64,000 nucleotides of DNA from Streptomyces sp. NBC_00457 (lineage in GTDB: Bacteria > Actinomycetota > Actinomycetes > Streptomycetales > Streptomycetaceae): contig NZ_CP107905.1 of NCBI RefSeq assembly GCF_036014015.1, positions 10,738,566-10,802,565 of the forward strand. Direction: 5' to 3'. Positions 1 through 64,000 of this stretch are shown here, in pieces. A program made the translations under genes and the position numbers. Numbering within the stretch: position 1 is the stretch's first letter; every line of letters starts with the position of its first letter. The notes under the pieces are model-generated. The model saw only the letters and a program-made list of their open reading frames with translations, searched no databases and was not told where the DNA came from.

Positions 1-430
1 CGTGCAGGAGGGTGGCCGTGGCGTGACCGGTCACCGGCATCGAGCCGACCCCGACCACGGGCAGGAACTTCGTGTCGTACGAGCCGTTGACGGTCACGGT
101 GAGCGTTTTGCCGTCGGCGGACACGGCCACTGTGCCCGCAGCGTCGACGGAGCGCAGGTACGCCTGGGCTGCGGCCTGCGCATCCTGCGGATCGACGACG
201 ATCGCCTCGCCGGTGATGGCCTGGGCAGGGTCGATGGCCTGCCCACCCGCCCGGGCGGCCTCCCCCGCGACGAAGTCGGCTCGTTCGGTGGCGCGCATCT
301 TGCCACCGCCGTCGACGGCCACGCCGACGATGCCGATCAGCGCGACCACGCACACCGCGACGAACACCGTGACCCCACCACGGTCGTCGAACCCGATGCG
401 GGTGCGCCCCCGTACCTGCTGCAAGATCAT
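1..430 (-). CDS. TadG/TadE-like pilus assembly protein (3' end beyond window)
   Basis: Partial gene; about 143 codons are present and the C-terminus lies off the left edge. The N-terminus has a short basic stretch, the motif DDRGGVTVFVAV and one hydrophobic helix (about residues 20-42), then an extracytoplasmic alpha/beta region. This is the layout of TadE/TadG minor pseudopilins that decorate or initiate Flp/Tad pili. The ATG overlaps the stop of the upstream TadE gene (TGATG), so it is translated as the last visible gene of the Tad operon. The usual Glu at +5 of the pseudopilin cleavage motif is not obvious, so it could instead be a TadG-type anchor protein. Confidence 0.7.
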   Translation of the reverse strand, partial: MILQQVRGRTRIGFDDRGGVTVFVAVCVVALIGIVGVAVDGGGKMRATERADFVAGEAARAGGQAIDPAQAITGEAIVVDPQDAQAAAQAYLRSVDAAGTVAVSADGKTLTVTVNGSYDTKFLPVVGVGSMPVTGHATATLLH

Positions 431-885
431 CAGTTCCCCCGCTGCCGGTACTGGTCCACTACCGAGGTCGCGGTGGACTCCAAGGTGCGAGCCCCGGGCA
501 CGCCGGGTAGCAGGAGGTCGGACAGATTGACCGTGCAGTTCACGGTCACGGTGACGGTCCCTACCTGCCCGACGGGCACGTTGAGCCCGCCCGTGTTCAC
601 GGTGATGCTGCTGGAGGCGCACTTGATGCCCTGGTCGGTCAGTGACTCGTTCGCGGCCGAATGGGCTGCGTCCTGGGCGGCGGCCACGGTGCGGTGAATG
701 GAGGCCTCTCGTGCGGCGTCCTCGGCCGCGGCGTTGATCTTCGCGCCGGAGGTGATGAGGCGGCCGCCGGCGATCGCCATACACACGAACATGATCAGCG
801 CAGGGAAGATGATGGCCGCTTCGATCGCCACGCTGCCCGCATCCCCTTGGGCCACCCCCCACCGGGTCCTTGGCACGACGTTCAC
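430..885 (-). CDS. TadE-family minor pseudopilin
   Basis: A 151-aa membrane-anchored protein. Residues about 11-45 carry GDAGSVAIEAAIIFPALIMF: a Gly followed by SVAIE with Glu at +5 and a hydrophobic helix, the classic prepilin-peptidase site of TadE pseudopilins. The rest is an extracytoplasmic domain with one internal Cys pair. I chose the GTG at 885 because it overlaps the stop of the upstream TadE gene (GTGA); the longer open frame upstream is not coding. It probably acts with the two neighbouring TadE/TadG-like proteins in pilus biogenesis. Confidence 0.8.
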   Translation of the reverse strand: MNVVPRTRWGVAQGDAGSVAIEAAIIFPALIMFVCMAIAGGRLITSGAKINAAAEDAAREASIHRTVAAAQDAAHSAANESLTDQGIKCASSSITVNTGGLNVPVGQVGTVTVTVNCTVNLSDLLLPGVPGARTLESTATSVVDQYRQRGN

Positions 886-1307
886 TCTCCCGGGGTCGTC
901 CAGCGCTCCACGGCGCCGGAGGCCGACTGGCTGACCTGCAGGCCGTCGACGCCCGGGATCATCGACTGGGCCGTCCCAGTCACCTGGATCCGCACCCGCT
1001 CGGCGGTGCTGCCGGCCGTGGAGACGCCGGGGTTGATCAGGCTGTCCCCCGCCACGCGGCCCAGCACATCGCGGGCCCGGGCCGCGCCGTCGGCCGGGGT
1101 GGCCTGGTAGGAGCGGGCCGCGGTGGCACCTTCGCGGGCGGCCGTCAGGGCGATCTGCCGCGCGTAGTACCACATGGAGGCCTGGATGACCGCCATGGTG
1201 GCGAGCAGCACGAACGGGAAGACGATCGCCATCTGGATGGATGCGTCCCCGCGGTCGTCGCGCCATCGTCGCCCGCGCCACCAGTCCTTAAGCCGGCCGG
1301 AGACCAT
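882..1307 (-). CDS. TadE-like minor pseudopilin
   Basis: A 141-aa protein with a basic N-terminus, the motif DRGDASIQMAIVFPFVLL (Gln where Glu+5 is usual), one transmembrane helix at about residues 22-45 and a small extracytoplasmic tail. TadE proteins are minor components of Tad pili. Its ATG overlaps the stop of the pilin-like gene upstream (TGATG) and its stop overlaps the GTG of the next TadE gene, so the cluster is translationally coupled. The Glu-to-Gln change could affect prepilin processing. Confidence 0.75.
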   Translation of the reverse strand: MVSGRLKDWWRGRRWRDDRGDASIQMAIVFPFVLLATMAVIQASMWYYARQIALTAAREGATAARSYQATPADGAARARDVLGRVAGDSLINPGVSTAGSTAERVRIQVTGTAQSMIPGVDGLQVSQSASGAVERWTTPGE

Positions 1308-1522
1308 CAGATGCCGGACAGGCTGACGTTGTACTTGTTGATCACGATGGCGATGGTGCCGGCGATCGCCACAGCGCCGGCGACCGCGGCGACCCAGATG
1401 ATGACGGTGGTGATGCTGATGTCGCCCCGGTCCGGCCGTCGGCCGGCTTCGCCAAGCCCGTCTTCCAGGCGGGACGTCAGCCAGCGGACGGCGCGTAAGC
1501 TGCGGGCTGCGGTGTGCTTCAT
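1307..1522 (-). CDS. Small single-helix pilin-like protein of the Tad cluster
   Basis: A 71-aa protein: a basic N-terminal half, then RGDISITTVIIWVAAVAGAV with a hydrophobic helix and a short tail ending NKYNVSLSGI. Position between TadC and TadE, and size, fit the major Flp-type pilin, but the +5 Glu and Tyr of canonical Flp pilins are missing. I preferred the ATG at 1522 over an in-frame GTG at 1537 because a strong GGAGG lies 8 nt before 1522 and would be inside the longer frame. It is separated by only 46 bp from TadC. Confidence 0.65.
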   Translation of the reverse strand: MKHTAARSLRAVRWLTSRLEDGLGEAGRRPDRGDISITTVIIWVAAVAGAVAIAGTIAIVINKYNVSLSGI

Positions 1523-1568
1523 GAGGGGAACCTCCACAGAGTTCGTGCTGTGCGTTGCATCAGTTCGG

Positions 1569-2459
1569 TCAGACGGTGAGCATGCGGATCACCGCGGGGA
1601 ACGCCATCAGGAGCATGACCAGCACGGCGAGCAGGGCGCCGGGGGCGGTCATCTTTTCGCTGGCGGCGTTCGCCTCGGCGGCCTGCGCGGCGAGTAGTTC
1701 GGTGTTGAGCGCGGCGGTCCGTGCCCGCAGGGCTTTGTAGACGGCGGCGCCGTCGGTGGCCGAGCCGCGCATGATGTCGGCGACGTCCTCCAGGACCGGC
1801 AGGTCGTACTCGTGCGCCAGGTCCTCGAGTGCCTGATACGGCGGGATCTTCTCCAGCCGGGCGCGCCGCAGCGCTGCTTGCAGGTAGAGGAAGGGCCAGC
1901 CGCGGCCGACCGCGGCGGCCTTCTCCAGGGCCTCGGTTGGGCCCGCGTCCGCGGCCCGCTTGAGCGCCACCAGGTCCAGGTAGGCGGACAGCGCGTGGGC
2001 GAACTCCTCCCGGGCCCGCTTGGCCTGGTCCCGCACGACCAGATCGGGGGTGATGAACAGCAGCCCGGCGACGGCGAGCCCGGCGACGGCGGGCACGTAG
2101 AACGGCAGGGAAACACCCGCGATGATCCACGGAATGGAGACCAGCACCGGACAGAGCAGGCCGAGCCCGGCGAGCGCGGCCTTCTTCAGCATGAACGCTC
2201 CCGGCCCCTGCCCGAGCAGCGCCAGGTTCTTGGCGGGGATACGCACTGCGGGCAGGCGCCCCAGGCGGGTCAGCAGCCACCGGCCCCAGACCTCGTCCCG
2301 GTCCAGCTCCGGCTCCGGCTCCGGCATAGTCAACAGGCCCGGGGCACTGCGCTGCAGCGCCGCGGCCAAGGCGGGCTGTGGGCGCAGCAGTTCACGCACC
2401 AACAGGGCGACGCCGGCGCCCACTACGCCGCCGGTGACCACTGCAGGCAACAGGTTCAC
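1569..2459 (-). CDS. tadC: TadC-like inner-membrane platform protein (T2SSF domain)
   Basis: A 296-aa membrane protein. Hydrophobic segments lie near residues 5-22, about 95-150 and at the extreme C-terminus; the cytoplasmic type II secretion F-like domain (about 160-290) contains the typical helical repeat with AHALSAYLDLVAL and ALEDLAHEYDLPVLEDVADI. TadB and TadC form the membrane platform that couples the TadA ATPase to pilin extrusion. The GTG at 2459 overlaps the stop of TadB (GTGA). Length and gene order match the actinobacterial Tad family. Confidence 0.85.
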   Translation of the reverse strand: MNLLPAVVTGGVVGAGVALLVRELLRPQPALAAALQRSAPGLLTMPEPEPELDRDEVWGRWLLTRLGRLPAVRIPAKNLALLGQGPGAFMLKKAALAGLGLLCPVLVSIPWIIAGVSLPFYVPAVAGLAVAGLLFITPDLVVRDQAKRAREEFAHALSAYLDLVALKRAADAGPTEALEKAAAVGRGWPFLYLQAALRRARLEKIPPYQALEDLAHEYDLPVLEDVADIMRGSATDGAAVYKALRARTAALNTELLAAQAAEANAASEKMTAPGALLAVLVMLLMAFPAVIRMLTV

Positions 2460-3397
2460 GAGCTCACCCCTTCAACCTCGCGCTCGCCCGGCACATCCGT
2501 CTCCACCAAGAGCGCGGGCAGGCGCACCGTGCTGCTTGGATCGGCCTCCAGGAAGCGCGCGATCCGGCGGAAGATGCCCAGCGACCTCATCAGGGCGAGC
2601 GTGCCGACGAACCCTGCGGTCAGGACCGCCAGCACCAGCTGCCCGAGTAGCGTGTTGTAGGGGCGGGTGAAGGAGGGCACGAAGAACCCGGCGACGACGA
2701 TGCCGAGGGTGATGAAGGTCATCCAGCGCACCGTGGTGCGGGACTTGGCCCGGTCGGCCTCGACCTTCCGCTTGCCGGCGACTTCGTCGCGAACGGTCGC
2801 GGCGAGGTCCTCCAGTGCCTGGGCCAGGCCCGGGCCGCGGTCGTTGACGGACAGGATGAGCGCGGCCGCCACCTTGTCCGCGGTGATGTCGTCCAGCTCG
2901 TCTGCGAAGGCCCGCAACGCTTCCTCGGGCCGCCACCCCAGGCGCAGCCGGTCCGACAGGCCCGCGATCTGCTCGGCGAGCTCCTCCGGTGCCCCCTTCC
3001 GGCTGGTGATCATCGCTTGTTCCAGGCCCATGCCCAGTCGCAGCAGCCCGGCCAGGCGCTGCGTCCACTCGCTCAGGGCTTCCAGCTGGCCGATGCGTTC
3101 TTGCACGATTTGCGCTGGCGTGATCAGCCACGGCACGCCCACCACGGCTGCGCCGAGCATCGCACCGGCTACGAAGTTTCCCGAGACCAGCCACACCACA
3201 ACGGACACCACGGCCCCGGCCGCCGCGAGCGTCCGCCGCCGCAGCCGGACATCCTCCGCCTGCCCCGCGCCCAGGACCTTCCACCGCTGCCTCAGCGACG
3301 GCCTGCGCGGCGCCGTGGTGCCCACGACGCCTGCCACCACACCGATCAGCCCGCCCATGACAGCCATGCCGCTCAGCAGTGCCAACAACAGCGTCAT
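2456..3397 (-). CDS. tadB: TadB-like inner-membrane platform protein (T2SSF domain)
   Basis: A 313-aa membrane protein starting at an ATG that overlaps the stop of tadA (ATGA at 3394-3397). N-terminal helices (about residues 2-25, 65-85, 90-100) precede a type II secretion F domain with WTQRLAGLLRLGMGLEQAM and SVNDRGPGLAQALEDLA, followed by two C-terminal helices. Partner of TadC in the platform of the Tad pilus machine. An open frame continues upstream inside tadA but is only a shadow. Confidence 0.85.
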   Translation of the reverse strand: MTLLLALLSGMAVMGGLIGVVAGVVGTTAPRRPSLRQRWKVLGAGQAEDVRLRRRTLAAAGAVVSVVVWLVSGNFVAGAMLGAAVVGVPWLITPAQIVQERIGQLEALSEWTQRLAGLLRLGMGLEQAMITSRKGAPEELAEQIAGLSDRLRLGWRPEEALRAFADELDDITADKVAAALILSVNDRGPGLAQALEDLAATVRDEVAGKRKVEADRAKSRTTVRWMTFITLGIVVAGFFVPSFTRPYNTLLGQLVLAVLTAGFVGTLALMRSLGIFRRIARFLEADPSSTVRLPALLVETDVPGEREVEGVSS

Positions 3398-4887
3398 CGG
3401 CCCGCCCCCACCTTCAACGGCAGCGGCGCCGCCCACGCCCCGTACGGGTGCTGCAGCAGCGTGGAGTCGAAGCCGACCCGGCGCAGATCGTCGATGCAGC
3501 CCGGGTCCATGCGTGGCACTGCCCGCAGTTCGCCGAACTCCCGGCCGGGGGAGAAGATCTCGTTTGTCGCCGGACGGCCGGACTCGCCGATCCCGGTGAG
3601 CTCCAGGACGTGCGAGACGTAGCGGTGGCGGCGGCCGCCGATCTGCGTCTCGTCCGTCATGTCGACGTACACGATGAAGTCGAGACCGTTGGCGGTCTGC
3701 CGGTAGGCGAGCTGCTCGGACAGGTTGCCTTGGGCGAGCGCGTACAGCTCGGCGATCCGGTCGAAGATGATGTCGGGGCGACGCGCGTGGATGGTGCACA
3801 GGTTGCCGCCCGACCCGTTCGTCAGTGCCTGCATCATGGCGACGACTTCGGGACCACGGACCTCGCCGACCACGATCCGCTCCAGCGACATCCGCAGCGC
3901 CGGGTGCATCAGGTCCAGCAGCGTGACCTCACCGGCGCCGCGGCCGGTGACGTCCTTCTCACCGTTGGACTCGCGGCCCACCAGGGAGACGACTTGGCGG
4001 TGGTAGCCGTTGGCGTGGGCGAACAGTTCGTCCTCGGTCTGGACGGTGGCGAAGCGGCACTCCGGGTCGAACTCCTTGAGCATCGCCCGCAGCAGCGTGG
4101 TCTTCCCGGCCTTCTGCTTCCCCGCGATCATGATGTTCTTCTCGGCGCGTACACAGGCGCCGAGGAACTCCCGCAGGATCGGGTCGATCGTGCCCAGCCG
4201 GACCAGGTCGTCGAGATCGGCGTGGGAGACCCGGTGCCGGCGGATGACCGCGTAGGTCATCGGCCCGAGCCCTGTGATCGCCTGGAGGCGGGAGCCGTCC
4301 TGCAGCGACAGTGCGAGCGTCGGGTTCGCCGTGGAGATCGTGCGCTCGCTGTGCCCGGAGCCCCGGGCCAACTCCCGCAGCAGCTCCAGCAGTTCCTCCT
4401 CGGAATCCGCGATGGGGCCGACCATGCGGCGCTCGCCGTCGCCGTAGTCGAGCCACACCTGGTCCGGGCCCTGGATGATGATGTCCTCAACCCGTTCGTC
4501 GTCCAGATACGGCTGCAACCGGCCGGCCCTGAAGAGCAGGTCATAGGCAGCGCGTCGCAGGGCTTCGTCCTCGTGCGGGGCCATCGCCTGGGCGTCCGAC
4601 CACAGCGCGACCGCCTCGTTGATCCAGTCCAGGCAGCGCTGCTCCTCGCTGGCCCGGTCCACGTCCGGCGTGGTCTTCAGCCACTCCTCGCGCTGTTTGG
4701 CGACCTGGGCAGCGATGTGCCGGGCGACCTTGTAATCCACGCTGACCTGCGGAGCCGCGGCGCCGAGCGCGTGCGCACTCGAGGCAGCTCCGGCCGGTGT
4801 TCCGTTCGCCGGACGGGGCCAGGCCTGCTGGGGGCGGCCGGGCGGCGGAGCGACGGTCGGATCGGCGTGCAGAGGCCTACCGCGCAC
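3394..4887 (-). CDS. tadA: TadA/CpaF-type secretion ATPase
   Basis: A 497-aa hexameric ATPase of the type II/IV secretion (VirB11/CpaF) superfamily; it powers pilin polymerisation at the cytoplasmic face of TadB/TadC. The Walker A loop is at about residues 253-262 (AGKQKAGKTT), the Asp/His-box region with GEVRGPEVVAMMQAL at about 336-352, and a His box CTIHARRP near 367. The N-terminal 70 residues are Pro/Ala-rich and probably flexible. Start is a GTG overlapping the last 11 bases of the cpaE-like gene. The Walker A reads GKQKAGKTT rather than the commoner GGTGSGKTT, but the GKT triad is kept. Confidence 0.92.
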   Translation of the reverse strand: MRGRPLHADPTVAPPPGRPQQAWPRPANGTPAGAASSAHALGAAAPQVSVDYKVARHIAAQVAKQREEWLKTTPDVDRASEEQRCLDWINEAVALWSDAQAMAPHEDEALRRAAYDLLFRAGRLQPYLDDERVEDIIIQGPDQVWLDYGDGERRMVGPIADSEEELLELLRELARGSGHSERTISTANPTLALSLQDGSRLQAITGLGPMTYAVIRRHRVSHADLDDLVRLGTIDPILREFLGACVRAEKNIMIAGKQKAGKTTLLRAMLKEFDPECRFATVQTEDELFAHANGYHRQVVSLVGRESNGEKDVTGRGAGEVTLLDLMHPALRMSLERIVVGEVRGPEVVAMMQALTNGSGGNLCTIHARRPDIIFDRIAELYALAQGNLSEQLAYRQTANGLDFIVYVDMTDETQIGGRRHRYVSHVLELTGIGESGRPATNEIFSPGREFGELRAVPRMDPGCIDDLRRVGFDSTLLQHPYGAWAAPLPLKVGAGR

Positions 4888-5701
4888 GGGTCACCTCCCC
4901 CGTGGCAAAGGCGCCGCGCGGATCGAGGCGGGCCCGCCGCATCGCGGCCCGCTGGACCAGCACGCTGCTGGCTGTCCGGGCCGCCTTCATCAGCGGCGAC
5001 TTGGTGAAGTGACGCGTCTGCTCGGCGCCGTCGGACAGCACGCGGGCATCCTTCGGCGCATACGGCAGGGTCGCCACCACCGGCACCTGCAGAACCCGCT
5101 GCACCTCGCCCGCGGGGTAGGGCCCCTCATCGATCACAATCAGCCCGACGTCGCCGACGCGCTCCTCCAGCTCGCTCACCCGGGCCTGAGCGGCCTGCAG
5201 GCAGCGCAGAGTGTTGCGGATCACCACCAAAACGGCGTCGGACTGCTCGGCCAGGACACCGGACGGCCCATACGCCCCCCGGCGGCCGAGGTCGATCAGG
5301 ACGTCGTGGCCGGTTTCGGCATCGATGCCGCGGAACATCTGCGCCAGCACCTTCCACACCGAGCCCAGGCTCGCCGCCTGTGCAGGGTCGGTGATGCCCG
5401 GCAGCAGCAACCGGTCGCGCGGCGAGACCTGTTTGCCGTCCTCGCTGCTCAAGTCGATCAGCTGACGCCAGAACGCGTCGCTGAACTCGCCCTTGCGGGC
5501 AGCGACCGAGATGTTGCGCAGCCCGTACCGGTCACCGAGCGTGCCCTGCAGCAGACCGTGCAACACAGCCCCGCCGTCCGGGTCGCACTCGGCCAGGATC
5601 ATCCTCCGGCCCGGCTCCAGCGGCCACGACAACAGCAGAGCGAGCGCGCTCGTGGTCACGCCAGGAGCGCCGCTGCACCCGGCCAGCGCGATGACAGCCA
5701 T
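4877..5701 (-). CDS. TadZ/CpaE-like MinD-family protein
   Basis: A 274-aa P-loop protein of the ParA/MinD superfamily that normally localises Tad pilus machinery to its membrane site. The N-terminal P-loop reads CSGAPGVTTSAL: the position of the catalytic Lys of GKTT is Val, so ATP hydrolysis is probably impaired, as is known for several TadZ proteins. The Asp strand DVLIDLGRRG sits near residue 145. The ATG at 5701 is shared with the stop of the CpaB-like gene (TGATG). It lacks an N-terminal receiver-like domain; a stand-alone domain of that type may be encoded at 48,496-48,927. Confidence 0.8.
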   Translation of the reverse strand: MAVIALAGCSGAPGVTTSALALLLSWPLEPGRRMILAECDPDGGAVLHGLLQGTLGDRYGLRNISVAARKGEFSDAFWRQLIDLSSEDGKQVSPRDRLLLPGITDPAQAASLGSVWKVLAQMFRGIDAETGHDVLIDLGRRGAYGPSGVLAEQSDAVLVVIRNTLRCLQAAQARVSELEERVGDVGLIVIDEGPYPAGEVQRVLQVPVVATLPYAPKDARVLSDGAEQTRHFTKSPLMKAARTASSVLVQRAAMRRARLDPRGAFATGEVTRAR

Positions 5702-6408
5702 CAGCTGCCGTCCGGGGCCGCGAGGTTCAGGCGCAGGGTGCCGGCCGCCACCCACGCGGCGGCCGTCGGCCCCTCCTGCGCGGTGGTGGCGACGTCGACG
5801 ACTACGATCCCCGTGCCGGGGGCGGCGCTGGAGGCCTTCACGACCCGTCCGGTGATGGTCTCCCGCAGGGTGCCGGACGTCTTACCTGTGTCCGCCTGGC
5901 CCTGGGCCGGGACGTGCACCAGATCCACCTTCTGGCCCGGAATCAGTGCCGTGGCCGGCACCTGCTCCGGCTTCAGCCCGATCGGCACCAACTGCTCACC
6001 AGCCTTCACCAGCGAGTCCTTCGTCACCTGGGACGGGGCGAGCAGGGAACCGGGCTTGAGCTCAACAGCGGCCCGCTTCCCCACCATCGAGTCCAGGTCG
6101 GTGCCGCGCACCGACTTGACGGCCGGGTCCAGGGCCACCGAAGCCGTGCCCAGGTCGTCTTCGGTCACGACCTGGCCGACCTGGACGGTGCGGACCACGG
6201 TTACCACCTCGGTGCGGTGGCCGACCTGCAGCAGCAGGACGGCAACCCCCGCTCCTCCGGCGGCGATCAGAGCCAGTGACAGGGCGATGACACCTGGTCG
6301 GCGACGGCGGGCCGACACCCGTGGGGGAGCGACGGGCCCGGCCCCACGTCCCTGGTGGGGGACCCCGTTCGAGCTGACTGCCTCTACACGATCCTGGGTC
6401 CTGCTCAA
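5701..6408 (-). CDS. CpaB/RcpC-like SAF-domain pilus protein
   Basis: About 235 aa: a basic cytoplasmic N-terminus with RRRRPG, one transmembrane helix (about residues 32-55), then an SAF-type domain (VVRTVQVGQVVTEDDLGTA) and a CpaB C-terminal beta domain. CpaB/RcpC proteins are periplasmic or wall-side scaffold components of Tad pili and may bind the cell wall. No ATG is available; I chose the TTG at 6408, preceded by GGAAGGA at a good distance. An in-frame GTG near codon 27 is an alternative. It is directly followed by the cpaE-like gene with a one-base overlap. Confidence 0.75.
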   Translation of the reverse strand: MSRTQDRVEAVSSNGVPHQGRGAGPVAPPRVSARRRRPGVIALSLALIAAGGAGVAVLLLQVGHRTEVVTVVRTVQVGQVVTEDDLGTASVALDPAVKSVRGTDLDSMVGKRAAVELKPGSLLAPSQVTKDSLVKAGEQLVPIGLKPEQVPATALIPGQKVDLVHVPAQGQADTGKTSGTLRETITGRVVKASSAAPGTGIVVVDVATTAQEGPTAAAWVAAGTLRLNLAAPDGS

Positions 6409-6428
6409 CGTCTCGTCCTTCCGCGGCG

Positions 6429-7322
6429 CTACCTGACGACCTGCAGCTCGCCGATCGCCACCTGCACGTTGGTTTGCCGGATCTCGGTGAGCTGGCCGGC
6501 CGCTCCGCCGCCCTGCCAGTCGATCGTCCACGTCGAGGTCGCCGTGACCGGGTACTTGCCGCCCTGGGAGCCGCCCGAGGTCTTGGAGTACACGTGTCCG
6601 CAGGTCGGCGACTGGGTCATGCCTTCCGATGCCTCGTAGGGCGTGCCCGGGCCGTTGCAGGTCACGGAGGAGCCGTCGCCCATCTGCCACACGATCTTCG
6701 ACACCTTTGCGGTCGCGGTGACGGTGATCCCGCCCGCCGTGGCCGACGCGGTGTTCGGTCCAAACGTCGTGGCGCTTTGGTTGACCCACATCCACATCGG
6801 GACGCCCACGGTGTACTTGCCGGCCGCCTTGGGGCTGGCGATGTCCGGGCGGAGCAGCGTCATGGAGTCGACTGCCTGCTGCGCCAGCTCCTGAGGATTC
6901 GCCTGCTGCTGAGGGGGCTGGCCGTTCGGCACGGTGATGAATCCGTCGGGGTTGTTCTGGCCGCCGTCCGAACAGGAGTAGAAGTACAGGTCGCTCTTCT
7001 TCGGGTCGGCGCCCTTCCAGAGCTCCTTCGCACTGACCGGCGGTTCCGGGTCGATCTTTGTGTACCCGCACTTCAACTTGCTCTCGCCGCCGCTGCCCTG
7101 CGAGCTGGCCTGCTGGTTTTCCCCGCCGGTCTCGCCGGGCACGCTGACATCGACACAGAACTTGACGACTTGGCACTTGCCCGCACCGACATCGGGACCG
7201 TCGTCGGCCTGGGCGGTGCCCGCGGCGGCCAAGACGAGAGCGGCACCGAGTAGGGCGGGGCGCCGTATCAGCAGGTCTGCGGTTGAGCGGTCAACTCTGT
7301 GACCATCCACTTCGTTCCCCAC
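6429..7322 (-). CDS. Secreted protein of the Tad/transfer cluster, function unknown
   Basis: Up to 297 aa. After a basic stretch there is a secretion signal (about residues 20-40, LGAALVLAAAGTAQA followed by DD). The mature part has several Cys (GKCQVVKFC, LKCGYTK, YSCSDGG, VTCNG, SPTCGHVY), a Gln/Pro-rich linker (PNGQPPQQQANPQ) and a beta-rich C-terminal half with VWQMGDGSSV that recalls PKD-type surface domains. It overlaps the 3' end of the lipoprotein gene by up to 55 bp, so the real start may be nearer 7,275; no good start codon stands out. Probably an exported component of the pilus or mating surface. Confidence 0.65.
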   Translation of the reverse strand: MGNEVDGHRVDRSTADLLIRRPALLGAALVLAAAGTAQADDGPDVGAGKCQVVKFCVDVSVPGETGGENQQASSQGSGGESKLKCGYTKIDPEPPVSAKELWKGADPKKSDLYFYSCSDGGQNNPDGFITVPNGQPPQQQANPQELAQQAVDSMTLLRPDIASPKAAGKYTVGVPMWMWVNQSATTFGPNTASATAGGITVTATAKVSKIVWQMGDGSSVTCNGPGTPYEASEGMTQSPTCGHVYSKTSGGSQGGKYPVTATSTWTIDWQGGGAAGQLTEIRQTNVQVAIGELQVVR

Positions 7323-7849
7323 TTCTCGAGCTTTGCGGTGCTGACGTATTTGACGAGCCGCGTTGACGGCAGTGGGACCTTCTTCTTCGTGGCCTTGTCG
7401 ATCAGCGTCCAGTTCGTGGTGTCGACGCAGTCCGTGAGGGTGGCCTTGGGAATCTCACCGTCGGTCATCTTGGGATCCCGCGGGCGGATCATCGGCTTCC
7501 CGATCGTCACCTGCCCGGCCTTCCGCATGGTCTTCAGGTCCTGCTCGATGAGCCCCAGGGCTCGCAGAGTGGTGGTCTTCCTCAAGTCGGTGCCTGCGGA
7601 AGACGCCTTGGCGTAGGCCTTGGTCTGGGCTTCCCAGGACTGGGTGTACGCGGCGAGGACCGCGGTCTCCTCCGGATCAGCGCTGGCAGAAGCTGTCGGC
7701 GACTGCGTGACCGTCGGTGACTCGTCGCTCGCCTCGTCTTTCCCGTCGGATGAGCTGCACGCGGTCAGTGCGAGCGCGGCGCACAGTGCGAGGGACGCGG
7801 TGGCGGTCTTTCGGAAGTGAACAGCGGAGTGGTGTGCGCGGCGTTTCAC
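7268..7849 (-). CDS. Lipoprotein, unknown function
   Basis: About 193 aa starting at a GTG with GGGGAGG four bases upstream; an in-frame ATG at 7,894 is possible. A lipobox LALTAC is followed by a Ser/Thr/Asp-rich linker (SSSDGKDEASDESPTVTQ), typical of exported actinobacterial lipoproteins. The globular part (about residues 60-190) has ALGLIEQDLKTMRKAGQVTI and a conserved-looking C-terminus with one Cys pair. It heads the Tad-associated gene block, so a surface role in pilus or mating is inferred. No family was recognised. Confidence 0.75.
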   Translation of the reverse strand: MKRRAHHSAVHFRKTATASLALCAALALTACSSSDGKDEASDESPTVTQSPTASASADPEETAVLAAYTQSWEAQTKAYAKASSAGTDLRKTTTLRALGLIEQDLKTMRKAGQVTIGKPMIRPRDPKMTDGEIPKATLTDCVDTTNWTLIDKATKKKVPLPSTRLVKYVSTAKLEKWGTKWMVTELTAQPQTC

Positions 7850-8028
7850 GAAGCCTCCCCGTGGAGCGCGGTATGACATGGCCGCTGTTGCCACCGGTGC
7901 ACGGCAGCCCGGATCCGCGGCACGGTCAAGCCGCGGTGGTGCGTTTGCGTAGCGAGAAGATTACGCATATGCCAGGCAACTTCCCAGTGCGCTAGGCGAG
8001 TTGATCTCAGTGACTTGGATGCCTCCGC

Positions 8029-8418
8029 TCACCTGCCGAGCAAGGCCGTCAGCGGGTCGATCGGCGGCTTGGTTGCGGCGGGATGGAAGGACAGTTCCCA
8101 CTCGGGATGGCCGGCCCAGATACTGTGAGCGACGCTGCGCAACGCCCAGCCAAGGGTGCTGACCTGGTTAAGGTGCAGGTCGTCGGTGTCCTCGGTGGCG
8201 AGGTCGCGTTGGGCGAGCCATTCGGCGAAGACGTCTTGCACGCCGGCCAGGGCCTTGAGTTCTGCGAGGCAGCAGCCGAGTGCCTCGGCCTCGGCCAGCC
8301 GTTTGGTGAGGAACCGTGCGAAGCGCTGGTCGCGGTTGTGGGCCCACTCGTCGAGGGTCGCGAACGTTTGCCTCAGCGATTGCGGGATGCGCGGCGAGGA
8401 TGTCTGGGCGGGTCTCAT
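8029..8418 (-). CDS. Hypothetical protein
   Basis: A 129-aa soluble, mostly helical protein (LDEWAHNRDQRFARFLTKRL, LGWALRSVAHSIW). Its ATG overlaps the stop of the upstream unknown gene (ATGA), so the two form a pair. A 179-bp gap separates it from the lipoprotein gene. No motif or family recognised. Confidence 0.6.
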   Translation of the reverse strand: MRPAQTSSPRIPQSLRQTFATLDEWAHNRDQRFARFLTKRLAEAEALGCCLAELKALAGVQDVFAEWLAQRDLATEDTDDLHLNQVSTLGWALRSVAHSIWAGHPEWELSFHPAATKPPIDPLTALLGR

Positions 8419-9038
8419 CGGGAGTTCGCCATCGTGTACCTGTGGGTGAGCACCTTTGGCTTGCCCGTCAGGGTCAGTGTCGCGAGGGCCTGGCCCTGAT
8501 ACTCGTCCGTGATCAGGGGCCGCCGCTCGCTGTTGTAGACCGCCTCCGCCGGGCCCGGGATGATCCTGCCGCCGTTCATGAACCGCTTGTGGAGGTATTC
8601 GATGGTGTAGGCGCTCGGGAACAGCGCGAGGACGCCGCCGTCGGCCAGGCGCAGCGCGTACACCTTCGGGTGCGCCGGTTTCCCGTCGAAGTGCTTGACC
8701 GTGGCGAAGCTGGCCTCTTTGACCTTGGTGCGGTTCGTGTAGTTCTTGGTGAACTCCTTGGTGGGGGCCAGCTGCTGGCCCTCCTTCTTGCCGCCGGTCT
8801 CCACCAGGTCCTCGAAGGTGTTGCCCAGTTGGTGGTTCGGGGAGTGCACGGAGGGGACGTCAGCTTCCCGCAGTGCGTGCCGAGCTCTGGCCGGGGCTTG
8901 GCATGTGGCGACGGCTGCAGGGGAGTTGCCGGGCAGGCCCAGGTGCTGGGGCAGGTGGGCGGCGAGCCTGGCATGGCGGGGCTCGTTAGTGACGGGCCCG
9001 CCGACGGAGTGGTCGACGAGGCGTGTTGTCGTGTGCAC
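8415..9038 (-). CDS. Hypothetical protein
   Basis: Up to 207 aa; the first 60-70 residues are low-complexity (Ala/Pro/His) and the true start may be downstream. The C-terminal 130 residues look structured, with lysine-rich FTKNYTNRTKVKEASFATVK and VYALRLADGGVLALF. Coupled by ATGA overlap to the next gene. No transmembrane helix or signal peptide. Function unknown; its placement suggests it may be transcribed with the Tad-associated genes. Confidence 0.55.
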   Translation of the reverse strand: MHTTTRLVDHSVGGPVTNEPRHARLAAHLPQHLGLPGNSPAAVATCQAPARARHALREADVPSVHSPNHQLGNTFEDLVETGGKKEGQQLAPTKEFTKNYTNRTKVKEASFATVKHFDGKPAHPKVYALRLADGGVLALFPSAYTIEYLHKRFMNGGRIIPGPAEAVYNSERRPLITDEYQGQALATLTLTGKPKVLTHRYTMANSR

Positions 9039-9847
9039 GGTTACGCCCTCCGGACGTCAGGGTGCGTCGGCTGGATGACCGTCGGTCACCGCGGCGCGGC
9101 AAGCCGGCTGCCGGGCGAGCAAAGGCTGGTATGAGCTGCGGCTGTGCACCGAAGTCACCGGTCGGTGCCGGTCGGTGGCCTCTTAGGGGGCTGTGGCGTG
9201 GGCCGGAGGGCCGGGGCGCGGCGTGCAGTGCCGGGAGCGGCGGGCGGGGGATGGCCCGCAGCACTCGAGTGTGTAGTGTGCATGTCACATCCTTGGGTGA
9301 GGGCAGGGCACCCCGGGCTCAGAATCGGGATCCGGCCGGACGGCACAGGACGTCGCGATCCTGTGCGTGAGCCGGTCTATCCTGAGCCCAGCGGCGTGCC
9401 GCGAACACGCCGACCGGAGCACCCCAGTGATGGATGGGTCTGTACCTGGTGTGCCTGACTCGGATGAGTCGCCAGGTGGCCGTTCCCTCCGAGGGCGGCC
9501 ACCTCTGTGCGTGTTACATCGTGCAGGCGCGCATAGCCGCCGAACCGGATCCGGCGCCGTCGTCCCTCCTGCTGACGGAAGTCCCTCCAGGGGCCGACTG
9601 CCGCAGATCACGTCTGTCCATGCGTCCTCCCGATCCTGTCCCCATAGACGTCGACCGCACCCGACTTACTCCCGGGCCGGTGCGACGGCACGTATGTGAA
9701 CGGAGCCCCCGTCGGCGGCCGACCGCGATCTCGCGGCATGCCGTCGCCTACCAACTGCGCGCCGGCTGCGGCGGGTTAGACATACTCAAAGGGTTGTGAA
9801 CGGAGATTGCAAGGTACAGAGTTTGCACTACCCGCAGGTTGTAGAAA
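9039..9847. other. Gap without a supportable gene
   Basis: Several short frames are open here (for example 9,434-9,799 on plus) but none has a convincing start, ribosome site or protein-like composition. The stretch separates the leftward Tad block from the rightward regulator operon at 9,848 and presumably holds both promoters. I could not define them. Confidence 0.4.
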
Positions 9848-10711
9848 GTGCCGGAAGGGGATGCTGTGGCTCGCGCAAGGTCTGGAAGGACCGTCGCGCA
9901 CCTGGTTCTAGCCACCCGGCTCAAAACGTTGCGTGAGGCGGCCGGGATGTCCCGGGGCGAGGCCGCCCATGCACTTGGGGCCCACACCGCAACAGTGCGC
10001 CGCATTGAGCAGGCCGAGACCTCCCTGGACGAAGGTCAGGTCCATGCCCTGCTCACGGCGTACGGCGCGGGCACGGCCGAAATCGAAGCGTTCCTCGGGC
10101 AGCTCGCGGCTGCCAACCTCCCCGGGTGGTGGCATCCGTGGCGGTCTGTCATGGACTCATGGCAGCTGGACCTCATGAGCGTGGAATCCGCGGCCCGGAT
10201 CATCCGCGTGTGGGAGCCGGCCCTCGTCCCTGCCCTGCTACGTACGCCGTCCTATGCCCGCGCCGTCGAAAACGTCCGCAGACCTGACCTGTCCCCCGCG
10301 GACAAGGACCGACGGACTGAGCTGCTCATAGAACGCCAGAAGCGGTTGCGTCACCAGGACACCCGCATCTGGGCCATCATGTCCGCCGCGGCGCTGCATA
10401 CGTCCGTAGGCGACGAAGATGTGATGGCCGAGCAGCGGCAGGCACTGAGGGCAGCCGTCGAGCGCCCCGATGTGACCTTGCAGATTCACCCACTCGACGG
10501 TCGTTGCCACCCCATGACCGGCATGCCGACCGTGACCCTGTACCGGGTCGACGTACCGGAGATCCCCGACCACGTAGTCCGTGAAGGAGATCTCCGCGGA
10601 ACAGCCGAAGTCTTGAACAGCCTGCACGCGGTGTCAGCATATCACTTGTTGATGGACCACACCTGCGTCATCGCACCCCATCCCAACGAATCGAAAGACG
10701 TACTGACATGA
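9848..10711 (+). CDS. Helix-turn-helix regulator with DUF5753-type C-terminal domain
   Basis: A 287-aa protein starting at GTG. An N-terminal XRE-type HTH (about residues 24-75, RLKTLREAAGMSRGEAAHAL, VRRIEQAE) is followed by the DUF5753-like sensing domain with RIIRVWEPALVPALLRTPSYA and RQKRLRHQDTRIWAIMSAAAL, the arrangement found in many Streptomyces regulators that partner with DUF397 proteins. Here no DUF397 partner is adjacent; the next gene is a methyltransferase overlapping by 4 bases. Likely a DNA-binding regulator of this small operon. Confidence 0.85.
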   Translation: MPEGDAVARARSGRTVAHLVLATRLKTLREAAGMSRGEAAHALGAHTATVRRIEQAETSLDEGQVHALLTAYGAGTAEIEAFLGQLAAANLPGWWHPWRSVMDSWQLDLMSVESAARIIRVWEPALVPALLRTPSYARAVENVRRPDLSPADKDRRTELLIERQKRLRHQDTRIWAIMSAAALHTSVGDEDVMAEQRQALRAAVERPDVTLQIHPLDGRCHPMTGMPTVTLYRVDVPEIPDHVVREGDLRGTAEVLNSLHAVSAYHLLMDHTCVIAPHPNESKDVLT

Positions 10712-11502
10712 CCGAACCGACTCGCCCGCATCAGCCGATCGACACGTCCGTCGCGCACAGTGCGCGCGTCTGGAACTACTGGCTGGGCGGAAAAGACCAC
10801 TACCCCGCCGACCAGGCCGCCGGTGACGCCTACAGCAGCAAGTACCCCAACATCGTCCCGTTCGCCAAGGAATCGCGGGACTTCCTCCGACGTACCACCG
10901 CCTTCCTCGCCAAGGCAGGGATCCGGCAGTTCATCGACCTGGGTGCCGGGCTGCCGACCAGTAACAACACTCACGAAGTCGCACAGCGGATCTCGCCCGA
11001 CTGCCGCGTGGTCTACATCGACCACGACCCGATCGTGCTGCTGCACGTCCATGCGCTGCTCACCAGCACCCCCGAGGGCGCCACCGCCTATGTGCAGGCG
11101 GACATGCGCGACACGGACGCCGTCTTAACCGGCGCGGCCAAGACGCTGGACAGGACCCAGCCCACTGCCCTGGTCATCAACGACGTGCTGGGCCACATCG
11201 AGGACTGGACCGAAGCCAGGGGTCTGGTGCGCCGGCTGGTCGAGCAGCTTCCCCCAGGCAGCTACCTGTCACTGAGCCACTCCACCGCCGCAGACCAGGA
11301 ACACCAAGCGGTGCAGGACGAGTACAACAGCTCCGGTGCGATCCCCTACATCTTCCGGGAGCCGTCGGTGGCCGTCGAACTCTTCGAAGGCACCGAACTG
11401 GTCGAACCCGGGTTCACGAGCTGGCCGCGCTGGCGCCCCGACGCGAACACCGGCACGCTCACCGACCGCGCGGGCTGGGGCGGGGTCGCACGGATCCGAT
11501 GA
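10708..11502 (+). CDS. SAM-dependent methyltransferase (DUF574 family)
   Basis: A 264-aa protein with the family's N-terminal signature (ARVWNYWLGGKDHYPADQ) and the AdoMet-binding Rossmann motif QFIDLGAGLPTSNN at about residues 71-85, then VVYIDHDPIVLLH. Members are abundant in Streptomyces and commonly encoded beside HTH regulators, as here; substrates are unknown. ATGA overlap with the upstream regulator and with the downstream gene indicates a three-gene operon. Confidence 0.9.
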   Translation: MTEPTRPHQPIDTSVAHSARVWNYWLGGKDHYPADQAAGDAYSSKYPNIVPFAKESRDFLRRTTAFLAKAGIRQFIDLGAGLPTSNNTHEVAQRISPDCRVVYIDHDPIVLLHVHALLTSTPEGATAYVQADMRDTDAVLTGAAKTLDRTQPTALVINDVLGHIEDWTEARGLVRRLVEQLPPGSYLSLSHSTAADQEHQAVQDEYNSSGAIPYIFREPSVAVELFEGTELVEPGFTSWPRWRPDANTGTLTDRAGWGGVARIR

Positions 11503-12947
11503 CGACGAGCCGTGCCGGGCCGCCCATGCCTGCCCGCCCCGTGAAGCTGACCCGATACCAGGTGGTGCGACGACTCACCCGGGCAGCAGCCCACTCGGAC
11601 GCCCAGCTCATTGCCGAAGCCGCAGTCCTGGCCGAGGGCTCGGCGGTCCTGGCGGACCTCACGGGCGGCGTCGTCTGCAGCACCCCAGACACCGCCGGAC
11701 CTGAAGGGGTGCGTGCCGCCGCGCACCCCCGCCTGCACCCGCACCTGACGATCCGCAAGATGACCGGTGGCGTCCTCGTTATCCGTCCCGGCCCGGCATC
11801 GCCCGTATCGCGCATTGACCTGATCGCGCGGACCTGCGTCGATCTGCTCAGAATGCGGGCGCGGGTTCGCCGGGCGGAGGACACCCGCCACGCTGAGCAG
11901 AGACTGCACACCGCCGTCCTGCATCTCCTGCTGAGCGGCCAGCCCCATCTGGCGACCGACGTGCTGGGCACCGCCGCCACCCACGCGACGGTGTTCCGGC
12001 TGGCCGGTCCGCAGATGCATGCCGCCTATCAGACTCATTGGCGAGCAGCGCAGCCCAGCGTGACTTCCAAAGCCCCCCGCATGCTGGTGTGTATGGAGGG
12101 AACCGAGGTGGCGGTCGTCGCGCTCCACGGCCTCGGCCACGACCGCCACGTGGCCCGCCCTTACGTCGCGCGCATCGTAGAGCGCCATCAACTGGTCGGC
12201 GGCGTCTCGGACCCATTGCCGCTGGACATGGTCGCCACGGCATGGGCCGAGGCCGGCAACGCGCGGCACGGCGCAACTCCCGGCTGCCTGGCGTCCGCGA
12301 CCTTCCTGGGTTCGCACGGGCTGCTCCGCGCCGTGCCCGCCGACCGGCTCGCCCGCTGGTCCGCCGCCGTCCTTACGCCCCTCACCCGCGAGCAGCACCG
12401 GACGCTGGAGGCATACCTGCGGTCGGGGTCCGCTCAGGCCGCCGCAGCAGTGCTCGACGTGTCCGAAGGCACGGTTCGTGCACGCCTGCGCTGGATCGGC
12501 ACTGCCCTGGCTGCCGACCTGGACAACCCCACCGTGCAGGCACAACTCCTGCTGGCGTTGCGGGCCCCGGTACCTTCCCCACAAGTCAGCACATCCGTAC
12601 GCCTTGTTCCCGACCCCCCGCTGCCCACCGATCTACTCGGCCCCGACGACGCCCATCACTGGGCTACCGCCCTCCTCAGACCTCTGGACAAGCCGCTGCG
12701 TATCGCCCTTCGCTGCTGGCTCCAACACCGCGGCCGCACAGCGCCCGCTGCCTCCGAGCTAGGCCTGAGCCGCAGTACGCTCACCGACCGGCTCAGCAAG
12801 TGCGGCAGGGCACTATCCCTGGATCTGTCGTCCGCGACCGTGCGGGCCGAACTCCACCTGGCCGCCGAGACGATCGCGACCCCCGAGGACACCCCGGCCC
12901 GGTTGCCGCGGCGAGGAGGCAGAACCTACCGGGGACAACTGCCCTGA
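11499..12947 (+). CDS. PucR/CdaR-type transcriptional regulator
   Basis: A 482-aa protein. The middle segment (RTLEAYLRSGSAQAAAAVL, SEGTVRARLRWIG) is the PucR C-terminal helix-turn-helix, and a second similar HTH follows (CWLQHRGRTAPAASELGLS, RSTLTDRLSKCGRALSLDL), so the DNA-binding unit looks duplicated. The N-terminal 300 residues form a GGDEF-like or ligand-sensing region without clear catalytic motifs. Start overlaps the methyltransferase stop (ATGA), last gene of the operon. Target genes unknown. Confidence 0.75.
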   Translation: MTTSRAGPPMPARPVKLTRYQVVRRLTRAAAHSDAQLIAEAAVLAEGSAVLADLTGGVVCSTPDTAGPEGVRAAAHPRLHPHLTIRKMTGGVLVIRPGPASPVSRIDLIARTCVDLLRMRARVRRAEDTRHAEQRLHTAVLHLLLSGQPHLATDVLGTAATHATVFRLAGPQMHAAYQTHWRAAQPSVTSKAPRMLVCMEGTEVAVVALHGLGHDRHVARPYVARIVERHQLVGGVSDPLPLDMVATAWAEAGNARHGATPGCLASATFLGSHGLLRAVPADRLARWSAAVLTPLTREQHRTLEAYLRSGSAQAAAAVLDVSEGTVRARLRWIGTALAADLDNPTVQAQLLLALRAPVPSPQVSTSVRLVPDPPLPTDLLGPDDAHHWATALLRPLDKPLRIALRCWLQHRGRTAPAASELGLSRSTLTDRLSKCGRALSLDLSSATVRAELHLAAETIATPEDTPARLPRRGGRTYRGQLP

Positions 12948-12986
12948 AAAGAGCGTTCTTCTCTGCAGCCAACCGGAGCGGGGATG

Positions 12987-13152
12987 TCACTGTTCGGTCC
13001 AGGACCGTCGTCCCCCGCCGGCCAGCGGCACCCACACGTCAGAGGTGGGGCCGTGCTCTTCGAGGTCGTTCAGGACGACCGCTCCGAGCGGCACCTCGCG
13101 GGCCATCTCGGCCACGAGTGGATGGTGGTCGACCATGGCCTGCAAGTCGTTT
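12987..13152 (-). pseudogene. 3' remnant of a replication-relaxation gene
   Basis: The last 54 codons of this frame (DLQAMVDHHPLVAEMAREVP ... VWVPLAGGGRRSWTEQ) closely match the C-terminus of the replication-relaxation protein encoded at 38,732-39,649 (DLKAMVAQHPLVAALSREVP ... VWVPLTGGEPRPWTDL). Upstream of about 13,152 the similarity stops, so roughly five-sixths of the gene is missing. This is a relic of a second copy, marking an old recombination junction at the cargo edge. Confidence 0.7.
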
Positions 13153-13359
13153 GGCCTGCCTGATGTCGGTGATCTGCGGCCTTTCGTGAGCGTCGAGACT
13201 CCGGAACGGGGTCCGACGTTTGCGGGGCAGCGGCGTACACCGAAAGGATGTCGACTCACTGTGACGTTCTTGGATTAACTTGAGTACCGCCAGGTACGGG
13301 TTGGATTAGGGATACCAGGGGGACATCCCGGATACCCGGGGTACGAGGCCGTCGGCAGC

Positions 13360-14547
13360 ATGAGCTCCATGAACTCTCAGTCGATCTCCCGACGTTCTCT
13401 GGCCCGTGGTTTTGTGGCCGGTGCCGTGCTGGTCGCGGCCGGAAGTGCGGCTTCCCGGGCGGCGGCGGACTCCGCCAGGTCTGAGGAGTTGGACGCCGGC
13501 TTGGACACCGGCGCCTTACAGGCGGCGATCTCCGACCTCTCCCACCCGCCGGCCACCTCCGCCCAACTACGTGCCGCCCACGGCACGGACCACTGGTACG
13601 GCACCACAGGCATGGCCGACCTCACCACCGGGCGTGCCGCACGCCCCGACGACAAGTTCCGCGCGGGCAGCGTCACCAAGGCCTTCGTGGCCACGGTCGT
13701 ACTCCAGCTGTGGACAGAGCGCCGCGTGGAGCTGAACGCACCGATCGGGCGCTACCTTCCGGGGCTGCTCCCCTCCGACTTCCCTCGCATCACCGTCACC
13801 CAACTCCTCAACCACACCAGCGGAATCCCCGACCACCAGGGCATCCCTGACACGAGCACGCCGGAGGCTGCCCTGAGGCACCGGTTCGACCGCTGGACGC
13901 CGCACGAGTGGGTGCGGACAGTGACGCACGGTCCGCTGAAGTTCCGCCCGGGCACCAAACAGGAATACCGGGGCATCAACTACGTACTCCTCGCCCTCCT
14001 CATCGAAAAGCTGACCGGACAACGCTACGGCGAGGCGATCGGCTGCCGCGTCCTGCGACCGCTCGGCCTCACGCGCACGCTGCTACCGGGCGACGACCCC
14101 CGCCTGCACGGTCCGCATGTCCACGGCTATCTACGGATGACCGACGGCTCCCTGCGCGACGCCACCGTCTACAACCCCTCCAGCACATGGGGCGAGGGCG
14201 AACTGGTCTCCACCGTCGACGATCTCTTCAGTTTCCAACAGGCGTTGTTCTCCGGCGACTTGCTGCCGCCCCGGGCGATGGACAAGCTGTGCACACTTCC
14301 CCCGGCCGAGGTCCGCATGCTGAAGGACGGCAGTCCCGCCCGCTACAGCATGGGCCTGCAGACGGCCACGGTGAACGGCGTGACGTTCTGGGGAAAGACC
14401 GGCGAGATGTACGGCTACCGCACCCGCGTGTTCTCCACTCTCGACCTCCGGCTCCGCTTCGTCCTGTCCTACACCCCGACCCCGTTGACCACGGACGAGG
14501 ACATGATCAACCGGGTGGTCGCCGCACTCACCTCCGACAACTCCTGA
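13360..14547 (+). CDS. Exported serine hydrolase (beta-lactamase / DD-peptidase family)
   Basis: A 395-aa protein with a twin-arginine-type signal (SRRSLARGFVAGAVLVAAGS, residues 10-30). The catalytic SxxK tetrad is SVTK at 104-107, followed by LLNHTSGIPDH and a Tyr-containing YRGINYVLL at the position of the YxN motif. This is the beta-lactamase-related penicillin-binding fold (D-alanyl-D-alanine carboxypeptidase, esterase or beta-lactamase activity cannot be told apart by eye). Monocistronic on plus; a second in-frame ATG four codons in is possible. Probably cargo rather than transfer machinery. Confidence 0.88.
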   Translation: MSSMNSQSISRRSLARGFVAGAVLVAAGSAASRAAADSARSEELDAGLDTGALQAAISDLSHPPATSAQLRAAHGTDHWYGTTGMADLTTGRAARPDDKFRAGSVTKAFVATVVLQLWTERRVELNAPIGRYLPGLLPSDFPRITVTQLLNHTSGIPDHQGIPDTSTPEAALRHRFDRWTPHEWVRTVTHGPLKFRPGTKQEYRGINYVLLALLIEKLTGQRYGEAIGCRVLRPLGLTRTLLPGDDPRLHGPHVHGYLRMTDGSLRDATVYNPSSTWGEGELVSTVDDLFSFQQALFSGDLLPPRAMDKLCTLPPAEVRMLKDGSPARYSMGLQTATVNGVTFWGKTGEMYGYRTRVFSTLDLRLRFVLSYTPTPLTTDEDMINRVVAALTSDNS

Positions 14548-14788
14548 CCTCGCCCAAAAGGGAAGGCCGAATGTGTCTGTGACGACCACGCCGGCGAGCT
14601 GAGCACACTGGGCTGCGACCGAACCGGACAAGAGGAGCACGCATTCGAACATGATCATTGGGTGGGCATGAAGTCCGTCGCGAGTCGCCCCGGTGGGTCG
14701 AGCCTGTGACTCGGTAGCTCCGCCGTACTCCGGAACGTTAAGACTCAATCCATGGGCTGCGAGCGGGCCGACAGAGCAGGATGGCGGC

Positions 14789-15166
14789 ATGGAACGCGTG
14801 ACAGGCATCGGCGGCATCTTCTTCCGTGCTAGCGACCCCGAGGCACTGGCCAGTTGGTATGAGACTCACCTCGGCGTAGGACGCCCACCGGATACCTACG
14901 ATGAGCGGTCCTGGGAGACCGAGACTGGGCCGACTGTGTTCGCCCCGCTCCCGAGCGGATCGGAGCATTTCCGCACCCCCGAACAGCAGTGGGCGATCAA
15001 CTTCCGGGTTCGCGATCTCGATGCCATGGTGGCCCAGCTGCGCAGCGCGGGCATCCAGGTCGATGTCCATGAGCAGGACTACCCCAATGGCCGGTTCGCC
15101 GAGCTCAGCGACCCGGAGGGCACCCCGATCCAGCTCTGGGAACCCGCCGGTGCGGACGCCGTATGA
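14789..15166 (+). CDS. Glyoxalase / bleomycin-resistance-fold protein
   Basis: A 125-aa vicinal-oxygen-chelate protein: beta-alpha-beta unit IGGIFFRASDPEALASWYET at the N-terminus and C-terminal FAELSDPEGTPIQLWEP with the usual metal-site Glu. The fold covers glyoxalase I-like, dioxygenase and antibiotic-binding proteins; the substrate is not evident. The ATG at 14,789 was chosen because the upstream in-frame region is not protein-like. Confidence 0.85.
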   Translation: MERVTGIGGIFFRASDPEALASWYETHLGVGRPPDTYDERSWETETGPTVFAPLPSGSEHFRTPEQQWAINFRVRDLDAMVAQLRSAGIQVDVHEQDYPNGRFAELSDPEGTPIQLWEPAGADAV

Positions 15167-15246
15167 GCATCCGAGACAGGATCAACGCTCAGTAAGACCT
15201 CGTTTCCTCCCGATGTTTCATCCCGAGATGGATCTTTGACGAACTA

Positions 15247-15552
15247 TCAGAGCCCTCGCCAGGTTGGTGCAGATTCCTTGGTGAGGCGGCGGGCCATCAG
15301 GGCGATCATCGCGATGTAGATTATGGCGGTGGAGTGGGTCGGGAGGGCTTCGTAGTCGCAGGCCAGGCGGCGGTGGAGCATCAGCCAGCCGAGCGTGGAG
15401 GTCTTGATGCTCTGCGCGTCGATCACCATCGCGGTCGGTTCGGGCCAGCGGCCTTCGTCCTCGCGGACGCGGCGCCCAGCAGGGCGTTGAGATGCTGGAA
15501 GATGCCGGCCTTTTTCTGACCGGAGCGGACCGTCCCACAGGACCTGTCGCAC
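15247..15552 (-). pseudogene. Internally deleted IS5-family transposase relic
   Basis: The frame has the DDE-domain entry VREDEGRWPEPTAMVIDAQS joined directly to a C-terminal transposase segment (TLGWLMLHRRLACDYEALP ... MARRLTKESAPTWRG). In complete IS5-group transposases these blocks are separated by about 100 residues, so the catalytic core has been deleted in frame; the N-terminus is also missing. It sits exactly at the downstream end of the conjugation operon (stop of the coupling ATPase at 15,563). Confidence 0.75.
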
Positions 15553-15562
15553 GGGATTGGGA

Positions 15563-18193
15563 TCACTGATATCCGTCCGAGTGCTTGCTCATTCGTACGT
15601 CCGCTGTGGCAGCGGGAGCGCGCTGGGCGAGGAATGCGCTGACACGGCCTTGCTGGTCGGCAGCGGTGGCGGTGAGCTCGCCGAGCGGCACTGCCCCGGC
15701 GGTGGTGCGGGCAGCACGCTCCAGGGCGGCGACATCGCCGGGTCGGGCGTAGTCGGCGAACACCTCGTCCAGGTGCGGACCGGTGATCCGGACCGGCCCA
15801 ACACGGCGGCCGTCGACGGTGAGCGTCATGTAGTGCTCGAACCGGTCGAGTGCGGCGACCTCGTCCGCGCTCGGCTTGTCCCCCCACTCCGCGGTGATCG
15901 GAGCGATCGCGGTCTTGGAACCGGCCGTGGACGCCAGCGTGGACGCGTTCTGCGTCAACGACATCCGCACCGGCGCCGGCAGACGGCCCAGCAGCTGCGT
16001 CATGCCGTGCACGGTGACCCTGAACTTGCGGAAGTCTTCGAACATCGACGCGATGGTCTCCGGAGCCGCACCGGTCAGGGTGATCAGCTCGTCGAAGTAC
16101 AGCCGGAACAGCCGCCGTTGCTCCTCGGGCGTGTCCCGGCGCGAGCGCACCGCCCGCAGCAGGTCCCGCGCGAGGAGCGCGGTCAGCAGCCGGTCGGTGG
16201 GGCCGTTCCCGGCCGGGCACACCCACACGATCAGCCCGTTGTCCATGGCGGCCCGGCTGTTGTAGACGCCGACCGGCTGGCCGAGAAAGGCACGGGTGAC
16301 CGGGTTGGCGGCCAGCCGGGCGAGCGGGTTGAGGACGACGGCGAACGCGTCCGGAGGGAAGGTCGGAAACACCGTCCGCCACCACGCCCGTGTCTCCTCG
16401 TCCAGCCGGTCCGCCATGGCGGCCAGCGCCGCAGCCCGGAAGCCGGGGTCGGAGATCAGGGACCGCACATGGAAGACGGTGGTCTGGTCTTCGCGGCGTC
16501 CGGCCTGGCAGGCGGCCTGGTTGATGGCGACCAGCACGGCCAGGCACGAGGTGAGGATGGTCAGCGCGCGGGGAGCGGCGGCGTCGTCCCAGCCGAGGAT
16601 GGAGGCGAAGGCGTCGGTGACCGCCTCGACGACGTCGTGCGGAGCCGGCCCGTGGTGCATGGCGATCGGATTCCACGAGCTCAACATCGGTGAGGGCCCT
16701 GCTGCGTTGAGGTCGATCAGCGCGATCTTCTGCATTAGGTGGTCGTGGGCGAGGAACGTCGCGGCGCGCGGCCAGGAGTCGCGGTGTGGGTCGAGGAACA
16801 TCAATCCGCCGCCGGCGTGCGCCCACCCGATCGCCTGCGCCAGCGCGCGTTCCGTCTTCCCGCCACCGGCTTTGCCCACTCCGCACTCGAACAGCGTCTG
16901 GGCCGTGTAGGTGGCGACCAGACGCCTGCGGCCGTCCGGTCCCCGGTAGATGCCCTGCAGCAACAGCTCAGGATTCCCGAACTCGAACGTCGGCAAGTCA
17001 CCGGGAAGCAGCGGCAGCCGGCAGTGGACGGTCGGCGGCTTGAGCAGTCCGGTCAATTCCTCCAGCCGCACCCAGTTCGCGCGGGGCGGCTGGCACTGCC
17101 CCAAGTCCCAGCGGCGTTCGAAGCTGCGCCGGGTGGGCCAGTGATCGGCACCGAACCGCCACGGTCCCAGCCGCCAGCCGCGCATGGCCCACCGAGAGCG
17201 GCCGCCGAACACATCGAACCCCGCTTGGAGTTGGGCGAGACGGGCCTGGGCGCGGCCTTCGACGTTCGACGCGCACATCACGAGCAGCTGCACGCGGACG
17301 AGGTGGTCGTCCTCGGCGAGCTTGCCGAGGGCCTGGGACCGGTCAACCCGGCGCGGCACCGGGGGCATCACCAGTCGCCGCCCGGCTGAGTGGTCCTTGC
17401 CGGTGACTAGCGCCTGCAGGTTCCAGGCCAGCGAGTCTTCGATCCCGGTGGCGTCCTGGCGCACCCAGCGCGCCGCGCGCTGGGTCTCCCGGCGCTCCTG
17501 GCGGCGTGCGGTACTCATGAGCTGCAGACGGCGAGCGCGCAGGGCCCACTTGGGGGCGCGCTGGATGTCGAGGCGGATCTCGGCGAGGTCGCCCAGTTCG
17601 GCCCGCAGGTCGGACACGGCGTCGACCAGGGGCTGCAGCGGGTCGGGCTCCAGTGGCACCTCCCGCAGGGGAGCGGTGAGTCTGCCGCGCAGGATGAACT
17701 CCGCCCGCACCACGTGATCGCGTGGCTTGTCCACGATCGGGCGGGCGCGGTCGACGGTGACGTTCGGCCCGAACGGGGTGATAGACAGCAGCCGTTCGCC
17801 CCCAGCGGGGCCCTCGATGCGGTAGCGCAGCGTGCTGGAGCCGTCCGCGCGCAGCCTGATCTGCACGGTCTTCGACCGGCGCGGCGCCCACCACGGCATG
17901 CTCGTCGAGGCCCGGGCCAGCTGCACACCGCGGCGGAAGATCTCCTCCAAGCCCGGGTCGAAGTGCCGGGCGGGGGTGAGCTCCAGGGCCATCCGCTCGG
18001 CAACGGCCCGCTCCGCCAGGCGCCGTACCACCATCTCGCCCACACCCCAGGGAGCGGCGACGGCGAGGGCGAGCAGGTACCAGTGGTCGTAGAGCCAGGC
18101 GACGGCTTCGACGAGCCCGGTGATCAGGCCGAATACTTGGCCCGTGGCCCCGTCGAAGGCCTGTTCCCTCAGATATGAGGCTGCGGAGTCCAC
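15563..18193 (-). CDS. VirD4/TraG-like coupling ATPase
   Basis: An 876-aa membrane-anchored ATPase, last gene of the conjugation operon. One hydrophobic anchor lies at about residues 25-50; Walker A GVGKAGGGKTERAL at about 437-450, followed by GGGLMFLDPHRDSWP; Walker B LFRLYFDELITLTG near 697; a conserved TQNASTLAS segment follows. This fits type IV coupling or related DNA-pumping ATPases that feed DNA to the transfer channel. The GTG at 18,193 follows GGGGGAG; it overlaps the end of the upstream gene by 25 bases. Confidence 0.85.
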   Translation of the reverse strand: MDSAASYLREQAFDGATGQVFGLITGLVEAVAWLYDHWYLLALAVAAPWGVGEMVVRRLAERAVAERMALELTPARHFDPGLEEIFRRGVQLARASTSMPWWAPRRSKTVQIRLRADGSSTLRYRIEGPAGGERLLSITPFGPNVTVDRARPIVDKPRDHVVRAEFILRGRLTAPLREVPLEPDPLQPLVDAVSDLRAELGDLAEIRLDIQRAPKWALRARRLQLMSTARRQERRETQRAARWVRQDATGIEDSLAWNLQALVTGKDHSAGRRLVMPPVPRRVDRSQALGKLAEDDHLVRVQLLVMCASNVEGRAQARLAQLQAGFDVFGGRSRWAMRGWRLGPWRFGADHWPTRRSFERRWDLGQCQPPRANWVRLEELTGLLKPPTVHCRLPLLPGDLPTFEFGNPELLLQGIYRGPDGRRRLVATYTAQTLFECGVGKAGGGKTERALAQAIGWAHAGGGLMFLDPHRDSWPRAATFLAHDHLMQKIALIDLNAAGPSPMLSSWNPIAMHHGPAPHDVVEAVTDAFASILGWDDAAAPRALTILTSCLAVLVAINQAACQAGRREDQTTVFHVRSLISDPGFRAAALAAMADRLDEETRAWWRTVFPTFPPDAFAVVLNPLARLAANPVTRAFLGQPVGVYNSRAAMDNGLIVWVCPAGNGPTDRLLTALLARDLLRAVRSRRDTPEEQRRLFRLYFDELITLTGAAPETIASMFEDFRKFRVTVHGMTQLLGRLPAPVRMSLTQNASTLASTAGSKTAIAPITAEWGDKPSADEVAALDRFEHYMTLTVDGRRVGPVRITGPHLDEVFADYARPGDVAALERAARTTAGAVPLGELTATAADQQGRVSAFLAQRAPAATADVRMSKHSDGYQ

Positions 18194-18792
18194 GTCGGCT
18201 CCCCCTTCCGGACGGTGCGGGTGAAGAACAGATCGGTGATGCGGCCGTCGGTGTAGGTGCCGCCGCGGTCGGCACCCGCCCACACCAGGTGCACGACCGC
18301 CGTGTCCGGGCTGCCGTCGCGGCGGGCGATCGCGGCCTGGATTCGGAAGCGGGCCGTGGCGAAGGCCGGAGCGACCGCCCGCCCGGAGCCGCGGAACATG
18401 CCGGGCCACCTGGCGCGGCCGATCCCGGTGGCGTCCGCGCGCAGCAGGGCGCGGCCGGCGGTGAGCAACTGACGCTCGTCGACGGCGGGAAGGTCGGCGG
18501 GCCAGGCCCTCTCCAGCACTTGCTGGATGGCTCGGTCGCCAGCCGGGCCTTCGCCGTGCGGCGGCAGCGCGGACTCGGGTGCCGCCGGCGTCGTGGGCGC
18601 GGAGCGCGTACGGTTCGGAACCGGCGCGGACGAAGCCCTGGACGGGGAATCCGCTGACGCGGTCACGCTGGGCGGTGTCGCCGAGACTGGCACCGTCCTG
18701 CCGTGGGGGAGGGCCAGGAGAACGACCCCGCCAGCGGCGAGCGCGACGGTGATGATCAGCAGCAGGCGTGGGGAGCGTGGGGTGGAGGTCAC
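18169..18792 (-). CDS. Membrane-anchored exported protein of the transfer operon
   Basis: A 207-aa protein with an N-terminal helix (LLLIITVALAAGGVVLLAL, about residues 9-28), a Pro/Ser/Thr-rich linker, and a C-terminal domain (RFRIQAAIARRDGSPDTAVV, VHLVWAGADRGGTYTDGRI) resembling small NTF2-like or lipoprotein-like extracytoplasmic domains. Its GTG overlaps the stop of the lysozyme gene. Probably a surface or channel accessory component; family not recognised. Confidence 0.75.
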   Translation of the reverse strand: MTSTPRSPRLLLIITVALAAGGVVLLALPHGRTVPVSATPPSVTASADSPSRASSAPVPNRTRSAPTTPAAPESALPPHGEGPAGDRAIQQVLERAWPADLPAVDERQLLTAGRALLRADATGIGRARWPGMFRGSGRAVAPAFATARFRIQAAIARRDGSPDTAVVHLVWAGADRGGTYTDGRITDLFFTRTVRKGEPTWTPQPHI

Positions 18793-19943
18793 AGCAGTCT
18801 GGCTCCTCCCGCGTATCCCGACATTGCGTCGACCGCGTCCAGGCGGACGACCGTGTTCGGGCGGGCGGCGTTGGTCATCTGTCCGCCGCCGGTGTAGAGG
18901 CCGACGTGGTAGATCGTGGAATCGCGGCCGGGTGCGTAGGCGAAGAAGACCAAGTCGCCGGGCTTGAGGGCGGATGTGCCCAGGCGGGCGGGGATCCGCT
19001 GGCCAGCACCGGCCTGGGCGGATGCGACCCGCGGCAGCCGGATGCCGACTTTGGCGTACGCGTACTGGGTTAGCCCAGAGCAGTCGAAGCCGTTGATGTG
19101 CTCGCCGCTGGACCCGTTGGGCGAGCAGCAGATCCCGGTCGATTTGCCGTTCGTGTTGCCGCCACCCCATGAGTAGGGCACGCCCCGCTGGGACAGAGCC
19201 GCATCAAGCACGGTGCGGATCTTTCTGGACACGTTCTTGAGGCCTGGGTCCTTGGCGGCCGCCGTGTACTGGTCGATCCAGCCCAGCACGTTCGAGAGGT
19301 ACGTGTTGGAGTGGTTGTACTGCAGGATCGCCGCCTTGAGCTGGTCACGCTGGGTCAGGTCCCGGCCGTTGCCGCACAGATAGATCGCGGCGCCGAGGGC
19401 GGCGTCGTCGGCGTTGTGCGGGTCGGCGGTCTTGTCGCCGCCGATGTCCTCGCCGACGGTCGACCAGGTGGACGGCAGGAACTGGAAGGGGCCAACGGCG
19501 CGCTCGCCCTGAGAGGTGCCGTCCCATTTGCCGCCGTCGGTGTCCGGGAAGACGGTGGTGTTGCCACCGGCCCCGGACCCGTTGAGGAGCACCCCGTAGA
19601 TCTTCGGGCGGATGTCTCCGTTGCCGGCGACGTTGCGGCCCACGGCGTGGTTGGACTCGACCTTGGCGATCCCGGCGAGGATCGGCCAGCGCATGCCCTG
19701 ACACTTCGGCACATAGTTCCCGACCTGCTGGACCGCCTTCTTGTAGGCGGTGAGCATGCGCGGTGGGATGTCCGCTGCCGTGCCGCCTTCGGCGATCCCG
19801 CCGTCGCCGGTGCCTGCACCCGTCTTCAGCGCGACGTACGCGCTGATCGCGTTCCCTGCCGGCACGGCGCAGCACACGGCGGCGAACATCAGCAGTGCGA
19901 CGATACATACCCACCGCCTCATGCGACGGCCAGGCGGCCTCAC
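18789..19943 (-). CDS. Bifunctional cell-wall hydrolase: lytic transglycosylase plus NlpC/P60
   Basis: A 384-aa exported hydrolase with an N-terminal membrane or signal helix (residues 11-33). The transglycosylase domain has AGIAKVESNHAV (catalytic Glu about 95) and GPFQFLPSTWSTVG. The NlpC/P60 domain has GVPYSWGGGN, the Cys motif NGFDCSGLTQYAY (Cys about 286) and His in YHVGLYTGGG (about 344). Such proteins locally open peptidoglycan for conjugation machines in Gram-positives (compare Tn916 Orf14 and VirB1). Operon position between the VirB6-like and accessory proteins supports that role. Confidence 0.93.
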   Translation of the reverse strand: MRPPGRRMRRWVCIVALLMFAAVCCAVPAGNAISAYVALKTGAGTGDGGIAEGGTAADIPPRMLTAYKKAVQQVGNYVPKCQGMRWPILAGIAKVESNHAVGRNVAGNGDIRPKIYGVLLNGSGAGGNTTVFPDTDGGKWDGTSQGERAVGPFQFLPSTWSTVGEDIGGDKTADPHNADDAALGAAIYLCGNGRDLTQRDQLKAAILQYNHSNTYLSNVLGWIDQYTAAAKDPGLKNVSRKIRTVLDAALSQRGVPYSWGGGNTNGKSTGICCSPNGSSGEHINGFDCSGLTQYAYAKVGIRLPRVASAQAGAGQRIPARLGTSALKPGDLVFFAYAPGRDSTIYHVGLYTGGGQMTNAARPNTVVRLDAVDAMSGYAGGARLL

Positions 19944-22729
19944 TCGTCGTCACCGTCCTCGGAGCGCCACCGTTCGCGCATCTCACCCAATGCCTCTGCT
20001 TGTCGCATCCGCTCCTGGTTGGTGATGCCAGCGGAACCGTCTGCGTCACTGCCGCCAGTGCGGCGAGGCGGGCCGGCAGGCGGCGTGGCCGCAGTGCGGT
20101 TGGTGCGCGAAGACGGTGCGCTGGGCCGTGCGGTGCGAGGGGAGGCATCGGGCCGGTGAGGAGACGCCGCCGGGGCGGCGGTCGCCGACGATGTCCTGGT
20201 CAGGCGGCGGCTGATGAAGGGGCCTGGCCCGCCGCGGTCATCGCTCTCCCGCACAACCCGGGCCACATGACGCCCCGTGTCACCCCAGGCGCGGCCGTCT
20301 TCGCGGACAGTGTTGCCCCACACCCGCACCTGCTGCCGGGCATCTTGGGCATAGCGCGAGCCGCCCGACCGTGCCCGGCGGACGCCTGCGGGCAGGCCGT
20401 ACGTCGCTCCGTACGCGGTCCGGCCGCCGCGGTTCAGGATGCGGTAGCCGCGGAAGCGGACCAGCCGGTTGTGGGCGCGCGTCGACAGCAGCGTGCGGTC
20501 GGTGTCCTGGTCGTGCAGCACCTGGCCGGTGTTGCGGTCGACGACCTGGCCCTGCTCGTTGCGGTAGCGGTCGGGCGGACCTCCCGGCCGGCGCGGCCCC
20601 GCACCGCCGGGACCACCGTCGCCGCCATCCGGCGGGCCGCCCGAACTCGGGTCCCCGCCGGCGGTGGGCTTGCGCCACTTGGCCAGCTGCTCTCTGTCCG
20701 GCCGACGGCCGATCAGCAGCCAGTGCGCACCCTTCGCGCCGAGCCGTGCGCCCAGCCCGCCCACGGCCGCCGCCGCGGTGAGCGGGGCCAGACCACGTCC
20801 GGCTTCGGCGGTGGCATCGGCGAGGACGCCGCCGGTGTCCACCGGCATCCCCGCGCCATCGACGAAGGAGGCGAGCGCGCCCATCAGCCGCTGGCGGGTA
20901 CCGAGCATCCCGTACCGGCCGCCTCCACCGCCCGTGAAGGCACGCAGCCCGCCGCCGTAACCGCCCATCGCAGCTGGGGAGTTCATGGCAAGCGCGGCGC
21001 CGAGCTCGGAGGTGTCACCGGGCAGGTGGGTGCCGCCGACCTTGGCGTAGCGCATCCGCATGGCCATGCGACGGCCGAACGAGCCGATGCCGGTCAGCAG
21101 GCGGCGGTGGCCGGCCGCGCCCGCGATGGCCAGCACGTCGATCAGCAGGATCCGCTCGACCATCAGGTCCGGGCCGTCGGTGATCGTGGCGTCGATGGCG
21201 ATGCCGAAGAACGGGATGAAGGCGCAGATGCCGACCATGGCGAGGATCGCAATGCCCCAGATCGACAGCCACCTCCACACCGACTGCCGTGGGGGCCCGG
21301 GCAGCATGGCGGCGACGAACGTGACGCCGCCGGCGGCTGCGGCCGCGGCGCAGACACCCTGGGTACCGAGCAGGACGATCGCGGACGACAGCAGCATGCC
21401 GCAGACGAACAGTGCGGCGAGCAGCATCAGCAAGGCGCCGCCGACCCGCCACCAGGTGGGCTGCTTGGCGTACGCGGCGCAGGCCTTGCCGACGTCGCCG
21501 GAGTCGCTCAAATCGCCGAGGAATGCCTCGAACTCGCGGTCCTCCTTGCTGACCACAGCGTTGGTCGAGTTCAGCAGCTCGCCGCCGGGGGTGAGTTCGG
21601 GCAGATCGTCCGCAGCGACTCCGCCGCCGCGCTCGCAGTAGGCTTTGGCCGGCCCTTTGATCCGGTTGCAGGGATCGTCGCCTCCACTGCCCCCGCCGGT
21701 GTCCCGCATACAGACTTCGTAGGCTTGGCCGTCCAGGAGGCTGCAGGTGTTCTTCTCTTCCTCCTTTTCGTTCCGTTCTTCGCAGTATTTCTGGGCGGGT
21801 GGGGCGAGTTGGTCACATCCGTTGTCCTCATCGCCGCTGGCGTCGCTGTCCTTGGTGGCCTGGTAGCCGCCGGTGACCCACTTCAGGTGGACGGCGTAGG
21901 CCTGGCGGTCGGACTTCTTGGCCGGGTCGAGGATGCGCCCGTACTGCAGCAGCATGTAGGGCTTGACGATCATTGCGTTGGTGACCGAGTCCTGGAGCGG
22001 GCGGGCCACGTCTTGTGCCGACACCGGCTTTGCGGCCTGAAGCTCCTCGCACTTGATTTCCTGCATGCCGGCCATGCCGTCGCACGGACTCAAGGTGGCG
22101 AGCTTGCCGCCCCAGTCGTAGGAGTTGACGCTCTCCTGGGCGACCTCGGCGGCCACCTGCTGAGTTTGCCCCAGCGGTCCGTTCTGGGTGAGCAGGTAGT
22201 CGGGGCGGACGAAGGTGGACGCGGCGAACGCCGCGATCAGCAGGGTCAGGAAGATCTCGCCCAGCCCGCGGCCGACCCGGCCGCGCACGATCATGAAGCC
22301 GGCGAAGACGAAACCCCAGGCCAGCAGCAGCCCCTTGAGACCGAGGGCGTCGACGACCACGGTGTTGTAGGCGTCGGCGACCTTCTGCGCCGGAGCGGTG
22401 AGGATCTTCAGCAGCGGGAACCGGAAGGCGACCTCGATGGCCCACCCCGCCAGTCCGACCAGGAGCCGGATGAGGGTGAACAGGCCGGACAGGGCGAAGG
22501 CGAGGGACTGCGTCTTGAAGCTGACGATGGAGCCGCCCTGGGCGTTCAGCTCGTAGCCGTTGATCGGCACCCCTTCGGAGGAGGTGATGTTCAGCGGCGC
22601 GAGGAGGTCTCCGGTCTCGCTGTTGCTGCTCGCCGCGTATACGACCTGGCTGTTGACCAGGAGGAACACGCCGGTGAGCAGGACGACGACACCGGCCGAG
22701 CGGAGTGTGCCGCGGTCTGGGCGCCACAT
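19940..22729 (-). CDS. VirB6/TrbL-like polytopic membrane protein
   Basis: A 929-aa protein with a signal-like first helix (GVVVLLTGVFLLVNS), several clustered helices at about residues 75-175 and about 395-530, and a long Arg/Gly/Pro-rich cytoplasmic tail (about 600-929). Topology and gene order fit the polytopic channel subunit (VirB6/TrbL) of a type IV secretion system. Odd feature: residues about 310-366 contain three successive Cys-pair repeats (CDQLAPPAQKYCEERN, CSLLDGQAYEVCMRD, DPCNRIKGPAKAYCERG), a motif also present in the next protein upstream. Its GTG or ATG context follows the small membrane gene with no gap. Confidence 0.8.
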   Translation of the reverse strand: MWRPDRGTLRSAGVVVLLTGVFLLVNSQVVYAASSNSETGDLLAPLNITSSEGVPINGYELNAQGGSIVSFKTQSLAFALSGLFTLIRLLVGLAGWAIEVAFRFPLLKILTAPAQKVADAYNTVVVDALGLKGLLLAWGFVFAGFMIVRGRVGRGLGEIFLTLLIAAFAASTFVRPDYLLTQNGPLGQTQQVAAEVAQESVNSYDWGGKLATLSPCDGMAGMQEIKCEELQAAKPVSAQDVARPLQDSVTNAMIVKPYMLLQYGRILDPAKKSDRQAYAVHLKWVTGGYQATKDSDASGDEDNGCDQLAPPAQKYCEERNEKEEEKNTCSLLDGQAYEVCMRDTGGGSGGDDPCNRIKGPAKAYCERGGGVAADDLPELTPGGELLNSTNAVVSKEDREFEAFLGDLSDSGDVGKACAAYAKQPTWWRVGGALLMLLAALFVCGMLLSSAIVLLGTQGVCAAAAAAGGVTFVAAMLPGPPRQSVWRWLSIWGIAILAMVGICAFIPFFGIAIDATITDGPDLMVERILLIDVLAIAGAAGHRRLLTGIGSFGRRMAMRMRYAKVGGTHLPGDTSELGAALAMNSPAAMGGYGGGLRAFTGGGGGRYGMLGTRQRLMGALASFVDGAGMPVDTGGVLADATAEAGRGLAPLTAAAAVGGLGARLGAKGAHWLLIGRRPDREQLAKWRKPTAGGDPSSGGPPDGGDGGPGGAGPRRPGGPPDRYRNEQGQVVDRNTGQVLHDQDTDRTLLSTRAHNRLVRFRGYRILNRGGRTAYGATYGLPAGVRRARSGGSRYAQDARQQVRVWGNTVREDGRAWGDTGRHVARVVRESDDRGGPGPFISRRLTRTSSATAAPAASPHRPDASPRTARPSAPSSRTNRTAATPPAGPPRRTGGSDADGSAGITNQERMRQAEALGEMRERWRSEDGDDE

Positions 22730-23107
22730 TCAGCGCCGCCCGTGTCCGGCAGTGCCCCGGCGCCGCCACACGACGACGGCAGCCAGTCCTGCAGCGGGTG
22801 GAATCAGCATCCAAGCCGCGCTCGCGCCGTCGCGGGAAGCCGCGTTCGCCGAAGACGTGGCGGAGTTGGCGCCGCGCTCGCAGTACTCCTTGGCCGGGCC
22901 CGCGATCAGATCGCACGGATCCTGGCGTGCGGATGCGGAGTGAGTGTCGGCGGCGAAGGCCTGTTCGGTGCGCGGCCACCACGGCTCCGGCACGCCTGCC
23001 CCCACAACCAGGGCGAGCAGGGCGGCCGGTAGGACGATGGCTATCAGGACACTCGCCGCGGTGGCGAGGAGCCGGGCGCGGGATGCGGAGAAAGAAGACG
23101 CGGTCAT
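22730..23107 (-). CDS. Small membrane protein with DPCxxIxGPAKxYCERG motif
   Basis: A 125-aa protein with an N-terminal helix (about residues 13-38), a surface segment, and a C-terminal helix (about 98-115) ending in Arg-rich residues. Residues 62-79 read DPCDLIAGPAKEYCERG, nearly identical to a repeat in the VirB6-like protein next door, so both probably display the same disulfide-bonded loop outside the membrane. Its ATG overlaps the VirB4-like stop. Function unknown, presumed channel component. Confidence 0.75.
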   Translation of the reverse strand: MTASSFSASRARLLATAASVLIAIVLPAALLALVVGAGVPEPWWPRTEQAFAADTHSASARQDPCDLIAGPAKEYCERGANSATSSANAASRDGASAAWMLIPPAAGLAAVVVWRRRGTAGHGRR

Positions 23108-25782
23108 GAGACGTGTTCCTTCGGTCGTGCCGTGGCGGGATCGCTGGAGGCATGCGCAGCGCGCGCGGCAGTACGGCGGCCCGGTGTGGTGGCGATGGAC
23201 GTGGTGATCCGCTCGATGCGGGGGATGACGGCCTTGATCCGGCCCGTGTTCTGCCGTGGGCAGGCCAGCAGGAACTCCCCCTCGCGGCCGCGCTGGCCGA
23301 CGGGGGACAGGCCAGTGGTAACCAGCCGCAGCAGCTCGGCGTCGTTCGGGTCGAGGCCGACGAACTCAAGTCCGCGGCGGGCGCGTCCACGGTCGGCCGT
23401 GCGTGCGAGCGCCCGGTAGGCCATCAGCCCGCGGTCGGGGCCGAGTTCCTCGGCGTCGTGGGAGGCGGCGAGCAGGCCGGCACCGTGCTTGCGGCCGTCA
23501 TGGAGGATCTCGTGGACCAGCGCGGTGCCCTCGGCCGACGAGGTGAGCCAGTACAACTCGTCCGCGACAACCGCGGTGAACCGCTCGGGGTCCTCGAACG
23601 CGGTCTGCCGGGCGAGCGCCGCGATCAGGTAGAGCACGGCACGCCCGATCAGGGCTTCCAGCGGTTGCTGGTGCAGGACCTCCGGGTTGGCGAACGCAGC
23701 CTTGGGCGGCAGCTTCAGACCCGCGGTCGTGATCACGATCATGTCGGAGGTGCTTGAGGCGTCCAACCGCACCGGGGGCAGGGTGGGATCGAACACCATC
23801 GCCGCCAGGGAGTTGGTGGCCACGACGCGGACGAGTCCGGCGAGCGCGGACGCCGCGTCCTGCCGCTTGCCCACCTCGCGTACGGCCATCTCCTCCAGGA
23901 CCTTCAGCACGCGGCGCATGGAGGGGGCATCGCTGGCGGCGGCCTTCTCGACGGCGTGGTGCAGGACCTCGCCGTTGGTGCTCATCGGGCCGATGCCGAG
24001 CTGCAAGGTCAGGTACGACAGGGCGTAGTGGCGGCCCTCGGGCCCGTCGAACATCCTCAAGGGGTCGATGGACACCTCGGCCTGGGCGGCGTCGATGATC
24101 TGGACACGGCCCTTCGCGGCGGTACGGGCGAAGGTCGCCCACTCGCGGATGGGGGTGCGGTCGATGCAGATCGCGCAGCCGCCGCGCGCCCACACCGCCT
24201 CCGCGATCAGCTTCTGCAGGACGCTCTTCCCGGCCCCCAGATCACCGACGATGCCCAGGGAGGCGCTGGCGTCGTGCTTCGGCGCGTCCGCCACGTTGAT
24301 CATGACGGGGCGGGTGGTGCCGCAGTCCAGGTCGATGCCGAGGAACATGCCGTTGGGGTCGCCGACCTCACCGATGGTGAAGGCGCCGCCCAACGCCCAG
24401 TCCTCGGAGACCTGGTGCTGCGTGAACTCCCGCACTACGCCCGGCCGTGTGGTGCCCGGCAGCCCGAGCATGAAAAGCGCCTCCTGCAGTCCGGCCGGGC
24501 GTACGGCCCGGTAGTCGGCGCCGCCGAGCAGGGCCGCCAAGGCCCGGGCGCGGGCGTCGCAGATCGCGGCGGTCGGCCCCCACACCGTGAGGACGGTCAC
24601 GGACTGCACCTCGACCTCGACCGAGGTGCGCGACAGGCGGGCGTCCAGCTCGCCCAGGTCGCGGGCGGCGTCCGTGAGCGAGGCGGGCATGCCGGTCGGC
24701 CGGGCGTCGTACTGGTCGGCCTGGTCGACGAGTTCATTCCGCTTGCGCCGCACTTGGTCCCGCGCCTTCTCCGCAGGCACGAGCGTCAGGTCGACGGTGT
24801 AGTCGACAGGAAAATCGAGCGTCTCCAGCTGAGCGAACAGATCGGCGGCATCCACGCTGACCGCGGGCGGGCACTCAGCCAGCGCCAACTGCGCCTGGTA
24901 GCCGGTGCCGGCGTCGGACTCGATCTGCAGCCATCGGCGGCGCAGCGGCGAGGCCGTGTTCACTCGCCACCACGCCTTGCGTCCCGACCGGGTGAGCTGG
25001 TCGGTGCTCTTGAGCTCGTCGACGTCGTCGAGGTCCGGGTCGATGCCGCCCTCCTGGAGGCGGACCTGCCCGAGATCGGCGTAGCTGGGGGAGTGCAGAA
25101 CCCCCTCGCGTACCTGCCCGCCGAACAGCTCGCTGCTCTCGGCTTCGGCCAGCAGCGGCTCGTCCATCCCGCGGTGCAGCGCGTGCTGGACCATCCACAC
25201 GATCTCCGCCGGGCGGGCGGGGCGGAACGCGGCGCCGTCGGCGAGGGCGGCCTCCACCCGTGCAGCCTGCTCCTGGTACGCGGTCACTTCCCGCCGCGCC
25301 ACTGGCGTCGGCCGCATGCCCAGCGCCGGGGCGATCTCGGCCCACAGCGCGCCGAACTGAGCGGTCATCTGCAAGCCGGCGCCGTCGGTCTGGAGCGGGA
25401 CCGCCAGCCACAGGGTGCGGCGGTGCATCTCCTGCCCGTCCAGCAGATCCAGCGTGGCCTCGACGTTCTCCACCCACGGGTGCATCTGGCCCCGCGGTGC
25501 ATCCGCGGGTTCGATGCCCTCGATCATGCGGAGCGCGACCTCACCCGGATCGACCCGGGCGCACAGGCCGAACAGCCGCGGCGCCCCCGACAGGGACCGC
25601 ACCAAATGGGTGATCTTGGCAAGCTGCTCCTCCCGTACAGCGGCCGGCACATAGGTGCCCTGCACGGTCTCCTCATGGCGGCCCTGACGGTCCGGGCCCG
25701 GGTGCAGCCGGTAGACGGCCCACACGCTGCCGTGCGTCGACCACACCAGATGCCCGGCGATGTGACGGATCGGCACCCTCAC
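23104..25782 (-). CDS. VirB4-like conjugation ATPase
   Basis: An 892-aa ATPase, the energising subunit common to all type IV secretion systems. The N-terminal region (residues 1-450) is the VirB4 N-terminal fold; Walker A GIVGDLGAGKSVLQKLI at about 508-524; Walker B VVADELYWLTSS near 738; then HGAGLLAASHDAEELG, a VirB4/TrbE-like motif. I chose the GTG at 25,782 because it overlaps the stop of the preceding gene (GTGA); the longer open frame upstream is a shadow. Not split or truncated. Confidence 0.92.
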   Translation of the reverse strand: MRVPIRHIAGHLVWSTHGSVWAVYRLHPGPDRQGRHEETVQGTYVPAAVREEQLAKITHLVRSLSGAPRLFGLCARVDPGEVALRMIEGIEPADAPRGQMHPWVENVEATLDLLDGQEMHRRTLWLAVPLQTDGAGLQMTAQFGALWAEIAPALGMRPTPVARREVTAYQEQAARVEAALADGAAFRPARPAEIVWMVQHALHRGMDEPLLAEAESSELFGGQVREGVLHSPSYADLGQVRLQEGGIDPDLDDVDELKSTDQLTRSGRKAWWRVNTASPLRRRWLQIESDAGTGYQAQLALAECPPAVSVDAADLFAQLETLDFPVDYTVDLTLVPAEKARDQVRRKRNELVDQADQYDARPTGMPASLTDAARDLGELDARLSRTSVEVEVQSVTVLTVWGPTAAICDARARALAALLGGADYRAVRPAGLQEALFMLGLPGTTRPGVVREFTQHQVSEDWALGGAFTIGEVGDPNGMFLGIDLDCGTTRPVMINVADAPKHDASASLGIVGDLGAGKSVLQKLIAEAVWARGGCAICIDRTPIREWATFARTAAKGRVQIIDAAQAEVSIDPLRMFDGPEGRHYALSYLTLQLGIGPMSTNGEVLHHAVEKAAASDAPSMRRVLKVLEEMAVREVGKRQDAASALAGLVRVVATNSLAAMVFDPTLPPVRLDASSTSDMIVITTAGLKLPPKAAFANPEVLHQQPLEALIGRAVLYLIAALARQTAFEDPERFTAVVADELYWLTSSAEGTALVHEILHDGRKHGAGLLAASHDAEELGPDRGLMAYRALARTADRGRARRGLEFVGLDPNDAELLRLVTTGLSPVGQRGREGEFLLACPRQNTGRIKAVIPRIERITTSIATTPGRRTAARAAHASSDPATARPKEHVS

Positions 25783-26342
25783 CGCGCACCCCCCTGTTCG
25801 GCGAGCGCGAGCAACTGCTGCACACCCGATGCCGGCCTCACCGGCGCCGGGCCGACGGCCACCGGGCGATCGCCCGACCGAGACCGTGCCGGTGCCCGGC
25901 GCGGCGAACGCCCGGCCGACGATCGCGGCTGCGGAGCCGTGGCGAGGGGCGCGGCCGGGGCGGCGCCCTCGATGACGAAGCCGCCGATCAGAGGGCGGGC
26001 GGCGTGGTCGCGGGCCGCGCGGCCGCCGATCCGGCCCCCGCGCGGCTGCCAGCACAGCAGCAGCCAGCCCAGGGCCGCTGGGATCGGGGCACGCCCTTTG
26101 ATCTTCTGGCGACGCACCGCCCAAATGGCCAGCAGCCAGGCGGCGATGGGGACCGGCCCCATCCACGACCACCACGGAATCGTCTTGACCAGAACGAAGC
26201 CGCCGACGACGGCGAGGAGAATCTGCGCGGGTGTGAACGGGCCGAGCGGGATACGCCAGTCGGCCACCTTGCCCAGCACCCACGGGTGGCGGCGGGCTGC
26301 GGTGTAGAAGCGGCCCATCCGTACGGCGGTGGTGGCGCTCAC
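25779..26342 (-). CDS. Two-helix membrane protein (VirB3/PrgI-like position)
   Basis: A 187-aa protein: residues about 35-80 form a hairpin of two hydrophobic helices (ILLAVVGGFVLVKTIPWWSW, AAWLLAIWAV), followed by a basic segment and a Pro/Arg/Ala-rich cytoplasmic tail. Small two-helix proteins directly upstream of virB4 are typical of VirB3 or PrgI subunits of type IV systems; sequence identity to them is not visible, so the call is by position and topology. Confidence 0.7.
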   Translation of the reverse strand: MSATTAVRMGRFYTAARRHPWVLGKVADWRIPLGPFTPAQILLAVVGGFVLVKTIPWWSWMGPVPIAAWLLAIWAVRRQKIKGRAPIPAALGWLLLCWQPRGGRIGGRAARDHAARPLIGGFVIEGAAPAAPLATAPQPRSSAGRSPRRAPARSRSGDRPVAVGPAPVRPASGVQQLLALAEQGGAR

Positions 26343-26671
26343 AGCCAGCCTCCGACGCCTGCGGAGTGTTCACGGGCGGCCGGCGGCTCACCCTGCTCGA
26401 TGCCGGGAACTGTGGGCGCCGATTTGGACGGATTCTTGACCTCGTCTTCGAACATGTCGGCGAGGTCGTTGCGCGAGTTGTACAGGCCGAGCGCGATCAC
26501 CATCAGAATCAGCGCACCGATCCCGGCCTTCAGGCTGAACTTCTGGACCATGATCACGACGACGAGGACGAGCAATCCGGCCTGCAGGCCCTTGGTCGCC
26601 CAGTTCTCGAACATCGTGATCCACGAGTCACCGAGGTCGTCGAGCCTCCCAGCGAGCACCACACCGGTCAT
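26339..26671 (-). CDS. Small two-helix membrane protein (VirB2-like position)
   Basis: A 110-aa protein with two hydrophobic helices at about residues 29-68 (GLLVLVVVIMVQKF, GIGALILMVIALGLYN) and an acidic C-terminal tail. Overlaps both neighbours by 4 bases. Position next to the VirB3-like gene and topology suggest a pilin-like or channel-lining subunit, but no signature sequence confirms it. Confidence 0.7.
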   Translation of the reverse strand: MTGVVLAGRLDDLGDSWITMFENWATKGLQAGLLVLVVVIMVQKFSLKAGIGALILMVIALGLYNSRNDLADMFEDEVKNPSKSAPTVPGIEQGEPPAAREHSAGVGGWL

Positions 26672-27603
26672 GACCCGGCACCCCCCGCCCGGGCGGTGCC
26701 GGACTCCAGAGCGGCGACTTCCCAGCGGCCCGAGCGGGCCTTAAGCGTCAACTCGTACGCCAGCGGCCACCGCCCTGAACTGTCACGGGCCTCCACCTGG
26801 GCCATCACCCGCACCCGGGTCCCGTCCGCCGGGACGGACTCGGCAGCTGCCGCCTGGTCGGCGGCAAGGATCTGCTGGACCGTGACCGTCTGGTACGGGG
26901 CGGGGGAGACGGGCCACAGACTCACGCCGGGCGCGAGGTAGCGGTCGACCTCACCGGCACCCGCCAGATACGCGGCGAGGAATTCCCCAGCCGCGGACGA
27001 CAGATCGCTGTCCGTCGGGACGGTCACCGTGTACGGCGACTGCGCCTCCTGGGCGCGGGCCGGGCCGGAGACCACCCCGGGGGCGCCGGACACGGTGAAC
27101 GAGGCGCCGCCGGAGTCGGCGACGACGGGCACCGCGAAGTAGCGCACCGAGCCGTCGGCGTACTGCGCAGCGAGCGTCACCGACCACGCCCTGCCGGTCT
27201 GCTGCGCACTGCGCACCGCCACGACCGACTCCGGGCCGGGCTGCGCATCCGACGCCTCGGGCAGATCAACGTCCGGGCCCATCGACTGCGCAAGCCGGGC
27301 CTGCGCAGTGCTCTCGGCGCCTGCGCGGCTGCGCAGCCACGCGTCGAGGAACACCGTGGCATACCCGGCCGGGTTGGCCGCCCCGGTCGTCTTCACGGTG
27401 GTGGCCGGCTTCGCCGCGGAGGCGGCACGGACCACGGTCGCTGGGGTAGCCACAGCAACGGCCAGCGCGATGGGGCCGGCCGCCACGGCGGCCCACACGC
27501 CCAGGCGGCCCAGACGGACCCGACGCCGCATCTGCTGCAGCCGAGCCCCCGCAGCGGTCGGAGGAGCGGCGTGCTCCTCCGCTGCCTGCTTGGCAGGAGA
27601 CAT
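26668..27603 (-). CDS. TcpC/VirB8-like conjugation protein
   Basis: A 311-aa bitopic protein: cytoplasmic N-terminus with KQAAEEHAAPP, one helix at about residues 38-60, and two tandem NTF2-like extracytoplasmic domains (YATVFLDAWLRSRAGAEST; EFLAAYLAGAGEVDRYLAPG). This is the TcpC family layout, the Gram-positive counterpart of VirB8, a scaffold of the mating channel. First gene of the conjugation operon; its start faces the repeat-rich control region at 27,604-28,308. TGCGCA hexamers occur seven times in its 5' half (27,174-27,335). Confidence 0.85.
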   Translation of the reverse strand: MSPAKQAAEEHAAPPTAAGARLQQMRRRVRLGRLGVWAAVAAGPIALAVAVATPATVVRAASAAKPATTVKTTGAANPAGYATVFLDAWLRSRAGAESTAQARLAQSMGPDVDLPEASDAQPGPESVVAVRSAQQTGRAWSVTLAAQYADGSVRYFAVPVVADSGGASFTVSGAPGVVSGPARAQEAQSPYTVTVPTDSDLSSAAGEFLAAYLAGAGEVDRYLAPGVSLWPVSPAPYQTVTVQQILAADQAAAAESVPADGTRVRVMAQVEARDSSGRWPLAYELTLKARSGRWEVAALESGTARAGGAGS

Positions 27604-27673
27604 TCCAAACTCCCAGGTCAGAGCGAGTTGTTGCTTCTGACCCGAGGCAACCGGCCGACCCCGACCCGACCAC

Positions 27674-27700
27674 CGACCACAAGTCCCCGACCACGGTCAC
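27674..27700. promoter_or_regulatory. Operator-like box shared with the replication-relaxation gene
   Basis: This 27-bp stretch contains CCCCGACCACGGTCAC and matches 25 of 27 bases of 39,686-39,712, upstream of the replication-relaxation gene. It lies 71 bp upstream of the TcpC-like gene, a sensible repressor position. Confidence 0.6.
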
Positions 27701-27716
27701 GATGGGGACACGAAGG

Positions 27717-27761
27717 CCATGGTCGGGGTCATGGTCGGCCCGACCATGACCCCGACCATGG
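27717..27761. repeat. 45-bp perfect palindrome
   Basis: Two 22-bp perfectly complementary arms flank a single C at 27,739. Each arm contains two GGTCGG units (GGTCGGGGTCATGGTCGG), so the site offers four half-sites of the same word found in the nearby operator boxes. Best read as a strong repressor operator or cruciform-forming control site of the transfer operon. Confidence 0.75.
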
Positions 27762-27865
27762 GTCAGCTGCGAGCTGGCAACCGCTCACCCTGTCTGGCAC
27801 GAGCCCTACTGCTGGCGCCTGCTGCGTGGCGTTCATGCCGCGCGGCCGTCGGATCCGTACACCGA

Positions 27866-28055
27866 TGCGCAGACGGCATTCGCCCGGGACGGTTGCGGAG
27901 TTGCGCGCTGCGCCATCCAGACCTGCGCACCCGAACGTCAGGAACCCTCGGGCGGACTGCGCAGCCGCTTAGCGCCACGCGACTGCGCACGACCCTCGAC
28001 CGGTTGCGCACCCGTGCGCACTGCTCGTTCGGGGCTGCGCAATCGGGCGTGCGCA
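27866..28055. repeat. Cluster of eight TGCGCA palindromes
   Basis: TGCGCA occurs at 27,866, 27,924, 27,958, 27,984, 28,005, 28,015, 28,036 and 28,050, often as TGCGCAC or CTGCGCA. Spacing tightens toward the gene at 28,309. By base composition roughly one copy per few kilobases would be expected. Possible iteron-like or regulator-binding array. Confidence 0.55.
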
Positions 28056-28081
28056 CCGGGTGCCCGCCGGGTCTGACCCCG

Positions 28082-28111
28082 CGTGGTCGGCCCGACCATG
28101 AACCCGACCAC
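28082..28111. promoter_or_regulatory. Second operator-like palindrome
   Basis: CGTGGTCGG-C-CCGACCATG followed by CCCGACCACG: nested inverted copies of the GGTCGG word used in the 45-bp palindrome, located about 200 bp before the plus-strand operon at 28,309. Suggests the same regulator controls both directions. Confidence 0.5.
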
Positions 28112-28308
28112 GGCAGCTAGACGGCTGCGTTGCCGGATCGTGACCGATGGTCGGGGCTGGTGGCCGCCAGCTTGGTCGGGGTCGGCCGGTGAGCTGGCGG
28201 CATGGCACACACGCCCGCCTCCACGCCCAGGCTCACCGGCTGCCCCACCTCGGCGAGTCCGGTGCGCCGTCCTGGCTACCGCGCGCAGCCGGCGTCGGGG
28301 GCACGGCG

Positions 28309-29736
28309 GTGAGCCGCTTCGGGGCGGGGATCCGCCGGGGTGTGATGGCCGGTGATCAGTTCACCCAGATCGCCAACGCGCTGTTCCGCGACGCCCAGCT
28401 GTCGTTCAAAGCCAAGGGGATCTTCGGGTACGTCAGTACGCACCGGAGCGGCTGGCAGGTGACGATCGCCGACCTCGTCCGCCTGGGCCCGGACGGACGG
28501 GAAGCGGTCCGCACCGCCCTGAAGGAGCTGGAGGCGCACGGCTACCTGATCCGTGAGCGCCTGCGTCGCCCGGACGGCACCCTCGGCGAGATCGTCTACT
28601 GCATCACCGACCGCCCGGCCACCCTGGACATCGCGCTGATCGAAGCCGACGTGGTGGTCACGGCCCCCGAGACCGAGGCGGCCGGCCGCTTCGGGGCGGG
28701 GATCCGCCGGGGGGTGATGGCCGGCGATCAGTTCACCCAGATCGCCAACGCGTTGTTCCGCGACGCCCAGTTGTCCTTCAAGGCCAAGGGCCTGTTCGGA
28801 CTGCTCTCCACGCACCGGGAGGGCTGGCGGATGACCGTCACCGACATCGCCCGCCGGGGCCGCGACGGCGAGTCAGCCGTCAAGAGCGGGCTGAAGGAAC
28901 TGGAGAAGCACGGCTTCCTCGTCCGCGAACGCGAGCGCGACCTGGACGGCACCCTCGGTGCGGCCGCGTACTTCATCACCGATCTGCCCGCCCTGCAAAA
29001 CACCAGGTCCGGGCCAGAGTCGGGTTTTCCACCATTGGATGACCCTACGTTGGCTGATCGGTCCACTAAGAACACCAACAGTAAGAAGACCACTCAGCAG
29101 AAGACCAGACCCCTCCCTCCCGGCGCCTGCGCACCACGACCGCGCCGCGCGGCGCCGTCGGCGCCGCGGACGGCCCCGACCGCATCGGAGCCCGCGGACC
29201 TCGAACCGGGCGTTCGCCTGCTGCTGGCGATCGGCGCACGGCGCCCCGAGCTGCTGCTGACCGACCAGGTCCTCACCGAGCAGGGCCGGACCGTCACCGC
29301 GATGCTGGACGCCGGCTGGACGCGCGAGCAGCTCGAGCACGTCATCAGCGGCCGCCCTCTGCCACAGCCGGTCCGCACCACCGTCGGCGCGATCATCGCC
29401 GCCCGCCTGCGCGCCGCCCAGGCATACCCACCGCCCGCCACGGTCGCCGATCACCACGACATGCCCGTGTGGCGTGACATGCCGCCGCGATCGGCGAGGT
29501 CCGCGGCCGCGCGCACGGTGAGCGAGGCCCTGACCTACCGGGCCCTCGTCGAATGCGCCGGCTGCGGCAGGCCCGGCACCGCCCCCGGCGAGGACCTCTG
29601 CCCGGCCTGCCTCGGCTGGTCGCCGTGCCGCACCTGCCCCGGCCCCACCGCCCGCCGGGCTCACCCCGACGGCGACGGCCGCTGCACCACATGCGCCTCA
29701 GCCCTGATCGATCCTCTGGAAGCGAGCACTTCATGA
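28309..29736 (+). CDS. DNA-binding protein with tandemly duplicated winged-helix domain
   Basis: A 475-aa protein. Residues about 3-115 and 127-240 are two copies of one winged-helix domain: RFGAGIRRGVMAGDQFTQIA is identical in both, followed by similar NALFRDAQLSFKAKG and a recognition wing. DNA identity between the copies (around 28,315-28,430 and 28,688-28,800) shows a recent duplication. A disordered linker leads to a C-terminal domain with a zinc-ribbon-like Cys set (CAGCGR, CPACLGW, CRTC, CTTC). Likely a replication or regulatory DNA-binding protein of the element. Start GTG; ATG at 28,344 is an alternative. Confidence 0.75.
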   Translation: MSRFGAGIRRGVMAGDQFTQIANALFRDAQLSFKAKGIFGYVSTHRSGWQVTIADLVRLGPDGREAVRTALKELEAHGYLIRERLRRPDGTLGEIVYCITDRPATLDIALIEADVVVTAPETEAAGRFGAGIRRGVMAGDQFTQIANALFRDAQLSFKAKGLFGLLSTHREGWRMTVTDIARRGRDGESAVKSGLKELEKHGFLVRERERDLDGTLGAAAYFITDLPALQNTRSGPESGFPPLDDPTLADRSTKNTNSKKTTQQKTRPLPPGACAPRPRRAAPSAPRTAPTASEPADLEPGVRLLLAIGARRPELLLTDQVLTEQGRTVTAMLDAGWTREQLEHVISGRPLPQPVRTTVGAIIAARLRAAQAYPPPATVADHHDMPVWRDMPPRSARSAAARTVSEALTYRALVECAGCGRPGTAPGEDLCPACLGWSPCRTCPGPTARRAHPDGDGRCTTCASALIDPLEASTS

Positions 29737-31178
29737 CGGACACGCTCCACACACCGCGCACGGCACCCCAGCAGCCTCTCCGTCCCTTCGCCCGCGATCC
29801 GCGACGGTGGGAGGAAGAACGATCCCGCGCGCTGCTGACCGGCCACGTCTGCCGCGACACCGCGTGCACCGGCACGTGCGAGCCCGTGCTCGTGTGCGAG
29901 CGCACCGGGTGGGGCTGGCTGACCTGGACCGTGCCCGGTGACGGCACTCTGCCCGACCTCCCTCGACAGATCGGGGTGCTCACCCCGGGCGCGACGATGA
30001 CACAACGGCTGGCCGTGCGCTGGCTGACCAGGCGCCCCGCCCTGACCAGTACAAGCCCCGCATCCCTGCGGCTCTCCGCGGTTCTCGTGGCCGTCATCAG
30101 CCTCTTCGCCGCCCTGTTCGCCCTCAACCGCGGCATCCCCACCGACCTCGTGCTGCCGGCGATGCTGCTTGCCCCGCTGCTCACCGAGCACCTGCCCGAC
30201 CGGCTCGACGACCGGGCCCGCGAACACGTCCGCAGCGTCGAAGGAGACGCCGCCTGCCAGTACCTCCAGCGCCTCGCTGCCCTGCACACCTACATCGTCC
30301 AGGCTGCCGCTGGCAGGGACCGCTACGACCTGCGCCGGGCGGCCGAGATCGGCCACCACCTGTTGTGGGACGCCGCCGACCTGCTCCAGAACCAGGACAC
30401 CCGCTCGGCCTCGACTCGCCTTAGCGACCGGGAACGGCTGATGGTCCAGCTCGCCGACCAAGTCGCCCAGACCGTGGAGCGCACCCGCGCCGAGCTGGCT
30501 TCCGGCGAGGCCGACCAGCCCCACGGTGGCGACGGCCCGTTGGGCCCGCTCCCGCCCGGCTTCGAACCAGCGACACGGCCAACACCTTCACCCGCACCCG
30601 ACACTTCACCGCTGAAGGGATTCCGACCCATGACGCAAACCCAGGCCGACGACGCCGTCCGCACCACGGACGTCTACCTGCTCTTCGCCCACGAGCCGTA
30701 CTACCCTGGCGATGGCGCACGGGAGATCAACACCACCGTGGTCGCCGCCGCCTCCCTGCTCCACCCCCAGGTGCAACAGCCCGACGGCGCCCGGATTCAC
30801 GAACGCCTCACCCGGAGACGCAAGCCGGGCGAGATCATCCCGCTCTCGACCCTCACCCACGAACTGGGCGGCGGCGCCGACTGGCCGAAGGTCGGCGATT
30901 GGGAGAAGGTCACCACCGACCTCCTGCAGCTCGTCCACGCCAGGGAGTGCGACGCCCTCAGCCTCGGCCTCCCCGAGATCGCGCGCGCCCTCATCATCGC
31001 CGGGCCGAACAACCACGTGCGCGCCTACGACACCGCAGCCGACCAGTCGACCACTTACGGGCCGACGGACCGCGCCGCCGTCCTGGCCGAGGTCACCAAG
31101 TTCCTCACCGGCCTCGTAGCCGAGCAGGACCTCTGGCCGGGCGATGGCCTGCTGCCCCCGCGCTTCCACCAGGCGTAA
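29733..31178 (+). CDS. Membrane protein, unknown function
   Basis: A 481-aa protein, ATGA-coupled to the winged-helix gene. N-terminal CRDTACTGTCEPVLVC looks like a metal or disulfide cluster; two helices lie at about residues 108-150 (LSAVLVAVISLFAALFAL; LPAMLLAPLL), then a soluble helical region. The last 180 residues (from MTQTQADDAVRTTDVYLLFA) form a separate domain with an internal ATG that could be an additional start. Not recognised; operon position suggests plasmid maintenance or transfer control. Confidence 0.7.
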   Translation: MTDTLHTPRTAPQQPLRPFARDPRRWEEERSRALLTGHVCRDTACTGTCEPVLVCERTGWGWLTWTVPGDGTLPDLPRQIGVLTPGATMTQRLAVRWLTRRPALTSTSPASLRLSAVLVAVISLFAALFALNRGIPTDLVLPAMLLAPLLTEHLPDRLDDRAREHVRSVEGDAACQYLQRLAALHTYIVQAAAGRDRYDLRRAAEIGHHLLWDAADLLQNQDTRSASTRLSDRERLMVQLADQVAQTVERTRAELASGEADQPHGGDGPLGPLPPGFEPATRPTPSPAPDTSPLKGFRPMTQTQADDAVRTTDVYLLFAHEPYYPGDGAREINTTVVAAASLLHPQVQQPDGARIHERLTRRRKPGEIIPLSTLTHELGGGADWPKVGDWEKVTTDLLQLVHARECDALSLGLPEIARALIIAGPNNHVRAYDTAADQSTTYGPTDRAAVLAEVTKFLTGLVAEQDLWPGDGLLPPRFHQA

Positions 31179-31519
31179 AAGCCCGGTTCTGACCCCTGGC
31201 CCGGCGGCAATGTCGGTGCGCTGCGCCAGTTATCACGTTCAACCCTGCGTCGTCGGCTGCGAATGCCGCCCGAAGACAAGCTCAGAGGCCGTGTCACAAC
31301 GGTTGCGTCCATGGAGATGGTGTACGGGTTCGACCTGATCCGGGGGTTTGCTCCGGCATTGGGGATGGTGCCCGCATAGATGAACGGCCACCGGCTGATC
31401 TTCGAAGTGAGATCACCGAGTGGCCGTCAACACACCACTCCCGCGGACGTGACCGCGGTGGCAGTACTTGGGGCGATTCCTCATCGCTCTGGTGGCTGGC
31501 GAGGATGGCCCCGACCTCA
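31179..31519. other. Gap with an inverted repeat, probable mobile-element relic
   Basis: No supportable gene. A stem-loop spans 31,384-31,427: ACGGCCACCGG and TGATC on the left, GATCACCGAGTGGCCGT on the right, around TTCGAAGTGA. Such symmetric ends are typical of insertion-sequence remnants or convergent terminators. It lies between a rightward and a leftward gene, so a bidirectional terminator role is also possible. Confidence 0.35.
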
Positions 31520-32476
31520 TCATCCGCATCGACCATTGCAATCGAACATCCAGAACAAACCGCAGTCGGAGGGAATAACGGTGCAACCTCCGCGCAAGCA
31601 GTAGTAGCCGCCGGCGCAGCAAACGCAGTCCTGGGTTGAACAATCACAATAGGCAGACGGGCCCCGGATTGCTGGCGGGTCAGCAGGACCGATACGCATG
31701 GCCATAGCTTCAGCTTCCTGCAAACCTAGTGTCTCCTTGGCCCGCTTACTGAGTCTGCGCATCTCCTCGGTGTGATCGCCGGGTGACACGAAGACGCGAG
31801 CAGCGAGGGCGGAAACATCATCCATGACCTGGAGTTGAGCGGCTGTCGCGTGGGGGTGATCTCGGCGGTAGTGATCGATGTTCCTGAGCCAGACCGCGGT
31901 TCGTTCCTCGGGGGACAGGGCTTTTACGATTGCCTTCCGGTAAGGGACTGTGTGCCGGACGATCTCCTCGTACGTGCGCGGCAGACGGTCCATGTTTGCT
32001 GTAACCCAGGCGTCGGCCGCGGTACGTTTCGATTGGGCGAAGGCGGGAGTCCGACCGGTCAGGGTCAGCCCAATTGCGACGCCCAAGCCACCACTCAGCT
32101 GAAGGAATCGCTTGCGCCCCATTTCGGGGCCAGATGCCTCTGAAGGCTTCCCACTGGTTCCCTGGCGTTGTCTTCCCAGTGCTCGCAGCACCCGTACCGT
32201 CACCTGGGGACCGAGATGCCTGGCCAGTGTGAATGACATGGCGGTGCCTGTCCAGGCTTTTACTTTGTCGCCGTTCACTCGCAGCAATGTAGGCGCCCAT
32301 TTCGGGTCCGCGCCCATTCTCCTGTGTCGCCAACGCTGGACGTCGTCATGTTCCAGTGGCATCACCTCAAGCTTCCCGGCGCTTGCCTCTGACACAGATG
32401 CGGAGATGGCAGAGCATGTATTACATGCCCCGTCGAAGGCTAGAACCCATCGCGTCTGATCTAATTGAGGTTTCAT
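31520..32476 (-). CDS. DCC-type thiol protein fused to a fulvocin C-like cysteine-rich exported domain
   Basis: A 318-aa three-part protein. Residues 10-110 resemble the DCC (DUF393) thiol-disulfide family, with FDGACNTC (Cys18, Cys21). Residues 119-148 look like a twin-arginine-like signal (GRKRFLQLSGGLGVAIGLTL ... AFAQ). The remainder ends in 42 residues holding ten Cys (CDCSTQDCVCC, CLRGGC, CNGRCG), the pattern of bacteriocin fulvocin C-related proteins. I infer an exported disulfide-rich peptide precursor with its own redox domain. ATG preceded by GGGAG. No neighbouring transporter or immunity gene is evident. Confidence 0.7.
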   Translation of the reverse strand: MKPQLDQTRWVLAFDGACNTCSAISASVSEASAGKLEVMPLEHDDVQRWRHRRMGADPKWAPTLLRVNGDKVKAWTGTAMSFTLARHLGPQVTVRVLRALGRQRQGTSGKPSEASGPEMGRKRFLQLSGGLGVAIGLTLTGRTPAFAQSKRTAADAWVTANMDRLPRTYEEIVRHTVPYRKAIVKALSPEERTAVWLRNIDHYRRDHPHATAAQLQVMDDVSALAARVFVSPGDHTEEMRRLSKRAKETLGLQEAEAMAMRIGPADPPAIRGPSAYCDCSTQDCVCCAGGYYCLRGGCTVIPSDCGLFWMFDCNGRCG

Positions 32477-32727
32477 TCTCTCCCTGTTCTGCTTGCAGGA
32501 ACTTCACTAAGTGAGGGACAGTGATTTTCTGGTCAGCGTTGTTCTCATGCATTCGATGGCCCATCAGCGGCGTCCTAGCCTCGGTCTTGCGTTTTTCAAT
32601 TCCCTGCAGAGTCATGATGGACAGGCCGGTGGCTTGACAATCGCGTCGGGTGGTCGCAGGTTCCACTGTTCCGGGGCAGGACCTGTTGCGGTGCCGCCGA
32701 CTACGCTTTCCGGCGGCACCGCGACAG

Positions 32728-32910
32728 GCGTCGGAGAGCATGGCGACTTCCCGGCAGCGGTAGATGAAGGACTTAGCGCTGACGCCCCAGAATCTATGCA
32801 GGTCGGCGAGCGTGCCAGGTCAAGGCGGCGCAGCAGGGGGCGATCCTCGTGGAGGGGGTGAGGAACTCCTTAGCGAACGCGTCGGCCTGGCTCCTGCCGG
32901 CGTCGCAGTG
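32728..32910 (-). pseudogene. Frameshifted ImmA/IrrE-type peptidase relic
   Basis: Two frames carry adjacent pieces typical of the C-terminal part of ImmA/IrrE metallopeptidases: SQADAFAKEFLTPS, then, after a frame change, LADLHRFWGVSAKSFIYRCR followed by EVAMLSDA. No intact frame joins them and the HExxH end is missing. Such peptidases normally sit beside XRE regulators of mobile elements. Confidence 0.4.
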
Positions 32911-32985
32911 CGGTACGAGGGAGCCCAACGGGACTACCTGGAGCGCCACACAAGGCAGGCCACTACGCCAGGCTGCCTCACCTTT

Positions 32986-33321
32986 TTAGTATTCCCACTC
33001 CGACCAAATATCGCTGGCGTATTCCAAATTCGGACACGTAGCCCTAGACCTGCTGGTGCTACCCACCCATGGTCCTGTCACCACGTGGTCGCCGGTTCGG
33101 GGGTTGAGACAGTAGACCTTTACTCGGTGAGAAATGCCCCATGAGCCAGAAATGCAGCGAGACTCGCCTGTGACCTGATTGACCCGATAGCCCGAGCAAG
33201 GTGCGGCAGCTGAAGGGGCGGAAGCCGACGACGGGAGCACAGCTGCTTGTGCCGCGGCGGGGGCGCAGAGGGCTACGATCGCAGCGGCGCCAGTAGCGGC
33301 GGCTGCTAGGCGTATGCGCAT
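32986..33321 (-). CDS. Small secreted protein
   Basis: A 111-aa protein with a clear Sec signal (RLAAAATGAAAIVALCAPAA, cleavage after AQA) and a Ser/Ala linker, then about 65 residues with four Cys (CSGYRV, SRCISG, VYCLNP, ATCPNL) that probably pair. ATG preceded by GGAGAA at 7-nt spacing. No family recognised; resembles small secreted wall-associated or inhibitor-like proteins of Streptomyces. Confidence 0.75.
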   Translation of the reverse strand: MRIRLAAAATGAAAIVALCAPAAAQAAVLPSSASAPSAAAPCSGYRVNQVTGESRCISGSWGISHRVKVYCLNPRTGDHVVTGPWVGSTSRSRATCPNLEYASDIWSEWEY

Positions 33322-33450
33322 CAGATCTTCTCCTATGCATCGTGTTGCGGGATTCGCTTATCAGGGCAGGCTTGCAACGCCCCGAAGGCAGAGGCTGATG
33401 ACAAGCCGTAAGGCTGGCTGGCGCCCACGGCCGGGGCAACGGCCATCGGT

Positions 33451-33514
33451 TGTCCCGGACAGACATGGGCTGTCCGGGCAGGTCAGGGCCTTGTCTGAAT
33501 CGTGTCCCGGACAG
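33451..33514. promoter_or_regulatory. TGTCCCGGACA operator-like repeats
   Basis: TGTCCCGGACAG occurs at 33,451 and 33,503, with a related CTGTCCGGGCA at 33,470. Each is a near-perfect inverted repeat about 50-110 bp upstream of the HTH-lectin gene. The same word recurs at 35,097-35,109, suggesting a common binding protein, perhaps that HTH protein itself. Confidence 0.5.
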
Positions 33515-33564
33515 CCGGGCATGGCGGATTCCGCCGTTGTCCCTCCTGCCAAAGCCACAGCAAG

Positions 33565-34485
33565 ATGACGTTCATGGGGAACCTGGGGGAGTTGTCGCCG
33601 TACGAAGCCCGAGACGCTGCCGGTTTCATCCAGTCGATGCAGCAGCTCAAGGAGCGTTCAGGGCTGACCTATCGCGAATTGGAGGAGCAGGCCGCCCGAA
33701 ACGGCGACGTGCTGGCGCGCAGCACGCTGGCCGACATCCTCAGACGGACAAGCCTGCCGCGACCCGACCTGCTGGCCGCATTCGTCCGCGCCTGCGGGGA
33801 CGGCGAGCGGGTCGACGCCTGGCTGGACGCCAGGGACCGGATCGCCACCACACACACGACTGCCGCGCCTGTCCCTGCGCCCGACTTCGAAACCGATGCT
33901 CATCCGCAAGCCGAAGCGGCTGCGATCGTGCGGCCCCGCCGGACCAGGACCCGCACAGCCGCCGCCGCGACCGCGCTCCCGCTCCTGGCCCTGGCCGCCT
34001 GGGGATTGCTCCCCGGCGACTCCGACGAGCCAAAGACACCGGCTTCTCCCGCCGACGGCTGGGTCACCATCCACCCCGTCCGCACGCCCGATCTCTGCCT
34101 GACCGACGGACGCGACCGCGACGGCGCCTACGACAGCGCCGTAGCCGTCCAACTCCCCTGTGCCCAGGCCCCCGTGCCGCGCACCTACCTCGAACCGACA
34201 GGTGCGGGGCTCTACCGCATCCAGTGGCACCATCCCCAGCTGGGAAAGGGATGCCTGACGGTCATGGGCGAGGACCAGCTCAAAGGCATGCTCGAACCCC
34301 GCCGGAACTGTGCGCAGGGCACCCTCTTCCGCCTGGAACCCACTGCCGGGACCTTCCGGCTGCGTCCGGCCACCAGCAGCGGGTGCATCGGCATCGTCGA
34401 CAACGACACCACTGCGGGCGCCGAGGCGATCGAGGAACGCTGCACCGGCGCGGCGGATCAGCGTTTCCTGGTCCGGGCGGGCTGA
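33565..34485 (+). CDS. HTH regulator with transmembrane helix and ricin-type lectin-like domain
   Basis: A 306-aa protein in three parts: an XRE-type HTH (about residues 10-75, FIQSMQQLKERSGLTYRELE, ARSTLADILRR), a helix at about 130-148 (ATALPLLALAAWGLLPG), and an exported beta-trefoil-like domain with three Cys pairs and QW-type repeats (GCLTVMGEDQLKGMLEPRRN; SGCIGIVDNDTTAGAEAIEE). This is a membrane-spanning sensor architecture common in Streptomyces: outside binding, inside DNA contact. ATG at 33,565; another ATG three codons on is possible. Likely autoregulated through the TGTCCCGGACA sites. Confidence 0.8.
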   Translation: MTFMGNLGELSPYEARDAAGFIQSMQQLKERSGLTYRELEEQAARNGDVLARSTLADILRRTSLPRPDLLAAFVRACGDGERVDAWLDARDRIATTHTTAAPVPAPDFETDAHPQAEAAAIVRPRRTRTRTAAAATALPLLALAAWGLLPGDSDEPKTPASPADGWVTIHPVRTPDLCLTDGRDRDGAYDSAVAVQLPCAQAPVPRTYLEPTGAGLYRIQWHHPQLGKGCLTVMGEDQLKGMLEPRRNCAQGTLFRLEPTAGTFRLRPATSSGCIGIVDNDTTAGAEAIEERCTGAADQRFLVRAG

Positions 34486-34829
34486 TAGCCCCGTGCACCT
34501 GAGCCTTCGCAGGCGGCGACCCTGCCCCTGTCCTGGCCGCACGGGCGGCTCCTTCAACGACACTGAGAGGCGAGTCGTCGCACGAGGCAATGAGTGGTGT
34601 GCATCGTGAAGTCGCAGGTCGCGGGTCTGGTGTGCGTGACGAGTGGGGTACTCGTGCTGGTCGGCGGCCGATGACCACGACCTAGATCATCGGGCATGTC
34701 CGGTTCAGGCGGGATGCTGGGTTCGACTGCGACCACCACCGGCCCCCGCAGGGGGCCGGCGTGTTCCTGCTGTGCGGGGAAGGTTCCCGCATCTTCGGTA
34801 GTCACGTGCTCACCCCTCCGTCGCCGTCT
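34486..34829. other. Gap without a supportable gene
   Basis: Open frames exist on both strands (for example 34,554-34,805 minus) but show no ribosome site or recognisable protein. It separates the HTH-lectin gene from an IS3 relic. Confidence 0.35.
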
Positions 34830-35039
34830 GCAGGTGTATACCGGCGTATCCAGGCCCAGTTGGACCGCTGGGCGTCGCCGCGGGCCCGGAGCTGGTCCGC
34901 CGCCTCATACGTGAATTGGGCCTGGTGCCCTGCCAGCCGCGGCCGAGGAGGTTCGGCCTCACGCAGGCCGCAGCCGGCCAGGTGCCGGACCTCGTCGGCC
35001 ACGACTTCACGGCGGATGCGTCCGGCGCAAAGCTCGTCA
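34830..35039 (+). pseudogene. IS3-family transposase (OrfB) fragment, frameshifted
   Basis: One frame gives VYRRIQAQLDRWASPRA; after a one-base shift the next gives GPELVRRLIRELGLVPCQPR followed by PDLVGHDFTADASGAKLV. These are consecutive parts of the HTH_21/pre-integrase segment of IS3-family OrfB. The DDE catalytic core is absent; homology stops where the GGATCCGGACA tandem repeat begins. Confidence 0.65.
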
Positions 35040-35043
35040 GACA

Positions 35044-35109
35044 GGATCCGGACAGGATCCGGACAAGGCGAGTGACCAGGCCGGACAGAGTGTCAGCTGT
35101 CCGGGACAG
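35044..35109. promoter_or_regulatory. GGATCCGGACA tandem repeat and CTGTCCGGGACAG box
   Basis: Two tandem 11-bp GGATCCGGACA units (35,044-35,065), a GGCCGGACAG, and the perfect palindrome-like CTGTCCGGGACAG at 35,097-35,109. The last equals the sites upstream of the HTH-lectin gene. Lies 230 bp upstream of the secreted protein at 35,339. Confidence 0.45.
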
Positions 35110-35338
35110 AAAACTCTGATTGCGCCGCCTGGCATTCCCCCGTCAGTCTTTGTCTCGCTGTCCGGTCCGCATGTCCCCCGCTTCCATCCGCACACGGAGC
35201 GGCCGGGCCGACTATCCGAGCGACTGCCCGAATACCAGACTGGAGAAGGTCGTTGCGAGCCCTCCAGGGCTTATGACAACCCGATCATGGGAAAACGGGC
35301 GATCTGAAACCGTTACGACCCAGAAGAGGGGAATGCCT

Positions 35339-35800
35339 ATGCGTGCGCGCAGTGTTGGTCGCCGTCTAGCCACCGTCTGTGTTTCTGCTGCTGCTCTCAC
35401 ACTCGTGATCAGTAGTGCGCCGGCCAACGCAGCCGACGACTACAACCAGGCTGTGCCAGGCTCACCGCCGTCGGGCATGAGCTGTTACTCCAACTCCTAC
35501 CTGGATGCCTGCTTCAAGAAGTACGGCGATCAGCTGTGGGTGAGAAACCACAGCGCCAGTTCGCCCGCCTACATGCAGTGGGAGAACTGGTTGTACATGA
35601 CCAACGGCGGGTGGGAACTGTACCGCCAAGGCAACTGCACGACTACGCAACTCAATGTCGGGCAGTGGGGTGTGTGCAACAAAGACTTCTACGAGAACAC
35701 CACCGAACGGTGGGACGGTACCGGCAGTATGCTGCGGTGGCGCATCATCTCTGGGGCTTCCATCTCGTCCTGGGGCCCGTATTACCTGAACGATCAGTAA
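35339..35800 (+). CDS. Small secreted protein
   Basis: A 153-aa exported protein: Sec signal (RRLATVCVSAAALTLVISSA, cleavage after ANA), mature part rich in Trp/Tyr with three Cys (MSCYSNSYLDACFKKYG, GNCTTTQLNVGQWGVCNKD). ATG at 35,339 is preferred over 35,333 because AGAGGGG is then 7 nt upstream. Followed by a strong terminator. GC is slightly lower than neighbours. Unrecognised; possibly co-regulated with the HTH-lectin gene via the shared box. Confidence 0.8.
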   Translation: MRARSVGRRLATVCVSAAALTLVISSAPANAADDYNQAVPGSPPSGMSCYSNSYLDACFKKYGDQLWVRNHSASSPAYMQWENWLYMTNGGWELYRQGNCTTTQLNVGQWGVCNKDFYENTTERWDGTGSMLRWRIISGASISSWGPYYLNDQ

Positions 35801-35828
35801 TCTGGAGTCGCCCGCCGGGGACGAGGCC

Positions 35829-35860
35829 CGTGGCCCTGGAACCACCTTTCCAGGGCCACG
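35829..35860 (+). terminator. Hairpin terminator of the 35,339 gene
   Basis: Perfect 13-bp arms (CGTGGCCCTGGAA / TTCCAGGGCCACG) around a 6-nt loop, 29 bp after the stop codon; no T-run, as is usual in Streptomyces. Confidence 0.75.
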
Positions 35861-35919
35861 CCGCATGTCGGTGCAAACCTGGGTGAACCATCATCGTTTT
35901 CTCTTCATCCGCCGATAGG

Positions 35920-36330
35920 TGCGATGGCCTAATCGAACTCGGGAAGACCTTCGGCGGCCCCGAGGGCTGGTACGTGAAACGCGTCTCGGGGAACGCCCGG
36001 CGTCTGGTCGGCCAGTGGCCCACCGCGGAGCAGTTCGTCGACGAATTGGCCCAGCGTCTCGGCCAAGCAGCGGATGACGAGCCGGATGAGGAGCGCCCGT
36101 CCCGACTGCGAGAGCTGGCAAGTTCAGCTGGGGACGTGGCCCGCAACGTCTTCGTCGACGTGGGGCTGTCCCGAGTCGACGCCGAATCTTTGGCGTGGTT
36201 CGGACTCGGTGTTGTGCGTCCAGTCAGGCGATCGGAGAGGGACCCCGTACTGCTCATAGCCCGATGGCTGACTTGGGTCCCATGTAGGAACCGGCTCCCG
36301 GGATCCATCCCGGCACAGCTTGACGCATAG
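35920..36330 (+). pseudogene. Possible 3' fragment of an unknown gene
   Basis: One frame reads in a protein-like way from CDGLIELGKTFGGPEGWYVK through RRLVGQWPTAEQFVDELAQR to ARNVFVDVG, then becomes unnatural. The frame opens without a usable start or ribosome site at its protein-like beginning, so this looks like a truncated relic rather than a gene. An ATG at 35,974 would give a shorter frame. Confidence 0.25.
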
Positions 36331-36350
36331 CTCGCTGAATCCGATGCCGG

Positions 36351-37424
36351 TCAGGGAGTCGAGCGGGACCAACTCGAGTGCGTGGATCGGCCGGGTGTCA
36401 GTGCCTTCGTAGACCGGGCATCAGGGTGGGGCGTCAAGAGTCGGGTTCCTCGACGACTCGGACGGCGGCAGCGCGGTCGCCGAACATGGCCCGCGGCTGG
36501 GTGCGGAACAGCCATCCAGAGCAGGGAGGGCGCTGGTGTCGCCGATGGCGACCGGGGTTCGCCGTGGCCAGCGCTCCCCCTCAGTCGGTGCCGCTCCGCC
36601 CCGCAAGATGGGGCGGCTGTCTCCTTCAGGCGCCCAACCAACGCACCCACATTGTCAGGGCCTACCTGCGACGCGCCTGTGTTGTCAGTTATCAACTGAC
36701 CGTCGATGCGAGACCAGCGTTTGCCGGAACGGTCGGCGAAGCGCAGGCGGACAGATCGGACGACGAGCGTTGCTTCCTTGGGAAGCTCGTTGAGTTCGTG
36801 CCCCCCGGCGTTGTCGGTTCTGGGAAGCACCATTCTCAGTTGACGGGCTTCGACTGTCTTCACAGTGCAGGGGGGAACACTCGTCAGTTTGATCTCGTAG
36901 GACAGGGAGTCGATGTCGCCTCCGTGTTCACCGTGCACATCCAGAGCGAAGTAGAGGGTCACAGTGGTGACGGGGTCTGCCGAACGATTCATCACGCTCA
37001 CGCGCGGTTGCTCACCTTGAGGTGCCTCGTCCCAGGCGGCCACCTGAACAGCCTGGGCTTTCGCCTGCTGATCGGCGGCCTTCTCTGACTGTTCAAGCTG
37101 ATCACTAGCCACCACCGCGCTGAAGTACGTGGCAACGCCCGTGAACGCCAGGCTGCCGATCGCAGTGATCGCGCCCGAGACGGCCCCAACGTGCACCCAT
37201 GGCACGCGCCGCCTCCACCTGCCGACGCGCTCCGCCACGCGCCGCCACCACCTATTTCGCGCCGATCGCGGTTCCGGCTCAGGCCGAGACTCCGGCTGGG
37301 GCTCCGGCTCGGTGTCAGGCTGGGGCTGGAGTGGCTCCTGTCGCACCCGCGCTCGTACCCGGTCCGGCGTGGTGCGACGGCGGGCCAGTCGTAGCCTGAC
37401 CCGCCGTTGTTCCTCGTTGGTCAT
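36351..37424 (-). CDS. Single-pass membrane protein, C-terminus probably frameshifted
   Basis: Up to 357 aa. A basic and Pro/Glu-repeat N-terminus (PDTEPEPQPESRPEPEPRS) precedes one helix (about residues 80-105, VSGAITAIGSLAFTGVATYF), a coiled segment (LEQSEKAADQQAKAQAVQVA) and a beta-rich extracytoplasmic domain to about residue 250. The last 100 residues are Arg/Pro/Ser-rich and unnatural, while another frame (36,124-36,372) reads better, so a frameshift near 36,600 is suspected. ATG preceded by GGGGGG. Function unknown. Confidence 0.55.
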   Translation of the reverse strand: MTNEEQRRVRLRLARRRTTPDRVRARVRQEPLQPQPDTEPEPQPESRPEPEPRSARNRWWRRVAERVGRWRRRVPWVHVGAVSGAITAIGSLAFTGVATYFSAVVASDQLEQSEKAADQQAKAQAVQVAAWDEAPQGEQPRVSVMNRSADPVTTVTLYFALDVHGEHGGDIDSLSYEIKLTSVPPCTVKTVEARQLRMVLPRTDNAGGHELNELPKEATLVVRSVRLRFADRSGKRWSRIDGQLITDNTGASQVGPDNVGALVGRLKETAAPSCGAERHRLRGSAGHGEPRSPSATPAPSLLWMAVPHPAAGHVRRPRCRRPSRRGTRLLTPHPDARSTKALTPGRSTHSSWSRSTP

Positions 37425-37594
37425 TCGCCCCCCTGTGTCCTCAGAGCCCTAGACGCTGACACAGCACACATGGATCCCACAGCTCACTTTGCCAATACGG
37501 CGCCCTTACGCCGCGGCCGTGCCGTTCGCTGGTCTGGCGGTACCCTCCTGTTCCGCAGGGGGACGTGATTACCGACCTTGAATGCGTGATGTCG

Positions 37595-38179
37595 TCATGG
37601 CGGGGTGGGGCGAAGTCCGGTGCCGGTGAGGCAGCCGTCGAGTGCGTCGCTGCGGTATTGGAGTAGGCGTAGGCCCTGCCGGACAGCGGCGATGAGGTCC
37701 TCCGGGTCGGCGAACGCGCGGTTGGCCAGTGTCGTCCGGCGGAGGATGGACCAGATTCCTTCGACTGGGTTGAGGTCAGGCGCATAGGCAGGCAGCTGGT
37801 AGACGGTGAGCCAGTCGCGCTCGGCGATGTAGCGGCGCATCCCCGCTGTCAGGTGCGTGTTGAGGTTGTCCCACACCAGCACGATCGGGCCACCGAGCTG
37901 GTGGTGAGCGGCCTGGACGAGATCGCGGTAGTCGGTCCAGGCGAAGCTCTTGCGTCCGTCCGGCCGGGTGTCGGGGCGGGGTCGGTAGATCAGCCGGGAC
38001 GCCCGCCCGGGTTTGTAGCAGGCCAGGGCGGCGACCGATAAGCGGCGGCGGGAACGGCCACGGACCCGCACGATCGGCGTGTGCCCGCGTCGGGACCAGG
38101 TGCGGGTGGTGGGCGGCGTCATCGAGAAGCCGGCCTCGTCCTCGAACACGAGCCAGGCGTCGAGCGCCGCCGCGGTCAT
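37595..38179 (-). CDS. IS630 transposase, DDE catalytic frame
   Basis: A 194-aa frame with the IS630 catalytic motifs: first Asp/Glu in AWLVFEDEAGFSM, second Asp in VLVWDNLNTH, and the DxxPxE-type box APDLNPVEGIWSILRR. The ATG overlaps the stop of the HTH frame by 4 bases. In this family the two frames are commonly joined by programmed frameshifting; the junction WPRVE / MTAAALDAWLVFEDEAG fits such a fusion. Confidence 0.9.
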   Translation of the reverse strand: MTAAALDAWLVFEDEAGFSMTPPTTRTWSRRGHTPIVRVRGRSRRRLSVAALACYKPGRASRLIYRPRPDTRPDGRKSFAWTDYRDLVQAAHHQLGGPIVLVWDNLNTHLTAGMRRYIAERDWLTVYQLPAYAPDLNPVEGIWSILRRTTLANRAFADPEDLIAAVRQGLRLLQYRSDALDGCLTGTGLRPTPP

Positions 38180-38658
38180 TCCACGCGCGGCCAGGTCTCT
38201 TTCACCCAGCCGGCCACCGCTTCCTCGTCCCGCTCAAGCGCCCGGCGGGCGGGGACCTGGCAGGTCCAGCCGTGCCGCTTGAGCAGGGCCGCGACGCCCT
38301 GGACCGTGTAGCTCTTGTGGAACCGGCGCCCGATCAGGGTCTTGATGCGCGACAGAGTCCAGGTCTGGTCCGGCCAGCCATGCGCGACCGGTCCCTTGTC
38401 CAACTCACGTTCCAGCACCACGAACAGTTCGTCGCTCAGCAGCGGCAGCGACGCCGGGCCCTTCGACGCCAGTGCTCGCGGACCTTCTTCGGCCCACGCT
38501 TTCCGCCAGCGTTGCACCGAGCGGACGGTGACCCGCAGATCACGGGCGACGACGGCATTGTCGTCACCCCGGACGAAGCGTTCGGCGGCCTCTCTCCGTA
38601 ACCGCTCACGAAACGCCCGACGTTCAGCGGTCAGCCCGCCACCCTGCGCGTACCTCAT
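38176..38658 (-). CDS. IS630 transposase, N-terminal HTH frame
   Basis: A 160-aa frame with tandem helix-turn-helix domains (ERFVRGDDNAVVARDLRVTV, RSVQRWRKAW; LLKRHGWTCQVPARRALERD), the DNA-binding half of an IS630 transposase. Ends in KETWPRVE, immediately where the DDE frame continues. Confidence 0.9.
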   Translation of the reverse strand: MRYAQGGGLTAERRAFRERLRREAAERFVRGDDNAVVARDLRVTVRSVQRWRKAWAEEGPRALASKGPASLPLLSDELFVVLERELDKGPVAHGWPDQTWTLSRIKTLIGRRFHKSYTVQGVAALLKRHGWTCQVPARRALERDEEAVAGWVKETWPRVE

Positions 38659-38731
38659 AAAGACGGCATACCGCTGGGATCACCAGCCGTCAGCCCTCAC
38701 GACACCACGCTTTCAAGGTCAGTAGACGTGA

Positions 38732-39649
38732 TTACAGGTCGGTCCATGGGCGAGGTTCGCCCCCGGTCAATGGCACCCACACGGACCCGGACGGGCCGCG
38801 CTCCTCGATGTCGTCCAGCATGCAGGCGCCAAGTGGGACTTCGCGGGAGAGGGCTGCAACGAGCGGGTGTTGGGCGACCATCGCCTTCAGGTCGCTGATC
38901 CGGTGTTCCAGCCTGGTGCGGGAGGCGCCGGTGAGGATGAAGAGCACGCGGGGAAAGACGGGGTACCAGCGGAGCCATGCCGGGCCGGTGGTGGTCGGCC
39001 TGCGGCGGCCGACGGGCTGCGCTTCGTACTGGAACAGCCTGGCGTACTCGATCAGCTTCACGGCCAGGCGCTCGCTGCTCATGGTGGTGCGATCGACTTC
39101 CACGAACGCGCGCAGCTTCCGTCGGTGTTCGCCGTCGACGACGGTGTAGTGCATGACGGCGTCAGCCACAAGCCGCTCGCCCTCACCGATGGAGTGAGCA
39201 ACCTCAGGGGTCCAGTCCCACGGGCCGTGCTCATGCCCGAGCCGACGGGCTTCTGCCGCGAAGGGCAGGTGGGCGCGCACGACCGTGAGCGTGTGCGGTG
39301 TCTTCAGCGACGCTGCGGTTGTCGAGGTGATGGGGTACGGCGGCCGCCCCCGCAGGATGGGGAGATCGCGGGTCAGACGCGCCCCCTCCGGGGTGAGGTA
39401 CCAGGCGTGCGTACGCGACCGGTCCGAGTCCGGCAGCGGGGTGAGGTCGACGAAGCCCGTGGAACGCAGCTTGTTCAGCCCGCGGGAGACCAGTTGGCGG
39501 GAACTGTCCGGCCGCAGCATCTGGCGCAACTGGCCGGTCGTGGCCATGCGGTGCAGGGCGAGCGCGGTCAGGACTTGCAGACGCAGCGGTTCAGCGGGGC
39601 TGGGGGCCAACTCGGCGGCCGCAGCAGCACCTGATGTGGGACGGGTCAT
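38732..39649 (-). CDS. Replication-relaxation family protein
   Basis: A 305-aa protein of the actinobacterial replication-relaxation family (Replic_Relax): an N-terminal winged-helix part (LTALALHRMATTGQLRQMLR; LVSRGLNKLRSTGFVDL), then the family core with VVRAHLPFAAEARRLGHEHG, DAVMHYTVVDG and FVEVDRTTMSSERLAVKLIE (conserved Glu/Asp of a nuclease-like sheet). Members are plasmid-encoded and thought to act in replication or DNA relaxation. No strong ribosome site before the ATG. Upstream 37 bp lie operator boxes shared with the transfer operon. A truncated homologue remains at 12,987-13,152. Confidence 0.85.
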   Translation of the reverse strand: MTRPTSGAAAAAELAPSPAEPLRLQVLTALALHRMATTGQLRQMLRPDSSRQLVSRGLNKLRSTGFVDLTPLPDSDRSRTHAWYLTPEGARLTRDLPILRGRPPYPITSTTAASLKTPHTLTVVRAHLPFAAEARRLGHEHGPWDWTPEVAHSIGEGERLVADAVMHYTVVDGEHRRKLRAFVEVDRTTMSSERLAVKLIEYARLFQYEAQPVGRRRPTTTGPAWLRWYPVFPRVLFILTGASRTRLEHRISDLKAMVAQHPLVAALSREVPLGACMLDDIEERGPSGSVWVPLTGGEPRPWTDL

Positions 39650-39685
39650 GGAGAAGAGGCAACCCTCAGCCCTCGACCCAACCCC

Positions 39686-39739
39686 CGACCACGAGACCCC
39701 GACCACGGTCACAACACAGGAACACTCTCGTGGTCGGGG
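39686..39739. promoter_or_regulatory. Operator-like boxes upstream of the replication-relaxation gene
   Basis: A 27-bp block (39,686-39,712) nearly identical to 27,674-27,700, containing CCCCGACCACG at 39,697, and an inverted CGTGGTCGGGG at 39,729-39,739. The inverted pair spaced 21 bp apart is a typical dimer-of-dimers repressor site. Confidence 0.6.
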
Positions 39740-39976
39740 CTCCACAGCCCTGACCACGCGACTGCGCGAGCGCTCAGGAGGACCCGCGATCGTGTCAGAG
39801 CTCAACGACAGGTGCTGGAAGATGAGCGATGGCCGGTCCGCATTGCTGCTGCGGGGCGTGGTGGCGAACCACGCCATGCCGGCCATCGTGCGACACCCGG
39901 CCCGCAAGGGACCAACTCCCAAAACCAGGCGCCGCGTTCATGGGGCGGTGCGCGGAGGTCCGCTCACCGCCGGGTA

Positions 39977-40693
39977 CTACTTCTTGGACCGCTGGGCGGC
40001 CTGCTGGAGGATGCGCCGGCGCGTCCACCGCCGACGTCCGTTCTGGCGCCCGGCATTCTCGGCAACCCCGTCCGTGGTCTTCAGCAGCGGAAGGTTGCCC
40101 TGGGACAGGCTGCTAGAGAAGGAGCCGACGCTCTTGTACCCCAGCAGCGCGGCCGCCTGGCTCGCCCCCAGCAGCTCGTCGGGATCACCGTCGGCGGAGA
40201 CCTCGGGCAGGGGCGGCGCCTGCTTGGCTCCGGCTCGCCTTCCGCGGCCGGGCCGGCTGGCCATCCACTCCTGCAGGGTCGCCACCTTCCAGAGCTGCCG
40301 GCGGTAGGGGTTCTCGGCCGTGCCCATCTCTTCGATGGCGTCCGGCTCGGGGAAGTAACCGGGGTGGTCGCGCACGAAGGTGGTGACCTGGTTGGGGTTC
40401 TTGTAGCCGAGGAACCTCGAGGCGTCCGCCGCGTTCAGCAGCTCCTCCGGATCACGGGCGGGCGGCTTGTGCCCCTGGAGGCGTGCCGGCGCGCGGTGGG
40501 CGAACCACTTCGTGACCGCCGCGTGGTCCCACAGACGGGCGCGGCCGCGCATGTCGACAGGCTCCGGGAACGTCATGCCGACCGAGTTCTCCGCACGCTC
40601 GGTGTAGAGGCCGGTGATCCTCGCGGAAGTCAGGCCGTGTTCAGCCGCGATCTCGGCAGCGTCGGCCAGGCGAGGCACACGGCGCGAGGTCAT
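39977..40693 (-). CDS. Putative DNA-binding protein with repeated excisionase/MerR-like units
   Basis: A 238-aa protein with three similar helical units that recall excisionase or MerR-like DNA readers: RLADAAEIAAEHGLTSARIT, then LLNAADASRFLGYKNPNQVT (TFVRDHPGYFPEP), then LLGASQAAALLGYKSVGSFS. Each ends in an aromatic wing-like segment. Basic tail WTRRRILQQAAQRSKK. It may serve as an accessory replication or excision factor next to the replication-relaxation gene. Confidence 0.7.
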   Translation of the reverse strand: MTSRRVPRLADAAEIAAEHGLTSARITGLYTERAENSVGMTFPEPVDMRGRARLWDHAAVTKWFAHRAPARLQGHKPPARDPEELLNAADASRFLGYKNPNQVTTFVRDHPGYFPEPDAIEEMGTAENPYRRQLWKVATLQEWMASRPGRGRRAGAKQAPPLPEVSADGDPDELLGASQAAALLGYKSVGSFSSSLSQGNLPLLKTTDGVAENAGRQNGRRRWTRRRILQQAAQRSKK

Positions 40694-40826
40694 GGCAGAA
40701 CCGTCCGTCCTGTCAGCAGCGAGCCGGCCTGCCCGGCGCGCAAAACAAATAATGGCAGGAGTTCGGGTTGGGGGTCCAGTACGCGGACCAAGGGTTCTCC
40801 CTGACGGCCCGCCTCACGGACCACGG

Positions 40827-41171
40827 CTACTCCTCGGGGATCAGGCAGACACCCCGGCGTGCGGCGGCCTCGGCCATCTCCGTGTACGCCATGGCGGCCG
40901 GCGTCATCTCCCACTCGACCAGGGCCAGCAGCAGGATCACCTCGTCGCGGCCCTGCGAGGCATCACATGGCATGCCGGCGGTGTCCGCGGCGGACATCAG
41001 GTCCGCGGTGGCCAGCCCGTCGAGACGTGCTGCCACTTCCCGGTGCAGATCCTGCAGGCCCTGTTGGTACAGCTCGTTCGCCTCGCCCAGGAGCAGCACC
41101 AGGTCCTCGCCGTGGCTGGCCGGTGCCGCAGCAGCGAGGTCGAGGATGCGCTGGGTCGTCGTCATCGTCAT
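40827..41171 (-). CDS. Hypothetical helical protein
   Basis: A 114-aa acidic, helical protein (RILDLAAAAPASHGEDLVLL; NELYQQGLQDLHREVAARLD; VCLIPEE). ATG at 41,171 with GGAGGGA about 8 nt upstream; the longer upstream frame is not protein-like. No motif recognised. Confidence 0.7.
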   Translation of the reverse strand: MTMTTTQRILDLAAAAPASHGEDLVLLLGEANELYQQGLQDLHREVAARLDGLATADLMSAADTAGMPCDASQGRDEVILLLALVEWEMTPAAMAYTEMAEAAARRGVCLIPEE

Positions 41172-41214
41172 TGAGTATCCCTCCCCGGATGGGGGTGAGC
41201 GCCGGCCTGGTGGT

Positions 41215-41934
41215 TCAGCTGCAGCCATCGCACCCGGCGGCGCTGTGCAGGAGCTCGCCCGGCCCGGTACGGGCCTTGGAGTCCCATGTGGGCGGCTTGC
41301 GCAGGGCAGCGTGGACGTCGCGCTCCATCCGCTCGAAGTCCTCGGTCTCCTCAACCTCGACGCCAGGGTCCGGGGCGTCGCGCCGACGGGACAGCGCGAT
41401 GAGCTCGGCCATGGTGATGTTCGGATTGAACGGCACCTGGCGGACGCGTTCGACCAGCGCGCACAGCTCGGCGAGCCGCGGGCGGCGCCCGACGGTCAGC
41501 AGCAGATCGCGGTGGTTGGCCAGGGTGCAGGCCGAGCACGAACAGCGACTGGAACCACGCCGGTCCTTGGCGCCGGGGTACGAGTCGTAGCACCAGTGGT
41601 AGGGCAGCCCCGCACTGATCGTGCATTCCCAGACCTCCTCGGTGCTCACCTGGTGGGCGGGCAGCCACTCGTCGACGACCCGGGCCGAGTTGTCGGTCGT
41701 ACGGCGCCACACCTCCCGATTGCGCCGGTCCGGGCTCTCCTCGGCCCGCATCCCGAGCACGTTGGCGAACATCAGCGGGCCGTCCGTCTCTTTCCTGAGC
41801 GCGCGGACCTGCGGGGTGAGCGCCTGGTACACCATCCTCGTCTTCCACGGGCCCGTGCACGTGCGGGCACGGCCGAGCCAGGGCCAGTCGCCCCGCTCCG
41901 CGATGACGCTGAGAAGTGGACCAAAGAGGCTGGT
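41215..41934 (-). pseudogene. C-terminal part of a PAPS-reductase-like gene, split by insertion
   Basis: The frame is protein-like from SLFGPLLSVIAERGDWPWLG (just after an in-frame stop at 41,935-41,937) and holds family features of PP-loop PAPS-reductase-like enzymes: CTGPWKTRMVYQAL, VLGMRAEESPDR (MRxEES-type signature) and CSCSACTLANHRDLLL, possibly an Fe-S or zinc site. The N-terminal PP-loop half is at 44,988-45,221 on the same strand. An ATG at 41,835 could still express a 206-aa fragment. Confidence 0.7.
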
Positions 41935-42050
41935 TCAACCCGAGCTGACTACGCTGCCGAGATTTCCCGTCGCAGCACTGCCGCCCCGATTTAGGAGGAG
42001 GATCGCGGCCCATTGGTCGCTCCCCTCCATAACCGAGATGAGTTGGCGCC

Positions 42051-43430
42051 CTAATGGGCGCGGAACTGATAAGGAATGGAGCCAAATAGGCTCATTTCGA
42101 TGAAGCCGTCACTTCGGAGCTCGGGGATTATCGAGGGATCACGCAAGAATTCGCCCGTCGCCTCCCGGAAGTCCTCTTTGCGGTTCTTGATTTTTTTCGC
42201 CCTTTTCAAAGTAAAAAGGGTCAGAGCTGCACCCACGGACGCGCCAGTCCCATAACCAAGCAGATGTGCGCTATCCGGAATTGCCTGACTTAGTTCATTT
42301 ACCCTGGCGGCGATAGTTCCGACCGCTCCAGGGATGGGAACCCGAGTGAGCTGACCTTTCGGCGTCTCCCACAGCCAGCTTACTCTTTGATGATCCCATT
42401 CCGTTAGAAACTCGCCCGTACTCACCTCCAGAGAGTCCCTGAATTCTTGCATGGCTCGGTCGATGCGAAATGCGGCAGAATCGCTCTCTTCTTGGCTGTG
42501 CTTTTGGAGGTCTCTGAGGAATTTCTGATGCTCCGACCTGCGGCGTATTTTGGAGATTTCATCTGCGCCTAGAAGTGCTGCTATCTCATGAATGTTACGT
42601 TCCTCGTCAAGGCGTCTCGGAGATTTCTCCTCGAACGGCTCCAGTAGTTCCATCTTCCCGTCGGAAGGTCGATGCCGCCATGGAGTGTGTGTGCCGTAGA
42701 GCCGGTCAACGCTTCGTCCGTAAGCCGCAGGAAAGGTTGGAGGCAGTCCCATTCCTTTAGCCATAGTGCCCAGGGATGCGATAGTCATGTATACGCGAAT
42801 TTGTTGCGCCAGTGCCACTTGATCAGGCCTGACGAGGCTGTCGCGAACGTACTCCCAAAATTCGGTTTGCCGTATAGACCCAATGTGGCGCTCTTCAATT
42901 TTCCGGCTGACGATATCGATCATTTCAGTTGCTACTTGCTCGGGTACGCCAAGGGATACCCAGTACTCCGGTTTCAGGAGATATTCGTCCCCTATCGCTC
43001 GCATCTTGTCGCGAGTGTCAGTACGGATGATTTGCGGATTGAGACTGTCTAGGAGGGCTGCCGATTCTCGTATCCTTTCCTTCTCCATCTCGGCGACGAA
43101 GTGGCGCCTCTCTATTACTATCTCGGCGACTTCCGCATAGTTATTGGCCTCCGCCCGCAGGGCGGTCACTATCAGCCCATCGCGGAACAGTTGTTGATAG
43201 CCAGAGCCGTAGCGCTCATCGCGAAGAAGGGTGAACATTGAAGGGCTCACCAACATACTTGTGTCTGCGAGAAACAGGCGGCGATGCAGAAGAAGATTAT
43301 GGTTGATATTCGCGCGCAAGCGGGATGTTCGCTTCTCGCCTGGTGGTTCCAGAAGTTGGTATGCTTCGTCGCCGGCGGCCCAATAGGTATCGGGGTACTC
43401 GGGAGGATTGCTTATCTCACGGAGTTCCAT
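42051..43430 (-). CDS. Unknown 459-aa protein on an inserted low-GC block
   Basis: Soluble, charged protein (LFLADTSMLVSPSMFTLLRD; EMIDIVSRKIEERHIGSIRQ; RRLDEERNIHEIAALLGADE) with a possible C-terminal helix (LLGYGTGASVGAALTLFTLK) followed by a basic stretch. LADTSMLVSP recalls a PIN-domain first strand, but the remaining acidic set is not clear. Its GC content is visibly below its neighbours. It lies with the DUF6602 gene inside the block that splits the PAPS-reductase-like gene, so it may be a defence or toxin-type cargo gene; that is inference only. Confidence 0.7.
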   Translation of the reverse strand: MELREISNPPEYPDTYWAAGDEAYQLLEPPGEKRTSRLRANINHNLLLHRRLFLADTSMLVSPSMFTLLRDERYGSGYQQLFRDGLIVTALRAEANNYAEVAEIVIERRHFVAEMEKERIRESAALLDSLNPQIIRTDTRDKMRAIGDEYLLKPEYWVSLGVPEQVATEMIDIVSRKIEERHIGSIRQTEFWEYVRDSLVRPDQVALAQQIRVYMTIASLGTMAKGMGLPPTFPAAYGRSVDRLYGTHTPWRHRPSDGKMELLEPFEEKSPRRLDEERNIHEIAALLGADEISKIRRRSEHQKFLRDLQKHSQEESDSAAFRIDRAMQEFRDSLEVSTGEFLTEWDHQRVSWLWETPKGQLTRVPIPGAVGTIAARVNELSQAIPDSAHLLGYGTGASVGAALTLFTLKRAKKIKNRKEDFREATGEFLRDPSIIPELRSDGFIEMSLFGSIPYQFRAH

Positions 43431-43619
43431 CCTGTGCCCCCAAGATGCTGCGGAGCGATGGTTGAAGAACGAGAACGGCTTCCTCGAAAGAGTGAGAGTG
43501 CCTTCTTAGTCAGTCTACGGAAGCTGACCCTGTGTTGTCGCGGCATCCGACAGTCCTGGATCCCTGTGTAGCCGCCATGGTGCGCTATCCGCAGGGCGGC
43601 GCGAGGTACGTTTACGCCT

Positions 43620-44090
43620 GTCTCATCAGGGCCGCGACGGCCTCGCCGGTTCTGCCCGGTCCGTGGTCGACGAACCCATCGGCGGGTGGTGCCGTAGGTC
43701 TCCTTCCAGGTCGAGGGTGGCGTCCTGCTTGTCCGAGTGCGCGACGACCAGCACTCCGCCTAGGTCCACGGTTACCCGCCCGTCGGCGTCCGGAGCCCGA
43801 CCCCGACCTGCAGCCAACTACCAGATGTGGCCGCGGACTTCGGCCCGAGCGGCTCGCATCACGGTCAGTGCCTTCCCGCCGACGGTGGCGAGGGTGTCGA
43901 TCAGGCGGGAGACCGCCGGGTCGGAGGCCACCGGTCCGAACACGGCCGGCTCGGGCCGCAGCAGCGCGACGTCGGCGAGGCAGTCCCCGCCGAGCGCGAC
44001 CGCCAGGTCCAGGTCCAGGAGGACCTTGCCCGGGTCGTGGACGGCTAAGCAAGATGTCTGTAGGTCTGGGGGCATGCAACTTGAAGGTGC
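43620..44090 (-). pseudogene. IS1380-family transposase N-terminal relic, frameshifted
   Basis: One frame reads VHDPGKVLLDLDLAVALGGD then CLADVALLRPEPAVFGPVAS and SRLIDTLATVGG; a second frame continues with PDADGRVTVDLGGVLVVAHS and DKQDAT. These are the N-terminal half and first catalytic Asp region of IS1380 transposases. The frames do not join and the C-terminal half is missing. It lies between the two cargo genes of the inserted block. Confidence 0.7.
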
Positions 44091-44108
44091 GAAACATACC
44101 ATCAAGGG

Positions 44109-44939
44109 ATGAGTGGGAACTTTCTAGAAGAGACTCTGCACTCGATCGCCCAACGCATGAAGGAAGACTTCCAGCTATCTGGAGGATTCAGTCATAACAC
44201 GGGAAAGGGGACTGCCCGCGAAGGCGTCTTCCATGACTTCACGGAGAGCTACCTGCCGGGCCACCTTCGCGCCTTCCACAACGCCGAGATCATCTCAGTC
44301 GACGGCAAAAGGTCAGGTCAGTGCGACATCCTCATTTGCGACCGAAGCACGCCGCCTTTGCTCGACATGAACAACTACCGGATCGTGCCGAACGAGTGCG
44401 TATACGGACTCATCGAAGTCAAGTCCTTCCTTGACGGCAAGCAACTGGTCCAGGACTGCGAAAAGATCAAGAAGGCTAAGGCCCTCAAAAAATCCGCATA
44501 CCAGAAGAGCCCAGGCGCCCAGAACCGACTGATGCCAGCCGACTTCAAGCCCTTCCCGACGGTCGGCATGATCTTCGCCTTCGACAGCATCGCACCAGAG
44601 ACTCTCGGCACCCACTTCGCTGAGTGGTGCGACGATCACGATCCTGCAGAGCGGCCCGACGCCATCTGGCTTCTCAACAAGGGTTACCTCGGTTGGGTCA
44701 GCCCTGACGGGCAGGCTCTCCGGCCATCCCGACAAGGAACGAACCTTCACCTGGTCGATCCGATGCCACAGGGCGACATCATTTTCCCCCTCACGATCTA
44801 CATGAACGCTGCCTTCGCTTCTGCCTGGATGCCACCGTTCGAGCTCTTGGACTACGCCTCCGGCAACCTGGGAGAAAGCCGCAAATACTGGGGCGAGCAG
44901 GAAGAGGGAGAAGGCATTCCGGGCGCAACGGGCGACTAG
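44109..44939 (+). CDS. DUF6602-type nuclease-like protein
   Basis: A 276-aa protein with the pattern of a restriction-endonuclease fold: Asp in SGQCDILICDRSTPPLL (about residues 76-92), then ECVYGLIEVKSFLDGKQL with the ExK pair (about 104-108). This matches DUF6602 proteins, found on mobile islands and thought to be PD-(D/E)xK-like. Oriented opposite to all flanking genes, with distinct, lower-GC codon use. Ribosome site poorly placed (AAGGG abuts the ATG). Could be a defence effector; no partner with a clear motif is adjacent except the unknown 42,051 gene. Confidence 0.75.
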   Translation: MSGNFLEETLHSIAQRMKEDFQLSGGFSHNTGKGTAREGVFHDFTESYLPGHLRAFHNAEIISVDGKRSGQCDILICDRSTPPLLDMNNYRIVPNECVYGLIEVKSFLDGKQLVQDCEKIKKAKALKKSAYQKSPGAQNRLMPADFKPFPTVGMIFAFDSIAPETLGTHFAEWCDDHDPAERPDAIWLLNKGYLGWVSPDGQALRPSRQGTNLHLVDPMPQGDIIFPLTIYMNAAFASAWMPPFELLDYASGNLGESRKYWGEQEEGEGIPGATGD

Positions 44940-44987
44940 CACCTGTCGCATCTCGCAGAAGGCCCCCCACCCTCCATTCCGCAAGAT

Positions 44988-45221
44988 TCAATAGCCGGGA
45001 TTACCGATATCGGCCAGGAGCCGGGTTTCGGGCCACTCGCTGCCGGCTGCCATGTAGAGGACGGCGGTACGGTCGAGGTCGATCCCGTGGGCCTCCGGGG
45101 CGGTGAGCATCTTGGTGATGTAGGCCGTGCTGTCGGCGCCGGCACCCCAGTTGATGACGGTGTCCAGGTTGTCGTCGGAGCTGAGGCCGGGCAGCGGCGG
45201 CGTGTAGGTCGGACGGGGCAT
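44988..45221 (-). pseudogene. N-terminal PP-loop fragment of the split PAPS-reductase-like gene
   Basis: Only 77 codons: PGLSSDDNLDTVINWGAGAD (PP-loop SGGxDS-like: GAGADSTAY), then AVLYMAAGSEWPETRLLAD before a premature stop. The C-terminal half is at 41,215-41,934. The gap of about 3.05 kb holds foreign genes, and perhaps a few dozen codons of the middle were lost. It follows the DprA-like gene closely. Confidence 0.75.
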
Positions 45222-45229
45222 GGCGGCTC

Positions 45230-46348
45230 TCACTCCTCGAGGGGCCGGCCGGTCAGCCGCTGGGCGGAGACGATGAGCAGGAGGTCGTCGGCGGGCCACG
45301 GATCGCAGGACTCCCAGGGATCGCCCTGGGACAGCACCACCACCTCGCCGGGTTCCGTGACGAGGCAGCACACGCCGCAGCCGCACGACGGGTCGAAAGG
45401 CTCGGGGTGGGCGATGTAGGGGGTGTTGAAGTAGTCGGCTCCCTGCTCCCCGACCGCGGCCAGGAGCAGGTCGCCGTCCGCGACGTCGCCGGCGCGGGCC
45501 ACACGCGCGTGGGGCAGAGCGAGCGGGAGACGGGGGTCCGGGCTGTTCACGGCGAGCTGCCCGTCGATGAGGCGGGCGTTGCCGCTGGAGCGGACATCGC
45601 CGGTGGCGGGCGCGGCGAGCAGGGGCCGGTGGAGGTCGACGGCCGTCTCGGCCGCGTACATCGCCTCGACGTGGTCCAGGGCCTCGACGAGGATCACTGC
45701 CCGGGCGAGCGCCGCCAGCACGACGGCGCTGGCCTTCAGCGTCGCGCCGCTGGCTGCTGTGCCGGGCCGGTAGAGGCTGACCGCCGCGCCGCCGCCGTCG
45801 AGGACGGAGCGCAGCAGCGGGGCGTGCGCGTGGGGGTGGGTGCCGTCCAGGCCGCGCGGCAGGACGGTGAGGGATGCCCGGCCCGCCTCGGCGGCGGCCT
45901 GGTGGGCGGTGGAGTCGACGCCGTAGGCGAGCGTGGCGGTGACCGTGTGACCGGCCTCGGCGAGGGCGGTGGCGAAGTCGTGCGCGCGGGTGACGGCCTG
46001 CTCGGTGGGGACCCGGTTGCCGGTCACGACGACGGCATTGCCGGTCGGCCGCGGCAGTCGCTCGCGGCCGCGGACCCACAGGCCCAGCGGGCAGGCAGGC
46101 CCCAGGTCGGCGAGGGCGGTGGGCCACTCCTCGTCCGAAGGGATGACGAACGGGCAGGTCAGCTCTGCTTGGGCGAGCTCCTCGCGCGGCCGGTAGGAGG
46201 CAAGGAGCCCGTTGCCGTCGTCGCGGACGCGCCGGTCCCACGCCTCGGCCGGTATGTACTTATCGAGGTCGGCGGCGAGTTGGCCGGGGGCGAAGTGGGC
46301 AGCGAGCGCGGCGCGTGTGGCTCGTTCGGACACGGCGCGTGCGGGCAT
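45230..46348 (-). CDS. DprA/Smf-like Rossmann protein with Cys-rich tail
   Basis: A 372-aa protein. Residues about 65-290 follow the DprA (DNA-processing) Rossmann plan: NAVVVTGNRVPTEQAVTRAH, TLAYGVDSTAHQAAAEAGRA, LTVLPRGLDGTHPHAHAPLL and ARAVILVEALD. A C-terminal extension has CGCGVCCLV and a small beta domain not found in DprA. DprA proteins load RecA onto incoming single-stranded DNA; with SSB next door this suits handling of ssDNA entering by conjugation. Some related proteins act in nucleotide-signalling defence instead (SLOG fold). Confidence 0.8.
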   Translation of the reverse strand: MPARAVSERATRAALAAHFAPGQLAADLDKYIPAEAWDRRVRDDGNGLLASYRPREELAQAELTCPFVIPSDEEWPTALADLGPACPLGLWVRGRERLPRPTGNAVVVTGNRVPTEQAVTRAHDFATALAEAGHTVTATLAYGVDSTAHQAAAEAGRASLTVLPRGLDGTHPHAHAPLLRSVLDGGGAAVSLYRPGTAASGATLKASAVVLAALARAVILVEALDHVEAMYAAETAVDLHRPLLAAPATGDVRSSGNARLIDGQLAVNSPDPRLPLALPHARVARAGDVADGDLLLAAVGEQGADYFNTPYIAHPEPFDPSCGCGVCCLVTEPGEVVVLSQGDPWESCDPWPADDLLLIVSAQRLTGRPLEE

Positions 46349-46433
46349 GGGCGGCCGGCCTTTCGGGCAGGGCGCGGCACTGGCAGGCGAACCGGTGCCG
46401 CGCCGGGGCGGGCGAAGGGAGAAGGGACCAGCG

Positions 46434-46460
46434 GCCGACGGGAAGGGGAGTGCCGTCGGC
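46434..46460 (-). terminator. Hairpin after the SSB gene
   Basis: GCCGACGG / CCGTCGGC with an 11-nt loop, 22 bp beyond the SSB stop on the minus strand. Confidence 0.5.
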
Positions 46461-46481
46461 GGCTGCCGTGGACGGGCCGGG

Positions 46482-46949
46482 CTAGGACCAGTTGGCGGAC
46501 GGCTTCTGCTCCCACCAGGCGGGCGGGCCGCCCGGCCCGGTGGCCGGTCGGGACGCGGCGGCGGGCTGAGGCGCCGGCGGTGCCGTGTACCTGCGGGCGG
46601 CGATCGGACTGGGCAGGCTGGTCTCGGTGTAGGCGATGCGCTTGCGCAGGCTGATGCCGAGGTCGTCGATGCTCAGGTAGAGAGAGTCGTCCTTGACCCC
46701 GGTGATGCGCCCCTTGACCAGGACGTTGACCCCGTCGGCGAGCGACTCGGCGGCGTTGCTGGCCAGGTCCCGCCAGGCGGTGCAGATGTAGGGAATCGGG
46801 TCCAGATCACGCCACTTCTGCGCGGCGGCATCCCACTGCGTGGGGGTCTCGGTGAGACGGAACCGGCAGACAGCAATGCCGTCTTGGGTGAACCGGACTT
46901 CCACGCCACCGGCGATGGTGCCGGTCACGTGCGTGACGGACGGGGCCAT
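46482..46949 (-). CDS. ssb: Single-stranded DNA-binding protein, plasmid-type
   Basis: A 155-aa SSB: OB-fold with GTIAGGVEVRFTQDGIAVCR, FRLTETPTQWD, and the helix WRDLASNAAESLADGVNVLV then KGRITG. The C-terminal tail is Pro/Ala-rich and ends WWEQKPSANWS rather than the acidic DDDIPF tip that recruits host partners in bacterial SSBs. Excellent ribosome site (GGAGGTG). First gene of its transcription unit, only about 14-20 nt from the predicted transcription start. Probably coats transferred single strands. Confidence 0.92.
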   Translation of the reverse strand: MAPSVTHVTGTIAGGVEVRFTQDGIAVCRFRLTETPTQWDAAAQKWRDLDPIPYICTAWRDLASNAAESLADGVNVLVKGRITGVKDDSLYLSIDDLGISLRKRIAYTETSLPSPIAARRYTAPPAPQPAAASRPATGPGGPPAWWEQKPSANWS

Positions 46950-46969
46950 GCGAACACCTCCTGTTCAAA

Positions 46970-46997
46970 ATAATAGTGTTTCTCGGGGGATGGTCAA
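46970..46997 (-). promoter_or_regulatory. Regulon promoter P1 (SSB unit)
   Basis: Minus strand: -35 TTGACC (46,992-46,997), 16-bp spacer ending AACAC, -10 TATTAT (46,970-46,975). Best -35 of the set; the upstream 19-bp box is diverged here. Confidence 0.75.
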
Positions 46998-47800
46998 CCC
47001 CCCTGCCGGCACTTACCGCCGCCGGAGAGAGCGGTACGGCGGGTGAGGTGCCGGAAGCGGGCTTTCCACCCGGTCGGCGGCGCTGGGGCCGGCGGCGGGG
47101 TGAGGTTGTCGAACACCGTGGCGTCCTCGATCTCCACCAGCAGCGGCACCGTGCCGTCGGCCCGGACCAGCTGCTCGTCGGTGGTGTCCAGATGAACGGA
47201 GACCCGTACGGCCCCGCGGTCGGCGTCGAGGTAGACGAACACGAGGATGCCCGCGATCTCCATGCAGGGCAGGCCCTCGTCGTCAGGCCCCCGCATCGCG
47301 TGGAACACCGCCGCGCTGTTCGCCTCCGCGCACTCCTCGGCGTCCGAGAGGCTGGGATTTCGGGGCGCGATCACGCAGCGGGAGATGTCCGCGTCGTACA
47401 GCGTGTAGCCCTCGATGTCCTCCCTCGACTCGTAGAACAGGTCCACGGCCGTACGGTCGTCGGCGGGCGGACGGAACGGGACGCCGTCCTCGCCCGCCAC
47501 GTCGTCCCAGGCATTGCGCACGTGCTGCGCCAGCGAGGCAAGGGCGGAAGCCTCGTCAGACCAGAGCGTGACATCGTCGCTGTGCCGGTCCCACTGGCGC
47601 AGCACCCACGCGCGGCCTGTCACCTGCGGGGCGAGGTTCTCGTCGACGGCGAAGCTGAAGCGGCTCAGCCACCCTTCGAGGATGCTGACGGTGTCCGCCC
47701 CCGGCCATTCGCCGGTGCGCTCCTGGAGGCCGTCCATCAGGTCGGCCAGGTCGATGATGGCCCCGCCTGCGGGCGTGGCCGGGTCCGGTTTGATCGGCAT
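46994..47800 (-). CDS. Hypothetical acidic protein
   Basis: A 268-aa soluble acidic protein (ILEGWLSRFSFAVDENLAPQ; VLVFVYLDADRGAVRVSVHL) with a basic Pro-containing tail (APAPPTGWKARFRHLTRRTA). Good GGAAGG ribosome site. No family recognised. Last gene of the transcription unit that starts with the ParB-like gene; its stop overlaps the -35 of promoter P1. Confidence 0.75.
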   Translation of the reverse strand: MPIKPDPATPAGGAIIDLADLMDGLQERTGEWPGADTVSILEGWLSRFSFAVDENLAPQVTGRAWVLRQWDRHSDDVTLWSDEASALASLAQHVRNAWDDVAGEDGVPFRPPADDRTAVDLFYESREDIEGYTLYDADISRCVIAPRNPSLSDAEECAEANSAAVFHAMRGPDDEGLPCMEIAGILVFVYLDADRGAVRVSVHLDTTDEQLVRADGTVPLLVEIEDATVFDNLTPPPAPAPPTGWKARFRHLTRRTALSGGGKCRQGG

Positions 47801-47830
47801 GGCGGTTTCCTTCCGTGTGGAACGGGGCGG

Positions 47831-48442
47831 TCAGGACCCGTCCATCAGGGCGTTCCAGAGGTCCATCAGGTGTTGCTGGTCGGGGGTGAGAGTCGCGGTG
47901 CGCAGCACGCGCTGGCGCAGGACAGGCACGTCGAGGCTGATGCCGGAGGGCACATCGGGCCGCTCGGGCAGCGTGACCAGCTGGTAGTTCCGGGTGTGGA
48001 TCATCCAGGCCTCGTACCGGTCGGCAGGGCTTCCGCTGCGGGCGGTGGGGCCCTCGCCCGTCGTGCGCGACAGGCAGAGGCAGGAGGGATCGGTGCAGGG
48101 CCGTCCGGCGGGGTGGCTGGCCAGGACCGGGCTGCGGCGGTAGTGCGTGGCGGTGCCGTTCAGCATCGGGCAGTGGTCGGCGGTGTACGGCAGGCACTCG
48201 GGGTGCAGTGCCGGTTCCGGGGAGCGTCCCTTGAGGACGTCGGCCGGGCGGACGAGCAGGAAGCACCGTTCGTCCAGCGGGTGTTCGCAGATCTGGCACA
48301 GGCGGCGCCGGAAGGCGTTGATGGTCTTGTCGGCGTCGAGGACACCGAAGGCCGCGTGGCCGTCGTTGATCAGGGTCACGTACGGCACCACCAGCCCGCC
48401 CGCCAGCGGCCGGTGGGCACAGCGTTGGGGTATCGCGTGCAT
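47831..48442 (-). CDS. Hypothetical protein with zinc-finger-like Cys/His set
   Basis: A 203-aa protein. RRLCQICEHPLDERCFLLVR and LHPECLPYTADHCPMLN resemble a treble-clef zinc site; CTDPSCLCLS forms a second Cys group. C-terminal helical tail (RQRVLRTATLTPDQQHLMDL). Fits small nucleic-acid-binding or phage-like HNH-adjacent proteins, but no catalytic residues were seen. GAAGGA ribosome site. Confidence 0.7.
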   Translation of the reverse strand: MHAIPQRCAHRPLAGGLVVPYVTLINDGHAAFGVLDADKTINAFRRRLCQICEHPLDERCFLLVRPADVLKGRSPEPALHPECLPYTADHCPMLNGTATHYRRSPVLASHPAGRPCTDPSCLCLSRTTGEGPTARSGSPADRYEAWMIHTRNYQLVTLPERPDVPSGISLDVPVLRQRVLRTATLTPDQQHLMDLWNALMDGS

Positions 48443-48495
48443 GGGTCAGTTCCTTCGGATCGCGGGAGTGCGCGGCGGGGCCCGGGCGCCCGGCG

Positions 48496-48927
48496 TCAGT
48501 TGCTGGCCGGTGGGGGAGGGTCGGCGGGGCCGCCGGCCAGGAGCGCTTCCCAGTGGGCGTAGCGGCATTCGGTGGCGTCGTGCAGGCGCAGGTGCAGCCA
48601 GCTGAGGTTGTCTCCGGCCCGGATGACGGCCTCGGCCCCGATGGCGGCGGCCCGGGGGTAGATGGTGCCGTCGTCGGGGTCGACCAGGACGACGATCAGT
48701 CCCCGGCGGTGCGGCACGTGGCGGAGCGTGAAGTCGCTGTAGCTGCGGTCGTCCAGGAGCACGAGCGGGGCACGCCGGTACTCCTCGGCGCTGAAAAGGG
48801 GCGACGGCAGATGCAGGCGGGGGACCGGGCACGTCCGCAGGCCGACCGGATCGTCGTCGGTGCTGTCGCTGATGACCAGCACCGGGGCCTGCGGTCCTTC
48901 CCTGGGGGCTAGTGCTGGGGCGGACAT
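48496..48927 (-). CDS. Stand-alone receiver-like domain resembling the N-terminus of Ssd/CpaE proteins
   Basis: About 143 aa with a flavodoxin-like alternation: APVLVISDSTDDDPVGLRTC, RAPLVLLDDRSYSDFTLRHV, RRGLIVVLVDPDDGTIYPRA and IGAEAVIRAGDNLSWLHLRL. This order matches the pseudo-receiver domain in front of the MinD-like ATPase in actinobacterial Ssd/CpaE proteins, here encoded alone. The window's CpaE-like protein (4,877-5,701) lacks this domain. Start at 48,927 is chosen since the preceding 18 codons look non-coding. Confidence 0.6.
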   Translation of the reverse strand: MSAPALAPREGPQAPVLVISDSTDDDPVGLRTCPVPRLHLPSPLFSAEEYRRAPLVLLDDRSYSDFTLRHVPHRRGLIVVLVDPDDGTIYPRAAAIGAEAVIRAGDNLSWLHLRLHDATECRYAHWEALLAGGPADPPPPASN

Positions 48928-49047
48928 GGCGGTGACACATCGCTTTCGTGAATACCGAGACCAGAAAAGGGCCCCGGGCAAAGGGGAGTTGGCGGCCTGC
49001 GGGCGAGGGGCGTCCGGATGCGGGCGCCCCCGCCCGTGGGCGTTCGC

Positions 49048-49380
49048 TCAGCCGAGCGGGAAGAGCACCAGCGCGGGGACGGCGGTGTCGGGGATGCGGT
49101 CCGCGTACAACTCGCGCAGGTCCTCGTCCTCCTTCAGCTCTTCCGGCATCGGGTAGACGTCGCCCAGGCGGTCGGTGTGGGTCGGCGCGTACCGGGAGCG
49201 GGTGTAGTAGGAGAAGGGCGAGAAGAGGTTGCCCTCGGCGTCCTGGGAGAGCACGACGAGCGTGTCTCCGGGCAGGTGCTTCCAGTCTGTCCGGACCAGG
49301 TCGCGCAGCACGGCGAGGGTCACGGGGCTGTCCGGGGCGTCGCTGTCCGGCCCGGGGGAGGGTGCCTGCTGGTCAGTCAT
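49048..49380 (-). CDS. Hypothetical protein
   Basis: A 110-aa acidic protein: disordered N-terminus (MTDQQAPSPGPDSDAPDSPV), then LRDLVRTDWKHLPGDTLVVL, SQDAEGNLFSPFSYYTRSRY and EELKEDEDLRELYADRIPDT. Small AAAGG ribosome site. Not recognised. Confidence 0.7.
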   Translation of the reverse strand: MTDQQAPSPGPDSDAPDSPVTLAVLRDLVRTDWKHLPGDTLVVLSQDAEGNLFSPFSYYTRSRYAPTHTDRLGDVYPMPEELKEDEDLRELYADRIPDTAVPALVLFPLG

Positions 49381-49441
49381 GACGGCCTTTCACGTGCGGG
49401 CCGGGCTGGGAGGGGCCCGGCCGGTTGATCGGCGGGTGGCG

Positions 49442-49469
49442 GGCGCCGCCCCGATGCCGGGGCGGCGCC
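49442..49469 (-). terminator. Hairpin after the 49,481 gene
   Basis: Perfect 12-bp arms (GGCGCCGCCCCG / CGGGGCGGCGCC) around ATGC, 12 bp past the stop codon. Confidence 0.7.
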
Positions 49470-49480
49470 GTCAGGCCCGG

Positions 49481-49858
49481 TCAGTCGTCCTCGATCTCGT
49501 CCAGGCAGGCGACGGGGATGCCGCTGCCCGGGAGCCGGAAGCGCGTCATGTCCTCGGGGATGCGGTACTTGGTGTTGCGCGGGTCGCGGCGCAGGATGCG
49601 GGTGGATTCCTCGTCCAGCAGGAAGCCCGCCCGGGTGCCGGTGCGGTTGCGCTCCTGCACGGTGCCGGTGAGACCGCGCAGCAGGGCCGGGCGCAGCGAC
49701 TCGTTGATGCGGGCCCGGCGTCCGGCCACGAGTCCGGCGAACGCCTCCTTGTCGATCGCGCGGAGCCGCCTCGCGGAGGCCTCCTGGACCTTCGAGACCT
49801 TGATCGCATCCGGCAACTGGCCGATGAAGTCGAGGACTTCGTCCATGGTGACGGTCAT
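49481..49858 (-). CDS. Hypothetical protein
   Basis: A 125-aa protein, basic helical core (QEASARRLRAIDKEAFAGLV; RRARINESLRPALLRGLTGT; RILRRDPRNTKYRIPEDMTR) with an acidic C-terminus (CLDEIEDD). Start at the ATG 49,858. Follows the ParB-like gene in the same unit. Not recognised; could be a DNA-associated accessory factor. Confidence 0.7.
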   Translation of the reverse strand: MTVTMDEVLDFIGQLPDAIKVSKVQEASARRLRAIDKEAFAGLVAGRRARINESLRPALLRGLTGTVQERNRTGTRAGFLLDEESTRILRRDPRNTKYRIPEDMTRFRLPGSGIPVACLDEIEDD

Positions 49859-49894
49859 GCTGGTTCGCCTCTCTGTGACGCGGGGATGGGGGAA

Positions 49895-49922
49895 CCGGCC
49901 GGGCAGGGGCGTGCCCGGCCGG
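49895..49922 (-). terminator. Hairpin after the ParB-like gene
   Basis: Perfect 11-bp arms (CCGGCCGGGCA / TGCCCGGCCGG) around GGGGCG, 19 bp past the stop. Confidence 0.7.
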
Positions 49923-49941
49923 AGCTTGCGGGGAGGTTCGG

Positions 49942-51414
49942 TCAGGCGGCGGGGGCGGGCCGGTGGCGGGCGACCGCCTCGTCCTCGACCTCGGACAGCC
50001 GGTAGCTGCCGTTGTCGTCCTGACCGAGCGCTTCGAGGAGCAGCAGGTAGCGGGCCTGCCGCACGGTGAGGTTCGACCACGTCTTGGGCTCGCGGATGTC
50101 GTACTCGCAGGCGGCGGCGACGTGCGCGAACAGCGCGTTGACGACGCGTGCCTTGGGCAGCTGCACCGCCGTATCCGTCAGGTCCGCGTGCTCGGGCTCC
50201 TTGATGCCCAGGAAGCGGGCGACGGTCTCGGACTCGTGCTTGTCGGTCCAGGAGCTGTAGAAGTACGGGAGGGTGAGCACGACCTCCTGCGCGAAGACGC
50301 GGGCCGCATCCGGCAGGGTCTTCTGGCGCACCAGGCGGGCGACGAAGTCCTGACGGGGACCGGCGGCGGCCTTCCAGGCCCGGTTGCAGGCGATGACCTT
50401 GCGGCGCTCCTCCGCCCTGGCCTCGTCCTCCTCCGTCCTGGGCTTCTTCGGCTGCGGGCGGACCTTGTGACCGTGCGCGGCAGGGTCGGAGCAGTGCCAC
50501 ACGGGCTGGTGCTCGTCATCGAGCCGGGCGCTGTGGCCGGGGCAGTTCCTGTGGTTGTCCTCGGTGAGCGGATTGCCCAGCCCGGTGGTCAGCTCGACCA
50601 GCGGCTTGGACGTGTCCTTCTGCCCCCACCCCGGCTGCCCCAGCAGCGGGATGTCCGCCGTCTTGAGGGCTTCCTCGGCCTTGGTCCGGGCGTCGTCGTC
50701 GGCCTGCTCGGCCTTGAGCAGCGCCATCTCCTGGTCCCAGTGGCCGCGCCCGCCGTTGCCCTCCTCACGGTCGCGCTCCAGCGCGCGCAGCAAACGGCGC
50801 TCCGCGCCGCGCACGTTCTCGACCTCCGCCAGCTGGGCGATCTGCTCCAGGTCCATGCCTCCGGCCGTTGCCCGGCGAAGGGTGGCGTCGTCGAGCTTCT
50901 GCGCCGCCTTGGCCTGCTTGGCGGCGTTCCGGCCGACGCCGAGAGCCCTGGTGGCCCGGCGGCGCTCGACGTCGCTCATGTCGATCAGGGCCAGCTCCTG
51001 CGACTTCAGGATGTCGCGCTCGCTCATCTCCTCGCGGTGCGTGTTCTCGACCAGGGACAGGAACCGGGTCCAGCCGTCCTTGCCAACCAGGTCTTCCCGC
51101 ACGTGCGCCTTGATCCTGCGCACCTGGCGGCCGTCCTGTTCGGCGGTGTCGTTGGCGATCTGCTGTGCCTGCGCGCGCCGCCAGCCCTTGAAAGCGCCGT
51201 ACGTGCCGTCGGGCCGGGGCCGGACACTGATGGCCTCCTCGACACCGATCTCCTTGACGGAGGCGATCAGCTCCTCGTCCGGTTCGGTGTCGGTTTCGCG
51301 GGCGTTCTGCTCGTCACGCACCACCTGCGCCGGGTCGAGCAGGACGATCTGCGGCGCGTCTTCCTCCTCGTGCGTGACGGGTTCGGTGGGCTGGGTCGAG
51401 ACGGCGGTGGCCAT
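49942..51414 (-). CDS. ParB-like (sulfiredoxin-fold) protein
   Basis: A 490-aa protein. The N-terminal ParB/Srx-type domain (about residues 25-130) reads LLDPAQVVRDEQNARETDTE, ELIASVKEIGVEEAISVRPR, YGAFKGWRRAQAQQ (GxRRxxA-like box) and SLVENTHREEMSERD, followed by a KorB-like HTH (VERRRATRALGVGRNAAKQA). The C-terminal half (about 250-490) is unfamiliar, with CPGHSARLDDEHQPVWHCSD as a possible zinc finger. No cognate parA is adjacent. It may be a centromere/partition protein, a transcription regulator of the repeated promoters, or an IbrB-like partner of a PAPS-reductase. Start 51,414 follows GGAGAG. Confidence 0.85.
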   Translation of the reverse strand: MATAVSTQPTEPVTHEEEDAPQIVLLDPAQVVRDEQNARETDTEPDEELIASVKEIGVEEAISVRPRPDGTYGAFKGWRRAQAQQIANDTAEQDGRQVRRIKAHVREDLVGKDGWTRFLSLVENTHREEMSERDILKSQELALIDMSDVERRRATRALGVGRNAAKQAKAAQKLDDATLRRATAGGMDLEQIAQLAEVENVRGAERRLLRALERDREEGNGGRGHWDQEMALLKAEQADDDARTKAEEALKTADIPLLGQPGWGQKDTSKPLVELTTGLGNPLTEDNHRNCPGHSARLDDEHQPVWHCSDPAAHGHKVRPQPKKPRTEEDEARAEERRKVIACNRAWKAAAGPRQDFVARLVRQKTLPDAARVFAQEVVLTLPYFYSSWTDKHESETVARFLGIKEPEHADLTDTAVQLPKARVVNALFAHVAAACEYDIREPKTWSNLTVRQARYLLLLEALGQDDNGSYRLSEVEDEAVARHRPAPAA

Positions 51415-51479
51415 GGGGCTCTCCTTCTCCTTGCCTGTTCGGCGCATTGGGGCGGTTGAGGGTGCGCGGCGGGGTGGGG

Positions 51480-51513
51480 CCCGTACGGCGGGGCGGCGGC
51501 CCCGCCGTACGGG
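51480..51513 (-). promoter_or_regulatory. Leader hairpin of the ParB-like unit
   Basis: Perfect 15-bp arms with a GGCG loop, inside the roughly 120-nt 5' leader between promoter P2 and the ATG. Candidate attenuator or transcript-stabilising stem. Confidence 0.7.
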
Positions 51514-51538
51514 GTGTTCCGCAGGACCAACAACATCA

Positions 51539-51582
51539 ATAATAGTGTCTTTCAGGGTGAGGTGAACCCACCCCTGACCTGC
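51539..51582 (-). promoter_or_regulatory. Regulon promoter P2 (ParB-like unit)
   Basis: -10 TATTAT (51,539-51,544), 16-bp spacer, -35 TTCACC (51,561-51,566), and the 19-bp box at 51,564-51,582 whose plus-strand sequence is GAACCCACCCCTGACCTGC. The box starts 25 bp from the -10, as in five other copies, and ends 4 bp from the preceding gene's stop. Confidence 0.8.
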
Positions 51583-51586
51583 CGCT

Positions 51587-52285
51587 TTACGGCCAGTCGT
51601 GCTCTCGGCGGGGCGGCAGCGGGAAGGTGCGCCGGGGGTCCATGCGCACGCAGCGCTCGCAGTAGGCCGTGACGCGGTTGGCGGTGCACTCGCCCCACTG
51701 GCACTCGAAGCGCTCGCGCGGCCCGCAGATCAGGCACCGCCACAGCCTGATCCCGTGCGCCTCGCACGGCTCGTAGCGCTTGCGCGCGGGCAGCAACTCC
51801 AGGGCGGGGCGGGGGCGTTCGAGGCGGGCGGCGTCGGCGGCCGGGAACGACTCGTCACCGTCCCGTATCCAGCGGGGCGACAGCTGGGCGTACCGCTCGG
51901 GAGTGGTGTAGTACGGCAGACCGGCCGGGCTGAACACCATGGCCAGATGGCCGCCGGAGATCAGCGTCTCCAGTCGGTCATGGCTGAACTCCCCGCGCAG
52001 GGACAGCATTTCGTCCTGGCGCAGGCTCCAGGCGTACCCGTACCGGCGCAGGATCCGGCGCTCGCGGGCGGCCGGGCCCGTCTGGGCGGCGTCGAGCTCC
52101 TCGACGGCTTCGATCGCGGCCGTCGGGTTGGTGGTCAGCTCGTGCACCGCCTCCTCGGCGGCCGCGCGGGTAGCGTGGCTGCTGAGCGCGTACCCGTGGA
52201 GCTGGTCAACGACCTGGTGGCGTCCCTCGTGCTCTGCGGCGGCATACCGGACGGGCCGCTGCGGCTGGGTGCGGCGTCGGGACAT
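51587..52285 (-). CDS. Hypothetical protein with C-terminal zinc finger
   Basis: A 232-aa protein: basic N-terminus, helical middle (LTTNPTAAIEAVEELDAAQT; YGYAWSLRQDEMLSLRGEFS), and a Cys/His-rich end (YEPCEAHGIRLWRCLICGPR; CQWGECTANRVTAYCERCVR) that should hold two zinc ions. ATG at 52,285. Last gene of the P3 unit. Probably nucleic-acid binding. Confidence 0.75.
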   Translation of the reverse strand: MSRRRTQPQRPVRYAAAEHEGRHQVVDQLHGYALSSHATRAAAEEAVHELTTNPTAAIEAVEELDAAQTGPAARERRILRRYGYAWSLRQDEMLSLRGEFSHDRLETLISGGHLAMVFSPAGLPYYTTPERYAQLSPRWIRDGDESFPAADAARLERPRPALELLPARKRYEPCEAHGIRLWRCLICGPRERFECQWGECTANRVTAYCERCVRMDPRRTFPLPPRREHDWP

Positions 52286-52343
52286 GGCGGAACTCCATCT
52301 GCACAAGGGAGGGTTGCGGGACGGGGGCCGGCCGGGGCGGCGG

Positions 52344-52583
52344 TCAGCTCCTGGGCAGCGGCTTGTGGGAGGAGAAGACGTAGTGGCCGAGCTCGCGCAG
52401 CATGCCGGCGGTGTCGTCCACGGCCGCGGGGTTGTGGCCGGTCTGGCGGGTGTACGCCTCGATCTCGCTGTTCCAGGTGAACCCCTGGTCGGCGAGGGAC
52501 TGTTCGGTGGCGGGTGTGAGGTCGTCAGAGGACTGCGGGGCGGCGACGAGTCCGTGAGCGGGGTCGGGTACGACGAGGAACAC
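52344..52583 (-). CDS. Hypothetical small protein
   Basis: A 79-aa protein starting at a GTG with GGAAGGAG four bases upstream: LVVPDPAHGLVAAPQSSDDL, TWNSEIEAYTRQTGHNPAAV, MLRELGHYVFSSHKPLPRS. The longer frame upstream is unlikely. Not recognised. Confidence 0.7.
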   Translation of the reverse strand: MFLVVPDPAHGLVAAPQSSDDLTPATEQSLADQGFTWNSEIEAYTRQTGHNPAAVDDTAGMLRELGHYVFSSHKPLPRS

Positions 52584-52644
52584 CGGGCTCCTTCCGTGTG
52601 GGCCGCCCTGGTCGGGGCGGCCCACGGCCGGGGCGGGCAGCTGG

Positions 52645-52989
52645 TCAGCGGGTGACGGTGACGGTGTAGTCGGCGTCCAGGACGGCGAGCGCGGCACGGA
52701 TGGACGCGCGGGTCTCCGCGCTCGGGACCGAGTAGGGGAAGTCCAGGGCGAGCACCGCGTCGTCCAGCTCGTCGTCGGTCATCGGCAGCGTGTATCCGCT
52801 GCGGTAGAGGGCGACGGCGGTCGCGGTGGCGACACGGACGCGGTTGTAGGCGATGGCTTCCCCGGCCGTGACGTCGGTGCCGAGTGCTTCGCGCGCGGTG
52901 GGCGGCAGTTCCGCGATCCCGGCGGCGAACCGGCGGGCGGGCATGCGCAGACGTGCCGGTCGCAGGGCGCGGCGCAGCGTTCGAAGCAT
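52645..52989 (-). CDS. Hypothetical protein
   Basis: A 114-aa protein: Arg-rich N-terminus (RTLRRALRPARLRMPARRFA) and helical remainder (DDELDDAVLALDFPYSVPSA; IRAALAVLDADYTVTV). ATG preceded by CAGGAG. First gene of the P3 unit, with an 85-nt leader that contains a hairpin. Not recognised. Confidence 0.7.
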   Translation of the reverse strand: MLRTLRRALRPARLRMPARRFAAGIAELPPTAREALGTDVTAGEAIAYNRVRVATATAVALYRSGYTLPMTDDELDDAVLALDFPYSVPSAETRASIRAALAVLDADYTVTVTR

Positions 52990-53016
52990 GGCAACTCCTG
53001 GGGCTGGAAGTGGGGA

Positions 53017-53061
53017 GGGTGCCGTCGCCTGGTGAAGGAAGTGGGGGAGGTGACGGCACCC
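53017..53061 (-). promoter_or_regulatory. Leader hairpin of the P3 unit
   Basis: 13-bp arms (GGGTGCCGTCGCC / GGTGACGGCACCC, one mismatch) in the 5' leader just downstream of the predicted start point. Confidence 0.6.
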
Positions 53062-53075
53062 CGGGCTCACTACTA

Positions 53076-53119
53076 ATAATAGTGTAAGCGGGGAGGGTGT
53101 GAACCCACCCCTGACCTGC
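53076..53119 (-). promoter_or_regulatory. Regulon promoter P3
   Basis: -10 TATTAT (53,076-53,081), 16-bp spacer, -35 TTCACA (53,098-53,103), 19-bp box at 53,101-53,119 identical to P2. Confidence 0.8.
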
Positions 53120-53155
53120 GCAAATGGGGAGGCGTGCGCGTCCGCGCGCGGTAGG

Positions 53156-53854
53156 TCAGAGCTGCGGTGCGTGCGCGGCCAGCGACTTCGGTGCCGCGCT
53201 GGTGTAGATGCCTTCCAGGCCGGACGGGGCGATCAGGCCCCAGGTGAAGGTGGCGGTGTCGGCGTAGAACTGCCCGCGCCGGGGGTGCGGCGGGGTGAAG
53301 GCGCGCAGGGCGCCGACGCCGTAGACCTCCAGCGTGCCGTCGCGGAACGCGTCGCGCTGCTCCCCGGTCACGTCCGGTCCGTACTTGTTGCACTGCTCGT
53401 CGGCGACGACGGCGAGGACGGGGCTGAGGTCGTCCTCGATGGGGCCGAACATACTGCGCCAGTGGGCGAGGTCGGCCATGGCCTCGGCGCGGCTCGCGCG
53501 GGTGCTGCGGTAGAGCACACGGTCGCGGTGGTCGGCGAACTCGTCCGTGTCGTACAGCCACGCCTCGAACTGATGCTCCGTGTACATCCCGACGCCGTTG
53601 TGGCGGCAGCGCAGGAACCCGAAGGGCTCGCCGTCGACGAGTACAGGGTGGCGCTCCGTGCAGAACTCGCAGGTGACGCCGACGTGGCGCAGGAGGCGTT
53701 GCAGACGGGGGAAGCGGGCGAAGCGGGTGGCGCAGTTGCAGCAGGTGTACACCTCCCAGCGGGAGGGGCTCGCGACCGTGTCGTGGCGGCAACGCGGGCA
53801 CTGGTAGGCCTTGTTGCTGTACCAGTCGATGACCGGCATCGGGTTCCCTTGCAC
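53156..53854 (-). CDS. Hypothetical protein with zinc-ribbon and second Cys/His cluster
   Basis: About 232 aa. N-terminal zinc ribbon (AYQCPRCRHD ... VYTCCNCATR), then CEFCTERHPVLVDGEPFGFL with RCRHNG, then an alpha/beta region with DRVLYRSTRASRAEAMADLA and VLAVVADEQCNKYGPDVTGE. GTG at 53,854 follows CAGGAG; an ATG five codons later follows AAGGGA and is equally possible. Only gene of the P4 unit. Unknown function, likely nucleic-acid related. Confidence 0.7.
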   Translation of the reverse strand: MQGNPMPVIDWYSNKAYQCPRCRHDTVASPSRWEVYTCCNCATRFARFPRLQRLLRHVGVTCEFCTERHPVLVDGEPFGFLRCRHNGVGMYTEHQFEAWLYDTDEFADHRDRVLYRSTRASRAEAMADLAHWRSMFGPIEDDLSPVLAVVADEQCNKYGPDVTGEQRDAFRDGTLEVYGVGALRAFTPPHPRRGQFYADTATFTWGLIAPSGLEGIYTSAAPKSLAAHAPQL

Positions 53855-53948
53855 GGCAAGCTCCTGAGAACTGGAAACGGGGGAAGAGGGCGGGCCGTCA
53901 CCCTGGCGGGTGGGATACCGGCGCGGCGACGACCCGGGCTCACCCTCC

Positions 53949-53992
53949 ATAATAGTGTGAGTTGAGTTGGCGTGAACCCCCCTCTGACTTGC
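53949..53992 (-). promoter_or_regulatory. Regulon promoter P4
   Basis: -10 TATTAT (53,949-53,954), 16-bp spacer, -35 TTCACG (53,971-53,976); box at 53,974-53,992 differs from the P2 box at three positions but keeps the 25-bp distance. Confidence 0.75.
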
Positions 53993-54016
53993 TCGTTTAC
54001 GGTGTGCCTGGGCCTC

Positions 54017-55309
54017 TCAGTGCCGGTGGGTCGGCGGCGTGGCGTCCGGCCCGAGGTCCGGCGGCACGCAGTAGTCGACGTCGGATTCCGGGGAGACCAG
54101 GCCGCCGGATTCGGCGTCGGTGCAGTAGGCGTCGAAGACCTCGCCCGCGGTGAGGGGTTGCAAGTCTCCTGTGCGCAGTCGCCAGCCGTAGACCTGGTCC
54201 GGGGCGCTCGGGGCGGTGGTCCGCACGACGAGCCCGCCGGGGCTCCCGGTCGCCAGACCGAGGGCGAGGACCGTGGTGAATTCGAGGGCCTCGGCCTCGT
54301 CGAGCTGGCTCGCGCCGTCCGGGTCCGTGTCCGCGTGAAGGACGGCGACCAGGGTTTCGGGTGCCGCCGAGACGCTGCAGACGAGGTGTCGGTGGCCCGG
54401 TCGGGCCGTGTCGAGGATGCGGGCCAGCAGGCTAGAGGACCGGGCGAAGGCCGTTCGACCGATGTCCTCGCCGCAGCAGGTGCAGGCGCCGAGACGGGCC
54501 AGAAGCATGGAGGCGTACTCCCAAGTGGCCTGGCGGACGGCTTCGTCGGCCAGGGCCGGGATCAGGTCGGCCAAAGGCTGGCCGTCGTACGGGAGGGCCG
54601 GGCCCATGGTGGCGAGTTCGGCGGTGAAGCGGGCGCGGCTGGACGGGCTGTCGGGGTCGAGACCGGTGTCGGCGCAGAAGTCGGCGTACTCCTGCGGGTC
54701 GAAGTGAGCGACCGTGGTGTGGGCGCCCTGGGACGCGCGGCTCCTGAGAAGGTCTTCGACCGCTTCCAGGTAGGTCGCGAAGTCGGCGAAGGCGAAGGTG
54801 CGGTAATGCCGCATGGCACGGAAGTCGTGTTCGTCGGTGAGCAGGCCGATCGTGCCGGCGACTTCGCGCCGCAGAACGCGGCGCGTGGTCTGGCGGTCGG
54901 TGTGTGTCCTGTCTCCCGCGCACGATCGAGCAGCGTGGGGCTCGTCCCGGCTGCACTGGGAGGGCTGAGGTGTGTGGGTCACGTGCACGCCTTTCTCGTG
55001 GGCGGACTGAAGGGATTCGTCCTGGGTGTCGGCAGGGGCGGGGCTCCAGTGCATCCCGTCGGCCGCGAGCGAGGCGCCTGCGGGCACGGTCCCCTGAAAG
55101 TGGTGGTCGCCCGGCTCGTCGTCCTCGGCGTGGGCGTCGATCCATTCGTCGGCGGCCTGCTCGGCACCGAGGGCACGGAGCACGTCGGCGAGGGTGTCGG
55201 CTTCGGTGCATCCGAGGCTGGCGGCGACGTCGGACGTGATGACGCTGTTGCACCAGGCGTCGGTGAACGCCTCGGCGACTTCGGACGGGATGCTGACGGT
55301 GTCGGCCAT
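54017..55309 (-). CDS. Hypothetical protein
   Basis: A 430-aa soluble acidic protein. N-terminal helical part (VAEAFTDAWCNSVITSDVAA; LADVLRALGAEQAADEWIDA), a disordered middle, a helical domain (RHYRTFAFADFATYLEAVED) and a C-terminal domain with ARLGACTCCGEDIGR and LVAVLHADTDPDG. Follows a tRNA gene 32 bp upstream in the same unit. No family recognised. Confidence 0.75.
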   Translation of the reverse strand: MADTVSIPSEVAEAFTDAWCNSVITSDVAASLGCTEADTLADVLRALGAEQAADEWIDAHAEDDEPGDHHFQGTVPAGASLAADGMHWSPAPADTQDESLQSAHEKGVHVTHTPQPSQCSRDEPHAARSCAGDRTHTDRQTTRRVLRREVAGTIGLLTDEHDFRAMRHYRTFAFADFATYLEAVEDLLRSRASQGAHTTVAHFDPQEYADFCADTGLDPDSPSSRARFTAELATMGPALPYDGQPLADLIPALADEAVRQATWEYASMLLARLGACTCCGEDIGRTAFARSSSLLARILDTARPGHRHLVCSVSAAPETLVAVLHADTDPDGASQLDEAEALEFTTVLALGLATGSPGGLVVRTTAPSAPDQVYGWRLRTGDLQPLTAGEVFDAYCTDAESGGLVSPESDVDYCVPPDLGPDATPPTHRH

Positions 55310-55340
55310 CGCGGCCTCCAGGGGCGGTCAGGTAGGTGCG

Positions 55341-55409
55341 TGCCTGCGAGGGGATTTGAACCCCTGACCACCCACAAGTGGAGCCGCTCTACCGCTGAGC
55401 TACGCAGGC
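55341..55409 (-). tRNA. Short atypical tRNA, probably His (GTG)
   Basis: Acceptor GCCTGCG pairs perfectly with CGCAGGC, the D-arm (GCTC/GAGC) and T-arm (AGGGG TTCAAAT CCCCT) are normal, but the anticodon arm is compressed: CCAC TTGTGG GTGG, total length only 69 nt. The most natural anticodon is GTG. There is no 3' CCA and the base before position 1 is A, not the G expected for tRNA-His. May be a divergent functional tRNA or a decaying one. Confidence 0.65.
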
Positions 55410-55445
55410 TTGGGGCCGCCGGTGCGGTGGCCGGGTGATGGTGGG

Positions 55446-55877
55446 TCAGCGTCCGGCGATCTCGCGCAGCCGCTTCAAGGCGGTGGGCGCGTCGACGTAC
55501 CAGAACGTCTCGTTGGGCTTCAGGCCGAGCGCCTTGGCGGCAACGTCGCAGATCAGGCGGCGCTCCTCGCCTCGCTCCGCGTAGACGCTGGCCAGCGTCT
55601 CGTACTCGTCACCGTCGTCGTCCGTGCCGGTGACCTCCGTCTGTTCCTCGTCGGGCAGGGACACGAGCGTCCAGCCGGTGAGGCGCGCCGTCCATCCGGC
55701 CGCGCACAGTTGGGAACCGCACGCCGGAGCCTCTTCGGGGGCCAGCCGGAGGGCCTCGGGCAGATATGCCCAGTGGTCCATGCTGAAGACATTGGGCTGC
55801 GCCTCGATGGCGTCCAGGACGGCAGACGCCACGTTGGCGGGCGTCTCGGGTTTCTTGGTGACCTCGGTGTCGGTCAT
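55446..55877 (-). CDS. Hypothetical acidic protein between two tRNAs
   Basis: A 143-aa protein (NVASAVLDAIEAQPNVFSMD; CGSQLCAAGWTARLTGWTLV; ICDVAAKALGLKPNETFWYV). The CGSQLCAAGW segment recalls small proteins common on actinophage and plasmid genomes. ATG at 55,877 preceded by GGAG. Transcribed from P5 with both tRNAs. Confidence 0.75.
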   Translation of the reverse strand: MTDTEVTKKPETPANVASAVLDAIEAQPNVFSMDHWAYLPEALRLAPEEAPACGSQLCAAGWTARLTGWTLVSLPDEEQTEVTGTDDDGDEYETLASVYAERGEERRLICDVAAKALGLKPNETFWYVDAPTALKRLREIAGR

Positions 55878-55909
55878 CACAACTCCAGTCATGTGGAACG
55901 GCGTTGGAG

Positions 55910-55983
55910 TAGTGCTGGCGGGACTCGAACCCACGACCTCAAGACTTATAAGATCCGCGCTCTACCAACTGAGCTACAGCACC
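55910..55983 (-). tRNA. tRNA-Ile, anticodon TAT (reads AUA)
   Basis: A 74-nt cloverleaf: acceptor GGTGCTG with CAGCACT (first pair G-U), D-arm GCTC/GAGC with AGTTGGTA loop, anticodon loop CTTATAA, T-arm GTGGG TTCGAGT CCCGC. The anticodon stem is weak (one mismatch, two G-U pairs). AUA is very rare in high-GC actinomycetes and is normally read by a modified CAU tRNA. Driven by promoter P5. Confidence 0.75.
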
Positions 55984-56001
55984 TCGGTGTGCGGTTGTGA
56001 G

Positions 56002-56038
56002 GGCCGCGCCCTTCGGCCCGGTCGGGCGGGGCGCGGCC
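56002..56038 (-). promoter_or_regulatory. Leader hairpin of the tRNA unit
   Basis: Perfect 10-bp arms (GGCCGCGCCC / GGGCGCGGCC) between promoter P5 and the tRNA-Ile gene. Confidence 0.6.
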
Positions 56039-56116
56039 TCGTTCTGGGGGCCGGGCTGGGAGGGTCTGCGGAGGCTGGACGGGACCCGATGGGGCGGCAA
56101 CCGCTCTCGACTTCTA

Positions 56117-56160
56117 ATAATAGTGTCAATTGGTTTAAGGGGAACCCACCCCTGACCTGC
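56117..56160 (-). promoter_or_regulatory. Regulon promoter P5 (tRNA unit)
   Basis: -10 TATTAT (56,117-56,122), 16-bp spacer, -35 TTCCCC (56,139-56,144), 19-bp box at 56,142-56,160 identical to P2, 5 bp from the preceding stop codon. The nearest downstream genes are tRNA-Ile and 55,446. Confidence 0.8.
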
Positions 56161-56165
56161 GCTTC

Positions 56166-56771
56166 TTACTCCCGGACCGCCTGGGTGAACGCGGTCAGCA
56201 TGGAAATCACGGAGCTGGGGCGCCCGGACACTTCGGCCTGCGCCCCCTCACCAGAGGGGCCGACGACCACGGTGACGCTGTCGACCTGGACGGGGCCGCG
56301 CTCGTCGGGCGGCCTGGTGTCGTGCTGCCAGATGATCCGGGTGCGCCTGTACTGCTCGTCGACCCGGGCCCCGGGGAGTGCGGCGGCCACGGCTTCGGTG
56401 ACGGCGCGTCGGCTGCTCTCCTCCGCCTCCTGCCGTGCGGCGAGTTCGGCGGCCTGCTGCGCGGCCTCGGCGTGCAAGGGATACAGCCGCCGGGTGATCT
56501 CGCGTGCCACGTGGCGGGCGCTGCTGGCTGTGACTCCGATCGACGGCGCGATCATCTTGGTCTCGTCCGTGGCGTGGATCTTCAGGCGATCGGGGCGGCG
56601 GTCGTCGGGCTGGCACAGGCGCAGGGCGCGGCCCTCGCCGTCGATGATGAGCCGTCCCATGCCGCGTACGTAGCCCGTGAGTTTGGCCGTCCGGCAGTGC
56701 GTACCCAGCTCCCGCGCCACTTCGGCGGCGAAAGCGTCCACCTGCTCCTGCGTAGTCAACTCGCGTGTCAT
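56166..56771 (-). CDS. Hypothetical protein
   Basis: A 201-aa protein: EQVDAFAAEVARELGTHCRT, GRLIIDGEGRALRLCQPDDR, a long Ala/Glu helix (LHAEAAQQAAELAARQEAEE) and SVTVVVGPSGEGAQAEV. The ATG at 56,771 follows AAGGAG. The frame is open further upstream through the previous small gene. Not recognised. Confidence 0.7.
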   Translation of the reverse strand: MTRELTTQEQVDAFAAEVARELGTHCRTAKLTGYVRGMGRLIIDGEGRALRLCQPDDRRPDRLKIHATDETKMIAPSIGVTASSARHVAREITRRLYPLHAEAAQQAAELAARQEAEESSRRAVTEAVAAALPGARVDEQYRRTRIIWQHDTRPPDERGPVQVDSVTVVVGPSGEGAQAEVSGRPSSVISMLTAFTQAVRE

Positions 56772-56781
56772 GGCAGTCTGT

Positions 56782-56981
56782 TCACTCCTTCGGCTGGCTG
56801 GAGGTGGTGCCGGGCGCGTGGTTCCTCGCGCCCTGGTCGCGGAGCTCGGCCTCCCGGCGGGGTCCTCGGCGGTATATCCGGTGTCGCACCCTGGGCGGCA
56901 CAGCTGGCCTGGGGGTGCGCCGCAGGTCTCGGACTGGTCGTCGAAGTCCTCCGGGCGCCACGGGTGCAGCTGGCCGCTCAC
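56782..56981 (-). pseudogene. Small Cys-containing gene with a frameshift
   Basis: A GTG at 56,981 overlaps the upstream stop (GTGA), so translation clearly starts here: SGQLHPWRPEDFDDQSETCG, APPGQLCRPGCDTGYTAED. At the CCCC run that follows, natural-looking sequence continues in the -1 frame (RREAELRDQGARNHAPGTTS to a stop at 56,782), while the original frame runs into the next gene. Either a one-base deletion or programmed slippage. Confidence 0.5.
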
Positions 56982-57688
56982 GCGGGGCTCTCCCGGATGT
57001 GGTCGGCCAGGGCTCGGGCGGACATGACGGGGCTCTGGTAGGGCGGGGTGGCGCGGACGGCGCGCCACAGATTCGAGGGCTGCCACGGGTCGAAGTCGAT
57101 TCCGGGGACGGGCCGGATGGACCACTGGCGGCCGCGGGGGCCGGTGACGGTGTAGGTCAGACGCCGTGGGGTGGCCCGGTGTCCGTTGTCGGCCCAGGAA
57201 AGGCCGGCGGCCGTGAGCACGCTGCCCAGCTCGTTGCAGCGCGACCGGGTGATGTGCTCGAACTCGGCCGGGATCAGGTGGAAGTCGGCCATGTCGTGGC
57301 CCCGCCACTCTTCCTTGTGACCGTCTTCACGGGTGACGACATACACGCAGGCCTGCTGCTGGAGGCGGCGCCCTCCCCAGGTCCAGACCCGCCGGAAGCT
57401 GGTGACCTCCCACACGCCCTCCGGGCTGCGCAGCTGCTCACCCACCCGGAGTGGACGGGGCGGCTGAGTGTGGAAGCTGCGGGGGCCAGGCGTCAGGCCG
57501 TTGTCCTTCAGGTCGGTGCACCCCGAGCACATCCACACCGTCTCGCCGTGAAGCCGGTAGATGGCCCAGCAGTCCGTGTAGCAGGTCGAGCACACGAACC
57601 GGCAGTCCGCAGAGGCGAGGACCGTTGCCGCGTACGTCAGGCGGGGCATGCGGCTGATGACCAGGCCGAAGTGGCGTCCGGCGGACAC
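56978..57688 (-). CDS. Hypothetical zinc-finger-like protein
   Basis: A 236-aa protein with CRFVCSTCYTDCWAIYRLHG and VWMCSGCTDL forming a probable zinc finger at residues about 29-58, then a beta-rich domain (EQLRSPEGVWEVTSFRRVWT; ACVYVVTREDGHKEEWRG) and a helical/WxxR C-terminus (WSIRPVPGIDFDPWQPSNLW). GTG preceded by GGAAGGAG. Unknown. Confidence 0.75.
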   Translation of the reverse strand: MSAGRHFGLVISRMPRLTYAATVLASADCRFVCSTCYTDCWAIYRLHGETVWMCSGCTDLKDNGLTPGPRSFHTQPPRPLRVGEQLRSPEGVWEVTSFRRVWTWGGRRLQQQACVYVVTREDGHKEEWRGHDMADFHLIPAEFEHITRSRCNELGSVLTAAGLSWADNGHRATPRRLTYTVTGPRGRQWSIRPVPGIDFDPWQPSNLWRAVRATPPYQSPVMSARALADHIRESPA

Positions 57689-57740
57689 GGTTTCTCCTTC
57701 CAAGGGGGTGGTGAGCAGCGCGGGCGGCCTGCCGGACGGG

Positions 57741-58112
57741 TCAGGGGGCGGCGGTCCACAGGGGGAGCCCGGTGGTGGTGCGGGCGCTGACGCCCGGGCG
57801 CACAGGAACGTCGCGGTAGTCGGACACCTTCACGTAGCCGCCCCGCTCGGTGTCGAGGCGGACCGGGGCGCCCTCCCATTCCCACTGCTCGATGAGTTCC
57901 GCGGGGAGGTTCTCGACGTCGTCGGCCTCCACCTGTACGGCCCAGGCGGTCAGTTCCTCGCCGTATTCCTGGCGCCACTCCTTCAGGACGGTGAAGAGGT
58001 GGGCGAAGTCGTCGACCAGGGCCAGGGCGCGCGCCTGGTCGGGGGCGGGGGCCTCGGCGTAGGTCGGTGCGTCGGGGCGGGTGCGCTCACCAAGGCTCAT
58101 CAGCCAACGCAT
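57741..58112 (-). CDS. Hypothetical acidic protein
   Basis: A 123-aa protein: LVDDFAHLFTVLKEWRQEYG, VQVEADDVENLPAELIEQWE, GYVKVSDYRDVPVRPGVSAR. A second Met five codons in is possible. Middle gene of the P6 unit. Not recognised. Confidence 0.7.
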   Translation of the reverse strand: MRWLMSLGERTRPDAPTYAEAPAPDQARALALVDDFAHLFTVLKEWRQEYGEELTAWAVQVEADDVENLPAELIEQWEWEGAPVRLDTERGGYVKVSDYRDVPVRPGVSARTTTGLPLWTAAP

Positions 58113-58170
58113 GGTCAGAACATCTCCCTCGTCGGGCTGGCGGTGTCGGTCTGGGGTGCGGGGCGGTGGG

Positions 58171-58413
58171 TCAGGGGCGCCCGGACGGCTCGGGCTTGCG
58201 GTAGCGGTAGAGGAAGCGCGCGGCCCACGTGCGGCTGGCGAAGCCGGGGATGCCGCCGCCGCTGCCGGGGCGGTTGCCGGGATACTCGGCCACCCATGCC
58301 CGGCAGTCCGCGTGGTACCAGGCGACCCCGTAGCAGGTGGCGCGCTCTCGGCGGTCGAGGACGCGGTAGCCGTACGAGCCGGTGTTGGCGGTGAACGTGA
58401 ACTCCTCAGGCAC
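58171..58413 (-). CDS. Hypothetical small protein
   Basis: An 80-aa protein from a GTG with AAGGAG 5 nt upstream: FTFTANTGSYGYRVLDRRER, ATCYGVAWYHADCRAWVAEY, TWAARFLYRYRKPEP. First gene of the P6 unit. Not recognised. Confidence 0.7.
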   Translation of the reverse strand: MPEEFTFTANTGSYGYRVLDRRERATCYGVAWYHADCRAWVAEYPGNRPGSGGGIPGFASRTWAARFLYRYRKPEPSGRP

Positions 58414-58439
58414 GGTGGCTCCTTCGGCTCGGCTTCCGG

Positions 58440-58482
58440 GTGCGAGAGGGGGCGGGGCGATCCGGGTCGCCCCCTCTCGCAC
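58440..58482 (-). promoter_or_regulatory. Leader hairpin of the P6 unit
   Basis: Perfect 15-bp arms (GTGCGAGAGGGGGCG / CGCCCCCTCTCGCAC) with a 13-nt loop, starting at or next to the predicted transcription start. Confidence 0.7.
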
Positions 58483-58487
58483 TACTA

Positions 58488-58531
58488 ATAATAGTGTCTT
58501 TTGGGGTGACGTGAACCCACCCCTGACCTGC
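58488..58531 (-). promoter_or_regulatory. Regulon promoter P6
   Basis: -10 TATTAT (58,488-58,493), 16-bp spacer, -35 TTCACG (58,510-58,515), 19-bp box at 58,513-58,531 identical to P2. Confidence 0.8.
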
Positions 58532-58546
58532 GCTTCTTTTCGGGTG

Positions 58547-59359
58547 TCAGGGAGTGCCGACCAGGTACGGGCGGTGGCCGCGCGGGCGCCTGCGCTGCTG
58601 GGCGCGCAGAGAGTCGGCTTCCTCCTGGGTGCGGTGGGCGCGCTCGCGCTCTTCAGCGGCTGCGTCGACGCAGTAGGGGGCCCACCACTGCAATCCCCTG
58701 ACCTTCTGGGTCAGTGAGTCGGGACGGTCGGCCAGCACCAGCAGCAGGACCGGGTGCGGGGAGAGAGCGAGCCACTGTGCGGCGGTCCGCCAGGCGGCTT
58801 CGGCGGCTTTCCGTGCGGGGAGCGCGGCACGGGCTTCGCGCTCCAGGCGGACGGCTTCGGCCTGGTGGTAGGAGGCGGACCAGGTGAGGAAGCGCAGCAG
58901 GCCGGGAGTATCGCGCTGCCGGGAGGCCTCCAGAATCGCGGGCAGGTCGGCGCGCTGCTCGACGTGCTCGGCGCACCCGCGCAAGACGGCGGTGAGTACC
59001 GCGGCCGTCTTCTGCGACGGTGGGTGATCTGCGGCGGAGAACAGCGGGTATACCGAGACCTCGGGGCGGTCGAGGCTGTCGCGGTAGAGGGTAAGGCTGC
59101 CGTGGTAGCCGGTGCGGCCGTTGGCGAGTCGCGGGAGGTCCTCGTCGGGGGCGGTGGTCTTGAAGGCGTTCACGGGGCCGAGACAGGCGCGTACGGCGGT
59201 GAACTGGTCCCAGTGGTGGGGGTCGGTGGTGCCGGTGACGTGCACGCTGCCGCGCATCGCTCCGCCCAGCTCGAACACGACGGCGTCGGCGTCGCGGGGG
59301 CCGGCGGTGGCGCGCACGGGGCCGGCGGGCGTGTCGATGGTCAGGCTCAGGCTGGTCAT
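58547..59359 (-). CDS. Hypothetical protein
   Basis: A 270-aa protein: beta-rich N-terminal domain (MTSLSLTIDTPAGPVRATAG; VVFELGGAMRGSVHVTGTTD), a central region with GYHGSLTLYRDSLDRPEVSV, and a long charged C-terminal helix (EERERAHRTQEEADSLRAQQ). ATG at 59,359 preceded by GAGGAG. The YHGSLTLYR phrase is echoed by YHGSLTRRHG in the 62,225 protein. Unknown function. Confidence 0.75.
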   Translation of the reverse strand: MTSLSLTIDTPAGPVRATAGPRDADAVVFELGGAMRGSVHVTGTTDPHHWDQFTAVRACLGPVNAFKTTAPDEDLPRLANGRTGYHGSLTLYRDSLDRPEVSVYPLFSAADHPPSQKTAAVLTAVLRGCAEHVEQRADLPAILEASRQRDTPGLLRFLTWSASYHQAEAVRLEREARAALPARKAAEAAWRTAAQWLALSPHPVLLLVLADRPDSLTQKVRGLQWWAPYCVDAAAEERERAHRTQEEADSLRAQQRRRPRGHRPYLVGTP

Positions 59360-59480
59360 GGGCTGCGACTCCTCGGGGCTCGACGGGGTGGGCCGGGGGG
59401 CCTGCCGCCCCGCGCTCGGCGAAGGGGAGGGGGCGAGCGTCGGGGCGGCAGTCGGCCAGTGGCGCGCTGGCCGGGGCGGG

Positions 59481-59517
59481 CCGTCCACGCCCCCGTACCG
59501 GGGAGGAGCGTGGACGG
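59481..59517 (-). terminator. Hairpin after the 59,529 gene
   Basis: Arms CCGTCCACGC / GCGTGGACGG enclosing a second stem, 12 bp past the stop. A further 11-bp inverted repeat lies at 59,402-59,451, between the two genes. Confidence 0.65.
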
Positions 59518-59528
59518 CGTCTGTGGGG

Positions 59529-59726
59529 CTATTCCTGCGGCTGCTTGTGTCGGCGGAGGTTGCCCCGGTCGGTCAGGCGGCCACACGGACAGTCCGCGTA
59601 GCGGCGGCCGTGCATCTTGACGAACTTCCCGCCGAGTGCGAGGCCGTTGACTTGCTCGGTCGTGCCGGAAACCGGCTCGGTGTTGGTGCAGTAGCCGTCC
59701 GGCGTGGCAGCGGGCTTGTCGCTCAT
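59529..59726 (-). CDS. Small Cys-rich protein
   Basis: A 65-aa protein: DGYCTNTEPVSGTTEQ, then FVKMHGRRYADCPCGRLTDR and a basic tail GNLRRHKQPQE. Three Cys and His suggest a small zinc knuckle. ATGA overlap with the upstream gene. Too short for family assignment. Confidence 0.7.
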   Translation of the reverse strand: MSDKPAATPDGYCTNTEPVSGTTEQVNGLALGGKFVKMHGRRYADCPCGRLTDRGNLRRHKQPQE

Positions 59727-60202
59727 GAGCGCTCCCCGGTGGATCGGTGGGGGTGGCGCAGTACGGGGGCATGGCAGACCAGCACGGGCGGCGCGGGGTC
59801 GTCTGCGGAGCAGGAAGTGACTGCTACGTGGAACTCGTGGGTGTCCATGGGGTGCAGCCATCCGGCCCGTACGTCCCAGCCGCACGCGCGTAGGCCAGCG
59901 TCGGCGGTCGTAGCGACGAGGACGGCGTCACGGACGCTGTTGTCCAGGGCGAACGTCAGCAGCATGAAGAACTGCACGAACTCCTCATCGGAGTGATCCA
60001 CGCGCAATGATCCCGGCTCGACGGAGACGTACAGGTCGGCGCTCGCTTCCGTGCCGTCCGTACGGTCGGCCGTGATGTTGAGTTCGTGGCTCCCCTCGCC
60101 CAGGGCCGGGAGTAACGCGGTCAGTGCGTGCAGGGCGCGGCCCATGGCGGCCCCGGACGCCGGGGCGTCGTCGTCGGGCCGCGGAACCTCCGGCTCAGGC
60201 AT
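59723..60202 (-). CDS. Hypothetical protein, paralogue of the 60,195 gene
   Basis: A 159-aa protein: MGRALHALTALLPALGEGSH, ELNITADRTDGTEASADLYV, FVQFFMLLTFALDNSVRDAV and CGWDVRAGWLHPMDTHEFHV. The same sequence of blocks occurs in the gene directly upstream, so the two arose by tandem duplication. ATG preceded by GGAGG and overlapping the upstream stop by 8 bases. Function unknown. Confidence 0.75.
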   Translation of the reverse strand: MPEPEVPRPDDDAPASGAAMGRALHALTALLPALGEGSHELNITADRTDGTEASADLYVSVEPGSLRVDHSDEEFVQFFMLLTFALDNSVRDAVLVATTADAGLRACGWDVRAGWLHPMDTHEFHVAVTSCSADDPAPPVLVCHAPVLRHPHRSTGERS

Positions 60203-60683
60203 GCGGGTCCTCCAAGTCGGAGTCGGGGAGCTGGAGGAGAACGGGGGCGGGGTAGACCTCGCGCTTGACAGCGGCGACGTCGGGGCACGGAATGACGGCC
60301 TCCTGGAGCGCGGCCGTGTCCATGGGGTGAAGCCACCCGTCCCGTATGGACCAGCCGCACGCACGGGGGTTGGGGTCGGCGGCCGTGGTGGCGATCAGGA
60401 CGGCGCTGCGCATCGTGCTGCCCTCCAGCGCGAACACCAGCAGCATGCGCAGGGCGCAGAACTCTTCTTCGTCCAGGACGGCCAGGCGGAGCGGCTCCAT
60501 GCCGATGGAGAGATCGGTTCGGCCCGTGACGAATGCGTGGTCGGTCCGCTCGGCCACGAGGTTGAGTGTGTGCTCACCGTCTCCGAGTGCCTGGAACACG
60601 GCGGAAAGGGCGGTGAGGGTGCGACTCATGGCGGCTGCGATGGCGTCGTCTCCGGGGTGGGTGAGCTCCGGGCGTGCAGGCAT
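60195..60683 (-). CDS. Hypothetical protein, paralogue of the 59,723 gene
   Basis: A 162-aa protein: MSRTLTALSAVFQALGDGEH, TLNLVAERTDHAFVTGRTDL, LRMLLVFALEGSTMRSAVLI and CGWSIRDGWLHPMDTAALQE. ATG at 60,683 follows AAGGAG. Separated from the DUF932 gene by a hairpin but with no promoter of its own visible. Confidence 0.75.
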   Translation of the reverse strand: MPARPELTHPGDDAIAAAMSRTLTALSAVFQALGDGEHTLNLVAERTDHAFVTGRTDLSIGMEPLRLAVLDEEEFCALRMLLVFALEGSTMRSAVLIATTAADPNPRACGWSIRDGWLHPMDTAALQEAVIPCPDVAAVKREVYPAPVLLQLPDSDLEDPHA

Positions 60684-60883
60684 GAGGACTCCTTGCATGG
60701 CGGGCGGTGGGCGGTGGGCGCCGGAGGCCGGCCGCACTGCGCCCCTGGGCACAACGGGTGTCCTGGGCGCGCGGGCGGCTGCGCCGACGCATCGTGCTGC
60801 CGCTACGCGGCAGGGGCCGGGGCGGGAGCGCTCGGCGCTCCCTGCGGGGCTGGGGCGCTGCTCCGGGCTCTGGGTCGGTCGGG

Positions 60884-60925
60884 CCCGTGCGGGCCGGGCT
60901 GGGGGAGTTGCCCGGCCCGCACGGG
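60884..60925 (-). terminator. Strong hairpin after the DUF932 gene
   Basis: Perfect 16-bp arms (CCCGTGCGGGCCGGGC / GCCCGGCCCGCACGGG) with a 10-nt loop, 6 bp past the stop. Probably a partial terminator lowering expression of the genes that follow. Confidence 0.8.
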
Positions 60926-60931
60926 GGTCTG

Positions 60932-62107
60932 TCAGCCGTGCGCGGCGGCGGCCGCGAGGGCGGGTACCGCGAGTGCTTCCAGGGCGGCGGCCTGGTCGGC
61001 GTCGGCGAGCGTCTGCGCGGTCGACGTGACGGCCTGCATCACACCCCCGGCCGTCATCTGCCCGCCCCGGACGAAGTGGGCAAGGATCATGTCCTTGGCC
61101 TCGTTGCCGATGCTGAGCGACTTGGTGACGTGCTCGATCGTCTTCGTCGGCTCGTCCAGCGTCTTACCGGCGGCGGCCTCCATCTCGTACACCTTGGCCT
61201 CGACGTACTCCTGTGACAGGAACGTGCGCACGGCGTCGGTGGTCTTGGATGTGATCAGCTCCAGCGTCTTGCGCTGGGTCTGGCCGGACCAGGACACAAC
61301 GCCCTCGTCCTGCTTGCCTCCGAGGTGCACAGCGCGCATGACGTCCTTGGTCTGGGTCAGACCGTTGCGGCAGACCTGGATGACCGCACGCGGGGTGATG
61401 GTGTACGCCCCCGCTCCGACTTCGCTGTTGGTGATGACGAACCCCGCCGAGATCATCGGGAGTTCGTCACCGCTGCGGCCGTCGAACGGGGAGCGGTAGC
61501 CGCGCAGCAGGTTGCGGGCCTGGATCGCGACCGCTTCGGACTCGACGCGCACGTACATGCGGCGGTCGGTGAGGTCGCACCCCGTGATCCGGGTGGGGTG
61601 GCCGGACTTCTGCACCCCGTCCAGGGCGGCCAGCAGCATGTCAAGGTTGTCCATCAGCTTGTAGCTGTCGGACAGCAGCGCGCGGGCCACGCCCTCACCG
61701 GGCATGCCGGGGCCGTTCTCGCCCCGGAACGCGCGGAGCATGAAACGGCGCTCCGGCCCCTCACGAAGCCACGCGTTGACGTTCTCGTCCAGCAGCGGGA
61801 CGTTTTCCGCGCGCATGCGGCGCAGGTACGCCAGCGGGATGCGGAGCTTGTCAGAGATCCCCTCGTCGGCAACGGCGGTGGGCCGGTAGATGCCGTCTAC
61901 GGCCGTCACGCCGCGCGCGCTGAGTTGGGCCTCAACGCCTTCGACGTGCACGTTTCCCTCGCGCATCCGCAGCGCGGACGCGGGGGCGATGACGTCCAGC
62001 TTCCGGCGCTGTCCGTCCTCCAGGATGCTGACCAGGTCGGACAGGTCGGCGTTACGGGCGCTTGTGGGGGCGACGTTCGTAGCGCGCTCGGCGAACTGCT
62101 GAGTCAT
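60932..62107 (-). CDS. DUF932 plasmid/phage protein
   Basis: A 391-aa protein of the DUF932 (phage/plasmid-like) family: YRPTAVADEGISDKLRIPLA, DNLDMLLAALDGVQKSGHPT, RSPFDGRSGDELPMISAGFV, ITNSEVGAGAYTITPRAVIQ and CRNGLTQTKDVMRAVHLG. DUF932 proteins are widespread on plasmids and phages; their biochemical role is unsettled, though anti-restriction or ssDNA roles are suggested by context. ATG at 62,107 with AAAGGGA. First gene of the P7 unit. Confidence 0.88.
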   Translation of the reverse strand: MTQQFAERATNVAPTSARNADLSDLVSILEDGQRRKLDVIAPASALRMREGNVHVEGVEAQLSARGVTAVDGIYRPTAVADEGISDKLRIPLAYLRRMRAENVPLLDENVNAWLREGPERRFMLRAFRGENGPGMPGEGVARALLSDSYKLMDNLDMLLAALDGVQKSGHPTRITGCDLTDRRMYVRVESEAVAIQARNLLRGYRSPFDGRSGDELPMISAGFVITNSEVGAGAYTITPRAVIQVCRNGLTQTKDVMRAVHLGGKQDEGVVSWSGQTQRKTLELITSKTTDAVRTFLSQEYVEAKVYEMEAAAGKTLDEPTKTIEHVTKSLSIGNEAKDMILAHFVRGGQMTAGGVMQAVTSTAQTLADADQAAALEALAVPALAAAAAHG

Positions 62108-62140
62108 GCGGTGTTCCCTTTCGCTGTTGGTCTCTGCGGG

Positions 62141-62167
62141 TCGGAGGGCGGGGCCACCGCCCCCCGA
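62141..62167 (-). promoter_or_regulatory. Leader hairpin of the DUF932 unit
   Basis: 11-bp arms (TCGGAGGGCGG / CCGCCCCCCGA, one mismatch) with a GGCCA loop in the 5' leader. Confidence 0.6.
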
Positions 62168-62176
62168 ACAACTGCA

Positions 62177-62220
62177 ATAATAGTGTGTTTTAGGGGTGAG
62201 TGAACCCACCCCTGACCTGC
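62177..62220 (-). promoter_or_regulatory. Regulon promoter P7 (DUF932 unit)
   Basis: -10 TATTAT (62,177-62,182), 16-bp spacer, -35 TTCACT (62,199-62,204), 19-bp box at 62,202-62,220 identical to P2 and 4 bp from the preceding stop. Confidence 0.8.
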
Positions 62221-62224
62221 ACAC

Positions 62225-62788
62225 TTAGACCATCGGCGCGCGGAACTCGGGAAGCGGCGTCAGGCTCTGCCGTCGTACGTTCGTGACAGCGGGCACCGGC
62301 ATGGCGCCGATCACCTTGCACAGGTCGTAGCGGACGGTGTGAGCCGCTCCCACCGGTCCGGCCTGCGCCTTGATCGCCTGTACCCAGTAGAGGCCGTGAC
62401 GCCGTGTCAGGCTCCCGTGATACCTGACCTTCTGCCACAGGACCGGTCCGGCGTCCTGTGGGTCAAGGATCTGAGCTACTGAGAGCGCAAGCTGATTCGC
62501 CACCCGCTCAGACAGCAGCAGCTCCATGAACGCGCGGTCAACCGTCGCCCGGTCGACCGGCACATCGGCCATGGCGGGGCCGGTGTGGCCGGTGCGCACA
62601 CCCATCGCCCAACCCAACTCGAAGAACGACCCGACCACGTCCAGCTGTTCGGGAGACACCCTCAGAGCGTCCGGGTCCCTCTCGCTGCGCGCCATCTCCC
62701 GCAGCGCGTAACGGGCCTGCTCCTTCTCGGCGTCCGTGAGCGGGGCTCCGGCTTCCCGGGCCTGCTCTGCAATCCGCGTGTTCTCCAT
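62225..62788 (-). CDS. Hypothetical protein
   Basis: A 187-aa soluble protein: EKEQARYALREMARSERDPD, VVGSFFELGWAMGVRTGHTG, MELLLSERVANQLALSVAQI, WQKVRYHGSLTRRHGLYWVQ. ATG preceded by GGAAGGGA. Second gene of the P8 unit. Not recognised. Confidence 0.75.
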   Translation of the reverse strand: MENTRIAEQAREAGAPLTDAEKEQARYALREMARSERDPDALRVSPEQLDVVGSFFELGWAMGVRTGHTGPAMADVPVDRATVDRAFMELLLSERVANQLALSVAQILDPQDAGPVLWQKVRYHGSLTRRHGLYWVQAIKAQAGPVGAAHTVRYDLCKVIGAMPVPAVTNVRRQSLTPLPEFRAPMV

Positions 62789-62853
62789 GGTCCCTTCCTC
62801 TTTCCTTGATGCCGGGTGGAAGGGGGCGCCCCAACCGGGCGCCCCCGTGCGGA

Positions 62854-63225
62854 TTACTTCAGGAATCCGTTCGACCGGAGGAATTCGGCCGTGATGTGCG
62901 CGATTCCGTGGGGCTTGTAGATCTGCGGGAATCGCCGCAACTCAACTTCCATGCGCCCCGACTCGTCCGGGTCGATGAATTCCTGAACCAGGCGGTACGG
63001 CTCCTCACCCGTCGGCATTTCCAGCACGACCGGACCGGCGGCCTTGGTCTCGAACCGAATTCCGGTGTAATTCCGGTCGCAGTTGTGCACGATCGTCACT
63101 CCTGCTCGCGAGCACAGCAGGGGCAGGAAGTTAGCGATCGTGCGGGCCTGCACTGCAAGCCCAGTCATGGGCGCGTCTGCGCCTCGCACCCCGCGCACGA
63201 TCCCGTCAGTGATCGTCAGTTCCAC
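62854..63225 (-). CDS. Hypothetical protein at the start of the gene array
   Basis: A 123-aa protein from a GTG with GGGGAAAG just upstream: VELTITDGIVRGVRGADAPM, ARTIANFLPLLCSRAGVTIV, PTGEEPYRLVQEFIDPDESG and IAHITAEFLRSNGFLK. Longer open frames upstream run through the promoter and iterons and are not coding. First gene of the P8 unit. Not recognised. Confidence 0.7.
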   Translation of the reverse strand: MELTITDGIVRGVRGADAPMTGLAVQARTIANFLPLLCSRAGVTIVHNCDRNYTGIRFETKAAGPVVLEMPTGEEPYRLVQEFIDPDESGRMEVELRRFPQIYKPHGIAHITAEFLRSNGFLK

Positions 63226-63284
63226 GTCTTTCCCCTTCGTTGGTCCCTTGCGGTTCCCGGGGGTCGCCTCCCCCAGGACTTCAA

Positions 63285-63313
63285 ATAATAGTGTCTCTTT
63301 CGCTCGGATGGAA
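63285..63313 (-). promoter_or_regulatory. Regulon promoter P8
   Basis: -10 TATTAT (63,285-63,290) in the invariant ACACTATTAT, about 17-bp spacer, -35 TTCCAT (63,308-63,313). The 19-bp box is replaced by the iteron array. Confidence 0.65.
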
Positions 63314-63317
63314 CCCT

Positions 63318-63390
63318 GTTGCGCTGCGGGTTGCGCTGGATGTTGCGCCATGGTGTTGCGGTAGAGGTTGCGCTGGGTGTTGCGCGGCCT
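63318..63390. repeat. Six tandem 12-bp iterons (GTTGCGCTGnnn)
   Basis: GTTGCG recurs at 63,318, 63,330, 63,342, 63,355, 63,367 and 63,379: period 12, 12, 13, 12, 12. Five of the six read GTTGCGC; three read GTTGCGCTG. The regular helical-turn spacing is what replication-initiator or partition-protein iterons show. It directly abuts promoter P8. Confidence 0.7.
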
Positions 63391-63607
63391 CCTGGGGGTC
63401 TCCGCGTCACCCCTGGTCATCCCAACAATCAGGCGTGGTGCGTCTGCTGACATCCCCTCTGCTGCCGCTGCTCCCTGCCCGAATGAGAAGAGAAGGGGGT
63501 GGGGGCGGGCGTGGTCGGCGCGGCGGCTTCGGGGATCGGGCGCGGCTGGTGTCTTGTGCGGCGCGTCGGCCTGTGGCCGTCGCGCGGGGTGGGGGAGTGG
63601 GCGGGGT

Positions 63608-64000
63608 GCTGCCGGAGGCAGCCCCAACCCTCCATCCGCACACGGGCAATTGGGCCCCGGAGGGGCTCTGTTGCCTTTCCCTGGTATTCCGTGATTTACT
63701 TTTCCTCACGGAATACAAATCAAATGCCTTATCTTTAAGGGAATCGGAGATTCCCCTAAGCCCGCTCATTCGAAGGTATATGACCAACCGTCAACTAAAA
63801 CCCCAACACTCCACCCATAAAACAAAATAGACACCCTCGATTTGTGCCGGAGGCACAAACCCCTTTCCCGCTCTTTTCCGTGCCGGAGGCTGCCGTTATG
63901 GAAAATGGCCGGAGGCCAATTTCCATAACACCCGCCGGAGGCGGGGCAATTCGCGCGGGGACGCGCGAAACGAGCGAAGCGAGTATTCGGCTGCCGGAGG
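63608..64000. repeat. Array of hairpins with GGA (GNA-type) loops, continuing past the window
   Basis: Stems of different sequence share the loop GGA: 63,608-63,622 (GCTGCC/GGCAGC), 63,654-63,666 (GCCCC/GGGGC), 63,740-63,756 (GGGAATC/GATTCCC), 63,841-63,859 (TTTGTGCC/GGCACAAA), 63,882-63,890, 63,895-63,929 (16-bp arms, one mismatch), 63,931-63,945 (CCCGCC/GGCGGG); 63,950-63,969 has GGGA. The last copy is cut at position 64,000. Confidence 0.8.
63684..63716. repeat. 11-bp inverted repeat in the AT-rich segment
   Basis: GTATTCCGTGA and TCACGGAATAC flank TTTACTTTTCC. It sits inside the most AT-rich stretch of the window (about 63,670-63,840), among the GGA-loop hairpins. No gene is supportable from 63,391 to 64,000. 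Confidence 0.7.

What the first reader, a model, noticed from the sequence alone, without database searches (positions are those of the whole stretch)
46970..63313. Eight near-identical promoters define an element-specific regulon
Seen: the 10-mer ACACTATTAT (minus strand) occurs upstream of eight gene groups at 46,970, 51,539, 53,076, 53,949, 56,117, 58,488, 62,177 and 63,285. In six copies a 19-bp box (plus-strand GAACCCACCCCTGACCTGC; one copy with three changes) starts exactly 25 bp from the -10, overlapping the -35 and ending 4-36 bp from the preceding stop. The spacing is invariant while flanks vary, which means selection. Inference: a plasmid-encoded regulator or alternative use of a host sigma factor switches SSB, ParB-like, DUF932, tRNAs and about 20 unknown genes together, perhaps on entry into a new host. 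The 49,942 ParB-like or 28,309 winged-helix proteins are candidate regulators.
Basis: partly seen in the sequence, partly recalled or inferred. Interest (0 to 1): 0.82.

Follow-up and report, generated by a model that had tools for sequence, protein, structure and literature searches.

The report
Shared promoters at linear DNA ends
The last 17,000 bases of this Streptomyces linear DNA hold about two dozen genes read inward from the tip, all behind eight near-identical promoters; related tips carry the same layout with their own promoter sequence, which suggests one switch for genes used when the DNA end enters a new cell.

Summary
In detail: eight copies of the 10-mer and six boxes, essentially none expected by chance. 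The setting was missed. The window ends at what looks like a Streptomyces telomere; the block (46.4-63.3 kb) is the terminal 17 kb, read wholly inward. The same block sits at ends of other linear plasmids and apparently some chromosomes. In the records searched, the box plus -10 composite lies near ends only (46 of 46 sites in 15 genomes picked for a hit; 4 of 295 sampled Streptomyces genomes positive; no reversed-pattern hits). Related replicons carry other promoter classes in the same layout. This suggests a replicon-encoded factor that co-diverges with its site. Boxed promoters have a weak -35 (TTC); box-less ssb promoters mostly have TTG, which hints at activation. The telomere-proximal 123-aa protein, and SSB, track class best. 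Folding gives no sign of Frpo-like single-strand promoters. Best reading: establishment ("leading") regulon of a telomere-ended conjugative replicon. Regulator, timing and end-first entry remain inference.

The parts
63285..63294 (-). promoter 1 (-10 core ACACTATTAT), no box; precedes the two telomere-proximal genes
63318..63385 (.). 12-bp direct repeats (GCGCAAC core, 5.6 copies) just upstream of promoter 1
62854..63225 (-). first gene from the telomere, 123 aa (called h123t here), best current candidate for the class-specific factor
   Evidence: model
62225..62788 (-). second gene, 187 aa, unknown
62177..62220 (-). promoter 2: box (62202-62220) plus -10
60932..62107 (-). DUF932-type protein (PHROG 1362; relatives annotated DUF932), 391 aa
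58547..60683 (-). four unknown genes of the promoter-2 group (162, 159, 65 and 270 aa)
58488..58531 (-). promoter 3: box plus -10
56166..58413 (-). four unknown genes of the promoter-3 group (80, 123, 236 and 201 aa)
56117..56160 (-). promoter 4: box plus -10
55909..55983 (-). tRNA-Ile (anticodon TAT)
55446..55877 (-). 143-aa unknown protein of the promoter-4 group
55340..55409 (-). tRNA-Lys (anticodon CTT)
54017..55309 (-). 430-aa unknown protein of the promoter-4 group
53949..53992 (-). promoter 5: box with 3 changes plus -10
53156..53854 (-). 232-aa unknown protein behind promoter 5
53076..53119 (-). promoter 6: box plus -10
51587..52989 (-). three unknown genes of the promoter-6 group (114, 79 and 232 aa)
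51539..51582 (-). promoter 7: box plus -10
49942..51414 (-). ParB-like protein, 490 aa; N-terminal part like ParB, Noc and KorB
46994..49858 (-). five unknown genes of the promoter-7 group
46970..46979 (-). promoter 8: consensus-like -35 TTGACC, no box, short leader
46482..46949 (-). single-stranded DNA-binding protein, 155 aa
63610..64000 (.). presumed telomere: matches the extreme ends of five other Streptomyces plasmid records
   Evidence: hits H16-H20

Best explanation
This is the terminal establishment regulon of a conjugative-type linear Streptomyces replicon. Shown: the block lies at a replicon end and reads wholly inward. Shown: its gene groups share one promoter type (box, weak -35 TTCAC, 16 bp, TATTAT) found, in the records searched, only near such ends. 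Shown: related replicons carry other promoter classes in the same layout. Inferred: the host's primary RNA polymerase reads these promoters with the help of a replicon-encoded factor that binds the box at the -35. Inferred: the factor more likely activates than represses (about 60 to 40), because boxed promoters lack the consensus -35 that most box-less ssb promoters have. Inferred: the genes act when the DNA end enters a recipient, as in plasmid leading regions. The telomere-proximal 123-aa protein is the best current candidate for the factor.
For: Replicon end. Same block at other ends. ParB-like homologues in plasmid records: of the 24 best hits (one per record) at 34% identity or more, 21 lie within 20 kb of a record end, all 21 inward (2.3 expected); 15 of 15 at 50% or more. 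Composite near ends: 46 of 46 sites in 15 genomes, none further than 15.2 kb from the contig end behind it; 26 of 26 sites in the 7 positive of 10 plasmid records; 4 of 295 Streptomyces genomes positive; reversed control 0 in all. One of these has it mirrored on a contig of a 9.6-Mb genome. Other classes. Gene content (SSB, ParB-like, DUF932-type, tRNAs; DprA-like gene next door; T4SS-type genes at 1.6-27.6 kb). Third base of the -35 C or T in 98% of 80 boxed promoters against G in 6 of 7 class-1 ssb promoters. The 123-aa protein tracks class and is found in the 6 class-1 plasmid records whose end is assembled.
Confidence: 0.55

Rival explanations
1. No special regulator: a strong host promoter cassette has been copied and kept uniform within each replicon by gene conversion, and the classes are just lineage signatures.
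For: No regulator is identified; the layout is of the host primary-sigma type (recalled); leaders also share 5' hairpins, which fits copying of a whole cassette.
Against: The box stays fixed while the spacer diverges over 29 loci. L009 and L012 share proteins 77-91% identical (h114, OmpA-n, h268, h270, h162) yet their blocks use different promoter classes. Boxed promoters lack the consensus -35.
Confidence: 0.22
2. The ParB-like protein is a KorB-type repressor of the block.
For: Its N-terminal part resembles ParB, Noc and KorB, it has a region that aligns like a ParB-type HTH (my reading), and it sits inside the block.
Against: Its HTH does not track class: L012 and L041 share class 2 but only 0.48 HTH identity, while L041 and the window share 0.63. 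Neither class 1 nor class 2 is a split in its tree. NZ_CP107763 has class-1 promoters and no homologue.
Confidence: 0.07
3. A host regulator of Streptomyces binds the box.
For: The -35 part GGTTCAC resembles PHO-box units (recalled, not tested).
Against: Only 4 of 295 Streptomyces genomes hold an exact composite site, and replicons of the same genus use unrelated boxes in the same kind of block.
Confidence: 0.07
4. They are Frpo-like single-strand promoters that fold on entering ssDNA.
For: Frpo-type promoters recur in plasmid leading regions, one right upstream of an SSB gene (passages of PMC11541004).
Against: In folded DNA of both strands the mean pairing of the -10 is 0.11-0.39 at all 8 sites and that of the -35 0.06-0.56, with 3 of 16 values at 0.50 or more (no shuffled control was run). 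If the 5' protein-bound end enters first, the entering strand is the coding strand, not the template.
Confidence: 0.04
5. The block is an early region of a phage or phage-plasmid.
For: DUF932-type relatives occur in 225 phage records.
Against: The exact composite is not in IMG/VR contigs, conjugation-type genes lie on the same window and the block sits at replicon ends.
Confidence: 0.03

Closest known systems
Leading region of F-type conjugative plasmids with Frpo promoters (PMC11541004, passages seen)
   Same: SSB and many unknown genes in one orientation at the end thought to enter first, behind recurring related promoters; a ParB-type gene there is recalled.
   Different: Here the site is a replicon end, oriT was not sought, the promoters do not fold as single strands, and each replicon family has its own box.
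KorB regulon of plasmid RK2 (recalled; KorB structures listed)
   Same: A ParB-family protein encoded among co-regulated plasmid genes.
   Different: The ParB-like protein does not follow the promoter class and is missing from one class-1 plasmid record.
T4 middle promoters with MotA box, sigma appropriation (PMC6755090, start of abstract in the listing)
   Same: A short box takes the place of the -35 at a fixed distance from a good -10 (box detail recalled).
Immunity-group operators (stoperators) of mycobacteriophages (recalled)
   Same: Many near-identical sites per genome whose sequence differs between related genomes.
   Different: These are promoters with a fixed -10, not scattered repressor sites.

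Membership tests
Leading (establishment) region of conjugative plasmids | Typical genes: SSB and anti-restriction, anti-CRISPR or anti-SOS functions | tested here: inconclusive
   SSB present, with ParB-like and DUF932-type proteins; no PADLOC match in the 10 of 24 proteins tested
Leading (establishment) region of conjugative plasmids | One orientation at the end of the element | tested here: met
   At the replicon end and wholly inward in the window; inward motif hits only in the window and 19 related loci (motif chosen on that strand)
Leading (establishment) region of conjugative plasmids | Adjacent to oriT and first to enter | not tested
   oriT was not searched; entry order needs experiment
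Frpo single-strand promoters | -35 and -10 double-stranded in folded single-strand DNA | tested here: not met
   8 sites, both strands
KorB/ParB-controlled regulon | ParB N-terminal domain with HTH | tested here: met
   Pfam ParB_N below its cut-off
KorB/ParB-controlled regulon | Protein present wherever its operators are, and HTH diverging with them | tested here: not met
   a copy on the host chromosome was not excluded
MotA/AsiA sigma appropriation | MotA-type double-wing DNA-binding domain | tested here: inconclusive
MotA/AsiA sigma appropriation | Anti-sigma partner of AsiA type | not tested
   not searched

The most novel reading that the evidence does not exclude
Linear Streptomyces replicons, chromosomes included, carry a telomere-proximal invasion regulon. 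The tip enters a recipient first. The first gene behind the telomere encodes a class-specific factor that redirects the host's primary polymerase to box promoters lacking a consensus -35. The box classes behave like phage immunity groups between competing linear replicons.
Probability: 0.2. Interest if true: 0.85.

Novelty: new variant of a known kind. Interest (0 to 1): 0.7.

Why it matters
How Streptomyces linear plasmids and chromosomes transfer, and whether their ends enter first, is an old open question (recalled). A terminal, inward, coordinately controlled gene block is what an end-first model would predict. It gives named promoters and genes with which to test the idea. The class system offers pairs of promoter and factor candidates for finding a new regulator and for exclusion between replicons. 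Most genes in the block have no known domain and are candidates for counter-defence functions.

Tried and rejected
Rejected: ParB as class-specific regulator; the 28,309 winged-helix gene; Frpo-like folding; phage origin. PHO-box-like host control was considered from memory and rejected on distribution.

Dropped rows: of 87 promoter rows I used 80. I left out the one from a Clostridiales bin (L034) and six whose box is shifted by one base. One search also returned one stretch from an actinobacterial bin (L027) that is likely chance and did not pass the box filter. The words for other promoter classes were sought only on the inward strand of the first 20 kb, so outward promoters of another type would be missed. 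In one search the L048 count holds two double hits.

Full report
Observation. Set against gene ends, each box lies 4-36 bp from the preceding stop. The copies at 46,970 and 63,285 have no box. All 24 ORFs I called in the block, and both tRNAs, lie downstream of one of the eight promoters in the same direction.

Setting. The last 390 bases of the window match the extreme ends of five Streptomyces plasmid records, to within one base of the record end (H16-H20; H19 ends at 103,061 of 103,061). So the window very likely ends at a telomere and the block is the terminal 17 kb. The window's own ParB-like protein is listed on a 10.8-Mb contig, so the replicon may be a chromosome with a plasmid-type end; I cannot name it. 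Genes of secretion or T4SS type (AAA_10/TraC-like, TcpC, T2SSE, T2SSF) lie at 1.6-27.6 kb.

Distribution. The same kind of block lies at the ends of other plasmid records, 19 of which I fetched in part; 18 of these are labelled linear and one (NZ_CP107769) circular, so its end is arbitrary. For the ParB-like protein, 21 of 24 best tblastn hits at 34% identity or more lie within 20 kb of a record end and all 21 point inward, against 2.3 expected; over all 42 records it is 28 of 42. The three misses at the 34% level are partial matches (22-58% of the query). For DUF932 the figure is 8 of 8 at 60% identity, but only 10 of 31 over all hits: distant relatives are not terminal. The composite box plus -10 (up to 2 mismatches) gave 26 sites in 7 of 10 whole plasmid records, all within 17 kb of an end and inward. 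With up to 1 mismatch it gave 46 sites in 15 Streptomyces genomes, on 16 contigs. Each is at most 15.2 kb from the contig end behind it; 41 of 46 are nearer to that end than to the other, the other five being on two contigs of 15.9 and 23.4 kb (lengths). These are draft contig ends, not proven telomeres, and the 15 genomes were chosen because they had a hit. In a sample of 295 genomes of the genus, 4 were positive, three of them among the 15; the fourth has mirrored sites at 9.7 kb and at 9,633 kb on one contig of a 9.6-Mb genome. Reversed-pattern controls were 0 throughout.

Anatomy. Over 80 promoters from 29 loci (87 rows less 7, see Tried and rejected) the conserved unit spans an A-rich patch, GCAGGTCAGGGGTGGGTTCAC, a C-rich spacer, ACACTATTAT and about 7 bases beyond. 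The third base of the -35 is C or T in 98% of these, but G in 6 of 7 class-1 ssb promoters, which have no box: five TTGAC, one TTGCC (L006); the seventh, L048, has TTAAC. A weak inverted repeat lies around the -35: mean longest stem 4.89 against 4.60 (sd 0.10) with spacers swapped between promoters and 4.04 (sd 0.11) with spacers shuffled. It is strong at many DUF932 promoters and in L040. Leaders fold more stably than control stretches 400 bases on: mean z -1.10 against -0.43, with 43 of 97 and 25 of 97 below -1. Upstream of the first promoter lie 12-bp repeats.

Classes. Three related plasmids (L012, L013, L015) carry a different unit: GTATTATGGAAC as the -10 part and, at the promoters before the DUF932-annotated gene and parB, TTGCCCCAC at the -35 with a more or less matching GTGGGGCA upstream; their first-gene promoters (and the ssb promoters of L012 and L015) lack that repeat. 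L041 has this class too. L039, L040, L042, L043, L045, L046 and L047 each show their own repeated word; L044 showed none. The class-2 unit, tested afterwards on 246 genomes, gave 7 sites in 4 genomes: five lie within 10 kb of a contig start and point away from it, and two are mirrored at 94.7 kb and 10,280 kb on one contig of a 10.4-Mb genome, so not near the tip. Proteins h114, OmpA-n and h270 are 82-91% identical between class-1 L009 and class-2 L012, so promoter class and gene ancestry are uncoupled. This points to a trans-acting factor specific to the replicon.

Which factor. In trees of seven families, class 1 and class 2 both form splits for h123t (support 0.63 and 0.78) and SSB (0.99 for class 2); for the 187-aa protein only class 2 does; for ParB, the 125-aa and the 268-aa family neither does. 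DUF932 has no class-2 member found by BLAST, so it is not informative. NZ_CP107763 has class-1 promoters without a ParB homologue and without a credible SSB. h123t is present in 6 of 7 class-1 records; the seventh, CP118028, starts inside DUF932, so its end is not assembled. h123t is also present in the four records of other classes, so its sequence, not its presence, follows class. The ParB-like model (mean pLDDT 81.5) matches ParB, Noc and KorB. The h123t model (pLDDT 90) has no clear relative.

Mechanism. I think the host's main polymerase reads these promoters with the help of a replicon-encoded factor at the box. The missing consensus -35 at boxed promoters favours activation; the inverted repeats allow repression. 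The role on entry rests on gene content and place, by analogy with leading regions (PMC11541004, passages). DNA folding speaks against single-strand promoters (no shuffled control).

Literature. The listings of searches of open-access papers showed me no report of this promoter system. I saw passages of PMC11541004, PMC12803027 and PMC13245405, and of other papers only the listings. Most subscription papers are not in that library.

Noticed in passing
window 55340-55983: tRNA-Lys (CTT) and tRNA-Ile (TAT) inside the block; of 20 related terminal loci scanned only L043 has tRNAs, Ile (TAT) and Leu (TAA). Might counter tRNA-cutting defences or serve rare codons.
   Followed up: partly
window 63318-63385: 12-bp direct repeats before the first promoter; repeats of other sequence at 24-bp spacing also precede the first promoter in L012 and L015.
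   Followed up: partly
L046 (NZ_CP107769, labelled circular): Ten near-identical promoters (CTGGTAATGTTGT) and 17 copies of CTCGAAACCC in 18 kb.
   Followed up: no
L047 (Kitasatospora NZ_CP108410): Six promoters with TTCTCTTGTTGG-type cores and 12 copies of CCCTTCGAA in 20 kb.
   Followed up: no
L049 24535-33827 (NZ_CP109573): A type III CRISPR module on a 57-kb class-1 plasmid (annotation).
   Followed up: no
window 45230-46348: DprA-like protein just past ssb, with relatives in several of the terminal loci.
   Followed up: no
CP075613 and NZ_CP108307: The ParB-like gene gives two separate matches in each of these records, as if broken.
   Followed up: no
window 46970-63294: 5' hairpins follow many promoters in several classes, often with a GGGGTGGCACCCC-like core.
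   Followed up: partly
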